DNA of 64,000 bases from Phanerodontia chrysosporium. Lineage: Eukaryota > Basidiomycota > Agaricomycetes > Polyporales > Phanerochaetaceae. Of the stretch, positions 1 through 64,000 are shown piece after piece (position 1 is the first letter of the stretch; every line of letters begins with the position of its first letter). The notes under the pieces were generated by a model. The model was not told the DNA's origin, did no database searches, and saw only the letters and a list, made by a program, of their open reading frames with translations. The position numbers and the translations under genes were made by a program. The stretch spans positions 1,426,001 to 1,490,000 of the forward strand of contig MJGA01000003.1 in NCBI GenBank assembly GCA_001910725.1, in the 5' to 3' direction.

Positions 1-11
1 GTGTATACAAC

Positions 12-2535
12 ATGCGTGTGAAGCAGATATGGGACTACGTGCCGCTGCCCGCAAAGCTAAAGCTATTCGTGCGTGCATTAGAGTGGAGACTCTTCACCCT
101 GATACCAGCATTTTGATAGGCGGACCGTATCACTTTCTCGAAGCTGACGCTGTTCTACTTCGCTTTCTCCGTCATTCACTGCATCCTTCAAGTCGCTCTG
201 CAGGTCCAGTCGTTCAAGGTCAACTTGAATGGAGCGCGTTTCCTCAGCGATATCATCAGCAAGGGCAACGCGACAGAATCAGGGTTCACTGTATATGGCG
301 GCCAGGATCTTCGTCTCTGCGATACCGTCCCGAACACCGTGGATGCGAGTTCGTGCCATGTGGTATGGAGGAACGACGACTCCGCGGCGAGCACGGGGAT
401 TCAGAACATTGTTGAGGCTCCGGGCGACTACTCTTCGTCAAGTCCCACGAATATTGTCACAAGTACCGTGAGCCTCGGCAGTTCTGTGCACCCGACCTCG
501 ACTGTGGTCGCTTCTCCAGCAAGTGCCTCTCTATCCTCAAGCGCCACAGCGCTGTCTTCAGCTTCCGTTTCCTCTGCACGCACCTCGTCTAGCTCTCAAA
601 GCGTAGCGACCTCCAAAGTCAAGAGCACCGTGACCGTCACTGTGTCACCAGATGCCTCGCAGTTCAAGGACGCGATCGTCTTTACTACTGTTGCTGCTAC
701 CCGTACCGTCACGGTAACATCGAAAACTCCCGATGCTGCAGTGACCTCGGTCGCAGTCGCGGCTGATGACCGGCGGGACTCTGTGCCTCAGGGTGCAGAC
801 TCGACCCGTGACAAGGTATGGGGGAATCAGTGTTGCGCAAAAGTATTCTCACAGTTCGCAGAGGGACGATGATGATATTCCAGAGGTCTCCGTCGCGCTA
901 GCCTCCAACGGCAGTTCGCACGTCAAGATTGACGACCTCCCCGGAATTGGTCAGGTGACTTTGAGCGATAGCTGCCTCGTCGCATTGAACTGGCCAGTAG
1001 CAAAGTACGCGTATTGGACCTGCTCTACATCCATCCATCTGATGTACGGGGTCAAGGGTTGACAACACAAAGCGGGAGGACCTCGTATTCATCGGCTACT
1101 CGGTGTGGGTCCTCGGCATGTCTCTCGTCGCTGTCCTGAACGAGTCTCCGCCACATATGTTAGTCTCGTTATTCAGTACATTACAGTTGAGCTGACCATG
1201 CCCTGCAGAGTTGCAACTTTCCTCACGCACATGCTCGCGACTGCCTGGTCCGGATACCAGCTCTGGAATACAAACCAGTTTCACGACAACTTCAGCACGT
1301 TGATCACGGACGGCGCATGTGGCGTGAACCTCCTTCCCGAGTACTGGGTTCAGCGCGCACGGTTCGAAATCCCGACGCTCGCGTTGAATGCTGTGGCGCT
1401 TGTAATATCTGCCATCCTGTCCTGGAAGCTCATGAAGGTGATTCCCTATTCGAACTTGAGAGATGGCGCATACTGATGACCTGCAGTCTTTCGGTTGGCA
1501 GACTTTCAAACGCATTGGCGCGTCGCTCGATATGAGCCGGGCCTATCGCATCATACTTGTCTTCTCCATAGTGATTCAGCTATCGGCGTTCTTCATCGTC
1601 GCAGCTGTAGCATTGTGGATTGACCAGATCTACAACGGCGATATAGCCCGTCTCACGACGGAGTCGAAGACTTTCCGTGCCATCGACATGTATGTTTGTT
1701 CGCGTTCTCGAGTCGTCTTATTTCTAATCTCTGACCGTGAATAGTACAATCTTAATTTTGATGCTGCCTTGGCTCACTATCGTAAGTCACTCTCATATAC
1801 AGCACTGTATTTTCTCCTCACTCTCCGTTCCACAGGGGTGGATCTCTGTCCGCCGAGAGTACAGAATCCCGGTGCTCGTTTTCCTAGGCATGGCGCTTCT
1901 TTACCTGGCTGGTTGGGCAGCGATGTTTGCCTCAGCGACCTTCCGCTGGACGTTCGTCGAATGGCGATTCTTCAGCCTCCTTGCATCTGCGTCTGTAGTG
2001 CTCACCCTGATCGCCTTCATTCTTGCGATCCTCTGCCGCATGAACTTTGGCAAGGGCCTTCCCAAATATCGTACGTGCATCCATATCACGGACAATGCAT
2101 TGCTCATACAAACCATGTATCGCAGTGAAATCTGAAGAACCTCTCCCAGGCGACGACTTCGTCCCTGCAACGTTGAACTATGGCGCTTCAGAGAAGGAGG
2201 TCGACGAGGAGAAAGTCGCCTTCCCGCCATACGATACACCAGTCCCAACATACTCTGCCGCATACGGCGACGACGCCCTCGTGCCGCCGCAGCCCGCGCA
2301 CGTCCCGCTGGGCGCGCGCGTCCTCGGGCCACGATTCTTTGCCGGGTCCAACGGCGACCCGGGCGCCGCGCCGATCACACTGCCGCTCGCTGCCGTCGAC
2401 CCGCGCATGCAGCGCGCCCGCGGGCACCTCGCACGCCAGGGCAGCGGCAGCAGCCAGCACAGCGACAGCAGCGCCGCGTGGAGCGAAAGCAGCGAGACGC
2501 CGTCGATGAAGGGCAGGCGGTGGGTCATTGAGTGA
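12..2535 (+). CDS. Multi-pass membrane protein with Ser/Thr-rich loop, basidiomycete conserved hypothetical
   Basis: I read a spliced gene starting at the ATG at 12 (MRVKQIWDYVPLPAKL), followed by an intron ending near 150. One hydrophobic helix (FYFAFSVIHCILQVALQV) follows, then a probable extracytoplasmic domain with two Cys (LRLCDTV, SSCHVVW) and a long Ser/Thr/Ala-rich stretch (about 430-760) likely to be O-glycosylated. After that come about six hydrophobic helices between 1090 and 2040 and a hydrophilic tail ending WVIE at 2533. Introns at about 819-870, 1163-1208, 1441-1489, 1690-1740, 1781-1836 and 2071-2126 keep the frame. The intron starting near 998 only fits if one G is added before its donor (AAAGTACGC). 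No enzyme motif is visible and the function is unknown; the topology resembles fungal membrane proteins of unknown role. The true start could lie left of the window. Confidence 0.7.
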
Positions 2536-2898
2536 GCCCGTGCGAAGCCCTCTTCTGCACTTTTCACGTTACACATTTTTCTTGTCGCGCTAGCCGCATT
2601 TGTTTCCCTTTTTGTTTGTTCTCCACTGCTGTCCTGTACTCTTCTGCTGTTGGAACTCTAGCCACGATCGCAACTGTTTCTCCTGGACAAAAGGGCACAA
2701 CAATGATTTTCGCCCTCAGACTCAGCCCTGTACGAGTGATATCCCAAGTGTAATGCAATTCCAAACCGAGACCAAATTCTGTGTATGATCATGAGAAAAA
2801 TGCGACTAGAAAAGGAGGTTGCGACGACAGCAGCAAAGATACAGGAAAGCATCGAGTAAATAGATAGGACAGAACAGTCGTGTGTGATTTCGTGATGA

Positions 2899-5800
2899 CT
2901 AGCCTGCAGCAGGGATCGGCTCTTCGGATGGGACCAACCCTTCCTCCAGGGACGACACAGACGAGTTGGAGCCGGACGGCGTCTCGAGTGGCGACGTGCT
3001 TGGCGACGTCGACTGGATGGCCTCGACCTCCTTCTCCTTCTCGATGGCCGCCTGCCGCGCCACGCTCGCGTGCTTGAGCGCGGGGTCAGACGGCATCTCC
3101 GCCGGCGGGCTCGTCGCCAGCTCGGCCTCCTGGAAGTTGCGCAGCGCCTCGGCGAAGTCCTGCATCCACGGGTGGTCCATGAGCTCGACCGCGGTCGGCC
3201 GCTGCACAGGGTCGATGGTGAGACACTGCCGGATGAAGTCGATGCCCATCTCGCTGAGCTGGCCGGGCTCAGGCAGCGGCGGGTGCTGCGTTGCGACGCC
3301 GATGTGGAACATGATGGCCCTGTGTGGGAGACAAAGTTGTTGTTAGCGCAAAGCTCTTGGACAAGTTCGCGGGATGACGTACCATTCGTTGTCGAGATTG
3401 CTCCAGGGCTTGCGTCCAGTCGCGCACTCGAGCACGACGCAGCCCAAAGACCAGATGTCCATCGCGCCATGTCTGCCCCGCTTGTTGTTTCGGATGACCT
3501 CAGGTGACATGTACATCGGGGTACCCGTCAGACTATTGTTCGTGCCGAGCGCGCCAGGCGTGCCCGGCGCCGCGTCCGTTCGTCGCGTCCGCTGAATGGT
3601 GCGCTGGTTCTTCGCGAGGATCTTAGCAGCTCCAAAGTCCACATACTTGATCACGCCCATGTGGTCCAGAAGAATATCTGTGGAGCTGTCAACAGAAAAT
3701 TCGCGACGGCAATCAGGCAGTACGTACTGTCCGGCTTGATGTCACGATGGACGACGCCCATGGAATGAAGATAGGCCAAGCCCTCCAACATCTGCATCGT
3801 GTATATCTGGATGATCCCCTCGTCCTCGATTCGCCCATGCTCAAGAAGCGCCGCAAGGCTTCCTCCCTGACAGTACTCCTCGAAGATGTACACCTTGTCG
3901 CGATGCACCTCGATGCCGTAGTACTCGACGACGTTGGGATGGTGCAGCATCTCCATGACCGCAAGCTCATCCTTGATCTGTGAGTATAGATTTGACAGCC
4001 CGGCGACCTCCTGGAACTTGATCTCCTTGACAGCCATGAGCGAGCCAGAGTCCAGGTTGACAGCAAGGTATACGGAGCCGAATGAACCAGCGCCAATGAA
4101 ACGACCTTGTTGCCAACGGATCGAGATATTCGAACTGGAGCCAGCGAGGAAGAGCAACGATCGATCCACCAGTTTCTCTTCGTCCAGAACACGACCGATG
4201 TGATGTTGCTCAGCAGCGAGCCGCGCACGGTTACTGTCGAGTTCCTTCACGGCGTTGCTCGTCCGTTCCCAGAACATCCGGATATGGGGATCGGTATAGT
4301 AAGGTGTGGGGTTATCGTCGACGGCCTTGAGAAGATCGTCTTCGTCGTTTACTCGCTCGGCAGCCGCCTGTCGGAGAAGTTCTTCTTGCCGCTCTTGCTC
4401 CTTTTTCGCCTCGAGCGTTGACCTAGCCCCCAGGATGTCGAAATGACTAATAAGCAGGGTCATACAACTCGCAACCTTCTGTCGCAAGAGCTCGAATTGC
4501 TCGTCCGGGAGTTTTAAGATGTTATTCCGCCGCGTTCGGTGCAGGGTGAACTCCAGGGCAATCACCGCCCATCGAAAGGTTTTCCTATCGTTAGGATCGC
4601 AGTCGTCGCAGATGAAGGACACCCAGGAGATGGCAAGCTTGATGAGAAGTCGATGGAACTTCAGGGACGCAGCGTGGTCCATGTACTTCTGGACGTGTTG
4701 CCCGTGTTCGGAGGCGAAGACATACCAGTTCTCAAGGAGCTCTTGGTAGCCGACCGCGTCCCGCAATGCAGCCCGGACGTACTGCACCGAGTCCAGAATC
4801 GACTCGGCAAGACGGTTGGTGGCCCGACTGATCTTCCGCAGCTCGTGGTTGACTGATGGAAGATGGGCCTGCTGCTCGATGATACAGGGCGGCGGTGGTA
4901 TATTTCCTTCGACCATCTCTTCGTTCTCCTCGTCGTAGACCAGGAACAAGTCTGTGAAGGCCCTCTTGGCCAACTCGAGGCGGTGTTGGGCGCCATCGGC
5001 TATGAGACGCACCCGGTTGTCTGCAAGTTTGAGGTCGAACTTCGGTAGCTGAAGCATGAGAACCATGCCGTTCCAAAGGAATCGTGTCCGTGGCGACAAG
5101 ACGAGGATGTAGTTCGGCTCCGCGTCCTCGTATTCCATGTCCCCGGCTTCTACCATCCACGGTCCTTCATCCAGTTCGTTGACGCGGAAAGCTTCCATGA
5201 GCATCCGCCGAATCTCGTCTGGTTGTTGTCTCATTGAATCGGGTACGACGATGTACGTCCCATCCTCCTCGAAGGACTGCGTGTAAACAAGACAATGATC
5301 CGTCTCAACCAGAGCTGCGATGAACATGTCCATAGGGACGTCCTCGAGGTCGTACTCAGCCGAGTTGCTGAATCGCTGGGTGAGAACACTGCGAACGACA
5401 TCGTTAGCCGAGTCCATTGCGCTGTCTATGCCTCTAGAACTTACCGTGCAAGGCGTTGCAGTTTCCTGTATCGTTGCTTCACCCCCTCCAGGATCTTCCC
5501 ATACCAACTGATGAGTTGCTCGTGGGTCATAGGTTTGCTCGACATCGTACCCTCCCGAATGTGGTTCTGAAAGGCCGAGCTTGTCACGTTCCCATTATGG
5601 GTGCCCCCGCCCCTCGCCTCGAGGTGCTTGACTTTATCCGCTGAAATAGGTATACGGATTTGGGTGTCGAAGTAGTTCGTTACCCGAACCATTAGTTTGT
5701 TGGTCAAAGCGCTGTAGAGACATGTCAGAGCGATGTTGAATACAAGCGTACTGGAGCGTACCATAGTTGTTCAGCGACAAGTGATGCTCCTCCTGGGATA

Positions 5801-7370
5801 CTGAGACTGACGTCGCTGAACGTGGCCCACTGGACCTCAATCACGTCCGTCTCTTTGAAATAAATACCCTTGGCCCCGCTCTTCAGCTTCCAATGGATGA
5901 GTTTGAAGAAGAAAGTCAATGCTTCGAGGATCACGTTATCGTAATCAGCACTGATACATGGTGGCAACCTCCAGTTGCCTCCGGGATCTGGCACCAAGAA
6001 CGCCTCGTACTGCCTCTTGAGCGTACACGCGAAGCCAATCTTGACCTTCAAGTCTTCGGTCATCTGGTCGATAATGAGGATATCCGGGTTCTTCAGCTTC
6101 TGTGCATAGTCCAATCGCACCCGCAGCACGGCCTGTGCTAGGTTCGTGAGGAAGGACACTAGCGGAACAAGCTCCTGCTCGAACGAAGGCAGGTTCATCT
6201 TCCTGAACATCTCGGCCAAGTTAACATGAGCATCCCGGGTAGTTCCTACGAGAGCATGTATCGTAGTCATGGAACCTTTCTCGAACTGCCGTTGCATGGA
6301 CTCCTCCTTCAGAAGCCGCTCTACGAAGGGAGTGCCAGCAGGACTATCCCCAGTTCGAGAGCCCTCGGCCCCGTCCGAGACGGGTTGCGTGACGTCCAAG
6401 GTTTCGCTCCCTGTCCACTTCCGAAGGAGTGCGATCTGCTGCCGAAGGGATGTGATGACCGTGGACCAGGTATTGAGCGTGTCACATCTTTGCTGGAACT
6501 CGGTCTCGGTGGCCGAGCGATGGTCGTTGTAGAAAGCGCGAAGGCTGGGGTATAGTGAATACACGATATCTAGTCGGCAAAGGATCGTGTTGACTTCGCG
6601 CAAGGCGTAGTCGGCCGGCGAGAGATTGGAGTCTGGGGGAACGTCAGAGACGCGGAAGGCGAGGACCTCTTTCACTATGGTATCGACCGTGCGCAGCCTG
6701 AGGTCCTCTAGTCTGCGCCGCTCCTCGGTTTCTGTTCTGCCGTAGATCTTCGCGCGAATGCCTAGCCACAGGTTCGCGCGCAGATTGTTCTCCTCGTCGG
6801 TGGAAGACTTGAGGGCGACGGCGATCCGGCTATTCTCTGATTTGAGCACGTCCCCAGCCAATACGGACGCCAACATTGCCTGCCACTCTAACCGCTCGCG
6901 GTCCTCTACTGTCTCCGGCTCGATGGGCTCCGAGTCGAGCATGAGCGACGACAGACGGTCGTAGCCATCGCTGCCGCCGAGCGTGCTGCGCATGTCGTCG
7001 TCGTCGCTGTCCCCGGCATCCAGCAGCTGCCCTAGTCCACGATTGTAGTAGTGGCTCTCCGGGTCGTTACGAGGGTCATCTTCGACGCCGAGCCTGGACG
7101 GTATCGCCTGACGAACTGGTTGTAGATGTTCCGATTCGCTCGGTAGGGCTCCGGGTCGGGTACGTGGGACTGGGCGAAGGCAGGGGAGAAGGCGCTGCGT
7201 GCCCGTCCTTTGTTGCGGCCTCTGGAACCGCCGCTGGGTCCTGAGCCACCGTTGTAGTGTCGCGAGGTGGTTCCCCAGGTGCCGCCCTCTTCTTCGTCGT
7301 CGGCGTCGTTCTCGAGATGGGTGTAGAGAGTCGGCTGATGCCTTCTCATGGCAGATACACCCTGCGGCAT
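2899..7370 (-). CDS. SSK2: HOG-pathway MAP kinase kinase kinase (Ssk2/Ssk22/Wis4 type)
   Basis: The protein combines a very long N-terminal regulatory region of the Ssk2/Wis4/Win1 family with a C-terminal kinase domain. The kinase has a glycine loop (IGAGSFGSVYLA), the lysine in MAVKEIKF, the catalytic loop HRDIKPD, DFG (KYVDFGAAKIL), activation segment GTPMYMSPEVI and DIWSLGCVVLE. The family phosphorylates the Pbs2 MAPKK to activate the Hog1 stress MAPK and is activated by the response regulator Ssk1. Introns interrupt HRDIKPD/NILL (about 3670-3730), the segment before AIMFHIG (about 3320-3385) and the N-terminal half (about 5445 and 5740). The tail after the kinase is Ser/Pro/Glu-rich and ends at 2899. 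The N-terminal exon (MPQGVSAMRRHQP, 7370) joins the next block (VEDDPRNDPESHYYNRG) only through a one-base frame change near 7091, repaired by one C. A second in-frame Met at 7349 is also a possible start. Confidence 0.9.
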
Positions 7371-7590
7371 TGTATTTTCATGAACGACGGGAAACAGGAG
7401 GGGGGAAGACGCAGAAGATTCGGACGGGGTGCATCATGGTGAGCAGCATTATTGCAATTCCCGCACGGTCCCTGGCCCGGTCGGGCGTCTAACCTGATAT
7501 CATTCACGACGTCAAGCAAGCAATTTCAGCGTCTTCCTCCCTTTCGACCACCACCTTCCGTTCGTGTCGTGTATCACATAGGCAGCCAAG
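7371..7590. promoter_or_regulatory. Divergent promoter between SSK2 and DRG1
   Basis: These 220 bases separate two outward-facing start codons and so must hold both promoters and 5' leaders. A pyrimidine-rich stretch (cttcctccctttcg, about 7531-7545) precedes the DRG1 start. I see no clear TATA box or palindromic operator. The shared short space suggests possible co-regulation, but that is inference only. Confidence 0.4.
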
Positions 7591-9492
7591 ATGGGTATCG
7601 TAGAAAAGGTCTGCACGCAAGCACTTGTATCGCAAGCCAATGGCTCACAACGTCATGTAGATCAAGGAGATAGAGGGTCAGACGCCTTGTTCCTGACATT
7701 CTGAAATACATGCTGAAGTATCACCGGAAAATGCTGCAGAGGAGATGGCGAGGAGTAAGTCTGTTCATATACAGTGCGTGCCGCCAGCTGTCTGATTTTT
7801 GCAAAGCGCAGAAGAACAAGGTAAACGCTCTGTGCGGGATGATTACGATCACGGCGGCTCACGATCGACAATGCGAAGTAGGCCACGGAATACCACCTTG
7901 GCTTGTTGAAGGCGAAACTCGCACGTTATCGTGCCCAGCTCCTGGAACCTACCACCAAGTCATCCGGTGGAGGCACAGGCTTTGACGTCCAAAAGTCCGG
8001 AGATGCGAGAGTGGCGTTGATCGGTTTCCCGTCAGTCGGAAAGGTGCGTCTAGCTATCCATATGAATATAATCACAGTTAACACAGCTATGATAGTCTAC
8101 GCTTCTCAGCAAATGCACGCATACAGTCTCAGAGTCTGCTGCCTACGAGTTTACAACTCTCACCGTGAGTATGCCCCGCCGAGAGATCGCCACACGTATC
8201 TGACTTGGTTCAGGCCATTCCCGGAGTGTTGGAATACCAGGGCGCGCGTATACAGCTGCTAGATCTTCCTGGAATTGTCGAGGGTGCTAGTCAAGGCCGA
8301 GGCCGAGGTCGCCAGGTCGTATCTACGGCGAAGACTGCAGATCTCATCCTCATCATGTTGGACGCGACCAAATCCGACGAGCAGCGGAGACTGCTGGAGA
8401 TCGAGTTGGATGCTGTTGGTATAAGGTTGAACAAGAAGAAGCCGGACGTGGTGTTCAAGAAGAAGACTACGGGCGGAGTGAGTACACACACCACTACAAC
8501 TTGAAATATTCTCACGCTTGTTACAACGCAGATAACGGTGCGCGACCCCTACCGCTGCCTGCTGCATGATAAATTCACACTGCCTTCAGCTAAACACCAC
8601 CGTCAAACTGACCAAAACCGATGAAAAGACGATCCGCAGCATCTTGGCAAGCTGTAAGTGCTAAGCCCGTTGAGGCATGTCTCGTATGCTCATCTTTGAC
8701 AGACAAGCTGCATAACTGCGATGTCATGATCAGGGAGGACATCACCACCGATGAATTCATTGACGTCCTCATCGGTAAGTTAATGCAAGGCCGTGATTAT
8801 AATCTGTCTCATACGTGTCTCAGGTACAAGGAAATACATGCCGTGTCTATGTGCGTCCCACAAGTGCTAGTGTCATGTCGGCGTCCGGCTGAGCCATTCA
8901 TTCAAGACGTATACAACAAGATAGACGCCATCAGCCTCGAGCAGGTCGACAAACTCGCTCATCAAGACAATACAGTTGTGATCAGTTGCGAAGCGGACCT
9001 GAAGTACGTTACTCTTTCCTTGCGCCGCCAGCAAGGCGTGAACTGAGATTTTGGTAGCTTGGACTACCTCATCAAGCGCATCTGGGACGAGCTCGGTTTA
9101 GTAAAGGTGTACACGAAGAAACGCGGAGCTCACCCTGATCTCGACGACCCTGTCTGCCTTCGGAAGGGTGCAACCATCGAGGTATGGCGCCTTCCATTCT
9201 TCTCGAACACAACGGCGGACTAAGGCACTCGTAGGATGTGTGTAACGGCATTCACCGGTCGCTAGCCCCAAACTTCAGATATGCGCTCGTGTGGTTCGTA
9301 AACGCGGAACGATGCTGTGCCTAGTGTTCTCACACGGTCTTGATAGGGGAAAGTCGTCCAAATTCAACCCGCACGCGCAGAAGGTGGGCCTGAACCACCA
9401 GCTTCAAGACGAAGACGTAGTGTCGAGTGCGTATCGATCTCTATCGCGTTCGCCGTTCTGCTTACCGTTTTGTACTAGTCTTTACGAAATGA
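7591..9492 (+). CDS. RBG1: Developmentally regulated GTP-binding protein DRG1 (Rbg1), translation-associated GTPase
   Basis: The spliced product begins MGIVEKIKEIEEEMAR and continues [17 protein letters not shown], the classic DRG N-terminus. G motifs follow in order: G1 GFPSVGK (about 8025), switch region EFTTL, G3 DLPGIVEGA (about 8265) and G4 NKID (about 8920). The C-terminal TGS domain ([17 protein letters not shown]) ends in QDEDVVSIFTK, stop at 9490-9492. DRG1 homologues bind DFRP1/Tma46 and associate with ribosomes to relieve stalling. The first four exons are tiny (7591-7608, 7661-7676, 7740-7754, 7807-7820), and at least eight introns are needed in all. The start is fixed by the family N-terminus and the exon-1 donor. 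The last intron is 9427-9478. The reading is unbroken, with no frame problems. Confidence 0.93.
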
Positions 9493-10052
9493 GTAGGGCC
9501 GAGTGTACCGGGTGCTATGACCGATGCCGCCATGTACCTGTGCAGGATTGTATGCATCGTGTATTTTCTGTGCTATTCCGAGAGCGGATGGACGGGCGCG
9601 ATGTTGCTGTGAGCCGCGGCGGACGGCATCGCCGAGGCGTCTGATGATTGATCTGAGATGCAGCACGGCATCTGCCGTTCGCCCAGGGGCTGCGGCCGCC
9701 GGCGTTTGCCGTCGAGAGTTGTGAAATCGGCCTTCTGTCAGCTCGCGAGGGTCGATGAGCATAAATTTCGTCTTTTCGCTCAAATGTGCGACACCATCCT
9801 CCTCGCTCTGCGCGTGTGCCTCACACCCGACCGACGGGCTAAAGCTGCAGCACAACCCACCGGAGCGTCTCCACCCCCGCCAGCCTCCACGTGCCGTCAC
9901 TCGGTGGCCAAGGCCTATCAGATTCCACTTGTCAGCCTGCGGCGGCGGCGCTGAACTAGCTAGAAACATATAAAGCCTTCTCGTCTTCGATTGACGCTAC
10001 ACAGTATTCCTTCACGCTCACCAAGACCCCGCCACACCTACCCCAGTCTCCC
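9493..10052. promoter_or_regulatory. Intergenic region with TATA box for the downstream hydrolase gene
   Basis: No convincing gene lies here. A 164-codon minus-strand frame (9475-9969) shows no recognisable family or splice pattern and runs over the 3' end of DRG1. A TATA-like ATATAAAG at 9968-9975 lies about 80 bases before the ATG at 10053, with a C-rich leader (cacgctcaccaagaccccgcc) between. That spacing is consistent with a core promoter for the plus-strand gene. Confidence 0.5.
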
Positions 10053-11588
10053 ATGGGTTCTCTTGAGATGCACACTCCTCTGCCCGACGAACCCGTCGAG
10101 CTCATTTTCCTAGGAACCGGCACCTCATCTACCCTCCCGCACGTCGATTGTCTTACTGCACCGCCAGACGCGAAGCCATGCCGGACGTGCCTGTCGACGC
10201 TTCAGCCAGAGGGGAAGAAGAACATCCGGGTACGTCCACCCTGCCCGCACACCCCGTTCCGAGCCAGGCTTACGCGATGCGCCACAGCGGAACACCTCTG
10301 CAGCCCTGCGCGTGCGCGACAAGAACGGCGAGCAACGGTAAGCACGCTTTACGCTAGTGCGAGTCGTACGAGCTGACACCGGCGTGCGCGGACCACAGCA
10401 CGATCATCATAGACGTCGGGAAAAGCTTCCAGTCGTCCGCCATAGAGTGGTTCCCCAAGTACGGCCTCCGTCGGATCGATGCTGTGCTCATCACACATGC
10501 GCATGCGGACGGTACGTCCGGCAAGCCAGCTCCTCGCTCGACGCGATTCTAATTGGCCGCCTTGTTTTTCAGCTATGAACGGCCTAGACGACCTCCGAGG
10601 TGAAACCGGTCAAAGTCTGAAAGATGGAAAACGGAAACTGATCTGTGCGTGCAGGTTGGACGCTGCGGAGCGCAATTCAGCCGCATGTCGACCTCTACGT
10701 GACCATGCACACCTTCCGCGAGGTGCAGCGCGCCTTCCCCTATCTGGTGTCTAAGGAGTTCGCATCCGGCGGTGGCGACGTGAGTCTCAGGGTCCGCTGT
10801 AGCAGGAAAGAATGGTGTCACTCACCTGTTACCAGGTCCCTGAGTTCAAGTGGCACATCATAGAAGACCGAGTGCCTTTTGAGATAGAAAACACCGGTAT
10901 CAGGATTACTCCGTTTGCCGGTGCGTCCCGCAATTCCCGCCCAACGAGAAGCGCGTCTTTATCGTGTCTCTTTTCCAGTGCATCATGGGCGACTCTTCTC
11001 CACGCTCCCCGCCCGGGATTTCTATCCCACGCCCACCTCGCTCTCACCCGCCTCCACAAACCCGTCGACGCCGCCCCAGCAGCCGAGCACGCCGTTGCCT
11101 ATCGAGGAGCCCGTCGAGCCCAAGAAGTGGATAGAGCCGTATTTCTGCCTCGGCTTCGTGATCCAGGACGCGGTCGTGTACCTGTCGGACGTATCACACG
11201 TCCCCGAAGACGTTTGGGCCCTGTTCGGGCGTGCACAGAACCAGGACCGCTCACAGGCCGTCCCACCGGTGTTCGTGCTCGACTGTCTCCGGCTGCTGCC
11301 GCACACGTCGCACCTCGGGATTGCCGAGGCGATAACCGTTGCGCGGCGTATGGGTGCTCCCCGCACGTATCTCACTGGCTTTGGGCACGAGGTCTCCCAC
11401 GATGAATACGTCTCTATCTGCGAAGCGGTCGGTGGGAAGGCGCACGACGACGAGCAATTGACCCGAACGAGCGGGAGGCCCTCGCGCTTGTCCCTCCTGG
11501 CGAGCCGATATGGGTGCGCCCAGCCTTTGACGGTCTGCGGGTGTTCGTGTCGGAGGGCAAGGAAGTGCGGGACGAGGCGTATGACTAG
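10053..11588 (+). CDS. Metallo-beta-lactamase-fold hydrolase, PhnP/RNase Z-like
   Basis: The N-terminal LIFLGTGTSSTLPHVDCL is the first strand and loop of this fold. The metal motif HAHADAMNGLDDLR (about 10494-10590, split by an intron) supplies HxHxD ligands. A second His cluster is VHHGRLFS, and VYLSDVSHVPE carries the Asp ligand. TYLTGFGHEVSHDEY carries a late His. Such proteins are zinc hydrolases acting on phosphodiesters or phosphoesters; the closest general likeness is to PhnP-type cyclic phosphodiesterases, and the substrate is unknown. Four or five short introns fall between 10230 and 10980. The last 40 codons (PNEREALALVPPGEPIW to the stop at 11588) are one frame away from the preceding exon. 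No splice sites explain this, and adding one C to the CCC at about 11462-11464 restores it. It may be a real frameshift or an assembly error. Confidence 0.82.
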
Positions 11589-11911
11589 ACCATTAAAGGA
11601 GACTGACATTATTTGTTCGTTCATTTACACCTGCTGGAACTACAGGGACACGATCTTGTTTGTACTGTACGCCCGTATAGTCTATAATCTTGACTCTCTT
11701 CTTGGGTAATGCAGCTAGCCATTCATTGAGTTCCGGTTCCACGGGAAACGCTGAGAAAGTGCCAGCCTCGGTTCTAGTTCTAGGCGGGCAGACCCCCTGG
11801 GCTGACAAGCGGCGCACGAACCGCCAGCACGGTACGCCCCACGACATAAGAACTCACGGCTTCGAAAGGAGGATCGCACCCTAAATCCCGCTTGCCTCCT
11901 TGCTCATACCA
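11589..11911. other. Intergenic region without visible gene
   Basis: These 323 bases hold the 3' end of the hydrolase gene and the promoter of the monooxygenase. An 84-codon minus-strand frame is present but has no family resemblance. I see no TATA box or repeat. Confidence 0.4.
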
Positions 11912-14316
<2,405 letters not shown>

Positions 14317-14624
14317 ATTGTTTTAGAAAGTAGCACATTGGATGGGAGTGACCCTGGGTCAGCTGGACTCGTTCGTGCAACTCTGGACCGGCGTCTAGCC
14401 AAGCCTGACGTTTCGCGAAGGTGGTATTGATCGCGCGCCGGCAAGTGCCGCGTGGAGGAGCGCACTCCCGCCAGTCGCACGCCCCCGGATGGTTTACATG
14501 GTCTGAGAGCCACCAGCTCCCATCTCTCCTTCCGTCTCTCTCTCCCTCGCCATACTGTACTGCAAAGCTACCCTATAATCGCCCTTCTGCCTGTGCAGAC
14601 CACTGTCGTTCGGGATCGCCTGCA
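14317..14624. other. Intergenic region without visible gene
   Basis: This is about 308 bases between two plus-strand genes. It holds a pyrimidine-rich tract (ctccttccgtctctctctccctcgcc, about 14525-14552), typical of fungal promoters lacking a TATA box, roughly 75-100 bases before the next ATG. Nothing else is recognised. Confidence 0.4.
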
Positions 14625-15421
14625 ATGAAGTTCTTCTCGCAGTCCTTCTTGTACGAGTGAGTATCCTTAAAGTCACACTACTCCCCACGCTCCCGTCCTG
14701 AGACCGTCCTCCAGCGATCCCTGGTCCATAGTCTCGCTAGCCTATTTTCTCCGCTACCCGAACCCATATGCATCGCATGTTGCCTCCTGCGATGTCATTT
14801 CCCGCACCGTTACTTCCTCAGGGACCTTAGTCACCACCCGCCTCATCCTCAAACGCGGCTCGCTGCCTAAATGGGCCCCACGCGGAATGCTGTCAAAGGC
14901 AGAGAGCTGGATCATTGAGGAGAGCGAGGTGGACCCTGTGAACGGAGTCGTGCGCTGCACAACCAAGAACCTCGACCATGTCAAGGTCATGCGCGTAGAG
15001 GAGCACGTCGAGCTCAAGCGTACGGAGGACAAGTGCGTACGCTGTCATGCTTCCCCATTCTAGATACTCACATCTTTCGTAGCAAAACCATTCAGAAGAC
15101 CGAGGCCCGATTCATCTCCAACTTTGGTTGGGGCTTGACGAAACAAATCGAAAACCACAGTTTGGCCCGCTTCAAAGCGAACATCCAGCGTGTACGTCAC
15201 CTCGTGTCGCTAGCATTTGCCATAGTGCTGACGTTCTGATATAGTCGCGTGAGGGAATATCTCTCATCTTGGGCCTCCTTCGCCAGGCTCGTATGCAGCC
15301 AATGACATTTGGAGGCTCCAGCTCGTCCTTCCTCGACTCGCACCGGTACTCCTCCGGTTGGACTACAGTACCACCGACAGGAGAGCACGCGAGTAACGCT
15401 AGTAGCAAGGACTCCGACTAA
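14625..15421 (+). CDS. UPS2: PRELI/MSF1-domain phospholipid transfer protein of the mitochondrial intermembrane space
   Basis: The product starts MKFFSQSFLYDDPWSIV, the PRELI/Ups N-terminus. It continues with YFLRYPNPYASHV, RTVTSSGTLVTTRL, WAPRGMLSKAESWIIEES, TTKNLDHVKVMRVEEHVEL and FISNFGWGLTKQIENHSLARF, covering the full PRELI/MSF1 domain of about 170 residues. Ups proteins with Mdm35 shuttle phosphatidic acid (Ups1) or phosphatidylserine (Ups2) between mitochondrial membranes. The short charged tail and the motif order lean toward Ups2/PRELID3, but this assignment within the family is inference. Introns lie at about 14657-14714, 15032-15081 and 15193-15243. The tail (SSSSFLDSHRYSS) is poorly conserved; the stop is at 15419-15421. 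Confidence 0.88.
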
Positions 15422-15835
15422 AGCTAAATCATCGAAAAACAAAACTAGGGACATAATTATGCTCTGCGTCAAGTACACTCAGCTTGTACGCCGGCACTTT
15501 CGACTAGTGTACGTGTATTCTTTCTTTCGTGGTCTCGTGCAAGTTTCTCCGTAGGTAGTTGCTGCCAGTGTTGTCACAGTCGCATTTTCCATCATCAGTC
15601 GTGTACTTTTAGTTGCAAACGTCGAACATTGCCCACTCACCACTCGCTCGAAAATGAGAAGTGACGCGTGTTCGCGTGTGATTCCATCTTGAGATTGCCG
15701 TGTCGGGCCAGTGGCATTGTTCTCATACCACCATCTCCGCCTTCATGCGCGTACTCTGAACCACTCTCGCTCCCTGCTCTGCATGTGTACTTCCTGACTT
15801 GACTCGAATATAACGACTCTACCTGAACGACCTTC
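15422..15835. other. Intergenic region without visible gene
   Basis: This is about 414 bases between UPS2 and RIC1. It is AT-richer than the flanks and contains the 3' end of the first gene and the promoter of the second. A 106-codon minus-strand frame covers part of it without any recognisable domain. No TATA box is evident. Confidence 0.4.
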
Positions 15836-18800
15836 ATGTACTTCCCCACGTCAGCTGCGCGGCAGCTGTCCTCGGCGCCCCCGCTGCCGGTGCCGCACGA
15901 ACAGGTCATCGCCCTCGCCCCGAGCCCGCGCAAGACGCTCTTCTGCGCGCTGACCAAGAATAGTCTCTCTGTATGGCGACTGCGGGTGCGTGCGCCACGT
16001 CTCCGCGCGTGTTTCTCGCGGGGCCGCGAGGGGTAAGGCTTCCGACTGACGGACGTATCCCGCGCAGCCGTCTGCGGTGCTCGCGCACCTCGCGCGCACG
16101 CCCACGTCGCTCGAAGAGCACGGCGTGAACGTATCGGCTGATTGGGCCCCCGACGGCACGAAGATCGTCATCCAGGTGCGTCCCCGCCGCCCGGTGTGCA
16201 CGGCGCCCCGCTGAGCCGCCCGCCACCGCCGCCGACAGACCACGCACTCGTTCCTTGTGCTCGTCACCGTTTCCGTCAGTCCGAAGGAAGAAGCCTATGC
16301 GTCGCCGCCGCTCGCACAGGGCCTCCGCCGCAATTTCCTGCCGGGCCCTGGCGAGGCGCTCCCGATACCTGCGCTTTCGCTGCGGTTCGAGGGGGTTATG
16401 CGCATCGATGGAGATCTCTTGAGGTATGCTACCATCCACAACCTATATATTGGCATCTGACGGAGCCGTGGCAGCGTCTCGCCCGCAAGGACTACATCCT
16501 GTTCTCGACGAAGAGCCCGCCGTCCGTGCAGCGCATCCCGTGGCCGGCGGTGCACGAAGACGGCGCGGGCAGCGATACCGAGCACTCGAGCCAGTCGTTC
16601 TGCGACACGTGGGTCCTCAACGAGTTTGACCTGCCGTGGCTCAAGGACGACCACGGTAAGCCGCGCTGAAGCTAGAAAATTAACTTCCGCGCGGCTTATG
16701 TCGTTTTAATCAGTGACCGTGACGAAGATCCTGCACCCGCGCCAGAGCGGCGTCGAGACGTGGTGCACCTCCGACGGCCGCGCGTACCTCGTGCAGCTGT
16801 ACGAGGGCTCAGAGCGGGTATCGGCGGATGACGCGAGGAGTGCGCGCAGGGTGCGTCGCCCTCTCTCCCTGAGTCGCGTACGAGCTAATACATTGAACAT
16901 AGGATACGCGCGCCGACAAGGCGCGACGCTCGGCTGACAGCACCGCCTCGCGTTCAGGACATGTGTGGCAGGGCACATGCATCCACGACGTCGAGCCGCC
17001 CAAGTGGGTGCAGAAGCGCAAGCTGATCCGTCCCGACGGGCCCGACGGCGACAAGTACCACTGGGAGGAGCCCCGGCGCGCGGTCGCCGTCGCCATCAAT
17101 ACCAAGTTCTCTGTCGTCGCCATTGGCACGCATGGGTAGGCGCACGCGTGATGAAGTGGTGTTGTACGCGGCTGATCGGCTCCTTTTTCCGCGCAGAGGC
17201 GCAGTAGAACTGGTGAACCTGCCGTCGTACAAGGACGTGCCGCCGCCGGCACAGACGCTGCAAATACCTGACTTGTACAACAAGAAGACCGGCGCGGTTA
17301 CGTCGATGGAGTGGAGCTCGGATGGGTATGTCCTTGCCGTCGGCTGGGAAGGCGGCTGGGCAATTTGGAGCGTCGGCGGCCGGTGTCTCGCGTGGGCATT
17401 CGGTGTTGAGTACGAAGTCGATGAAGAACGGTAAGTGCGAGCCTTGCAGACATGTGGCTAGAAGGTGCTGAGCACATGCAGGTTCCTAGACGCGTTCATG
17501 TATGGCGTTCGAAGTCTGGTGGGTCGGAGGTTGGGGCCGGATACGAGCAGCGTCTGACCTTGTACACCAGTTCTGGGGTCCAGGAAACTTTGAGCTGGTC
17601 ATGCTGGCAGAGTCATCTCCGAATGGTAAGTGTTCAAATGTATGCAGTCTCTGCCCAGAGATACTAATCGAGCCTTTCAGCACCTGATGGAGAGATCTTC
17701 ATCGTTCCCTTTGCAAAGAGCGCCACCACCGCGCAACACGCCCCGGTGAGTCAGGAGCATCTCTGGCTGTGTTGCCCAGCTGACTTGCGCGGCAGGACAA
17801 TACGCAATACGCGTTCCTGCAAATGGACGACCGTGTCCTCGTGTATCGCGGAGCAGATCAACCGGACATGAGCGTCATTAACCCTGAGTCGGACGTTTGG
17901 CAGCGGATCAAGGTCCCGCAGAGCTACCTCTCGACGAACTGGCCTATCCGGTATTCAGCCATTAGCACGGATGGGAGGTTCATTGCTATTGCTGGACGCC
18001 GTGGGCTCGTGCACTACAGTTCGACGTCTGGCCGTTGGAAGATGTTCGCAGACGAGATTCAGGAGCAGGCGTTCGCGGTCAGAGGAGGCATACTTTGGTT
18101 CCACCATGTGCTCATAGCGGCAGTGGAGTTGTCCAAAACTTACCAAGTAAGCTCGAACTAGGGCGAGTAGGAACACCACTAACGATATCCGAATAGATCC
18201 GGCTATACTCTCGAGACCTCGAGCTTAGCAACCAGAATGTGCTGTACCGCGAGGTGCTCTCATCACCGGTGGTCATCATGTCCCTCGTGGACAACTCTCT
18301 CCTGGTGTACACGGCAGACAACACGCTGCATCACTACTTGATTATACCGACTCAAGATACCATCAAACTCCATCTATGCGGGAGCATCAGCTTCGAAGGC
18401 GTTATTGCTGCTCCGAGCGCGGTGCGTGTACTGAGTTGGATGATCCCTAGTGCCCAGAAGCGTAAGTCGCTCCGAGCCTTCCGAAATATTCTCCACTGAG
18501 AATAATTCTTCAGAGCTGGGAGATCCCATGGACGACCTCTCTGTCGCTACGGTACTCATGATCGTCGGTGGCCGTCTTGTCCTGCTGCGACCGCGCAAGT
18601 CCGCGAACCAAGAGGTCACGTACGACATGCAGATCCTCGCGGACCGCATCGAGTTCTGTTGGATCCATTTGCAAGGCATCGGTGCGCTTGAGAATTCGCT
18701 CTGGGGCTACGACGGGAAGGCACTCCGCGTCTGGCTGAACGCGCTTGCGATTGAGTCCACACCGGTGACGGACGACCAGGGCCGCGCCCAGAGTGTGAAG

Positions 18801-19644
18801 GAGAGCGTCAGCGTGCCGCTAGATTTCTATCCGTTGTGTAAGCCATCTTCAGTCTGGTTACCCGGAAGAAATCGCTAACCAGACATGTAGCGGTTCTGAT
18901 GGACAAGGGCATTGTCATCGGCGTAGAACATGAAGTGGCTACAAGGGCGAACCTGCCTTTCGTGATGTTCCGACATGTCACCAGCGTTAGTTGCGAGTGA
19001 TACTCTACCATGGGTCTCCTGCTTACAATCGTCTACAGACACACTTGTTCCTGCAGCATATTCTTCACCATCACTTGGAAAGCGACCAACTGCGCGAAGC
19101 GGTTTCCTTCGCAACACATTATCAGCACCTGGTCTTCTTTGCGCATGCTCTAGAGATCCTCCTGCACGCGATTGTGGAGGAGGACCGTGCCGAGCACAGC
19201 GCCGTCGCAGGCGCGGACGACGAGACGGGCGTATTGGAACGGACAATCGAGTTCCTCGACTACTTCGACGTCTCGCTCGACGTGGTCGTCGGGTGCGCAC
19301 GCAAGATCGAGGAGACGCGCTGGCCGCGGCTCTTTGACGTCGTGGGCAGCCCGCGGAGCCTCTTCGAGACGTGCCTCGCAAGCGGGCGCCTCAAGACCGC
19401 AGCGTCGTACCTGCTTGTTCTGCACGCTCTCGAGCAGCTCGACGATGGCCAGCGAGACGCCGTGCGCCTCTTGCGTGCGGCAATGGCTGCGAAGGAGTGG
19501 GGACTCTGTCGTGACATCCTGCGCTTCTTGCGCTCGATTGATGATTCAGGTGCTGCCCTGCGTGTTGCCGTCAATGATGCAGGCATCTTGGAGGTGGATG
19601 GCCAGCCATGTAATAGTGAGAAGGGCGGTGGAGAAGTCTCATAA
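15836..19644 (+). CDS. RIC1: Ric1, subunit of the Ric1-Rgp1 exchange factor for the Golgi GTPase Ypt6/Rab6
   Basis: The N-terminus MYFPTSAARQLSSAPP is characteristic of RIC1. A WD-type beta-propeller follows (SVWRLRPSAVLAHLAR, ADWAPDGTKIVIQT, VTSMEWSSDGYVLAVGWEGGWAIWSVGG, YSAISTDGRFIAIAGRRGLVHY). The C-terminal RIC1 alpha-solenoid comes next (HLFLQHILHHHLESDQLREAV, FFAHALEILLHAIVEEDRA). The complex activates Ypt6 for endosome-to-Golgi transport. At least a dozen short introns fit GT-AG. One frame break is near 16482, just after the intron ending at 16474. The expected SVSPRKDYILFSTKS is split between two frames and is restored by one C in GCCCGC. The stop after GGGEVS at 19642-19644 leaves a tail somewhat shorter than in some homologues. 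Confidence 0.9.
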
Positions 19645-20176
19645 CCTGTTCGACGTTTTTGCATTATGCAAAGGATACCCCCGGCTCGCACGTGGATTTT
19701 ATTGTGTCCTAATCAAAGAGTGTCGTCTATGGCATGCGTATCTGACATGCGCGAAGCTCCTAGGCAAGTAGGGAAGGAATCCAGTAACGACAGCCGATAG
19801 ACACAGACAAAACTGTAAGGCACGGAAATACACGAAACAAGCGGTAAGAAAGTTCCTAAGGAGGTGTATGATAGTTCGCAACCCGGGACGAACAGCAGCT
19901 GCCGGGGAGTAGGGGGAATAATGACATTACAACGAGGGAGAGGGGGGAGCAAATACATCCAAGGTACTACATGGAAGAACGTGTGTAAATGACAGCGAGA
20001 GTACATGCAAACATACGTGGTATCAGGAACATCAATACAGTCATCCGGAGGCCAAAAAATAACAGTGCATGGATTAGTCAATCCCCTGAAGGACCGGCAA
20101 AAAGAGCGAAAGAGCAGAGCGGTGTATGGTACACATTAACGAAAGAGCATGCAGGGCTGTCCGCAGCAGCAGTGTA
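19645..20176. other. Convergent intergenic region
   Basis: About 530 bases separate the stop codons of two convergent genes, so this is 3' untranslated sequence of both. Purine-rich patches are present (gagggagaggggggagc, about 19935-19952). A 122-codon minus-strand frame lies here without recognisable features. No promoter or repeat is seen. Confidence 0.4.
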
Positions 20177-23100
20177 TTACCAGATTTGAGGCGCGGGCGG
20201 GAGGTAGTCATTCGGCAGCAAGAATGCGTCGATGCCGTTCTGCGAGAAGGACGCCCCGCCAAGGGACTGGTCGGAAAGCCACACGGGGAGCTGCTCCGCG
20301 GACGTCGACTCGAAGCCACGCAGGATGTTGTCGATGCCGGCGGCGTTGCCGTACTGCGCAAAGTACTGCTGCTGCTGAACGTGGGGCCGATGTGGTTGAT
20401 CGAGTCGGGCGGCGCCGTGAACGCCGTATCGTAGGTCGGCGACAAGGCTTGGTTTGGAGCATGCGGATGCTGGGACATGGGGTGCCCCATCGGCACGTCC
20501 TGTGAATGGGAACCTTCGCCGCTGCGGTGTCCAGGACGCGGAAGCTGAGGAGAGCGAGACATCGATCCAGTCTTGCGCCTCTTGAAACGCTTCAGCATGA
20601 GCTGCAGTGTGAATGCATATCGTTTGCCGGGCACTGGTCTCGGTGTGAGTGCTAGAACGCTCCTAGACAGTGATAGCCCCACCTTCTGACAATAGAGCTG
20701 ACAGGTGCTCGACCAGCATTCTAATCTCGTTGACATCGCATTGATCCGGGCTTCGAATGGTGAGACTCATGAGAACTAGCAGTCAAATCTGGTCACTCAC
20801 AATAGACGTGCTAGACGCAGCAAAAACGAAGCTGAGAACGTCGCTGTAGCGTGAGTGTAGTGAACCGCTACAGAACCCGTTAGCTTTGTGGTTGAGACGG
20901 ACCGACAGACACCCGTACCATATTTCATGCCTTCTCTATAGGCGGGAGAGTTCACAGTAATGTCAAGTATCTGACGGCCAATCTGGATGGACCGAATCGC
21001 CAGCTCTCGCTGGTTAGGCGGCATCTTCTGCACATCCTCGGTCCGTCGATGCCTCTGAGGGCGGTTGCATTGTGGAACAGCTCTGCAGTCAGGTGCTGAA
21101 TCTGCAAGCTTTGTCGGTAGAAGGCTAAATGGGGAGCGTTCAGACAGACTATGACTAACGCAGAGTTGAAGGCAACGAACCTGCATCCTCATACTTCTGC
21201 GAGAACGCTTGATCCCAAGTCTGGTACCAGTTTCGGAACTCAAGGTCGGCATCGCGCAGGACCTGGAACGTGTGCTCGTCCACAGGTCGGTCGAAAAGCG
21301 GAGCCAGGTTGTTGTGGATCCGTTCGCGGATCGCCATGAGCTCGACCATAGACACCAGGCGCATGTCATCTTCGATGGCCAACGGGTGCTGCAGAAGCAG
21401 ACGGCAGTTCCATATACTCTCGTCGTCTTTGAGTATTGCCGGTCTGCCTGTTCCGTACGACATTCTGCGGAGGGTCAGGGACAGCCAGGCATCATACAGC
21501 AAAAGCAGGCTTACTGGTGCTCGAAGATGTACAGGCAAAACCAGGTTCGCGCAGACACGACCAACTGCCTTTCCTTCAGATTAGTCGACATCTTGTTCGC
21601 CTTCATCCTCTTGAGCAGCTCCGGCCACGCTTTGTGCATGGCTTGGAATGCGTGTCAGCAGTCTGTTAGGTCGCACTAGACAGAAATGAACCCTCACATA
21701 TCTCCATGGCCATGCGCACAGCGTGACCGCCGCTCAACCATCCGTTATCCGACCAACCCGAGACGAGCACTAAAGAGGCAGATCGTCAGTCCTGCGCAGT
21801 GCGAGCCTAGCGAGCCAGCCGTACCCATTGCTTGTACAGCCTCCTGCCTCACGACGGGGGAAAACAAGCTGGCGCATGAGATGGCATGGACCTCTTCTTG
21901 GCACTTGAGGAATGTTTCGCTAGGTTCACCTTGGCTACCTGTCAGTACGCTACAAGGGAGTTGCAAGTTGAGAGAAAATACCTCCGCCATCCCGAACTCG
22001 AGCCGCAACCATACAGATACAGTCCACGGCAAAAGGCGAACGCTCATGGAGCTCGTCAAAGGTATCGACGTTTGCGTCAAATACAGGCAGAAATGTAGAG
22101 CATCCGTGGTAAAAGCTGTCCACGGTGCGATAAGCAATGAAGCGTAGGGAATGAGAATTGGGTGACTTACATCCTGAAAAGCTCGCGAGCTTCCGACTCA
22201 GGTATGATTTTCTTGGTGACGACTGCGATGGCGATAAGGTTGCTGATAGAAGGTCGCAAATAGGAACATGAACTCACCATCGGGTAAAATGGTGTTTACG
22301 GCCTTGGGAAGGACCCTCCTGCGCTTCGCTGGGCGAGGGTGGCGTGGTTCGGGGGAGATCGTCCGAGGTCGACTCTGCGACTCGCTCCCTTCGCCGTTCT
22401 CCTGAATATGTTATTCGAGTGTTAATAAAGGCTAAGCTTATGAATAAGCCCTCTTACCTGGGCGGCTCGTTCAATCGCGACATCAGCGAGTCCCCGAAGA
22501 ACTTCCCACGGGGCGACCAACCCTGAAGCTGGCAATTCACCGTCGTCCTCTTCTTGGTCCGTTGAATCCGCACTGGTGACATTAGATGACGGCGGAAGTG
22601 CTCTCTTGGAGCCAGAGGAACCCTCTAGGCCATTAGTGCCCCTTCCTAGCGGACGCTGGCCCTGAGCGTGGTCTCCAGAGTGGTAGCGCATGGAGGAGAC
22701 GTTACTGGGCTGACCACGAGGGGGGCCCATGGTCTCGAGTGACGAGAACGGCGGCAGTGTCGTCCCATGCGGACCAGCCGAACCTTGCTGACCGTACGAC
22801 GGAACTTGAGGCGGGTGCATGTCCCCGGCGCCTCCGACCCTGTGTCCCGACGAGCCCAGAGTAGGGCTCTGATATGTCGTGGAGGAGATAGAATCTCTAT
22901 GTTGTCGACTCATCATGTGTGACTGCGGGTGGGAACTGCTCCCGCCGGGGGTTGGGGTATGCGCCGTATCTACGAGCAGCTGGGGATGTCCACCGACTGT
23001 AGGCGTTGGCATTCCAGGAGAACCAATGGAATGAACGCTGGGCGACTGGTGTGTGAATGACGGAGGGTACACCGACGGGGACCGTCCGGCGAAAGGAGCG

Positions 23101-23622
23101 CCGCCGCGTAAATGAGCTGCGATCTCCGCCAGAGTGTTCTGAATGACCGTTTGAGATGCTCGAATCTCTGCGACGTGGTTCTCTAAGCTTCGAATGCGTC
23201 TGTTTGGAGTTGGTAGCGCGTCCTCCGGATGAACGGGTAGTGGGACTTACTCTAGTCCAGCTTCGCCGGTGAGGCTTGCCTCCCTCTGAGGCTTTTCGAA
23301 GAGACATTCGAGACCCGCATGCCTGCATCGTCTGCAAGGTGGGTTCTCTGCCCCCTCGCATCGCATCTTCTGCTTGCGACACGCATTCTGTCGCGGGTCT
23401 AAGTCTAAACATCGGGCATGATGATGAAGTTGGAACTTACGCAGGCACCTGGAAAGCGACGCTTCAGCGTGAGGGTCTGGAGAGGGTTCAAGCAGAGAGC
23501 GTACGTGGTACTCTGTTGAGTGTGCGGACAGGAGGCTTGGTGTCCTTGTTGATGAGCTTGGGGTCATTGACGTCCATGTCCTCTCGCTTCTTGACTACGC
23601 TGCCGCTGGCGTTGCTGTCCAT
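20177..23622 (-). CDS. Zn2Cys6 fungal transcription factor with fungal-specific middle homology domain
   Basis: From the ATG at 23622 (MDSNASGSVVKKRED) three short exons assemble the zinc cluster. Its six Cys follow the pattern C-x2-C-x6-C-x7-C-x2-C-x6-C starting at about residue 49 (GACNACRKQKMRC, then CRRC and GLEC). A coiled linker (IRSLENHVAEIRAS) and a long Ser/Pro/Gly-rich region come next. The Fungal_trans domain is read from the exons at 22190-20800 (ARELFRIFYHGCSTFLPVFD, MSYGTGRPAILKDDES, HYTHATATFSASFLLRLARL). The C-terminus is Gln-rich and ends PPAPQIW at 20177. These regulators bind CGG-containing promoters; the target here is unknown. The last exon changes frame near 20382-20385 (GGGG on the plus strand), restored by one added G/C. 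The tail otherwise stays open for 60 codons. Confidence 0.88.
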
Positions 23623-23943
23623 AGAAGCGTGTGCGGGGCGTGTGTGGGCGTGCGTCGGGGCCGCTGCCTGCGGATGGCAGGGCTGCAGCTGCGGTACGGG
23701 ACGAAGGCAAAGAGCAAGACGCAGCAAGAGGAACGCGGACTGATATGCACGAACACCTGAGCCTGCGACCTCGGCCTCTCACGTGCCGCCCCGGCCATCT
23801 CCCCTCATCAGCCTGCCGACATTCCCCCGCACCATCACACGTCACCCGCCGTCACACCGCGCTTCGCGACGCGCCCGCGGCGGTGCTCCTCTTCGGGCAT
23901 CTTCACAGCGCACTCCTCTCCTCCACACGCGACCACCTCTGCC
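23623..23943. promoter_or_regulatory. Divergent promoter, zinc-cluster regulator and REEP gene
   Basis: This is 321 bases between two outward-facing start codons. It is very C-rich on the plus strand (gccgccccggccatctcccctcatc, about 23787-23811). No TATA box is obvious. Both 5' leaders and core promoters must lie here. Confidence 0.4.
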
Positions 23944-24860
23944 ATGCTCCTCGCCATCTTTACCCGACTGGCGACGTGAGTAGCACCCTCGAACAAATTA
24001 AACGGCCAATTGACCTCACGCTGTCCCAATTACAGTGCCTGGTTTACATTCTTCTTACCAGCATACTCGACCTGGAAGGCCCTGGCTCACAGGCCGCTCT
24101 CAGAGCCCGAATTGGAGAAATGGTGCATGTACTGGACGTGTGTCGGCGCGTTCGTCGCTTTTGAGAACGTCGCCGAGTGGTTCATCAGCTGGTATTACCG
24201 TCCAGTTATTGTCTTTATGGCCCATGTCTCACCATGTTCGTGTGCAGGCTTCCGTTCTACTGGGAGATGAGAATGTGTATTCTCTTGTTCCTATCCGTCC
24301 CCCAAACTTCGGTGCGTTGTATGCAACATCCCCAACTACTGAGAGCTCATCGCCTGTCTGCAGGGATACGTCTGGGTATACCAGACCTACGTAGATCCGT
24401 ACCTCAAGAAGAACGAGGCAGACATCGACTCCTCCATCGTCGGCTTCAGCAGAGCACGTTCTCTTTCGTGCAGGAAAAGGGGACAGCTCTTTGGGACGCC
24501 GTCTGGCGCGTCGCTACCCGGAACACAGGCGCAGCCGCCGCAAACGCGCCTCCGGCTTCCACGTCTGCACCATCACAGACGCCGTCTCAGCCTCCTCCCG
24601 CGAACGTGTTGGCCATGGGCGCTGAGCTGTTTCACAGGTACGGGCCTTGGGCCATGGGTGCCGTCCAGTCCTCGCTTGGTGCCGCACAGGCCCGCGTCTC
24701 CGGTGCTGCCGCCGGCACTGCTAGTCAGCCTGGTCCTCTGCCGACCCCTCCTGCCAATGGGACACCCAACTCCAGCCTGCACCAGCGGTCGCCCTTTGCG
24801 TCCACAGAGAATGTAGCAACACCTTCCAAGCCGCCATCGTTCCCCGAACCTTTCCAGTAG
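23944..24860 (+). CDS. TB2/DP1/HVA22 family ER-shaping protein (REEP/Yop1)
   Basis: The first exon MLLAIFTRLAT joins AWFTFFLPAYSTWKALAHRP across an intron (23978-24033). The hairpin membrane segments continue as CMYWTCVGAFVAFENVAEWFISW and FYWEMRMCILLFLSVPQ, followed by GYVWVYQTYVDPYLKKNE, the conserved signature of the TB2/DP1/HVA22 domain. These proteins insert wedge-like hairpins that curve tubular ER and help vesicle traffic. The C-terminal tail (Pro/Ala/Ser-rich, to the stop at 24858-24860) is low complexity. Between SSIVGF and the in-register STFSFVQEKGTALWD the frame changes near 24444-24450. No intron long enough fits, and one added C restores it. Confidence 0.85.
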
Positions 24861-24962
24861 ATATGCCATAGCACACGACGGTGATTCCTCAGGACAACTC
24901 GTTTGTACCGTTTGTACACATGGACCCATGGGACTGTTGTATTAGCTATTAAATCTATACGC

Positions 24963-26461
24963 TCAATCCTGGGCAAGTTCTAGTGGTTCATACTGCGCAG
25001 TATCTTCTTTCGATGCTCTAAACCGTAGCCAGCGTGCCCACTTATTGATATCCTCTCGTTTTGCCTTGCGGACCTCGCCATTGCGCATGACCACGTATTT
25101 CCTCCCTCGCCAGTCAACCGTGCTGCCCCAAATAGCATACAACCAGATTGGCAGTGCGAGAGCTTCACGCAGCGTCCAGGCACCGAGGAACTTCCACTTC
25201 TCGGACCCTGGAGGAACGGGATGTCCGGCGAGTGATTCATAGACATCCATATCCACGAATAGCCACGCGAGGAAATGGACCGGAAGGAATAGCCAGACGG
25301 GAAAGCCCAACAGGTAGCGCAGAGAGGCTGCAGCGACACAGCCCGCGACAATAGACTCGGTGAAAGGTTCGACCATAGTCGCTGCGAAGACCATGTGCTT
25401 CCGGACGCGGATCCAGCGCACGCGCCGCCAGAAGTAGTCCGCGAGGGACATGTTTCCGACGGCGTTGTGCGCGACGTCACACGACAGGTCGTGACGCACG
25501 TCGAGTTCATGCCATAGTGCGCTGGCGATCATGTTGTCCTCGGCGAGGAACCGCCCGAATGCTGCCATGCCTGTGCGGCGCGCGGGCGTGGCGGGCGTGA
25601 CGGGTTTGAGCGTGCCGTCGACGCGCTCGAGATCGCTGCGCCTATACAGATTCGACTTGCCGACGACGCAAGAGTCGATGGCGACGGTGTTGATCGCAAT
25701 GTACATCTTCGCGTGATTTGTGTTGAGGAACGCCTGCTCGACGTAGGAACCCAGGGCGGGCTCGGTCGCGAACGCGAACGGGACGTGGTGTACAAGGGCG
25801 ATGCGCTTCCGCTTGGGTTGAGCGACCGATGAGGGGCCGTCCAGAGCATCGACAGAGCGCGCGAGCGTGCCAGGGTCGACCATGACATTGGAGTCGAGGA
25901 CCCAGAGAATGTCATGGGCAGCTTCACGGTAGGCACGGACGAGGTTATTGACCTTGGGATTCACTCCGACGTTCTCTTCGCCTGCACATGCGACATATCA
26001 GGAGGTATGCATCGCAAAAGGACATGCCACGCACCAATCATGACATGCGCTTTCACCTGAGGGTACTTCGCCATGAGATCCCTCACTACTCCGAGAGCCT
26101 GGTCATGCTCATCCGACACGGCAAAGAAGATCTCGTAATTCGGGTACTCCTGACGGAACGTCGACTCGAGGTTCTCATAGAGGTTTGGGTCGAGTCCCTT
26201 CAATGGTCGAATAATGGAGACCCCTGGTGCGTCTCCTGGGGCCGCAGAGGCGAGGGGGGAACGCGGACGGAGGCGGTAGCGTTTGCGGCTGATGGTCGGT
26301 GGCAGTGAGCAAGACTGCAGGCAGAGGGGTCACCGTACTCACGCAGCCCAACATCCTATGAGCCCGACGGACCATAGCACAGAGTACCAAACGATGCCCG
26401 CTACGGCCAAAGAGAGCTTCAAAACGCTCTTCTGTGCCGCGAGGTCGTCGTCGGGGAGCAT
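24963..26461 (-). CDS. GCS1: Ceramide glucosyltransferase (GT21 family)
   Basis: The enzyme transfers glucose from UDP-glucose to ceramide at the Golgi/ER membrane, making glucosylceramide. An N-terminal membrane anchor (LKLSLAVAGIVWYSVLWSVG) precedes the catalytic domain. GVSIIRPLKGLDPNLYENL is the GT21 start motif. The D1-D3 Asp motifs include VSDEHDQA, VLDSNVMV and FLAEDNM, and the product-binding RRVRW (QxxRW type) lies at about 25415. Two or three C-terminal hydrophobic segments follow (FTESIVAGCVAAASLRYLLG, FPVWLFLPVHFLAWLFVDM, ALALPIWLYAIWG). I chose the ATG at 26461 (MLPDDDLAAQKSV), which gives a short cytosolic leader; an in-frame ATG at 26563 would add 34 residues with no clear role. 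Introns lie at about 25965-26030 and 26280-26342. Only 102 bases separate its stop from that of the convergent REEP gene. Confidence 0.92.
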
Positions 26462-26682
26462 GGTTGCTGGCACGTGGCCGATGCACGTCCCGGGTCGCAA
26501 ACAACGGTAAATAACCGCCGTGCTCGCGTGCATTGCTTCTCGACTCTGGTCCGCATTCTTCATTCCAGGCCTCGACCTCCCAGGTACGCAGACCTCTGCC
26601 CACCGACTTCAAATTTCTGACTTTGTTTGAACAGCCCCCCAGGCTCGAGGAACCTGTCCTGCGTTTCAGTGTGGCCGAGGAC
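26462..26682. promoter_or_regulatory. Divergent promoter, GCS1 and F-box gene
   Basis: These 221 bases lie between two outward-facing ATGs. No TATA box is clear. The short spacing implies overlapping promoters. An in-frame upstream ATG for the minus gene at 26563 falls here. Confidence 0.35.
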
Positions 26683-28529
26683 ATGGCCGAGTGGAAGGAC
26701 GCGTTCAGCAAGGGGGTCGCGTGCTTCCGGGCCCAGCAGTACGACGAGGCCTTGCAGCTCCTATCCCAGGTGCGTGCTTGTATCTTCTAGCTCCTCGATC
26801 TGTTCATGATCCCCTCTCCAGGCTGTCGAGCTAAACCCAAACGACTCCACCATCCTTGATTCTAGAGCCGCCGTTTACGAGAGGCTTGGCCGAACGAAGG
26901 AAGCCCTACTGGACTCCAAGCAGGCTATCAAGCTCTCACCAGAGAAATGGCAGGTCGGTCTCGATGGCTCCCAATCGTCTCGCATCGTCTCACAGATCTG
27001 TCTGACAGGGCTATGCACGTTCTGCCCGTTTGTTCTCCAGCATCAAGAAGTACGACTCTGCTCTCAAGATGATCGAGTTAGCCCTCGAGAGAGTGAAGCC
27101 TGAAGACATCAAACGACGCACAGAGCTTGCTGCTCTACGCTCTGACATCGAGACCGCCCAGGCCGCTTACGCGAGGCAGCAGAAGCAGCGCGCGAGCAGA
27201 ACCTTCTACCACTTTGGGCGGCTTCCCGTTGAAATCGCCCATACCATCTTTTCTCTCGTCGTCAGCGAAGACCATGCGCAGGTGGTTGTCCTGGGACAGG
27301 TCTGTCGCGACTGGCGGCGCGTCGTGGTGAACACACCGAGTTTGTGGACCTTCCTCACACTGTCGACCGTGAACCCCACTGTCAAGGCTGCGCTGTGGAG
27401 GACACGCAGCAAGGGCAAACTCACGGCGTTATGCATTCGCAGCGGCGATGCAAAGACCATGTGGGCCTTGCACATGCTTGAGCTTACTCCTCTAGAACAC
27501 CTGCGGACGTTGTCCCTGACCGAAGTGGACTTTGCTGCCTTGCGCGGACAGCTTCCTCTACTATCACATGAAGTCATCGGTCGTCTCGAGAAGCTAGAGC
27601 TATACGATCCCCTTCCTTCGTTAGACTGTCACTGGCTCTTCCAACCCCCGACACTAGCCTTGCGCACTCTCAGCGTGCGAGGAGTGCCTGTCCCCTGGGG
27701 AGAGCTAGCGGAGCGCTGCGAACGACTCGCTGCTCTCTCTTACCATGGATGCTTCCACAGCGTTTACTTCAATGACTTGACGTCGTTCTTCCAGCGAAAT
27801 AGTGGCCTCTCGACAGTCACCTTCTTTGCGCACGAGGACGTTATGCTATCACGGAAATACCGCCCCCTTGTCACATCGCCTGTGAACGACTCTTCTCCAG
27901 ATCGAGTAGTGCTGCCAGCTCTCAGTCAGCTTGCCCTAGGCGGCCCTTTCCTGGGCCTCAATTTCTTCTGCAAACTAGAGTGTCCAAACCTTCGTTCGCT
28001 ACACATCTCCAAATGGACTGGCACAATGGACTCTGCCCTAGACCATATTCGCCACACTTCTGCCGCAGTTCATCTCGAGGAGCTCATCATCGACCGTTGC
28101 AGTCTCTCGGACCCCGCCGTTCTTGTACGTCTCCTTGAAGACACGAAGGAGCTAAAGACGCTGCATCTCCTTAGCATTGCGAAAGCGGGCGAAATACTCG
28201 AGGCCTTGGCGGATACCAGGGCTGATGGGGTCCTATGTCCAAAACTCGCCGACCTCAACGTCTCCCACTGTCCCGACGTCCGTGATGGTCCCCTTATACG
28301 ACTCGTGAAGGCTCGCTTACCTCCCGCTCTGCTTCAATCCACTCATGATGCTGTGTCGACCGACGACAAGTCTCAAGACACGCTACCCACACAGCCATCC
28401 CAGCTCAAGTCTCTCGTACTAGATGGTTGCCAAGCAGTCACCGGAGAAATCCTGCCATGGCTCAGGAAGCACGTAGCCCAAGTTAGATGTCAGTTTGCGA
28501 CGAAGAAGCAGGCGAGTTGGAAACGATAG
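26683..28529 (+). CDS. TPR / F-box / leucine-rich-repeat protein of the Pof3/Dia2 type
   Basis: The start MAEWKDAFSKGVACFRAQQ opens a tetratricopeptide array. Repeats continue through AVELNPNDSTILDSRAAVY, RTKEALLDSKQAIKLSPEKW and GYARSARLFSSIKKYDSAL. An F-box follows at about 27219-27350 (FGRLPVEIAHTIFSLVVS to VCRDWRRVVVNTPSLW), then about 350 residues of irregular leucine-rich repeats (LRSLHISKW, LEELIIDRCSLSD, LADLNVSHCPDV, LKSLVLDGCQAV). This TPR-F-box-LRR order matches S. pombe Pof3 and S. cerevisiae Dia2, substrate adaptors of SCF ubiquitin ligase in replication and genome stability. Orthology is inferred from architecture. Introns lie at 26769-26820 and 26953-27008; the remaining 499 codons are one exon. 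Confidence 0.85.
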
Positions 28530-29226
28530 TTCCACCACAAACCCACAGTCTACGTCCTTCATTACTCAGGCCGGATATTCGCGATGTCGTTGTAGATATG
28601 GACATCATTCTCGGCATCACCTCTCGCTGGACACACCTGCGCATATGACACTCTAGCGTACGCCGCGGCCTCGGACCTTTGCTATAGTAAGGCTCAGGGC
28701 AATCTATCCGGAGGCCACTTCGGATCTCGTGACAGGATGCAAGTCTTTTGCCCTCTGTGCGCAGATCAGAAGTCAGGTGGGCGGGCGTGGCTGTACGAGG
28801 GACAGGGCGAGGCCCTCCATGGCGTTCGGGTCCTCGATTCATTGGTCGAGACTCGCAATCTTGGGCCTCCTGCCAAGCAACGTTTGCCACGATGATCCCT
28901 AGATTTCCCCGAGACCCTCGGGGTCGAGCACGGGAGGTCTTTGCAACCGTCACGCTGTAGCAAGAGTACAATGGCAGGAGGCGACGAGAAGAGGACCTAC
29001 ACGACTGTCAATCGGAGTGGTATACACACATACGGTCGTAGTGAATGGGATGCAATCTAGATCACGTGAAGTTGGGTCGCGATGCGATTAGTTGACACGG
29101 CATCGAAAGTCAATGCGTCGGTCACGCAGTGATCATTGCAAAAGTAAGCTTGGATATACACGCTTGCGATGTCCCTGATGGAGATACAGGTACATGCTAG
29201 ACATTTCAGTTCTTTGGTTTGAGGGT
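28530..29226. other. Convergent intergenic region without visible gene
   Basis: This is about 700 bases between two convergent stop codons. A 162-codon minus-strand frame (28483-28971) overlaps the 3' end of the F-box gene but has no domain, splice pattern or hydrophobic segment, and I leave it out. No tRNA, repeat or transposon trace was seen. Confidence 0.4.
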
Positions 29227-31651
29227 CTACGGCTGCGGGGCAATGGCCGACTCCACGCGTTTAACCTTGCGACACTGCTCCCGGTGCATCTTCCAGTGCA
29301 GCCTTTGGCATTCGGCATCGCAATACCTGTCGTACACGCGTCGGAATGTCAGTTGATACGTTTAGCGAGGAAAGGGAGAACACTTACTTTTCCTGCCCGC
29401 ATCCGGCGCACTTCTTCAACGCTGCGCTCGGTCGTGCGCACCAAGAACAGGTCATCATACTGCGGGCAATAAGCACCATCCGCGGTTGCGGGGGCTCGAT
29501 GTGCGTCTCCAGAGCAGCGTTCCCGTCTTCGAACTTGTTCACCCACTGCCACAACGAATCCTCCACGGCCTCTTCTGCCACTTTCGATCCTGAGTGATGC
29601 GAATCCTTGGGGTACCACTTTTCCAGAAGAGTAAGTAGAGAAGCCCACTCCTTGGTGCCCTTGCGATATGCCTCTGCGAGATTTTTGATGTGGCGCAGGC
29701 TGGTCGGGTAAGTATCCACCGGGTCCCCATAAAAGCGAAGGAAATCTGCGTTGATGTCGAGTTCTTTCATAGCTCGCTAAAATGGCACTTTTCAGGAGAC
29801 GGGCCGTAAAACCTGCGGAGATCGCACTCACCCTAATAGAGGGAGCTTTGAAGTTCGTGCCGCTGCCTTCTATGAGAATATGCGAAAGGATATAGGTTAT
29901 GAGATGGGTGTATCGGTTGAACTGGTCCGGAGGGCCATTTTCCAAAATCCATTTCGCGTCGGACCGAGCGCATGCGATGAATGGATAGACCACCGTAGGC
30001 TCAATGTTACTGTGACCATGAGATGTCTGTTCTACCTGGTTCATGGCGAGAGACCACATCGCCTGTACAGCGACTCCGGTGAGTGCGACGCGGAGCCATT
30101 CAGGGATATCAGGGCACTTGAGGCCCTTCTTGGCAAAGCAAAGGCGCGTCTCTGGAGTCAACTTTCGCTTGTTGAAGGGGTAGGAAGGTAGTAGAACAGG
30201 GGACATTGCGGGTGCCGTTCCAGTGCGGACTTGCAGAAATCGTGCAATTTCGTCTCGTCGTCATGGCAGATGAGCTTCCACTGCAGTATATCGGCGTACA
30301 GAGCATCTTGCTTCGACGATGAGTTCTCGCGCAAGGCTTCGATACCTCGACGAGCAGCCTCTGCCCATGGCCGACGCGGTATGCAGTGCTCGCATGCGGC
30401 GAGATCTCCGCAACACGGGCAAAGCGCTGTCGGTAGTGCATACTGATAGTCGTACGTCAGACGCGCTAGTTCGCGAGCTATGGTCAGGACGTCCGTATCA
30501 AGCCTGTACTGGAGGAAGAGGGCGGTGTATGCGGCGTTTCCACGTTGCATCTGGGCCATGAACAGTCTTTCCCTGCCGTATTTCTCCGCCGCTTTCTGGA
30601 GGGCCTCGGGTAGCTCGTCCAACTTCAAGCTGGTGGCAAGGGACGATGTGTTCGGGCAGCAGGTCTGCATTGCCGTAGGCGAGGGATCTGGGATTTCGTT
30701 CCCAGAGGAGTCGCGGTCCTTCAGCTTCATGATGCGCAGATTGTACACGGCCTGGCATCGTAGGACTATGTCCTCGCTACGGAGCAGAGCGGCCATGAGG
30801 GTGACGAAGGGATACATGTGCTCGCATGCATTTACGGTGTTGTACGCGCTTGCGGTGAAGCATACCATGGCGTGACTGAACATGTATGAAGTTGCGTGGG
30901 ACCTTTGAGGGCGTCGAGTAGGGCACGCACAAGTGCGACAATGTCGAACGAGCGACCGAGAGACCGTGCAGCGGAGGCACCATGGGCAAAGATCCCAGTA
31001 ATGATGGTGAGGGTAGTGGGATCGTCCAGGTGTTTGAGTGCATGCTTCAGGATGGCTGGCGCACCTCGCGAGAAGCTCGCAGGCACATGCTTCCCCGCGG
31101 TGAAGCAAATGGAATTCAGTGCGCGTAGAGCAATGTGGCGGGTGTCATCTTCGTCGACGAGGGACATGAGATGGCCGTAAAACCCTATGCAGAGATATAG
31201 ATCAGTTTACGAGTCTTCAGGTATGGCCTCCAGTTAGTGCATCGACGTACCTTTCTCTAAAATCTTGGTTTGCAGTACATAATCCTCTACGCACATCTTG
31301 GTATAGATAGCAATGACGGCACCCATCACCTTAGTCTGGCCGGTGCTTTTGGCATAAGAGAAAGTGTCGTCGAGCAGCTGTTGGATTTCGGATAGATTAG
31401 AGTGCGCCTTCTTGAGGCCACTTCGTGTGCTAAGATCTGAGCGCAAAGTTGAGCTTTCACCATGAGGCACGTCCAAGAGAACACTCACCAGGCAGCTTCA
31501 GGAGACGGCATAAGTTGTCTGCTGTTTCCACCCAATCATCCTCGAAATTATCCGCGAAAACATGTACTAGCGAACGCGGCGGTTTCAAGCGCTGAGCGTT
31601 CTTCACACCTGCGCTGCTTGCGCCGCCTTTGTCGTCTGTGCCGTTGTGCAT
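29227..31651 (-). CDS. MYND zinc-finger protein with helical-repeat body
   Basis: The start MHNGTDDKGGASSAGVKN (31651) leads into a helical body (LVHVFADNFEDDWVETADNL, LSEIQQLLDDTFSYAKST, DEDDTRHIALRALNSICF, EDIVLRCQAVYNLRIMKL) resembling armadillo-like repeats. A Cys-rich patch CPCCGDLAACEHCIPRRP is present. The C-terminal MYND finger is CSWCARPSAALKKCAGCGQEKYC followed by DAECQRLHWKMHREQC, with the stop at 29227. MYND domains bind proline-rich peptides; a specific role is not predictable. The frame changes at about 30177-30180 (GGGG on plus), between CPLFYYLPTP and NKRKLTPETRL. One added G restores it and no intron fits. Introns are at about 31197-31250, 31440-31491, 29774-29835 and 29328-29388. 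A 190-bp gap separates it from the SPRY gene, transcribed in the same direction. Confidence 0.82.
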
Positions 31652-31841
31652 AATGAAGGTTGCAGGGAGCCAGATGTGAGTCAGCCACGTCGTCTCTGCG
31701 CTTGAGCCTGCACATCTTGCGCCAGTGTGCACCACGTGCTAATGAGGAGGAGGAGCGACCAATCGTGAACCTGAACAAGAAAGCAGCTACCAGCACGTGG
31801 ATTACCTGCAGTCCTAAAGGTCACATTGATACATCCACAAA

Positions 31842-32821
31842 TCATCCTCTGCGAGCCTCTTCATACGACGGCAGTTCATCATACCTCCTAGACGAACCTG
31901 ATCCAGACAGTTTCCCGACATGTCCTTCGATGCGCCACCCCCACTCATTGCCCTCTTTCCATCTGAATACATCTCCGCCGAAGTTGACCTCGAAGTCGCA
32001 TGCGCCTTCTACTCCGATGGCAGCGTATACATCGTACTGAATACGCGGAACGTATACACCGCCGAACGCGTCCGGCAGGCGCAGGCCGTTGTATGTGTAG
32101 AAAATGCTGGACGCCGCGAAGTCATAGCCGCAGCCAACGATATCTCCTGGCGAGATGCGTTGCAGAATAGGCGTGTAGTCGCGTCCGCCGTTGGGATCCT
32201 CGAAGAACTTGCGCATGTCGTCTAGGTGCAAGCCTGCAGACGCTCGATTCCAACCCGGGAACCGCCAATCGGGATAGGGTCTACATGCAGTGCCTGCAAT
32301 TCAAAGTTACTATCAGGGCAGATAGCCATACAATAGCCTCGAACGAGCGTACCTATAGCAATGATCCCGTCCATTTTCTGTATCTGGACTTCGTAGTAGA
32401 CACCAGACTTTCCCTGGACATCATACAACCCTGCAAGCAGAGGCAGATTGCTCATGAGACATACATCTCCGCAGCCTTTTTCTGTTACCACCCTAGTCAC
32501 GCCACTACTCTTTTCTCCGCGCCCAGACGCTATGTGTCCAAAGAATCGGTCGGACACAGGCCGATCCATAGTCCATGGTTTGCATCCCTCGGTAGCAATG
32601 CGCTCCACCATAGCAGAGGAGAGCAACTTCGGGGATTCTAGGGGGAACTGCTTGCAGAACCTCTCCGCAGCTTCAAATTCGTCTTCGGGAACATCACTAT
32701 GGAGCCCCCAAGCATGCGACTGTTCCGGAGCTGGCGTCCACCCGGGCGGTGCCTCACCGAGAGGTGCAGCGTCGAATTGTCGTTGGCGGGTCTGCTGCAT
32801 ACGAGGCTTGAACCAGCACAT
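31842..32821 (-). CDS. SPRY-domain protein, possibly an Ssh4/Ear1-like ubiquitin-ligase adaptor
   Basis: The body contains FDAAPLGEAPPGWTP, SHAWGLHSDVPEDEFEAAER and ESPKLLSSAMVERIATEG, then a SPRY domain: VYYEVQIQKMDGIIAIGT, RPYPDWRFPGWNRASAGLH, PGDIVGCGYDFAASSIFYTY and YDVYAAIGVEGACDFEVNFG. It ends DELPSYEEARRG at 31842. Fungal SPRY proteins of this layout (Ssh4, Ear1) carry cargo to Rsp5 for vacuolar sorting. The LPSY near the end is only a loose PY-like motif, so the role is inference. One intron (about 32296-32351) joins IAIG to TACRPYPDW. The frame is open 5' of the ATG at 32821 to an acceptor-like ccttttacag (about 32877-32886). An upstream exon encoding a hydrophobic anchor (CQLVALAFLTWLC, about 32895-32935) may exist, so the 5' end is uncertain. 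Confidence 0.75.
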
Positions 32822-33128
32822 CGTGGCGGTATAACGAAGAGTCGATGGGACTGCGGTGATGAAGCCCAGGTTTAAGTACTGTAAAAGGGATGCACAGCCA
32901 CGTCAGAAAAGCCAAGGCGACCAATTGACAAAAGCCTACGTGCACTGCCTATCGGATATGACGATGTGAGTCTTAGTACACATGCACTCAGCGGTCCAAC
33001 CTGCGTCGTAGCGCTGCAGGGCCCAACGGTGGCGCCACGGAGGTGCCGGCGGCGGCCCGGCAGCAGACCGCCGGACTGCTCATAAACCCAGGCTGCAGTG
33101 ACTTCGCGACATGGTACATTGTTCAACT
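32822..33128. other. Region 5' of the SPRY gene, possible unplaced first exon
   Basis: About 307 bases lie between the SPRY start and the TatD stop (both genes minus). It may contain an additional SPRY exon coding a hydrophobic segment at about 32895-32935. Otherwise no gene is visible. Confidence 0.35.
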
Positions 33129-34558
33129 CTAACATTCGCGTAGCTCCTTGAGACCGAATAATTCGACTGTGTTCTTCCAGACCTGATCCGCCAGAGACTC
33201 CATGGGGATGCCATGCAACTGGCTGATTACCCATGCAACACCCCCGATGGCCGACGGCTCGTTCCGGCCCTTCACAGGCTTGCCGTACACGAAAGACTCC
33301 GGCTTCGTCGCTTGCGGGAAGTACAACGAGTTTAGTGACTGCGGAAGCGATTTGAGGTGTTGTCGTGATGCCTGGGTACTGGTCATCGAGCACCATGGTG
33401 CGTCTTGAACGCAAGACCGTCAGTAAGACCTCATCCTGGTCATGTAAAGGTTAGCGCACCTGTCTCAAGCATGAGCTTCTCTATTGGGATTGACTTCGCA
33501 GTCGCCAAGTTGTCTTCGGTCTTCAAAGAGCATCCATTGAGGCTAGATTTCGTTAGCAGGGTACCGCGCAGGGTGATATGGAAAGCTTACCCAATGTAAA
33601 AGCCCATGCGAAGCTACGGATGGCTGGCGTCAGGTTTTGAAGTTCAGACAGGGTGTGATACGCACAAGTTCTGCGGCTTCCTCGATGGTACCGGTGAAGC
33701 TGTGAACCACTCCACTGTTCGCCCCGACTGCTCGGCCGCCGTCTTCTCCGAAACCCTCTTCACGGAGGATTTGTACGAAGCCCTTATGGGCCGCGCGGGA
33801 ATGAAGGAAGAGGGGTAGATGCCACCGCTTCGCCAGTGAGAGCTGCATGCCTTTAATGATATCAATGCAGGTCTCGTACAGTAGGTGATAGACGTACGGA
33901 AGTATTTCTTCTGTATCTCAGGCGCTGCGAAGTGCGTCCGGTCGTAGTCTATGCATTCTTCCGTCAGGTACGCTAGATGCAAGCATGTCAACCGAGGCTT
34001 GCCTAGGCCGCATTCACCCACACAGACTACACGTCCAGGGCCCTCCAAGTTAGCCTCTATTAGCTTGTTCAGTTCTTCCAGATACCCATCGGGGCCGTCT
34101 GCGTGCTTCTCAAATTCTCCGGATCGCGTTGGATGACACCCTACGGTCGCGTAAAGCGTGTGTTGACGCGACAGTGCCAAAACTTCTTTGGACTCGTGCA
34201 GGCTGCCTCCGGTAATGATCATGGACTTCACTCCAGCAGCCTGGGATCGTTCGAGCATGGCTTTGAAGTCGTCTACCACAGCCCCGGGCTCGTCAATAAT
34301 CTAAGCACTCGACCTGGTAGTGTAGAATACGCACCCTCGTGTTTCTTCTTCCCATGGTGATAGCCTCTGAAGACGGCGTCCGTGAGGTTGACTATTCACA
34401 CGATCTCAATCCATTTTGCTCGGTATATCGACATGCTTCAGCATACCGGCTATATCTGTCGACGCGTCAGCCAGCTCCCAGACATCATAGCGACTGCTCT
34501 CACCGATGAATTTGGGTATCTTGACTGCTTGAGCAGCGGATGCGGCTGTCACGGACAT
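33129..34558 (-). CDS. TatD-family metal-dependent deoxyribonuclease
   Basis: The start MSVTAASAAQAVKIPKFI (34558) is followed by a short exon VNLTDAVFRGYHHGKKKHE, typical of eukaryotic TatD (DIxxNLTDxxFxGxYHG). Next are AMLERSQAAGVKSMIITGGS, YATVGCHPTR (His ligand), VVCVGECGLDYDRTHFA (Glu/Asp ligands), LPLFLHSRAAH, GVVHSFTGT and LMLETDAPWCS (Asp ligand). Family members are 3'-5' exonucleases implicated in DNA repair and apoptotic DNA degradation. It has seven or eight introns. The one splitting ECGL from DYDR (33949-34002) has a GC donor. The C-terminus LFGLKELREC ends at 33129. The frame is intact throughout. Confidence 0.9.
33949..34002 (-). other. GC-AG intron in the TatD gene
   Basis: Between GECGL and DYDRTHF the only junction that keeps the conserved sequence is donor GCAAGC (34002 downward) with acceptor GCATAG (ending 33949). 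This gives a 54-nt intron. GC-AG introns form a small minority in fungi and are spliced by the major spliceosome. Confidence 0.75.
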
Positions 34559-35017
34559 GGTGGTGTGAGATGACGGTCGCGTCCCACATTTCCCGGCTCG
34601 CGCTTACTCACATCTTCTTCCACTTCCACGCTAACAATGAACAGCTATAGACCTGCTTGCGATACACGAGTACACGCGTGATGAACAATGGCCATGTCCC
34701 TGCTGAATGTCCATACGCTCGGAGCCCGCGTCAGATGCCCCTTATACGTTCCGGCTGGGGGTGGAGAGGCCGAGTTGAAATCACAGGCTCGACAGCTCAG
34801 ACTGTGGCCTTCCGCGGATCTACAGCCCAAAAGTCTACCACGACGAAGACAGTTCCGGAGAAGTCAGAAACTGTATGTCATAACCGGCCTTCGGGCAGCT
34901 GTGTCACCCATCGGTTGGGATTTATAGTGTTCCGCCCCCAGGTTCCCACCTCGCTGTCCTATCGTCGACCCCCTACCTTCTGCCTCGCGGATACACGTAA
35001 ACTACCGCTAGCTAGCC
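34559..35017. promoter_or_regulatory. Divergent promoter region, TatD and thiolase genes
   Basis: This is 459 bases between outward-facing start codons. It contains overlapping short frames (up to 168 codons, continuing into the thiolase gene) without family resemblance. A CCCCCAGG and pyrimidine-rich tract (about 34935-34985) precedes the thiolase ATG. No clear TATA box is seen. Confidence 0.35.
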
Positions 35018-36541
<1,524 letters not shown>

Positions 36542-36630
36542 GAGACCAGAAGGCTTCTCGAATGTCGGCGATACGTTGCCGCCTGCCCTAAGAGTCGCCA
36601 AGGCTCACACCGGGGACACTTGATCTTCAT

Positions 36631-36639
36631 GTCTGCTCC
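36631..36639. repeat. Left 9-bp target site duplication of the TIR element
   Basis: GTCTGCTCC lies directly before the left terminal inverted repeat and recurs directly after the right one (59723-59731). An exact 9-bp direct duplication at both outer edges marks the insertion site. Confidence 0.85.
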
Positions 36640-36923
36640 CAGACTCCTGACCATTCACCCAGGGACGTGTAGGGCTTTCTCAAGGAGTGTCGGGGCGGTT
36701 TGGAACGGCTGTTATCTCGCGACTTGATTATCGGACGTTATCTCGTAGTTACCATTTTAATCCAACATGTAATAGGTTTTATGTCATCTTTCGAAAGCCT
36801 CACGTCCCTGGGCGACTGGCACATAATGTTGGCGCCCGCGGGCGCCTGCTTCGGCGGACAACGAATAAACTCTCGCCGACGCCCGAATTTCCAGGAAATC
36901 TGAGCGCGCGGCGATTGCCGTGC
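36640..36923 (+). repeat. Left terminal inverted repeat
   Basis: 284 bp, matching the reverse complement of 59440-59722 with a handful of substitutions, one block of divergence at about 36748-36768 and one single-base length difference. Inside are a 20-bp inverted sub-repeat (36658-36679 against 36793-36812), two TTATCTCG motifs and a perfect palindrome GGCGCCCGCGGGCGCC. Confidence 0.88.
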
Positions 36924-36974
36924 GCAAGTTCCCAAATCAGGCTGAAGGCCTCCACAACTGCGTATGGGAGGCAT

Positions 36975-38127
36975 ATGACAAGTAGCTGGACAGCGTTTGT
37001 GATACAGACGTACCGAACCCCCATGGAGAATATTGTACATGATTTTGCTCAATATCTCTATGCCCGCCCGCGGCCTGTATCTCTCGCGGCTGTCTTGGAG
37101 TATATCCTGCTCCATGATGGCAACCTGGAACCACCAAGTTCGCCCAGCCCCGCACAGCGCCTTCTCGACGACATCCTGTCGTCGGTACATGTCCTGATGA
37201 CCGCCTTGTGCCGCCACGAGCCCGTAACTTCATGGGTCAGCCAAAGACATTACCGCCTATGCACAGAAGAGCTGCAGGAGCTCGTGATGAAAGACAATGG
37301 ATGGCACTTCAGCGCGGCGCGCGCGAGAGCGGACCAAATCATGGACTTCAAGCTCGAAGCGATGGCGGCAAGGGCGCATGAGCTCGCGCCGAACCTATGG
37401 AGCCTTCTATCCGCCCTCACGCGCGCAAATCCGCGCACTGGATATGATGGAACGGCTTTAAGCGGCAGTGTGGGCGTAGAGTCGGATGAGGATGAGGAGG
37501 ACGACCTTCTGGCGCGGCAGGAAGAGCTGGAGGGGGAGAACCTGCTCGGAAGGGCATCGCGCCGCGCGAAGTCCACATGGGGGCCAAAACGGTCGGTTAC
37601 ACGGCAGCGGGAGACTGTTCGCAGCGTGGTACATCCAGCCAGTTTAAATTATAATGCGATAGACTCACGGCTGCTAAAGCGCCAGCTGGTGGTGCTTGCC
37701 AGCCTTATGCTTACCACCAACCAAAAGTGTAATGCCTTGCAATCAATCGTTGGAATATTCCTCCATGGGCACAACACCCCCGAGAAGGTCTGTGAAGTCC
37801 TGAGCCGCATGGGAATCAGTATCTCGATGGCGGCGACACAAAATGCAATCCGTTCACTAGTGGCAGACGCCATGCGGAATCTCTGGAAGCTTGGGCGGCG
37901 CCGACTGGTTAGCTATTGCTATGACAATTTCGACGTCACTCTGAAGAGCGCAAAGTGGACCATCGATACACAGAAGACCCCCTCACTCCAGCATCTGACT
38001 GCGGCGCTGCTTATCTCCTTGCCGCCTGGTACAATGAAGTCAGATCTACGATACTCTGAATATCTGTGGAAGAACGCACGCCTGAATGATAAGCTGCCAG
38101 ACAATCGGCCCGGTCTGGCTCCGGAAC
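36975..38127 (+). pseudogene. DUF6589 protein, 5' part, interrupted by a Gypsy insertion
   Basis: This is the upstream part of a DUF6589 gene. Visible landmarks are EEDDLLARQEELEGENLL (acidic linker), SRLLKRQLVVLASLMLTTNQK, FLHGHNTPEKVCEVLSRMGIS, and RRRLVSYCYDNFDVTLKSAK with the YDNFD signature of the family. It breaks at 38127, after RPGLAPE. The frame resumes exactly at 54445, once one GGAAC target copy and the retroelement are discounted. The start MTSSWTAFVIQTYR (36975) is favoured because it lies 51 bp from the repeat, as the helicase ATG does on the other side; Met at 37023 is an alternative. DUF6589 proteins abound in Agaricomycetes and are uncharacterised. A transposase role (RNase H-like, with YDNFD and GDL acidic residues) is inference. 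Confidence 0.78.
38123..38127. repeat. Target site duplication of the outer Gypsy element (left copy)
   Basis: GGAAC precedes the left LTR and recurs at 54440-54444 after the right LTR. Five-base duplications are normal for Ty3/Gypsy integrases. Confidence 0.92.
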
Positions 38128-38818
38128 TGTCACGGATGTGACGGTGTTGCCCTATTTTTCGCAGATTTTTGGCTATTTTCCTCGATTAATCCAACGGGCG
38201 AGCAGCCCTCGCGCCGTCTGGAGTCCTAGCCGCCCACACTCAGCGCCTGGCCACTCAGCGCCAGCGCCCTGATGGCGCATCACCCCTAGACGCCAGCGCA
38301 TCCCGCTGCGCGCTCAGACACTGCCCGGATCACCGGTCTGCCTTGCAACCGGTTCCCCGGATCGCTGAGGAGGCACTGTCATTTCTGATGACTCCCCTCG
38401 CCGAGACACGCCGAGCTGATCAGCCTGATGACACAGCCTCGGCCCGACACAGCCCCGAACACTGCCAGCTGACACAGCCTCGTGACATAGCCCCCGCACA
38501 GCCTCGCCGCGCAGCCCGCGTCGCAGCCTCGCTGGCTATGCCAAGCACTGCCCGTCAGCTTAGGTAATCGTACAGCCTGCCCTAGAGTACTGTAGTATAT
38601 AAGGGTAGCACTCCTCGCTCCTGTCCGTCATCTCGACCTCTTGGTCAATACGGACAGGTAAGCCGTCATATGTATTAGTTACTACTTCAATGTTAACTTG
38701 GTCAATACAGACAGCTGTACAAGTTTGTTCGTCGCCGCGTGACACGCTCCGCTGCGCCTCGTCGTCGACCTCCCCATTCGCCCTCCCTCGTGTAGCGTTG
38801 AGCCTCTGCTCCGCGACA
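38128..38818 (+). repeat. Left LTR of the outer Gypsy element
   Basis: 691 bp, TG...CA ends. It contains a TATA box (TATATAAG at 38596-38603), several CAGCCTCG units (about 38425-38540), and a duplicated stretch CTTGGTCAATACRGACAG (about 38640 and 38697). Its copy lies at 53749-54439. Frames of about 60-75 codons inside it are not considered genes. Confidence 0.92.
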
Positions 38819-38951
38819 TTAGGTCGAGATCTCTTGGGTGCCCTAGGCAATTCCTTCCCTACCGCTCCCCCAAATACCGTTTAAAAAAAGTTTATTCCCT
38901 CCGATTAAAGCGAGTACGTCGTAGTCGAGCAGCCCGCTCACTCCGTACACG

Positions 38952-39698
38952 TTGCTAAGGCTTGCTTTCGCAGTGCCGAAAGACGTTCGTCGAAGCGCGG
39001 CCTCTCCGCCCCCGAACGCACCCTTGCTCAAAGACCACATCCCCCAACGCATTTTCGACCGCCTCCAACGTCGTCGCGAGGCCGGCAACCCTGTCAAGTG
39101 GACTGACCGCAAAGTCAAGGCGGTCATCAAGTACGTCTCTACGCTCCCGACACCTCCACCCTCCGTCCCCTCCATCAACTGGACCGCTGTCCGCGAAGCC
39201 TGCGAAGCCGAACAACGCGTAGGCAACCGCATCCGCGAGCAGCGCCAGCGCGAGGCGCAAGAAGCCCAGGCCGCCGTAGCTGCCTCCTCCTCTAAGCTCA
39301 GTTTGGCAGAGCGCCTCAGCGCCGCCCCGACGTACGAGCCCATCGCCCGCAAGCCCATCGGCATCGACATCCCGAAGTACTCCCCCACCGACCTCGTCGG
39401 CATCTTTACGCCCAAGCTCGACGCAACCATCAAGCGTCTCAAGGCCGTCGAAGAAGTCGACCTCTTCCACCTCGTTAACAGCGACCGCGCGCACGGCGTC
39501 TGCCAGCTGCTCGAACGCCTTCGGCAGATTCGCAACGAGCTCAGCCGCCTCGCTCCTACCACTACGTTTAAGGAGTGGCATCAGTACGAGCTTGGACTAG
39601 CTCAGATTGGTGACATTCCGTTCGTCGGTTTAAGGCGCAATTTCCGCCGCATCGTAGGAGAGCTGGACATAGTGTACCGGGCCGGGTATTTCGATTAG
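38952..39698 (+). CDS. Pre-gag open frame of the outer element, function unknown
   Basis: 248 codons are open in the element's own direction, ahead of gag. The product is rich in Arg/Ala/Glu with coiled-coil-like stretches (RIREQRQREAQEAQAAVA, DATIKRLKAVEEVDLFHL, LERLRQIRNELSRL) and ends VYRAGYFD. The frame contains no Met codon; the listed start is a TTG and the upstream stop is at 38922. It must therefore be reached by splicing (an acceptor-like ttcgcag lies at 38967-38973) or non-AUG initiation, or be read as part of a gag precursor. The frame continuing toward gag is at -1 and stays open from about 39615 to gag, including DCSNCPHFFG. No known domain is recognised. It resembles in position and size the pre-gag frame of the inner element. 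Confidence 0.55.
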   Translation: MLRLAFAVPKDVRRSAASPPPNAPLLKDHIPQRIFDRLQRRREAGNPVKWTDRKVKAVIKYVSTLPTPPPSVPSINWTAVREACEAEQRVGNRIREQRQREAQEAQAAVAASSSKLSLAERLSAAPTYEPIARKPIGIDIPKYSPTDLVGIFTPKLDATIKRLKAVEEVDLFHLVNSDRAHGVCQLLERLRQIRNELSRLAPTTTFKEWHQYELGLAQIGDIPFVGLRRNFRRIVGELDIVYRAGYFD

Positions 39699-40126
39699 TT
39701 TACAAATACATTTCTGTCGCTCTGGATTTCGATTGTTCGAACTGCCCGCACTTCTTTGGGCGAACTACAGAGAACGGTGTCACTGCTCCTGCTGATCTCC
39801 ACGTCGAGGAGAACAACGGGTCTCGAGAAGCCAGGGAGTGCAGTCAGCAGCCCTGCCCTTATCGAGAAACTGCCCCTCCGCTACTCCCGGTTCCGCCTAG
39901 CGACCGAGAAACACAGTTCGAACGCCCTCATTTCGCGCAACGGCTAGAATTCGCCCGCGCCTCTGCCACTACTCCGAATACTCCCGATCACAGTCCCCCG
40001 GACAGCAGCCACCACTCGTCCCCCGAGACATCGCTCGGCTCCATCCTCTCCGACCACGAACCCGCTCCCTCGCCGTTTAATCTCTCCCGCGCTCAATCAG
40101 GAGCCAACACTCCCCGTCCCCCCAAT

Positions 40127-41377
40127 ATGTCAAGTACTCCCGGCGGAGCGCCTCCTGGCCCGACTCCCCCCGACCCCATCTCCGCTGCTCTCCTGCAAAT
40201 GGCCCAGGCGATGACGCAGCTCACAAACACGGTTAACACTCTGGCCCAAACTATTGGCGCCAATCGGACAACGGTCAACGCAACGGTTAACGCCAACAAG
40301 GAGCTCCCCTTCGTCGAGAAGCCCGTCCCGTTCAAAGGGAAAGGTTCGGACACGGCCCGTCTCTTCCGCGCCGCCTACCGCATCTACGCCGATGGACAGC
40401 CGGAGAAATTCGGCAAGCGCGACGTCAACGGCAACCTCCAGCGGGACCCCGAATCCGGCAAGATCTTGGTGGATGGCCAGAAGTGGATCGTCGGCGCTCT
40501 CTCCTTCATGCAGGATGAAGCGGCCGAATGGGCACGGCAGTACATCGAGCAAGCGGCAGACGGCACTCAGATATTCGACGGCTCTCGCGCTACGTTCTGG
40601 GAGGCCTTCAAGAACCGGTTCGAGCCCATGGACGAGAAGGCCGAGGCTCTCAGCAAGCTGCAAGCTTGTACGCAGGGCAACCGTCGGTTCGCGGAGTTCT
40701 TTGCGGAGTTCCAAGCCCTCGCCGGCCGCACGAAGCTCACCCCGGAAGACCTGGCAGCCCGGCTACGGACGAAGTTTAATAAGGACTACCTCGAGCGGAT
40801 CTCGTACATGGTCAACCCCGCTACTGGCAAAGGCCCCGAGACGTATGACGAGCTCAAGAACGCGGGTTTCGCCGTCGACCGGTCGAAGGACAAGCTCTCG
40901 CAAGACCTCCTGGCACAGCAAGGCAAGACGTCTTCGACTCCGGCTAGCTCGTCAGCGCGCGCCTTCCGCGACCCGAACGCGATGGACATCGACGCCGCGA
41001 ACATTGACGAGCTGTTTAAGGGTCTCACTGGCACGGATCTCAAGCGCCAGTTCGACGCCGTCATGAAGGACCGCTGCAAGGTCTGCGGCTCGAAGTCCCA
41101 CAAGTCCACGGACCCCGTTCACCGTGATTCGGTCTGCAACCACTGCGGCAAGAAGGGTCACTGGTCCCGCGTCTGTCGTGCTCGCCTCGAGGGCAAGCCG
41201 AGAACTGCCCCCGCTACCGCCGCCGTTCGCGCCTCGTCTTCGGATACCTCGTCTCAGGACTCCTCGTCTCCGGCCTCCTCGTCTTCTGGCAGCTCGTCTG
41301 ACGACCAAGCCGCCGCGCTCGCCGCCCTCCGTGATCAGCTGGCCCTGATACAGAAGCAGCTCGGGGGTTTTGCTTAA
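40127..41377 (+). CDS. Gag of the outer Gypsy element
   Basis: The product is the capsid-type protein that packages element RNA. The retrotransposon gag core is recognised in VPFKGKGSDTARLFRAAYRI, ALSFMQDEAAEWARQYIE and TFWEAFKNRFEPMDEKAEAL. A CCHC zinc knuckle CNHCGKKGHWSRVC lies at about 41138-41180, preceded by a second Cys-rich segment CKVCGSKSHKS. A Ser-rich and then charged tail ends LGGFA, stop at 41375-41377. The ATG at 40127 (MSSTPGGAPPGPTPPD) is the first Met, although the frame is open about 500 bases further upstream, so the real N-terminus may be longer. Pol follows in the -1 frame. Confidence 0.88.
   Translation: MSSTPGGAPPGPTPPDPISAALLQMAQAMTQLTNTVNTLAQTIGANRTTVNATVNANKELPFVEKPVPFKGKGSDTARLFRAAYRIYADGQPEKFGKRDVNGNLQRDPESGKILVDGQKWIVGALSFMQDEAAEWARQYIEQAADGTQIFDGSRATFWEAFKNRFEPMDEKAEALSKLQACTQGNRRFAEFFAEFQALAGRTKLTPEDLAARLRTKFNKDYLERISYMVNPATGKGPETYDELKNAGFAVDRSKDKLSQDLLAQQGKTSSTPASSSARAFRDPNAMDIDAANIDELFKGLTGTDLKRQFDAVMKDRCKVCGSKSHKSTDPVHRDSVCNHCGKKGHWSRVCRARLEGKPRTAPATAAVRASSSDTSSQDSSSPASSSSGSSSDDQAAALAALRDQLALIQKQLGGFA
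41365..41371 (+). promoter_or_regulatory. Candidate -1 ribosomal frameshift site, gag to pol
   Basis: GGGTTTT sits in register with gag codons (g ggt ttt), fitting the X-XXY-YYZ slippery pattern. It lies two codons before the gag stop. The -1 frame is open from here through the protease, so a slip gives a Gag-Pol fusion. A downstream stimulatory structure was not evaluated. Confidence 0.55.
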
Positions 41378-41493
41378 GGGGCCGGAGTGACGCCGCATCG
41401 TCGGTCCCCGTTTCGTCAAGCCCGGATTCAACTCCGGCACCGTCGTTAGAACCACAGGACCTTTCAGATACCATCCGCTCATGTACAATATCA

Positions 41494-43500
41494 GTGCTAG
41501 ATCCTTTCTCGAATCACTATCGTGTACCTGTAAAGCTCACCGGACTCAATAAAACTATTCGCACGCCTGCAATGATTGACTCCGGTGCGACTTCGCTATT
41601 CATCCACGAGGATTTCTGTAAGCAACACAAGATCCTCACGGTACCACTCAAGAAGGAAATTACACTGTACAACATCGACGGAACCAAGAATGAAGCAGGG
41701 TCTATCACGCGCCGTGCTAGACTCCAGCTCACTGTGGGTTCGTACACGTTTAAGGAGGAGTTTCTTGTCACAAACATCGGTCCGGAGGATGTCATCCTCG
41801 GACTTCCGTGGCTCAAGAAATGGAATCCGAACATCGACTGGGAAACGGGAGATGTCCAGTTTCAGCTCCGCGGCGGAGCTGAGGACACCCCGGTTTTCGG
41901 TATCCATCAGATTGACGCCAACCGCTCCGAACGCCGTGAATGGCTTCGAGCAGGCATTGTTGAGGACGCCAAGGACGAAGTCTGGATCCTCGCCGGCTAC
42001 ACTTACTCGCAAGCGATCGCTGTCGAAGCCAATCGCGAGAAGTACGCCAAGACGTTCGAAGAGCTGGTTCCCAAAGAATACCACCGACACAAGAAGGTGT
42101 TCTCTGAAGAGGAATCACACCGCCTTCCGAAGCATCAGCCCTGGGATCACGCGATAGATCTCGTCCCGGACGCCCCGGCCTCGATCAAATCGAAGGTTTA
42201 TCCCATGTCCCCGATCGAGAATGAAGAACTACAGCGGTTCATCGACGACGCACTCGCCAAGGGCTATATCGTCCCCAGCAAGTCTCCGATCGCTTCTCCT
42301 GTCTTCTTCATCAAGAAAAAGGACGGCAAGCTCCGGTTCATTCAAGACTACCGCAAGCTCAACGACATCACTGTGAAGAATCGGTACCCCCTCCCGCTCG
42401 CCTCCGATATCATCGGGAAGCTCCAGGGCGCTAAGATCTTCACCAAGTTCGATGTCCGATGGGGCTACAACAACGTCCGGATTAAGGAAGGTGACGAGTG
42501 GAAAGCCGCCTTCGTCACCAACCGCGGCCTCTTCGAGCCCAGAGTCATGTACTTCGGTCTGTGCAACAGCCCTGCCACGTTCCAGGCCCTCATGAACCAC
42601 ATCTTCGCCGACCTCATCGCTGAGAGCAAGGTCGCAGTTTACCTCGACGACATCCTCATCTGGTCGAACGATCTCGCTTCGCATCGGAAGATTGTTCACG
42701 AAGTCTTGGCACGCCTCGCCAAATACGATCTGTATCTTCGGCCCGAGAAGTGCGAGTTCGAGCGCTCAGAGATCGAGTATCTTGGGCTCCTCATCAGCGA
42801 AGGACAAGTCGGCATGGACCCCGGCAAGGTTAAAGCAGTAGCCGAGTGGCCGACCCCGAAGAACCTCAAAGACGTACGAGGCTTTGTCGGGTTCGCCAAC
42901 TTCTACCGCCGCTTCATCAAAGACTTCTCAAAGATCTGCCGCCCGCTGCACGATCTGACGAAGAAGGACACTCCGTTTAATTGGGGTCCCGCACAGGCAG
43001 AAGCCTTCGAGACGCTCAAGCGCGCTTTCACGACTCAGCCTGTGCTCGCCATGTGGAGTATTGATCGGCCAACTCGCGTCGAGACCGATGCTTCTGGCTA
43101 CGCCACCGGAGGAGTCATAGCCCAACGCAATCCTGAAGATGGTCTCTGGCATCCAATCGCGTATCGCTCGCAAACCATGAGCCCCGCTGAGCGGAACTAC
43201 GAGATCTGGGATCGTGAGATGCTTGCAATCATCGAAGCTCTCAAGGATTGGCGCCAGTTCCTCGAAGGTCTCCCGGAGCCTTTTGAGATCTGGACCGATC
43301 ATCAGAATCTCCAGTACTGGAAGACTGCGCAGAATCTCACGCGGCGACAAGCCCGATGGGCCTCCTACCTCGCTGAATACGACTTCCGCATCATCCACCG
43401 CCCTGGCAAGACCCATCTCCTCGCTGATCCGCTCTCCCGGCCCTCCTCGCTGCATGTCTCCGACGAAGAAGACAATCGCTCGCAGATAGTATTGAAGCCG
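41494..43500 (+). pseudogene. Pol of the outer element, 5' part (protease, RT, RNase H), split by the inner element
   Basis: The aspartic protease motif MIDSGATSLFIHEDF opens the part. Reverse transcriptase follows with PVFFIKKKDGKLRFIQDY, TKFDVRWGYNNVRI, the FGLCNSPATFQ region and the catalytic VYLDDILIWSN. RNase H follows (VETDASGYATGGVIAQ, WDREMLAIIEALKDWRQFL, IWTDHQNLQYW), and the part ends RSQIVLKP at 43500. The frame has no Met before the protease and is open upstream into gag at -1, consistent with frameshift expression. The stop shown after 43500 belongs to the inserted LTR. Discounting the inner element and one AGCCG copy joins LKP directly to ELFKIAATA at 52082. Confidence 0.9.
43496..43500. 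repeat. Target site duplication of the inner Gypsy element (left copy)
   Basis: AGCCG lies before the LTR at 43501 and again after the LTR ending at 52076 (52077-52081). It marks insertion into the pol gene of the outer element. Confidence 0.92.
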
Positions 43501-44025
43501 TGTCAAAGTAAACCCCGCTACTTACCTTAGTAGCTTTGGTGGGGTGAGACTTGACTGCGAGAGTGAAGTAGTGGTAGACGAGGTAGATGATGCTGGGGAC
43601 TTAAGCCCAGCAGAGCCCGGTATATATACATGAAGGGGAGGACCCCTGGTACTACCCGAGACCCCTGATACTGCCCATCACATGCACGATGGCGTGATGA
43701 TGGTGCGATACTTGCCAAGACACTCCGGGCTCGGCGAAGTCTAAAGCCGAGTACCGGATGTGTCCGGAACCTTCTACGCTATTCTAGAATACACTACCCG
43801 GACCCTGGGTCCGGCTACCTACTATACCCTTGTACCGGAGCGTCTACATCATAGATAAGATAAAGATAAGATCCTCACACGACTCTGAGTCCATTCCCAG
43901 CACGTGACCAACACGTGACCGCGTTCTGACGCGTGCCTGTCCTAACCCTAGTCCATAACCCTAACCCCTGGCGCCTACTGGGCGCTTACAGGAATAAAAC
44001 CGTAGGGAATTAGAAAACTGTGACA
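43501..44025 (-). repeat. 3' LTR of the inner element
   Basis: 525 bp with TGTCA/TGACA ends. It contains a TATATATA box (about 43620-43628) and, toward its transcription-upstream end, telomere-like ccctaaccc / ataaccctaacccc units at 43940-43970. Its partner is 51552-52076. Confidence 0.92.
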
Positions 44026-44066
44026 GTACCCCCTCTTCAGATTCGAACTCCCGAGAGAAGACTTTT

Positions 44067-47000
44067 TTATTTTCCAGTGGATCCAAACCCGCCTGAGCCA
44101 CGATCGGTTGACTGTAGCGTTTCGACAACTTCTATGTCGGCATCGGCGATTTTCTCCAGGATCAATTGAGCCGCCCTATCTCCAGTCGTGACTGTGAAGT
44201 CACTGTCGCTTGTGTTAAGGAGTAGTATTTTGACGATACCCGTGTAGTCCCGGTCGATAACACCTGCGCCGACATGAATGCCTTTGAGTGCCAGTCCTGA
44301 TCGTGGTGCAATTCGTCCATAGGTCCCAGTTGGAACTCGGATGTGAATGCCAGTGCTGATGAGTTTGCGGTCTCCTGCTGGAATTGTTGCATCTTCTGCT
44401 GCATACAGGTCCCAGCCTGCTGCCTCGGTAGTGCTCTTGGATGGTGTCTTTCCACCATCTAGAACGATTTGAAGGGTTTCCTCTTCATCGAGTTCTAAAC
44501 CGTCTGTTTCCATAGGTGCTTCTTCGTTCCGAACGCGCCAAAATTCCGCGATCTTCTCTTTAGCACCTTCCAGATTACTCTCTGGTTCCCATTTGTCTTC
44601 TTCTGGCCCATAACCCTTCCACCGAACCATGTACCAGTTTCGTTTCCTGACACGCCCGGTAGTCTTGTGGTTGAGAATTTTCTCGACCTCATACTCGAGC
44701 TCTCCGTCATGAACTTCTGGCTCTGGCGGTGCGGCTCGTTGGCCGACGATGGAGGGTGTAGAATAGGGGATTAATTTACTAGCGTGGAACACCGGGTGAT
44801 ATGCCCTATATTGTGGAGGCAGTTTCACCTTGAAGGTTACTTTGGACAGTTGCTCGATGATTTCGAACGGTCCTAGGTACCTCGGTGTCAGCGTGCGTTG
44901 AGTGGTTTGGTAATCCTTTGAATTCAGCAGGACTTTGTCGCCGACTTTAAACGGCACTTCTTGCTTGTTCTGGTCGTAGTACCACTTCATACGGTCCGCT
45001 GCTAGTTGTAGGGCTGCTTTGGCCTTGTCTTGGGCGTCTTGTCTAAGTCTGAATATCTCGTTCAAGTCTTTGCTTTTGGCTTGCTTGTCGAGAGTTGGTC
45101 CTGCCCGTGGGTGTCTACCATATTCTAGAAAGAACGGTGTGTCCTTTGTACTTTCATGTGCTGCGTTGTTGTAGGCGAATTCTGCAGTGGGCAGATAATC
45201 GACCCAGTCTTCGTGATTGACATTATCAGCGAAGCAGCGTAGGTACTGTTCTAGAACTTGATTTACTCGTTCAGTTTGACCATCTGTTTGAGGGTGATAT
45301 GCCGTAGACATCGCTGACTCGATACTGAGTAGCTTACACCATTCTTGAAAGAGTTCAGCCGCGAATTGAGTTCCTCTGTCTGAGATTATCTGCAAAGGTA
45401 ATCCGTGGATAGGGTAAATTCTATCCATCAGGATCTTTGCGAGGTCTTTAGCAGAGAATTTGTTCGTTATCGCGAAGAAACGTGCTCTCTTGGTGAGTCG
45501 GCATACAACGACGAGGATGGCGTCCTTTCCTCTTGATGGCATCAACTGAGTAATCAAGTCGATGGTAATAACTTCCCAAGGTCCGTTAGGTACCTTGTTG
45601 GGCATGAGTTGTCCGTAGGTCTGCTGTGTGCGATTCTTCATTCGCTGACACGTGTCGCAACCTGTGACGTATTTCTTGACGAAGACAGACATTCCCGGCC
45701 ACCAATAGTTTCGGGAGACAAGTTCGTAGGTCTTCCATCTGCCTGGATGTCCGGCTGATGGGTGGTCGTGGTGCATTTGGACTATTCGTCGTCGTAAGTC
45801 CTCATTCTCATCCTTCGGTATGTAGATATGTCCCCGGAAGAGTAGCAATCCATTCTCAAAGTTCCATTCCTCTAACGGTTTCTTGAACTCGCGTGGGCCT
45901 GATTTGAGTAACGATTGATAGTTCTTGGTGACTTCGTCGGATAACAGAGCCTTCTTGACCTCTTGGAGCAGTAAATCGTCGTTTACTGGAGCGTCATGGG
46001 AGGCGTCGATCGCGCAGACTTCGAGCAGATTGGCGAAAAATTCTGGCTTCAGAAGAATATGGTCGCGATTATCGAGTTCTACCCCCTCTTCATGATCTGG
46101 TCTCCTGGACAGAGGGTCTTCAGCTTCCATTGTTTTACCCGGCTTGTGGTGTAGTGTGAAATGGAATCTTGTTAGGTATAGTGCCCAACGAGCTTGACGG
46201 CGAGACAATTTCTGGGCCTGCTTGAAATAAGTCAGGTTCTGGTGGTCTGACCATATCTCGAATTTTTCCGGATGTCCCTCTAGATAGTGCCTATACTCTT
46301 CTAACCCGCGGATTATGGCCAACATCTCCTTGTCGTATATCTCATAGTTCCTTTCGTGAACATTGAGTGACTTGGAGTGGAAGGCTACCGGATGGTAAAG
46401 CTTATCGTTTGGGTCGAGTTGTGACAGAACCGAGCCGATCGCGAAGTCACTCGCGTCGGTAGAGAGCCTGAACGGATTAACGTCGTCCGGAATTCGTAGA
46501 ATTGGTGCAGAAGTGAACGCCTTTTTTAGGTCGTCAAACGCCTTCTGCTGTTCAGAACCCCATTCCCATGGTTGATCCTTCTTGGTGAGTACCGTGAGTG
46601 GCTTCGTGATCTGCGCAAAGTCTTTAATAAACCTGCGATAGAAATTCGCGAATCCAAGGAATGCCTGAACGTGCTTGACCTTGGTCGGTACGGGCCACTC
46701 CGTTACGCCTGTGACTTTAGCAGGGTCCATTTCTACATGATTTTTGGATATAATCATGCCGAGGTAGGCGAGTTTGTCCTTCTCGAATAGACACTTTTCT
46801 GCCTTCGCGAAGAGGTCGTTGTCTTCCAGTCGCTGCAACACTTCGTGTACGATCTTTCGATGTTCCTCGCGGTCATTGCCGAAGATGAGGATATCGTCAA
46901 GGTATACCATAACCTTTCCTTGACGGATAAGGTCTTCGAAGATGTTGTTCATCATATTCTGGAATGTTGCCGGTGCGTTTGCGAATCCAAAGTACATAAC

Positions 47001-48218
47001 TTTGGCCTGGAATAAACCGTCCTTGGTTACAAAAGCCGTTTTCCACTCGTCACCTTCCTTGATGCGGACATTGTTATATCCCCATCGAAGGTCGATTTTT
47101 GTGAATATCGACGCCTGAGATAGTGCATCGATTAAATCGGCGATGCGAGGGATAGGATAACGGTTCTTCTTCGTAATTCCGTTCAAGGGGCGGTAATCCA
47201 TGCAAGGTCGCAAACTACCATCGGCTTTCTTTACGAAAAAGAATGAGGCAGCGATGGGTGACTTCGACTCTTCAATGTAGCCTTTTCGGCGTTCCTCACG
47301 AATCCACTCGTCGAAAGACGAGCGTTGTCTCTGGTCTAGTGGGTACACCTTTCCGATTGGGGGCAGCTTAGCTCCTTCCTCAAATTCGATGGCATGGTCC
47401 CATGGTTTGTGGGTGGGCATGCGTTCAGACTTGGTTTTACTGAATACGCTTTCGAATTTGTGGACCCAACTCGGTACCTGTGATTTCCATTGCGAGGTGT
47501 CAACTGTATCGTCGTCATCTTTTTCCAAGATGTCAGCGACAGCCTCGGCTTGCGTTCGTTCCTCTGGGTTACTGAAATCAACCCAGTTGATGTGGTGGGG
47601 AATATCCTCTTCTCCAATATCGTCCAGTGAGGATTCCCAAGGTTGCTCTGGTTCGAGCTCTGCCAGCTCCTCGTCATTGCCGATTTCGATGTCGAGGGCT
47701 TGGACTTTCTGTGCCATGCTGGAGACTTTGCATGATTCAGGACATCTGGTGAACTCCCAATTGCCTTTTGCCCAGTCGATTTCTGGGTTATGCCGGTGTA
47801 GGAACTTGTACCCTATGTACATGTCTTTGTCGTGCAAATCCGTCACGAGCAAGTACTGGGTATGTTTGTGCGTTCCAATTTCCAAGTAGGCTCGCAGGGC
47901 GTGAGTGATTCGTCCTGCTTTATTGATCGTTCCATCCGCATTTTTTACTTCATACGGATTTGCCAACTTAATAGTTACCAGATTGTTCTTTTCGACGAAG
48001 CTGTGATTGATGAAACTCGTCGTGGCGCCTGAATCAACCAGGGCTTCTGCCTGCGCTTTTTTACCATACACCCACAGAGTAATAGGAAGTTTGAACGATA
48101 ATGATTTATTACGCGAGACGTTCAATACATCAATGTCAATTACTCTATCTACATCCAGTGTAGACTCGGCCGTGGGTACATGATCAGCGTTATTAACCTG
48201 TAGGACGCAGGGATCCAC
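44067..48218 (-). CDS. Pol of the inner element with C-terminal chromodomain and dUTPase
   Basis: 1383 codons are open. Protease: ALVDSGATTSFINHSF (about residue 60). RT: AASFFFVKKADGSLRPCMDY, TKIDLRWGYNNVRI, FGFANAPATFQ, VYLDDILIFGND. RNase H: LSTDASDFAIGSVLSQ, YDKEMLAIIRGLEEYRHYL. Integrase: zinc finger with HHDHPSAGHPGRW and CDTCQRMK, then the DDE core with IDLITQLMPS, ISDRGTQFAAELFQ and the E in TDGQTERVNQVLEQY. Chromodomain: YEVEKILNHKT to YMVRWKGYGPEEDKWEPE. From about residue 1245 to the stop is a complete dUTPase. The first listed codon is GTG overlapping the gag stop (TAGTG); the frame is open upstream at -1 to gag, so frameshifting or reinitiation is expected. Confidence 0.94.
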   Translation of the reverse strand: MDPCVLQVNNADHVPTAESTLDVDRVIDIDVLNVSRNKSLSFKLPITLWVYGKKAQAEALVDSGATTSFINHSFVEKNNLVTIKLANPYEVKNADGTINKAGRITHALRAYLEIGTHKHTQYLLVTDLHDKDMYIGYKFLHRHNPEIDWAKGNWEFTRCPESCKVSSMAQKVQALDIEIGNDEELAELEPEQPWESSLDDIGEEDIPHHINWVDFSNPEERTQAEAVADILEKDDDDTVDTSQWKSQVPSWVHKFESVFSKTKSERMPTHKPWDHAIEFEEGAKLPPIGKVYPLDQRQRSSFDEWIREERRKGYIEESKSPIAASFFFVKKADGSLRPCMDYRPLNGITKKNRYPIPRIADLIDALSQASIFTKIDLRWGYNNVRIKEGDEWKTAFVTKDGLFQAKVMYFGFANAPATFQNMMNNIFEDLIRQGKVMVYLDDILIFGNDREEHRKIVHEVLQRLEDNDLFAKAEKCLFEKDKLAYLGMIISKNHVEMDPAKVTGVTEWPVPTKVKHVQAFLGFANFYRRFIKDFAQITKPLTVLTKKDQPWEWGSEQQKAFDDLKKAFTSAPILRIPDDVNPFRLSTDASDFAIGSVLSQLDPNDKLYHPVAFHSKSLNVHERNYEIYDKEMLAIIRGLEEYRHYLEGHPEKFEIWSDHQNLTYFKQAQKLSRRQARWALYLTRFHFTLHHKPGKTMEAEDPLSRRPDHEEGVELDNRDHILLKPEFFANLLEVCAIDASHDAPVNDDLLLQEVKKALLSDEVTKNYQSLLKSGPREFKKPLEEWNFENGLLLFRGHIYIPKDENEDLRRRIVQMHHDHPSAGHPGRWKTYELVSRNYWWPGMSVFVKKYVTGCDTCQRMKNRTQQTYGQLMPNKVPNGPWEVITIDLITQLMPSRGKDAILVVVCRLTKRARFFAITNKFSAKDLAKILMDRIYPIHGLPLQIISDRGTQFAAELFQEWCKLLSIESAMSTAYHPQTDGQTERVNQVLEQYLRCFADNVNHEDWVDYLPTAEFAYNNAAHESTKDTPFFLEYGRHPRAGPTLDKQAKSKDLNEIFRLRQDAQDKAKAALQLAADRMKWYYDQNKQEVPFKVGDKVLLNSKDYQTTQRTLTPRYLGPFEIIEQLSKVTFKVKLPPQYRAYHPVFHASKLIPYSTPSIVGQRAAPPEPEVHDGELEYEVEKILNHKTTGRVRKRNWYMVRWKGYGPEEDKWEPESNLEGAKEKIAEFWRVRNEEAPMETDGLELDEEETLQIVLDGGKTPSKSTTEAAGWDLYAAEDATIPAGDRKLISTGIHIRVPTGTYGRIAPRSGLALKGIHVGAGVIDRDYTGIVKILLLNTSDSDFTVTTGDRAAQLILEKIADADIEVVETLQSTDRGSGGFGSTGK
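44070..44480 (-). other. dUTPase domain at the end of the inner pol
   Basis: All five trimeric dUTPase motifs occur in order: AAGWDLYAAED (motif 1), APRSGLALKG (2), GAGVIDRDYTG (3, with the catalytic Asp region), GDRAAQLILEK (4) and DRGSGGFGSTG (5, the nucleotide-closing loop). dUTPases hydrolyse dUTP to dUMP and pyrophosphate and keep uracil out of DNA. Here the domain is continuous with the chromodomain and the frame ends just past motif 5, so it is probably released or tethered as the C-terminal piece of Pol. Confidence 0.93.
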
Positions 48219-49783
48219 TACAGGTCGTTGAGAAAATCCACTTTCCGGTCAGACGATTTCGCGTATTTAGCAGCTCGGGCCCTCATACGTGCACGCCTAG
48301 CTTCCCGCTCATCAACGGGTTCCTGGGGGGGAGTCTGTTTCAACTCCTTCTCGTCCTCCTCCGTCCATTCGTGGATATGGGCCGCATTGATGACGACTTC
48401 GTCGTCGGCCTCGAGTCCCGCGATCTCCTTCTCCAATTCGGCCATCCTGGCCTTCGCTTGATTGAAGGAGTTTTTCTTGGCGGCGATTGCCGCTGCGTTC
48501 TTGCCTTTTCCTTGATTGTTACTCCCCCCGCTCGAGGAGGGGGCCTTGCCGTTGTTGTTGTTACCGGAGGACTGTTGCGGCTTCTGGTCCTTGAGCGAGA
48601 AGCAGTCCGAAGTGACGTGCGTTTTAGCACGCGAGAACTTCTTCAGCTCAGTGCAAATGGCGCAGGGAGTTGAAACCTTCTTGGCTTCCTGTGAATTCGC
48701 CTGTTGTTTCCCCTTGCCTTTGCCCTTGCCCGTCTGAGCCGCGCTGATGTCCATTGCATTCGGGTCCGGTGTAGAACCCGAGCCGTGTGAGTTTCCCTTG
48801 CTGAAGATGTGCGTCGCTGCGCGGTCGGGATAGAGTTCCTTGTATGCCTCAACGAGATACGTCATGAATTCCGACGCGGTTGTAGGCCAACTCGAGCGAC
48901 CGCGACCCAGCACGAAGATGCCCAGCTTCTCCTCGACGTTGTCGTACAGCTTGTTAATCATATGCGCATCCGTGAATGGCTTGCTGCTGTTGTCGAGGAG
49001 TACCTTGAAGCGAACCGAGTAGTCGATGATGTCCTTCTGAAGGGCCGACTTGTCGTTGAGTAGCTTCTCGAGGTCCTTCGTTGCCGTGCGCGTAACATCC
49101 TTTTGACCGTATACCGTCTGGAGACTAGCCCAGAAGCTGTCGACCGAGCCCATGTTCTCGCCCCTGGCGTTCTTGTCCAGTAGTGGTTGCATCAGCTTCA
49201 AGGCTGGTTCACGCAACAGGGACAACGCATTGACTATGCGCTGTTTGTCCGTCGTGATGCCCTGAGTGCTGTTCCAAAGTTCGACCAGATTTTTCCATTC
49301 CTCAAACTTCGTCGTATTCTTCTCACCGGAGAAGAGCGGCGGTTGGGCGGACTTGGGGCGAGCAGGTGCGCCACCTCCTGAACCAATACCGGCTGGGAGG
49401 GCGTTCAACTGTTTGATCGCATTGTCTGCGATCCCCTTGACGCTTTCCAGCCCGGCTTCCTGGACATAGGTGATTTTCTGGGTTTCGACCAGCTCATGGC
49501 GGACTTCGTCCACCCTCTCCAGAATCGACGTCATAGCCTCATTAAAAATATTGAGGAACCCATCGAATAGGTGCCTCACGTGGGCCTCGTTCTGACGGGA
49601 GGCTTCAACAACCCCCGCGTAGATCGATTCTTGGATGAAGATCCTTTGGTTCTGCGATATTTCCTCTGGTGCTGCGACCGAGGAGATTGCCTGAACCGTG
49701 GTCTCGTGAGAGAGTTGGATATTGTCCGAGGACAAGTTGATTTCGGTCCAGTTGATTTGAGCGATTTGATCAGCGTCAGCCAT
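48218..49783 (-). CDS. Gag of the inner element
   Basis: 521 codons from MADADQIAQINWTEINL (an in-frame TAA lies two codons upstream, fixing the start) to DFLNDL. The helical N-terminus (SILERVDEVRHELVETQKI) is followed by the gag core (FSGEKNTTKFEEWKNLVELW, FWASLQTVYGQKDVTRTATKD, INKLYDNVEEKLGIFV). Its zinc knuckle is expanded: CAICTELKKFSRAKTHVTSDC, that is C-x2-C-x11-H-x4-C instead of C-x2-C-x4-H-x4-C. The tail is Gly/Asn/Lys-rich, then acidic. Relative to the outer gag it is clearly a different lineage. Pol follows in the -1 frame with a one-base overlap. Confidence 0.88.
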   Translation of the reverse strand: MADADQIAQINWTEINLSSDNIQLSHETTVQAISSVAAPEEISQNQRIFIQESIYAGVVEASRQNEAHVRHLFDGFLNIFNEAMTSILERVDEVRHELVETQKITYVQEAGLESVKGIADNAIKQLNALPAGIGSGGGAPARPKSAQPPLFSGEKNTTKFEEWKNLVELWNSTQGITTDKQRIVNALSLLREPALKLMQPLLDKNARGENMGSVDSFWASLQTVYGQKDVTRTATKDLEKLLNDKSALQKDIIDYSVRFKVLLDNSSKPFTDAHMINKLYDNVEEKLGIFVLGRGRSSWPTTASEFMTYLVEAYKELYPDRAATHIFSKGNSHGSGSTPDPNAMDISAAQTGKGKGKGKQQANSQEAKKVSTPCAICTELKKFSRAKTHVTSDCFSLKDQKPQQSSGNNNNGKAPSSSGGSNNQGKGKNAAAIAAKKNSFNQAKARMAELEKEIAGLEADDEVVINAAHIHEWTEEDEKELKQTPPQEPVDEREARRARMRARAAKYAKSSDRKVDFLNDL

Positions 49784-49916
49784 TGTTTCTTAGTCAAAAG
49801 GTATGTTAGTACAAATTCTTTCCACTTTTACAGTTGGAAAGTAAGGAAAACTCTTATGTATCACACAGAAGTTCAGTGTCAGGTGGAGTTTTTATTGCAT
49901 CGGGTTACAGGTGGAT

Positions 49917-50702
49917 TTAATATTCGAATGAGATGTTGAGAGCGACGAGCTCCCTTGCGATCTCTACATATCGAGTACTAAAGTTGTCGAAGGATACATA
50001 TTTTATTTTCTTTAAATCCCTCGTAATCCACCTGTAGTGCTTTCCCTTCAACTTCTTTCTCCCCTTGTTCTCGTCGAAGTGGTCGTATAAGTCTTCGAAG
50101 TCAACGAGCAACTTCGAGACCTCGTCGCCTAGCTCCTTGTCGACTTTGTCGATGTCGACGAGGTGGTCGCTGAGCGGTACCAGACGAAGGTTTACCGCGT
50201 TGAACAAATTCATCATCTCTTTAGTTCGATCGATGATGTGCGACTTCTGTATACGACCTGCTTCTTTCGGGACCTTGCCTTGCATGTCGCCGTCGTTCCC
50301 GTATGTCTCCTCGACCTCTTCTTGAGACAGGTGCTGAGGGGGGCCCAGGCGACTCAGGAGTGAGGGAGCCGGATTCGAAATCCGGTCCTCGAGGCGTTTG
50401 CGCGCCTTCATCTCCATGATGAGCCTGGAGGCCTGTTCGAGCGCCCAGAGGCGTTCCTCGAACTCCTCGTTAATGCGATCCTGCTCGGCCTTCGGGACGG
50501 GGCGGGTGATGGTGCGACGGTTGCGCTCGCGCTGGAGGAGATACTTCTCGCGCTGTTTGGGGCGCTCGATCTCGGCCAGCTTCTCCTTGACCTCCTCGTA
50601 GACCTTTTCTTGGGTCTCCTTGCGAAGCGAGATGCGCTCGGCGAGGGAGGGGTAGGGGGCGGCGGCGTTGCGGGCAATGATGGTCTTGTTGTAGAACTTC
50701 AT
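49917..50702 (-). CDS. Pre-gag accessory gene of the inner element, function unknown
   Basis: 261 codons from a genuine ATG (MKFYNKTIIARNAAAPYPSL) to NISFEY, in the element's own direction, 133 bases before gag. It is highly charged and predicted helical: LRKETQEKVYEEVKEKLAEI, REKYLLQRERNRRTITRP and EEFEERLWALEQASRLIMEM read as coiled coil. A C-terminal half follows with NLRLVPLSDHLVDIDKVDKEL and YVEIARELVALNISFEY. No Cys, no hydrophobic segment and no known domain. Gypsy elements normally start with gag, so this is an added gene. It could be a matrix-like extension, an RNA chaperone or a regulator; none is supported directly. The outer element has a frame of similar size in the same place. 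Confidence 0.75.
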   Translation of the reverse strand: MKFYNKTIIARNAAAPYPSLAERISLRKETQEKVYEEVKEKLAEIERPKQREKYLLQRERNRRTITRPVPKAEQDRINEEFEERLWALEQASRLIMEMKARKRLEDRISNPAPSLLSRLGPPQHLSQEEVEETYGNDGDMQGKVPKEAGRIQKSHIIDRTKEMMNLFNAVNLRLVPLSDHLVDIDKVDKELGDEVSKLLVDFEDLYDHFDENKGRKKLKGKHYRWITRDLKKIKYVSFDNFSTRYVEIARELVALNISFEY

Positions 50703-51551
50703 CTTAGTGATAACATAATCAACCAGCGTCCTTTTACAGGTACGGCTTATGGAAGGAAAAGTGTTCAGAAAATGAGGGTTACCAGCCCTCTCTTGCTGCG
50801 GTTCGAATCTTGATGCGCGCGCATTCGTGGGTAGAGTCGTTTACGGCATGCCATTATCTCTCTGCACATGCGCGATGGGGGAGTTTCAGATCTCAGTCGG
50901 GTTTCCACACCCGCTGCAAATGGTTTGTCGTGCCTTACGGCTACGATCTCCACGGACTTCCTAGATGCTAGCGTCTTACCGCTTGTCATCCAGTACCGGG
51001 GATGCGGTCACCTTGCGGTGGACTCAACACCCCACGCGTCGCGTGGCCACTTACGCCTGTGGATCGGCAAGAAGATTCCCATGCTGTATTGCACAGCCCG
51101 CCCACGTGGTCGCACTCCTGGCGCCACGTGTCCAACGGTGGGTCTCAACGTGTCAAGCCCCTTGTCAGGTGGCCCAACATATCCCCCAGATCCCAAGTCG
51201 TTTAGGTCTCCGGACAGGCCGAGCACAGCATCGCCTATTACAGGTCGATGTGCGCTTCGAACCCGCCAACACAAACATCACTCGCGATAATTCGACGAGT
51301 AATGCCCATGCGATCCCATGGCCGACGACGTACAGCCCCCTTTTACAGGTGGACCTCAGTCGCCAGCCCCACGAATGAAGAACTACCCCTATTACAGGTG
51401 GTAGCCGCGCATCGAAGAAGCGAACCTGCGAACGCAAGATTATAAGTGGTAAAAGGTGCCGACGTCGCCGGCAACGACGTCGAGCACGCTGCGCACGACG
51501 ATCAAGCCCTTAAGGCCGATGTCGACGCGAAGGGGTATAGCATCATCTAAA
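50703..51551 (-). other. Leader of the inner element with repeated CCACCTGTAAWAGG-like motifs
   Basis: About 850 bases lie between the 5' LTR and the pre-gag ATG with no credible gene on the coding strand. On the plus strand a motif close to CCYWTTACAGGTGG recurs at about 50728, 51231, 51340 and 51387, with a weaker copy at 49906. On the element's strand this reads as CCACCTGTAAWAGG. It may serve as packaging, splice or regulatory signals; a role is not shown. Confidence 0.5.
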
Positions 51552-52076
51552 TGTCAAAGTAAACCCCGCTACTTACCTTAGTAGCTTTGGTGGGGTGAGA
51601 CTTGACTGCGAGAGTGAAGTAGTGGTAGACGAGGTAGATGATGCTGGGGACTTAAGCCCAGCAGAGCCCGGTATATATACATGAAGGGGAGGACCCCTGG
51701 TACTACCCGAGACCCCTGATACTGCCCATCACATGCACGATGGCGTGATGATGGTGCGATACTTGCCAAGACACTCCGGGCTCGGCGAAGTCTAAAGCCG
51801 AGTACCGGATGTGTCCGGAACCTTCTACGCTATTCTAGAATACACTACCCGGACCCTGGGTCCGGCTACCTACTATACCCTTGTACCGGAGCGTCTACAT
51901 CATAGATAAGATAAAGATAAGATCCTCACACGACTCTGAGTCCATTCCCAGCACGTGACCAACACGTGACCGCGTTCTGACGCGTGCCTGTCCTAACCCT
52001 AGTCCATAACCCTAACCCCTGGCGCCTACTGGGCGCTTACAGGAATAAAACCGTAGGGAATTAGAAAACTGTGACA
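51552..52076 (-). repeat. 5' LTR of the inner element
   Basis: 525 bp, matching 43501-44025 without a difference in the stretches I compared, which implies very recent insertion. It carries the same TATATATA box and telomere-like motif. Confidence 0.92.
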
Positions 52077-52081
52077 AGCCG

Positions 52082-53710
52082 GAGCTGTTTAAGATAGCCG
52101 CCACGGCGGTCTTCGCGAACCCCTCCCCTCTCGAGAAGCGCATTCGCGACTGCTCCGAAAAGGAAAAGGAAGTCGCAGAAGCTCTGCAGGTTCTCCGGAC
52201 CAAGGGGCCCCGCAAGCTCCGCAACGGCGTTCTTGAATGGGAAGAAGACGACGGCCTTCTGTACTACCATGGGAAAGTCTACGTCCCGAACAGTGCCGCG
52301 CTGCGCAACGACGTCATCAAGTCCTGTCACGACGCGCCGACTGCCGGACACCCCGGAAAGCACACCACCCTCGAATTGGTTTCTCGGTACTATTGGTGGC
52401 CGCGCATCTCCGCCGACGTTAGCCGCTACGTGCTCGGCTGCGATCAATGCCAACGGTACAAGTCCGCCCCACATCCGAAAGCCACTCTACAGCCCCACGA
52501 TGTCCCTTCAGGGCCCTGGGAACACGTCGGCGTGGATCTCATCACGCAGCTCCCACGCGACGCCAAGACCAAGAAGGACTCAATCGCGGTCTACGTGGAC
52601 CACTACTCGGATCAGTGCCACCTTGTGCCGGTCGACTCAACGATCACCGCAGCCGGGATGGGCGACGTTCATTACACCGACATCTTCCGCCTCCACGGCC
52701 TTCCGCGCAAGATCTTCTCCGATCGCGGGCCACAGTTTGCAGCTCAGTACATGCGAGCGCTGTACAAGCGCCTCGGCATCGCTACCGGCCTCACCACGGC
52801 GTATCACCCGGAAGGCAATGGCAAGGTCGAACGCAAGAACCAGGAAGTCGAGAAGTTCCTGCGTCTCTTCGTCTCCCAGCGCCAAGATGACTGGGTCGAT
52901 TGGCTCCCGATGGCCGAGTTTACCCTGAACTCGCACGTGTCTAGTGCTACCGAGCGCACACCCTTCGAGATTGTCTACGGCTATACACCGGACTTCACGA
53001 TCCCGGCCGGCAAACACACCAAGGTTCCCGCTCTCGATGAGCGCCTAGACCGCATGGCTCACGTTCGCAAAGAGGCCGAAGCTGCCCTGCGCCTAACCAA
53101 AGCCCGCATGAAAGAAGAATACGAGGCCGCGAAGAAACGCGCCCACTCCTTCAAAGTCGGCGATCAGGTTTGGCTCAGCACGAAGGACCTCAGCATCGAT
53201 CAGCCCTCGCCCAAGCTCGGCCCCCGCCAGCTGGGTCCGTTTAAGGTTCTGGAAAAGATCGGCGATCTGGACTATCGGCTCGAGCTCCCGAGCTGGCTGA
53301 AAATCCACCCAGTTTTCCATGTCAACCGCCTCAGCCCGTGGCACGATCAGGGCGTCGAGAAGCCTCTGCCTCCCAAACCTGTCAAGGTTGCCGGCGAAGA
53401 AGAATACGTCGTCGAGAAGATCCTCGACAGCCGCATATACCGCCGCCAACTGCAGTACAAGGTTCGCTGGAAAGGCTACGGCCAAGCCGGCGACACGTGG
53501 GAAAAAGCAGACAACCTCAAGCACGCCAAAGCTCTGGTCAACAAGTTCCATCGCGAAAATCCGGAAGCACCCCGCAAGCTCGCTGCCACCGCCTTCGAAG
53601 CCCTCGCCGCCTCTTTTCGCCCGTTCGTCACCGAAGTCGACGTCTCCCACCTCTCTGTCTCCGATCGCGCTAAAGCCGATCTCGACTGGGAGGAGGGGCG
53701 CCACATCTAA
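52082..53710 (+). pseudogene. Pol of the outer element, 3' part (integrase, chromodomain)
   Basis: This continues the pol frame cut at 43500. The integrase zinc finger HDAPTAGHPGKHTT and CDQCQRYK is followed by the catalytic core (GVDLITQLPRDAKTKKDS, FSDRGPQFAAQYM, and the Glu in NGKVERKNQEVEKFL). GPRQLGPFKVLEKIGDLDY belongs to the integrase C-terminal domain and the chromodomain is EEYVVEKILDSR to VRWKGYGQAGDTWEKA. It ends WEEGRHI, stop at 53708-53710, 38 bases before the right LTR. Unlike the inner element there is no dUTPase. The part itself has no internal stops. Confidence 0.9.
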
Positions 53711-53748
53711 CGACCTCACGAGGACGCTCGGTTTTAGGAGGGGGGTAA

Positions 53749-54439
53749 TGTCACGGATGTGACGGTGTTGCCCTATTTTTCGCAGATTTTTGGCTATTTT
53801 CCTCGATTAATCCAACGGGCGAGCAGCCCTCGCGCCGTCTGGAGTCCTAGCCGCCCACACTCAGCGCCTGGCCACTCAGCGCCAGCGCCCTGATGGCGCA
53901 TCACCCCTAGACGCCAGCGCATCCCGCTGCGCGCTCAGACACTGCCCGGATCACCGGTCTGCCTTGCAACCGGTTCCCCGGATCGCTGAGGAGGCACTGT
54001 CATTTCTGATGACTCCCCTCGCCGAGACACGCCGAGCTGATCAGCCTGATGACACAGCCTCGGCCCGACACAGCCCCGAACACTGCCAGCTGACACAGCC
54101 TCGTGACATAGCCCCCGCACAGCCTCGCCGCGCAGCCCGCGTCGCAGCCTCGCTGGCTATGCCAAGCACTGCCCGTCAGCTTAGGTAATCGTACAGCCTG
54201 CCCTAGAGTACTGTAGTATATAAGGGTAGCACTCCTCGCTCCTGTCCGTCATCTCGACCTCTTGGTCAATACGGACAGGTAAGCCGTCATATGTATTAGT
54301 TACTACTTCAATGTTAACTTGGTCAATACAGACAGCTGTACAAGTTTGTTCGTCGCCGCGTGACACGCTCCGCTGCGCCTCGTCGTCGACCTCCCCATTC
54401 GCCCTCCCTCGTGTAGCGTTGAGCCTCTGCTCCGCGACA
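53749..54439 (+). repeat. Right LTR of the outer Gypsy element
   Basis: 691 bp, the same length as 38128-38818 and without visible difference. It is followed by the second GGAAC target copy (54440-54444) and the continuation of the DUF6589 gene. Confidence 0.92.
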
Positions 54440-54444
54440 GGAAC

Positions 54445-56152
54445 CTAGTTTCGAGCACATGCTCGGGATCCACCCACAGTACTGGCAGGCGGGTGGCGGC
54501 TGCGCGAACGGATCCGCACGGTGGCAGGCATGGAAGTTCCTCCATGATTTGATTCACTACGGCCCTGCCTACTTCCGCCAATTCATTCCTCTCCTTAGCC
54601 CCCCCGAGACCATTGATGCCGTTCCCCTCGCGAAGACCGAATGCACTCCTGCGAAGGCAATGGAGAAGTCAAACTCAACAGTGTCAGGAAATCTCGAGGC
54701 AATTAAAGACTTACTCGGCCAGGGGGTATTGCTTCGGGAGATGAGCAGCTGAGTACCGACACTGATGGCGACAATCTGTCAGACGATGAAGATGACGATC
54801 CCGAAATGAGACGTCCTAAGCCGATACGCGGCTATGCCGTTCTCGTGCACGGTGACCTCGGCACTGGGGAGCGAATTTCGGCAGTCCTGGGGCAGCGCGC
54901 CATCGAGAAGACTCCGTGGAGGAGGCTTTCATTTATCGTCTATGTCATGGGCCTCTTCCATCTGAAGATGGCATGCGCAGACGCGATCTGGCGACTATTG
55001 ATCTACCCGACGCTTGCCCGACTCGACAAGATGTCCGTAATGCAACATGTCGGCATCCTGCGTGAACGCGAGACAGGGATCATAGGCAAAGATCCAGGCT
55101 TCCGAAGAATGCACCAGATCATCACCCACGACGGCCGCTGTCGGCGGCTCCACTGCTGGTCCCAGGAGGTGAAGGCGCGCGATGGCCAGTACGAGACACT
55201 GGAAGCATGGGGGGAGCGCGCGAAACCGTCCTTCAGTGAACTGTGCGAACTCTCGACACACCTCGCGAAGACGTATGTCGGTACCACGGCACGCATCGAG
55301 GAGCTTCGCGGTGCCGAACAGCGAGATGAGCAGCTGGAGAACGCCTTGATCATCAATCTATACTACCTGATGTACGAGGAACTGACGTACGCAATGAACG
55401 TTGGTGACATTGGGCGTGTCGAAGCCTGCTTCGCGCCGTGGACACTGGTCTTCAAGACTGTCGGGAAGCACAAGTATGCCGCTGAGATGATAAAGCACAT
55501 CACGAATGTGCACTACTTCTATCCGGAACGTCTCAAGTAAGTAAGAATTGAGCACGCCGTAGAAAGAGACTGACCAGAGTGTATTCACCAGGCGAGCTGT
55601 CAGATACTCTATGCTTGTCAACCCGACAGGCCTTCCTGGTAAATTCCGTGGTACCGATTGGGTTATCGAGCTACAGAACCTATACACGAAGGTAAGGCAA
55701 GCTATCAAGAGGTCTCGGGATGGACTTACATAGTTACCCGACAGTCCGTCCTAGTCGCACCTGGTCCAAACCGTACCGTCGAGGCAATCATCAAGGAATC
55801 AGTATTAATAAATATCTTCCGGAATGCGCACCTAACACTCGAGAAGAACCTCGCACTCAATTACTTATCGACGCATCATTCCGATCCGGACATGACGCAG
55901 ACATATGCCGTACTCGAAGAACATATGAGACGGTACTTACCATACACCTTCCATCAAGGGCGGAAGAGTTCACGCAGATTGCAGGACGCATTCATGAGAG
56001 GGCTGGAGAGGCTAGCGAAGAAGGCGACTACGAGTACAGAACTGGGATCGGCAGCTACGGGCACTGGTACAGACGGTGAAGAAGCGGTCGGCGCCGATGA
56101 GGAGGCGTCGCCTGACGAAGATGACATTAGTTTAGATCTCGAGGGCTTGTAA
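54445..56152 (+). pseudogene. DUF6589 protein, 3' part
   Basis: This resumes the frame cut at 38127: PSFEHMLGIHPQYWQ, then an acidic linker (LSTDTDGDNLSDDEDDDPE). The family core is YAVLVHGDLGTGERI, EKTPWRRLSFIVYVMGLFHLKMACADAI, then ELTYAMNVGDIGRVEACF and HKYAAEMIKHI. After an intron near 55539-55591 come NPTGLPGKFRGTDWVIELQN and, after another, VEAIIKESVLINIFRNAHL. The product ends DDISLDLEGL at 56152. Between GNLEAIKDLLGQG and GIASGDEQLS the frame changes at about 54722-54725; one added G in the G run restores it. GDL, and the His in FHLKM, are conserved in the family and could be catalytic. It converges with the helicase gene. Confidence 0.78.
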
Positions 56153-56210
56153 ATACACGTACTTAGATCTCGATTGGCGTGCGGAGGGTGCTCAGCGCTG
56201 CGACAACGGC

Positions 56211-59200
56211 TCACCGCGCCGAGAGAGGAGGGCTTACGAGACGCACGGTAAACGGTGCAACGGGTGCTCCCGAAGGTTGAGGCTCCTCACTGGAGGTCGA
56301 CGGGTCTGGCCCCAGGTGGTGGAAAGACTGCTGGCCAGATTGTAGCGGTTGGACTGGCTGAGGGTGGATGAATATCGAGGGCATGGATACGTCGGACATG
56401 CTTGGTATCATATCGGAGGAGGGGATACTGGACAAGGGGTTGCTAACGAAGGGGGACGGCTCAAGGATGGCGTAGCGTGACACTAAGTAGTGCGAAGTGT
56501 TGTTAATGAACGTGTCGCAGCAGCATAGGCAAGCGCTCACCTGGGACGGCCGCTGTAGTCTGCAGACCAGCCGACATGCTTGCGCCAGGGGGATTGGAAT
56601 CCGACGAGGTGACACTTGAGATGACCGACAACGCGGAGGATGGTGAGGACGCAGGGGGGGACAGTGCAGAGGTCTGAGAACTGAGCGATGATGTAGAGGC
56701 TGCGGGGGAGTCTTCACTGTTCGAGCGGGTGCTACCGTTCTTCTCGACTGTAGCATTGACAGACAAGGACGGAGTCCCGCGGGCACGAGCAGCGATGTTC
56801 ATCGGGTGCTCAGGATGCGCAAGGCATTTATTCTTGTGATTCTCTGATCAAATGAGATACTACCCAGGAGATCGATAGACTGTGCACTCACTATAGTGGC
56901 CAGTGACCCCGCAAGCACTGCAGCGTGGTGGTGCCCGTGACTCGCCTTGAGCGGCCGCTACCGCGATATTGTCGGGTTCGACGGGCCCTGTGAGCACTGC
57001 AGACCGTGGGGACTGAGCGACGGCTGGCGGCGGCCGTGTAGAACGCCAGGTAGAGAGGATCTCGAGAACTTGGTTTGCGTACCGAGAGACATCCTTCCAG
57101 CCACTTAGTTCTCGCTCCAAGTCCTCGCTCGTCTCGAGTTTCTCGGCGAAGTCGATTACACGGTTGAGGACTTCGTCGGTCATGAGCAGACCAACGCCCA
57201 TGAGCGTTATGCGCCCTTCGCCGTAGCGACTAATGGCCTCTGCTTTGCGCCAGGAGCAAAGCAGGTCGGTGAGGGGCATCTTGTCAGGCGAACGGACGTA
57301 ACCCTTCGGTAGACGGGAGCGGCGGGGCTTGGTCTGCTTCTGGAGGATGGCGGCGACGAGCTCCTTCTCGAAGTAGAGGGGATCGCAGAGGTCGCAGCAG
57401 TACTCGGATGGGGGTAAGACGCAACGTGTGCAGCCGGTGGGGACGCTCGGGTCACAAAGTTTGTGGTCGGTGTCTGCGCGGGCAATGCAATGGGTGGGGT
57501 GTTCCGGAAAAGGCAATTGCAACGATAACGCTCTCACCTCTTGCATCACTATCGAAGTAGAGCTTGAGGGCGGTTCTCCGACAACGCAGTCCACGATATT
57601 CGGCATTGATTATGTCGGCAACCTCAAGGTCAAGTTCCTGAACGGCTGGACCTTTCTTTTTAACGGTGCCCTTCTTGCTGGTTGCCTGCTCGCTTGCCAT
57701 CTTCTTCGCGCGTGCCTCACTGACATAGCAGGCTCTTCGGTCCTCGTACAGCTGTCTCTGTCGCTGTTCGGCGTCGGTCTCCATTTCGGGGCCTGGGTTC
57801 TCCTCAGCAGCCCCCATTTCCGGGTGTCCCCCGGCCTCCTCGTTTGACTCCTGCTGTCCCGGGCCTTCTTCACCTACGCCGTCCTCAGGTACGTCTTCGA
57901 GGTCCAGCTCCAGTTCGTCTGCGTCGTCTTCTGGCTCCTGATCTTCTGCGTGGTCCCAGCCTTCCGGACGTGTCACAGCCTCTTGTTCGACAGGCTCTGC
58001 GACAATATCCCCGTGCACCTCGACAGCACGGCGCTTCGGGCTGCGCTCCGTTTCGATTGTCAGCTCGCCTGTTTCAGAGGTACCGGTATGTTTCTTCCGC
58101 TTGCGTGCCGCTTTCGCATTCCTTTTGGCCCGCGCCTTATCTTTCTCTTTACTTTCCAGGTATTTGTCTTCAACGAAGATGATCCCGAACGCAGTGTAGC
58201 GTCTGTCACGAGCGCCGCGGCCTAGCCGCTGCCACAAGGTAATCAAGTCGCATCTTGTTCGCCATTGTACAACAATTTTAATGTCCGGCAGATCAACCCC
58301 CTTGCATGCGCCGTGTGAGCAGAATATTTACTCGAGTAGTTAAGAGTACATACCATGCCAAAGGCGTCGGTGGCGCAGATGCCCCAGATTTCCCCTGTCC
58401 GCAGCTTCTCCAAGGCTTCGGCCTTGAACTCATCAGACATGTTGGAGTGGAACCATACAACCTTGTCGCGCATCGCCTCGTTTCGGATCCTCTGACGCAG
58501 GTACCTGCCGGCAGCAGTGCATTCACTGACGCTGTCAAAGAATGCGACAAATTTAGGTGGCGCCTCATCGCCTTCTTTCCAGCTTTCTGGTACCAGAAAG
58601 GAAAGATCTCGATAGGAGTCCACGGCGTGCTCAATTTTTCTGACACCAATATGGATATTGGGCCAGTCATTGGGTCGCCTAATGTGAACATAGTTCCCAC
58701 GAGCCAGTCCAAAGGACTGCTTGATCTCATCAAGAATCAGCGGCGAGAACGTCGCAGAAGCAAAAGCAAAAGGAGTCTCCGGAAGCAGATACCGCAACCG
58801 TGAGATCTCCTTGTATTCAGGCCGGAAGGAGCCCCATTGAGTGATGCAATGGGCTTCATCAAACACTACAGCAAGAACTTGGGAGCAGAACGAAGGCTCC
58901 CGAAACAGCTTCTCAAAGCCGCCCCCATACTTTACAAGCTGCTCCGGGCTTGATATGACAACGCTGTATCTTCCGTCCTTGATATTCTGAATGAAAGCAC
59001 TTCAGCTGCTACTCTACACCTGATAGATATTATCCTATACCTTTAGATTTTCGTCAGTTGCTGTATTTCCGGTTATTGCTATGGCAGGTATCCCGGCGGC
59101 CTCTAGCTGCGCCGCCATCTGGGCCGCAAGGACATTGAGTGCGGTGACAATGAACAGTGTTTGATGAGGCTCAGCGAAGAGCGCGAGAGTGTAGAATGCA

Positions 59201-59388
59201 AGGGTCTTCCCTTGCCCTGTGCCGACGTCGAGAATTACATTCTTCCCGCCCCAGATAGCCTCGGGGAACTGGTATTGCCAACGGCAGTTGCGTACGCCGA
59301 ATCTCGCTGCCACGCGCTGACGGACCGCAGCGATCGTTGGGCCTCCGGATGGTATACAGTTGCCATTTGTGGATGAAGGGCGCGCCAT
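56211..59388 (-). CDS. RecQ-family DNA helicase of the TIR element
   Basis: A multi-exon helicase. It shows VAARFGVRNCRWQYQFPEAIW (Q-motif region), Walker A DVGTGQGKT (about 59215), VVFDEAHCITQWGSFRPEY (motif II plus the RecQ aromatic loop), FASATFSPLI (motif III), VVWFHSNMS (IV), GEIWGICATDAFGMGVDLPD (V) and LWQRLGRGARDRR (VI, a variant of QRxGRxGRD). Zn-binding region: CDPSVPTGCTRCVLPPSEYCCDLC. The C-terminus adds an acidic/Lys-rich linker, a zinc-knuckle-like CSACGVTGHYNKC and a Ser/Pro-rich tail ending at 56211. Introns are at about 58320-58368, 57480-57540, 56828-56890 and near 58985-59040. It resembles fungal telomere-linked and transposon-borne RecQ genes. ATG 59388 lies 51 bp inside the right repeat. 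A role in element excision or repair is inference. Confidence 0.85.
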
Positions 59389-59439
59389 TTGAGAGCTTCG
59401 ACGGTGGACAACGCGTGGACAACGTGGCGGAAGATACGT

Positions 59440-59722
59440 GCACGGCAATCGCCGCGCGCTCAGATTTCCTGGAAATTCGGGCGTCGGCGAGAGTTTATTC
59501 GTTGTCCGCCGAAGCAGGCGCCCGCGGGCGCCAACATTATGTGCCAGTCGCCCAGGGACGTGGGCTTTCGAAAGATGACATAAAACCTGCTGACATACAG
59601 ACAAAAATGGGAATTACGAGATAACGTCTGATAATCAAGTCGCGAGATAACAGCCGTTCCAAACCGCCCCGACACTCCTTGAGAAAGCCCTACACGTCCC
59701 TGGGTGAATGGTCAGGAGTCTG
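59440..59722 (-). repeat. Right terminal inverted repeat
   Basis: 283 bp, inverted copy of 36640-36923, ending GGAGTCTG immediately before the target duplication GTCTGCTCC (59723-59731). It carries the same palindrome and internal fold-back arms as the left copy. Confidence 0.88.
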
Positions 59723-59731
59723 GTCTGCTCC

Positions 59732-60055
59732 TCGAGGATTCGGTCTGTACTGTAGCTGTTGGATGGATACACGCATTATTTTCGAGCCGCTGAGCGCAGC
59801 AGCCGCTGTGAGATTTTCGTACGCCCGTCGCGGGGGGAATACTGTAATCAAGGCGGAAGGGATGCCGAGCAAACCAAGAATAGCCCGAGGGCGACTACAA
59901 AACCTCGCAGCGGGCGCTTCTACCGGTTTCCATCTCTCCCCTCATCCCAAGGGTGACCACATTTCCTCCTCCCCTCTTCACCGGCCTTTCTTCGCCTGCA
60001 GCCCACTGCGCGTCTCTCCTTCCACTCTTTTAATCTGTAGGGGCACAGCAGTGCT
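59732..60055. promoter_or_regulatory. Promoter and leader of the heparinase-like gene
   Basis: About 320 bases remain between the transposon edge and the next ATG. The segment contains pyrimidine-rich runs (cctcctcccctcttcaccgg, about 59964-59985; tctctccttccactctttt, about 60013-60031) typical of fungal promoters. The transposon thus sits about 330 bases upstream of this gene and could affect its expression. Confidence 0.4.
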
Positions 60056-62576
60056 ATGGCCCCGAACTATCACAACGCCAACGCCAATTCACCATACGGC
60101 TCAGGAGACCCTTACTACAACGAATCGTCCGGGTACATCACCCCCATGCCTCTCAAGAAGGGCACCACCAGCAAGTGGATCAAGATCGGCATTCCGGTCG
60201 CCATCTGCGTCATCATTGCCGCCGTCGTGGGTGGTGTTGTCGGCAGCCGGAACCACAACTCGAGTTCGAGCGTGTCTGGCGCGTCCTCCGGCGGGTCGTC
60301 TGGTGACCAGGCTGCGGCCGCTAGCTCTGCTGCCTCTGTGAAGAACGCTATCGGCGTTTTCCCGACTGGCACAGACAGTCTCTACCTCCTTCCTCTCTAC
60401 CCTTCTACGGTAAGGCCGCACCGACGTCCGCCTCGGTGTGTACCATTGACATGTCTCACCTTTTTCAGACAAACACTGCCGCTTTCACAACACCTACCTT
60501 CCACCCGACGACCGATAGCAAACTTTCTTGGCCGGATGACCCCTTCCAGCCATCGAATCCCAGCCCGACAAACGTTCGCCCAGACCGCCCGCGGCTTATC
60601 GCCCCGTCCTATAAGTGGCAGGTGCTTCCCCAGCTCATTGCGAACGACCCATACCTCAAGGAATGGAACGACACCATCTTCGGCAATGCGACCGAGTACT
60701 ATTCGCTTCCTCCCGTTCAGTACTTCATGGACGGCTCCAGTGGTATTCTCGACAACTGTCGTTATGTGAAGGAGCGGGTGAAAGCTTGGGCCTACGTGTA
60801 CCGGATGACAAACGACACCAAGTGGGTCGACCGTACATGGGCTGAGTTGCAGGTGAGCTGTGACTGTCTCTCAGTAATGCCGAACACGTTCTCATCACGC
60901 TTCAGCACGCCGCCGGTGACGACTTCGGTCCTAACAACTCCACCAAATGGAACCCGACTCACTTCCTTGACACCGCCGAGATGACCGCCGCGTTCGGTAT
61001 CGCATATGACTGGCTCTATGACGTCCTCACTGCAGACCAAAAGACTTTCATCATGCAGAACATGATCACTTATGGTCTCAGTCAGGGTATCCACGCCTAT
61101 CAGAACTCCGACAGCGGTGACTACAGCGGCTGGTGGGCGAACAAGATCACTGGAAACTGGAATTGCGTTTGCAACAACGGTCTAACCATGGGTGCTCTTG
61201 CGATTTTGGGCGACGATACCTCAGGCATCGCAGAGCAAATCCTCGGCTATTCGATACCGAACGCCTTGTCCGGCTGTGCGTTGGCGGTCTCAAGCGACGG
61301 TACCTGGACGGAGACTGCGAACTACTGGTACTTCGGTACTACGGGTCACGCGGAGATGGCCTCGTCTCTCATGAGCGCTGCGGGTTCAGACTTCGGTCTC
61401 CTCACCACCAACCCGAGCTTCAACTTGACGGGCTACTACCACATGTATGTCTCCGGTTTCGGCTCCCTCTTCAACTACGGCGACCACGGCCCAACAAGTA
61501 CACCGCGACTGCCAACAGCATGTTGCTGTACGGCGATCACTACCAGCACCCCGAGTACGTCTTGTTCCAGCGTGATCAGCACGACGCCCCCGAGCCATGG
61601 TCGATGTTCTGGTACAACCCCACCGTTTCTGGCGCATTCTGGGACAACATGCCCCTTGACCACTTCTTCGACGACCAACTCGACCAGTGGGCTGCTTTCC
61701 GCAGCTCTTGGACCGACGAGAACGCCCTCTATGTCGCAATCAAGGCAGGCCTGCTCCAGCAGCATCAGACCCACAACGATCTCGACTTGGGCGACTTCGT
61801 CATCGACGCCCTCGGCACCCGTTGGGCCGGTGAGCTCGGCTCCGGTGACTACAACTCGTTCGAGTACTTCCAGAGCGACGCTCAGGATGCGGTGCGGTGG
61901 CTCTACTACCGCAAGCGTACCGAGGGTCAGAACACGATTCTGGTCAACAAGCAGAATCAGAACGTCAACGCGCAGCCAAAGATCGTGAACTCTGGTACGA
62001 CTGGCGAGTCTCAAGGTTCCAGCACTGTCTACCAGGTCCCAGAAAAGTCGACCGCTTTCTGGGTCGCGGACCTTACTAGCGGCTACAACGACACGTAAGT
62101 AACTGTAGTAGCGTGGTCTCGAGACTTGGCTGACATGTTTCAACAGGACCTCTTTCCTTCGCGGTATCCGCACGCTGAACCAGAGGCGACAGGTGCTGCT
62201 TCAGGATGAGATCGACGCGTCCCAGCCCATCATGTGGCGGATGCACACCAACGCGACAATAACCATCGACCAGAGTGGCACGACGGCGACGCTCCAGATC
62301 GATGACAAGAAGATGCAAGTGTCGATTCTTAGCCCGACAAGCGGCGCCTCGTTTGCCGTCATGGACCCCGTTCGCTTCCCCGATGACCCCCCTCTCCCTG
62401 ATGGTGCCGTCGACTCCCCGAACCCGGGTGTGAAGGTCCTCACGATCAGCCTCGACCCAGGTCAATACAGCCTGCAGGTCCTCTTCAACCCGCAGTGGGA
62501 TGGCATGTCGGCCAGTGACTTTGTCACGCCGCCATCTGTTCCGCTTTCTCAGTGGTCGCTGACGAGCCACAACTAA
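60056..62576 (+). CDS. Membrane-anchored heparinase II/III-like polysaccharide lyase
   Basis: A type II membrane protein. The cytosolic start is MAPNYHNANANSPYGSGD, the transmembrane helix is IGIPVAICVIIAAVVGGVV (about 60187-60243), followed by a Ser/Gly-rich stalk. The alpha/alpha-toroid domain includes WQVLPQLIANDPYLKEWND, AWAYVYRMTNDTKWVDRTW, AFGIAYDWLYDVLTADQK, GNWNCVCNNGLTMGALAI and YWYFGTTGHAEMASSL. The heparinase II/III motif HNDLDLGDFVIDALGTRWAG (about 61771-61830) contributes the conserved His/Asp cluster. A beta-sandwich tail follows to the stop at 62576. Such enzymes cleave uronic-acid polysaccharides; the substrate is unknown. Introns lie at about 60411-60469, 60853-60904 and 62095-62146. 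Near 61490-61492 the frame shifts between FNYGDHGP and NKYTATANSM; one added C restores it. Confidence 0.87.
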
Positions 62577-63275
62577 ACGGACAGCAGTATGGACAACTGA
62601 TGGATGGAAGCACCCATCGAACATTGCATTTCATGAGCTCTTTCTTCTTGTTTGATGGACCTCTGACGACTCGGCTCGATGTCAGTATTACTAGCACTTT
62701 TCTTTCGTTGGTCTCGCTGTGCGGGTAGGTACGCTTCGAAGTACTGTACGGAGGGCGCAACCGCGTAATACATACCCACCCCAAACTATACCACCAGATG
62801 GGCCATCGCGTGCATGTCTTGAGGGTGCCTGGAGCGGTAGGGAGGGACAAAGCATGGGCGTCTGTGGCTGACGGTGGTGCGAATTGATGGCTACGGGCTG
62901 TTGTTGCCTTGGTTTCTCCAGGCTCAAGCTCTTCTTCTCTCCGCTCCCCGCTCATCCACATATCCTGCACGCACGCCCTGCAGCCAAGTCGTGTCCACTC
63001 GTTTTTGTTCGCCTTCCTTTGTTCCCCACGGCTCGCAAGAAAAACGCTTGACATTCGACAGGGCACGCAACTCTAACTCTATTCCTCTCGTGAGTCTCAT
63101 CATCCTTTGTTCCAACCCCACATTATTCTCGCTTTCGGTCTTCATCCGCACTCCCATCTGGCTGGCCCATCGCCCGACCGTCGTTCACCGCCACCCCTTC
63201 GTTTTTGCCTCCGACTCTCTTGCTCACAGGTCCTCATCATCGCCAGAGACCTCCGACTTCGCGCAAGACATCACC
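62577..63275. promoter_or_regulatory. Long intergenic region, promoter of the downstream gene
   Basis: About 700 bases without a convincing gene. The plus frame entering the next gene is open upstream from 62874 but has no family likeness before the ATG at 63276. Pyrimidine-rich tracts (ttctctccgctccccgctc at about 62933-62951, tttgttcgccttcctttgttcccc at about 63003-63026) suggest a strong fungal promoter with a long leader. Confidence 0.4.
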
Positions 63276-64000
63276 ATGTTCGCTTCCAAGCCTCGCAAGG
63301 TCTCCCTCACACTCTTTTGTTACCTCGCCCTCGTTTTGGCTATCGCCACAGTCGCACAGGCCGACTCTGCTGCCCATCCCCTCGCCGCGCGCGACCATGT
63401 CAACCTGAACCGCATGATCAAGAAACGTGCACCTGGGCTGGGCGACCTGATCCCAGGCACGAACGGTGCGGCGGGCGACCCGCCCACCTTCGACGACCCT
63501 ACCTCGACCCCTGCCGCCTCGGCAGCGTCGAGCACCGCTGCCACGTCCTCGGCTGCCAGCCAGAGCACGTCGGCGGCCTCTGCCTCCAGCAGCGCGGCCA
63601 GTGCCAGCGCGTCTAGCGCCGCGTCTTCGGTGGGTGTAGTGCCTATAAATAGATGCTGTTGACGATATTGAACGCGTTTTTTCGTAGAGTGCTGCCTCGT
63701 CCTCGTCGGCCGCGTCTTCGTCCGCGAGCAGCTCCGCGGTGTCTTCGTCTGCTGAGTCGTCCTCGACCTCCGCGTCGAGCACCTCCGCGTCGACGACGAG
63801 CGCTGCTACCCAGCCCACAGATACCCCAGATACCCAACAGCAACCGCTAACGGATCGGATGGCAACACTGATAACGCCGACAACAGCGACGGCGACCCCA
63901 CGCACTCGAAGAGCTTCATCACTCAGACCGTCACGTCAGCTCTCCCCACCGACACTGGCTCTGCGCAGACCGTGTCTGGCGCGGCGACCTCAGAGTCCTC
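63276..64000 (+). CDS. Ser/Ala/Thr-rich secretory protein, incomplete at window end
   Basis: The N-terminus is a clear signal peptide (MFASKPRKVSLTLFCYLALV, then LAIATVAQADSAAHP). A KR site follows in MIKKRAPGLGD, which could be a Kex2 cleavage site. After this comes a long Ser/Ala/Thr stretch (AASASSSAASASASSAASS) interrupted by an intron at about 63630-63688, and then PTDTPDT and Asn/Asp-rich sequence with FITQTVTSALP toward the end. It looks like a heavily O-glycosylated wall or membrane-linked protein, perhaps with a later transmembrane segment as in fungal wall-stress sensors, beyond the window. Near 63833-63835 the frame changes between PDTP and TATANGSDGN; one added C restores it. The gene runs off the right edge. 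Confidence 0.65.

Follow-up and report, generated by a model that had tools for sequence, protein, structure and literature searches.

The window analyzed here, a 64,000-nucleotide stretch (C69:1426001-1490000) of a genome of 39.0 Mb in 145 contigs, contains a mobile element that carries genes for a DUF6589 protein and a RecQ-type helicase. The interpretation that we hold with considerable confidence is that this element is an old, disabled cut-and-paste transposon of the AcademH type, with DUF6589 as its DDE transposase and the RecQ helicase as an accessory protein. Since AcademH is the most likely assignment, we regard the element as an addition to a kind already described and not as the first of a new superfamily. 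The element belongs to a real and recently active transposon family.

A disrupted element and its relatives in the same genome

A single element spans positions 36640-59722 of the window and is bounded by GTCTGCTCC at both tips. This 9-bp sequence occurs in the window solely at 36631 and 59723, where it precisely abuts the tips as the left (36631..36639) and right (59723..59731) target site duplications, neither of which is assigned a strand. Its reverse complement is absent from the whole window. The left terminal inverted repeat (TIR; 36640..36923, plus strand) begins with the tip CAGACTCC, which is common to 10 further insertions with both ends read. The right TIR (59440..59722, minus strand) is 95% identical to the left across 285 alignment columns, and the two repeats are 283 and 284 bp long, respectively. 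These results bear out a preliminary description of this DNA as a complete mobile unit with TIRs of about 284 bp and a 9-bp duplication.

Two nested gypsy elements occupy 16.3 kb of the element. The outer gypsy (38128..54439, plus strand) is not part of the transposon and splits its DUF6589 gene; it has identical 691-bp LTRs and a 5-bp duplication, GGAAC. The inner gypsy (43501..52076, minus strand) splits the outer one in turn and has identical 525-bp LTRs and the 5-bp duplication AGCCG. Both insertions look recent because the LTR pairs are identical in each. The inner gypsy also has a 1,393-aa frame that encodes a chromodomain and, at the end of the frame, a dUTPase domain. Subtracting the outer gypsy and its 5-bp duplication leaves a transposon of 6,766 bp, in agreement with the earlier estimate of about 6.8 kb without nested retroelements.

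The two genes of the element are convergent, with DUF6589 read from the left on the plus strand and the helicase from the right on the minus strand. The first part of the DUF6589 gene (37023..38127, plus strand) runs from a candidate start codon at 37023 up to the retroelement insertion, and positions 37677-38123 match the C57 copy of the family by tblastn. The remainder (54445..56152, plus strand) contains a PF20231 match that is split over frames and has a stop inside. A Pfam scan of the window pieces identified the protein as DUF6589 (PF20231, E 2.6e-53). The helicase gene (56860..59388, minus strand) consists of several open pieces, including pieces with GTGQGKT and DEAH, and has a candidate start codon near 59388. 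One piece matched the NCBIfam RecQ model TIGR00614 with E 3.4e-18 and 65.7 bits, below the model cut-off of 219.8. Matches to PDB sequences likewise placed the helicase in the RecQ family, with WRN the best of them (E 2.4e-17). The coding content is the one first proposed, a DUF6589 protein and a RecQ-type helicase, with both genes interrupted by features that include the retroelement insertion, the division of a match over frames, and the stop within the DUF6589 match. We conclude that the window copy is a genuine mobile element but is broken. Elsewhere in the genome, the DEAH motif reads DEVH or DDVH in divergent copies at C59:294879-296729 and C2:419079-419726; with the motif altered, these copies may have a helicase that is in decay or has changed.

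Using the left TIR as a query gave 12 matches in the same genome. Copies were gathered through these matches, DUF6589 relatives, and other tips, and both ends were read for 16 insertions, a set that leaves out C113:1330k as well as C83, for which one end only was read. Perfect 9-bp duplications flank 15 of the 16 insertions, and every one is different; the exception, C2:941k, matches at 8 of 9 positions. The proposal of a mobile element, which the lack of any second copy with new duplications would have refuted, survived this search. The CAGACTCC tip is found in the window element, C64, C60, C57, C87, and C33 and in short copies on C91, C135 (112k), C80, C54, and C122, and the TAGNCTCG tip is found in C1, C113, C124, C135:614k, and C2:941k. 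In the CAGACTCC families, the shortest TIRs measure 142 bp and the longest 284 bp. The inverted repeats of C1 and C113 consist of the tips together with ~65 bp farther in, and those of C124 and C135 include little past the tips. Ten of the 16 insertions contain both genes (window, C64, C60, C57, C87, C1, C113, C124, C135:614k, and C2:941k). Tips were not found within 6.5 kb each at C59 and C2:415k or within about 20 kb each at C102 and C73, and a single 8/9 match at C94 was at chance level and was rejected. The preliminary description had also pointed to empty sites as evidence; three of eight sites were tried by joining the two flanks around a single duplication, and each search returned only the two half matches, so that for these three sites the assembly contains no empty allele.

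Two insertions have unusual structures. The left end of C60 is doubled (C60:175953-176251), with a first copy shortened to ~118 bp, then TGC, and then the tip again; TGC is the end of the 9-bp duplication of C60. At C33:21928-63931, CAGACTCC tips lie 42 kb apart, both with the 9-bp duplication GTGTGGATG, and more TIR pieces lie between them. C33 could be a copy with many nested insertions, or else a composite of greater size.

Several copies are nearly identical to one another. Identity between the C1 and C113 copies is 99.93% across 6.07 kb; between those of C124 and C135 it is 99.2% across 7.69 kb. In both pairs identity ends at the tips, and the flanks and duplications differ; for C1 and C113 it extends two bases past the tips, which are two letters common to both duplications. 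The TIRs of the C57 copy and of the C64 copy are each 100% identical between their own two ends. Because near-identical copies sit at different sites, we conclude that the family moved recently. The window copy appears to be older than the C57 and C64 copies, judged by TIR identity (95% versus 100%). Five non-autonomous copies of 1.3-1.7 kb were also present (C91:323695-325017, C135:112072-113380, C80:817315-818719, C54:70293-71986, and C122:7450-8846). They form two sets that are 97-99% alike within each set over the aligned parts, and away from their ends they mostly do not match the C57 or C64 element. That the window sequence is an inverted duplication that arose by chance, or two host genes within duplicated DNA, is vanishingly improbable. 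Only the disrupted condition of the copy in the window favors such an origin, and the different exact 9-bp duplications, the near-identical copies at unrelated sites, and the non-autonomous copies already refute it.

DUF6589 as the probable transposase and its helicase partner

Pfam labels DUF6589 as a family of unknown function, and the preliminary description had suggested that it might be a transposase. We modeled two DUF6589 proteins (pLDDT 88 and 87), and both models aligned best with DDE transposases in VIA-align. In the predicted fold, the core is of the RNase H type and a helical insertion precedes the last acidic residue. Fold matches included Hermes (hAT), the P element, the IS256-type ISCth4, Tn5, RAG1, and Transib; these are matches of fold only, and we do not claim any of them as the family of DUF6589. 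The fold call rests on the VIA-align rows together with residue conservation, as Foldseek alone was judged insufficient. Candidates for a D-D-E triad are conserved across DUF6589 proteins, as are other acids, and our choice of the third acidic residue is provisional. The models, the fold matches, and conservation all point to an RNase H core in which D, D, and E are conserved, and the modeling suggested in the preliminary description thereby returned the kind of fold it had anticipated. This evidence supports the assignment of DUF6589 as, very probably, the DDE transposase of the element, and it would catalyze the strand cleavage and joining.

A homologue search yielded 639 proteins that match one query among 7,997 candidates scored, and a second search yielded 217. 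PF20231 was present in every row among the best 120 of 639 and the best 120 of 217, and the named sources that we recognized among these are presumably all agaricomycetes. The C/DxxH motif is described as common to the hAT, P, and MuDR transposases. At the corresponding place of the conserved H, 139 of 145 DUF6589 sequences have G instead of C or D, and across the 145 sequences no aligned column pair held C/DxxH in >30% of either sequence group. A C/DxxH string is present somewhere in the stretch between the second D and the E in 55 of the 145.

The association of DUF6589 with the helicase was examined across the genome, where 43 DUF6589 matches were grouped into 17 loci. With one helicase exon as the query and 16 candidates scored in this genome, all 15 helicase matches fell at DUF6589 loci, which places a helicase at 15 of the 17 loci; C73 and C83 lacked a match. 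None of the 16 candidates scored gave a helicase match away from DUF6589 loci. Because the query was an exon of the element's own helicase, this search may have passed over RecQ genes of the host that are more distant. The paired genes are convergent in 12 cases and divergent in C124, C135, and C2:941k. DUF6589 subfamilies show 19-24% identity to the C1 protein, and because they are so diverged, the pairing is old. These results show that RecQ is a steady travelling companion of DUF6589 in this genome. The suggestion that a transposon explains the scattered RecQ-like genes of Agaricomycetes therefore stands, within this genome, for RecQ-like genes of this sort.

We considered whether the element could be of the MuDR/MULE type, with long TIRs, a 9-bp duplication, and a captured RecQ gene. 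In maize, the TIRs of Mu elements are ~215 bp long and the duplications measure 9 bp (PMC2774946), and ISCth4, an IS256-type protein, is among the DUF6589 fold matches. However, a Pfam scan of seven broken window pieces found DUF6589 and helicase domains and no MULE domain, and C/DxxH is missing at the conserved H. The presence of the helicase at so many DUF6589 loci, in subfamilies that are only ~20% identical, also argues against casual capture. We consider this assignment very unlikely.

Subterminal repeats and a proposed mechanism

The ends of the window element contain a subterminal inverted repeat. Its outer and inner arms lie at 36651..36669 and 36801..36819 on the plus strand of the left end and at 59693..59711 and 59544..59562 on the minus strand of the right end. 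In 18 of 31 ends, we found an inverted repeat of 17-20 bp (with few mismatches allowed) that starts 10-14 nt inside the tip and has a second arm that ends at 86-181. Ends were counted at a score of >=13, and the 18 positive ends include many copies of the same sequence. The repeat was seen first and tested afterwards, which makes this analysis partly after the fact. The ends that have it fall into four types of unrelated sequence (W, C57, C1, and C124). In a shuffle test, 0 of 60 shuffled sequences reached the observed score at 7 of 11 ends (W, C64, C57, C80, C1 left, C124 right, and C2 right), and the repeat did not stand out at C91 (5/60), C1 right (26/60), C124 left (55/60), or C2 left (54/60). 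The 13 ends that scored below 13 were C60 left (a truncated tip and a full copy), C1 right, C113 right, C124 left, C135 left, C2 left, both ends of C91 and of C135:112k, C122 left, and C33 right. One compensatory change was found between W and C64, where an A-T pair is replaced by G-C, and another between C124 and C2, where G-C is replaced by T-A. Families with TAG tips have the repeat at one end only. The arms could be paired inverted binding sites or could form a hairpin.

We propose that the DUF6589 protein would bind the long TIRs, pair the two ends, and cut at the CAG or TAG tips. Joining of the cut ends to the target would leave a 9-bp stagger, and its repair would generate the 9-bp duplication. 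The RecQ helicase may serve as an accessory, either by opening or processing the ends or by aiding repair after insertion or excision. A more elaborate model is possible, though we regard it as rather doubtful: DUF6589 might be either a deep transposase lineage of its own or an unrecognized AcademH core, in elements whose ends contain the subterminal inverted repeat as a conserved sequence able to form a hairpin, and RecQ would act on that hairpin in a strand-opening or hairpin step. The model builds on the occurrence of the repeat in four unrelated end types and on its two compensatory changes. We know of no such step in other DDE transposons.

If DUF6589 is a transposase, many fungal "hypothetical proteins" and the RecQ-like genes that adjoin them would be reannotated as mobile DNA. 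The recent movement of the family makes both the part played by a helicase in a cut-and-paste transposon and the reason for the 9-bp duplication amenable to testing.

Comparison with known transposons

Helitrons are not known to have TIRs or target duplications. They are described as combining an HUH nuclease/Y1 transposase with a helicase and as transposing through single-stranded DNA. The predicted DDE-type fold, the TIRs, and the target duplications rule out a Helitron here. The preliminary description had considered helicase-bearing transposons to be mostly Helitrons, a view that the published TIR lineages with helicases do not support (PMC10045372, PMC3627910, PMC9587614). Because this kind of transposon is already published, the surprise of finding one is moderate.

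The fungal Kolobok lineage KolobokH resembles our element in that a RecQ helicase adjoins a DDE transposase, and it is reported to be known only from fungi (PMC9587614). Kolobok elements, however, are described as having TTAA duplications of 4 bp and RR..YY termini (PMC9587614), whereas the family described here has 9-bp duplications of no fixed sequence and CA or TA tips. Duplication length and termini thus contradict a KolobokH assignment, the missing C/DxxH at the conserved H of DUF6589 also speaks against it, and we consider it extremely improbable. Zisupton and Plavaka were likewise rejected, since their reported duplications are 8 bp or 2-3 bp rather than 9 bp. In its predicted RNase H core and the helical insertion there, DUF6589 is like hAT (Hermes), the P element, IS256 (ISCth4), and Transib/RAG1. 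DUF6589 differs from hAT, P, and MuDR in lacking their C/DxxH at the conserved H, and hAT duplications are usually reported as 8 bp.

AcademH is reportedly a lineage of the Academ superfamily, described by Kojima in 2020. Its elements make target site duplications of 9 or 10 bp and those of AcademX 3 or 4 bp, a difference tied to the possession of a helicase or a nuclease (PMC10045372). A RecQ helicase is listed for Academ (PMC3627910), and the helicase sources given for fungi are AcademH, KolobokH, and Helitron, with AcademH present in Basidiomycota (PMC10799480). As far as these published accounts go, they do not support the earlier suggestion that no known superfamily fits. It is improbable that the family forms a superfamily apart from Academ that gained RecQ and the 9-bp stagger independently. 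GxxH in place of C/DxxH would accord with such an origin. The literature searched did not mention DUF6589, and it gave no match for PF20231, "DUF6589 domain," or "Academ-like" with transposase or with one another. In contrast, the helicase, the duplication length, and the occurrence in basidiomycetes are the published marks of AcademH, and it would take a coincidence for these fungi to have gained the same combination from two unrelated origins.

AcademH therefore remains the assignment that we prefer, and it would imply that the family descends from Academ. The likeness is drawn from published descriptions, with transposase homology, termini, and gene order outside the comparison. AcademX belongs to the same superfamily and differs from our element in having a nuclease instead of a helicase and the shorter duplications. 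The resemblance to AcademH extends to the duplications (9 bp here, perfect in 15 of 16 insertions with one at 8/9, versus 9 or 10 bp), to the RecQ-type helicase (at 15 of 17 DUF6589 loci here and listed for Academ), and to the organization as a DNA transposon with TIRs, and AcademH is a lineage reported from Basidiomycota.
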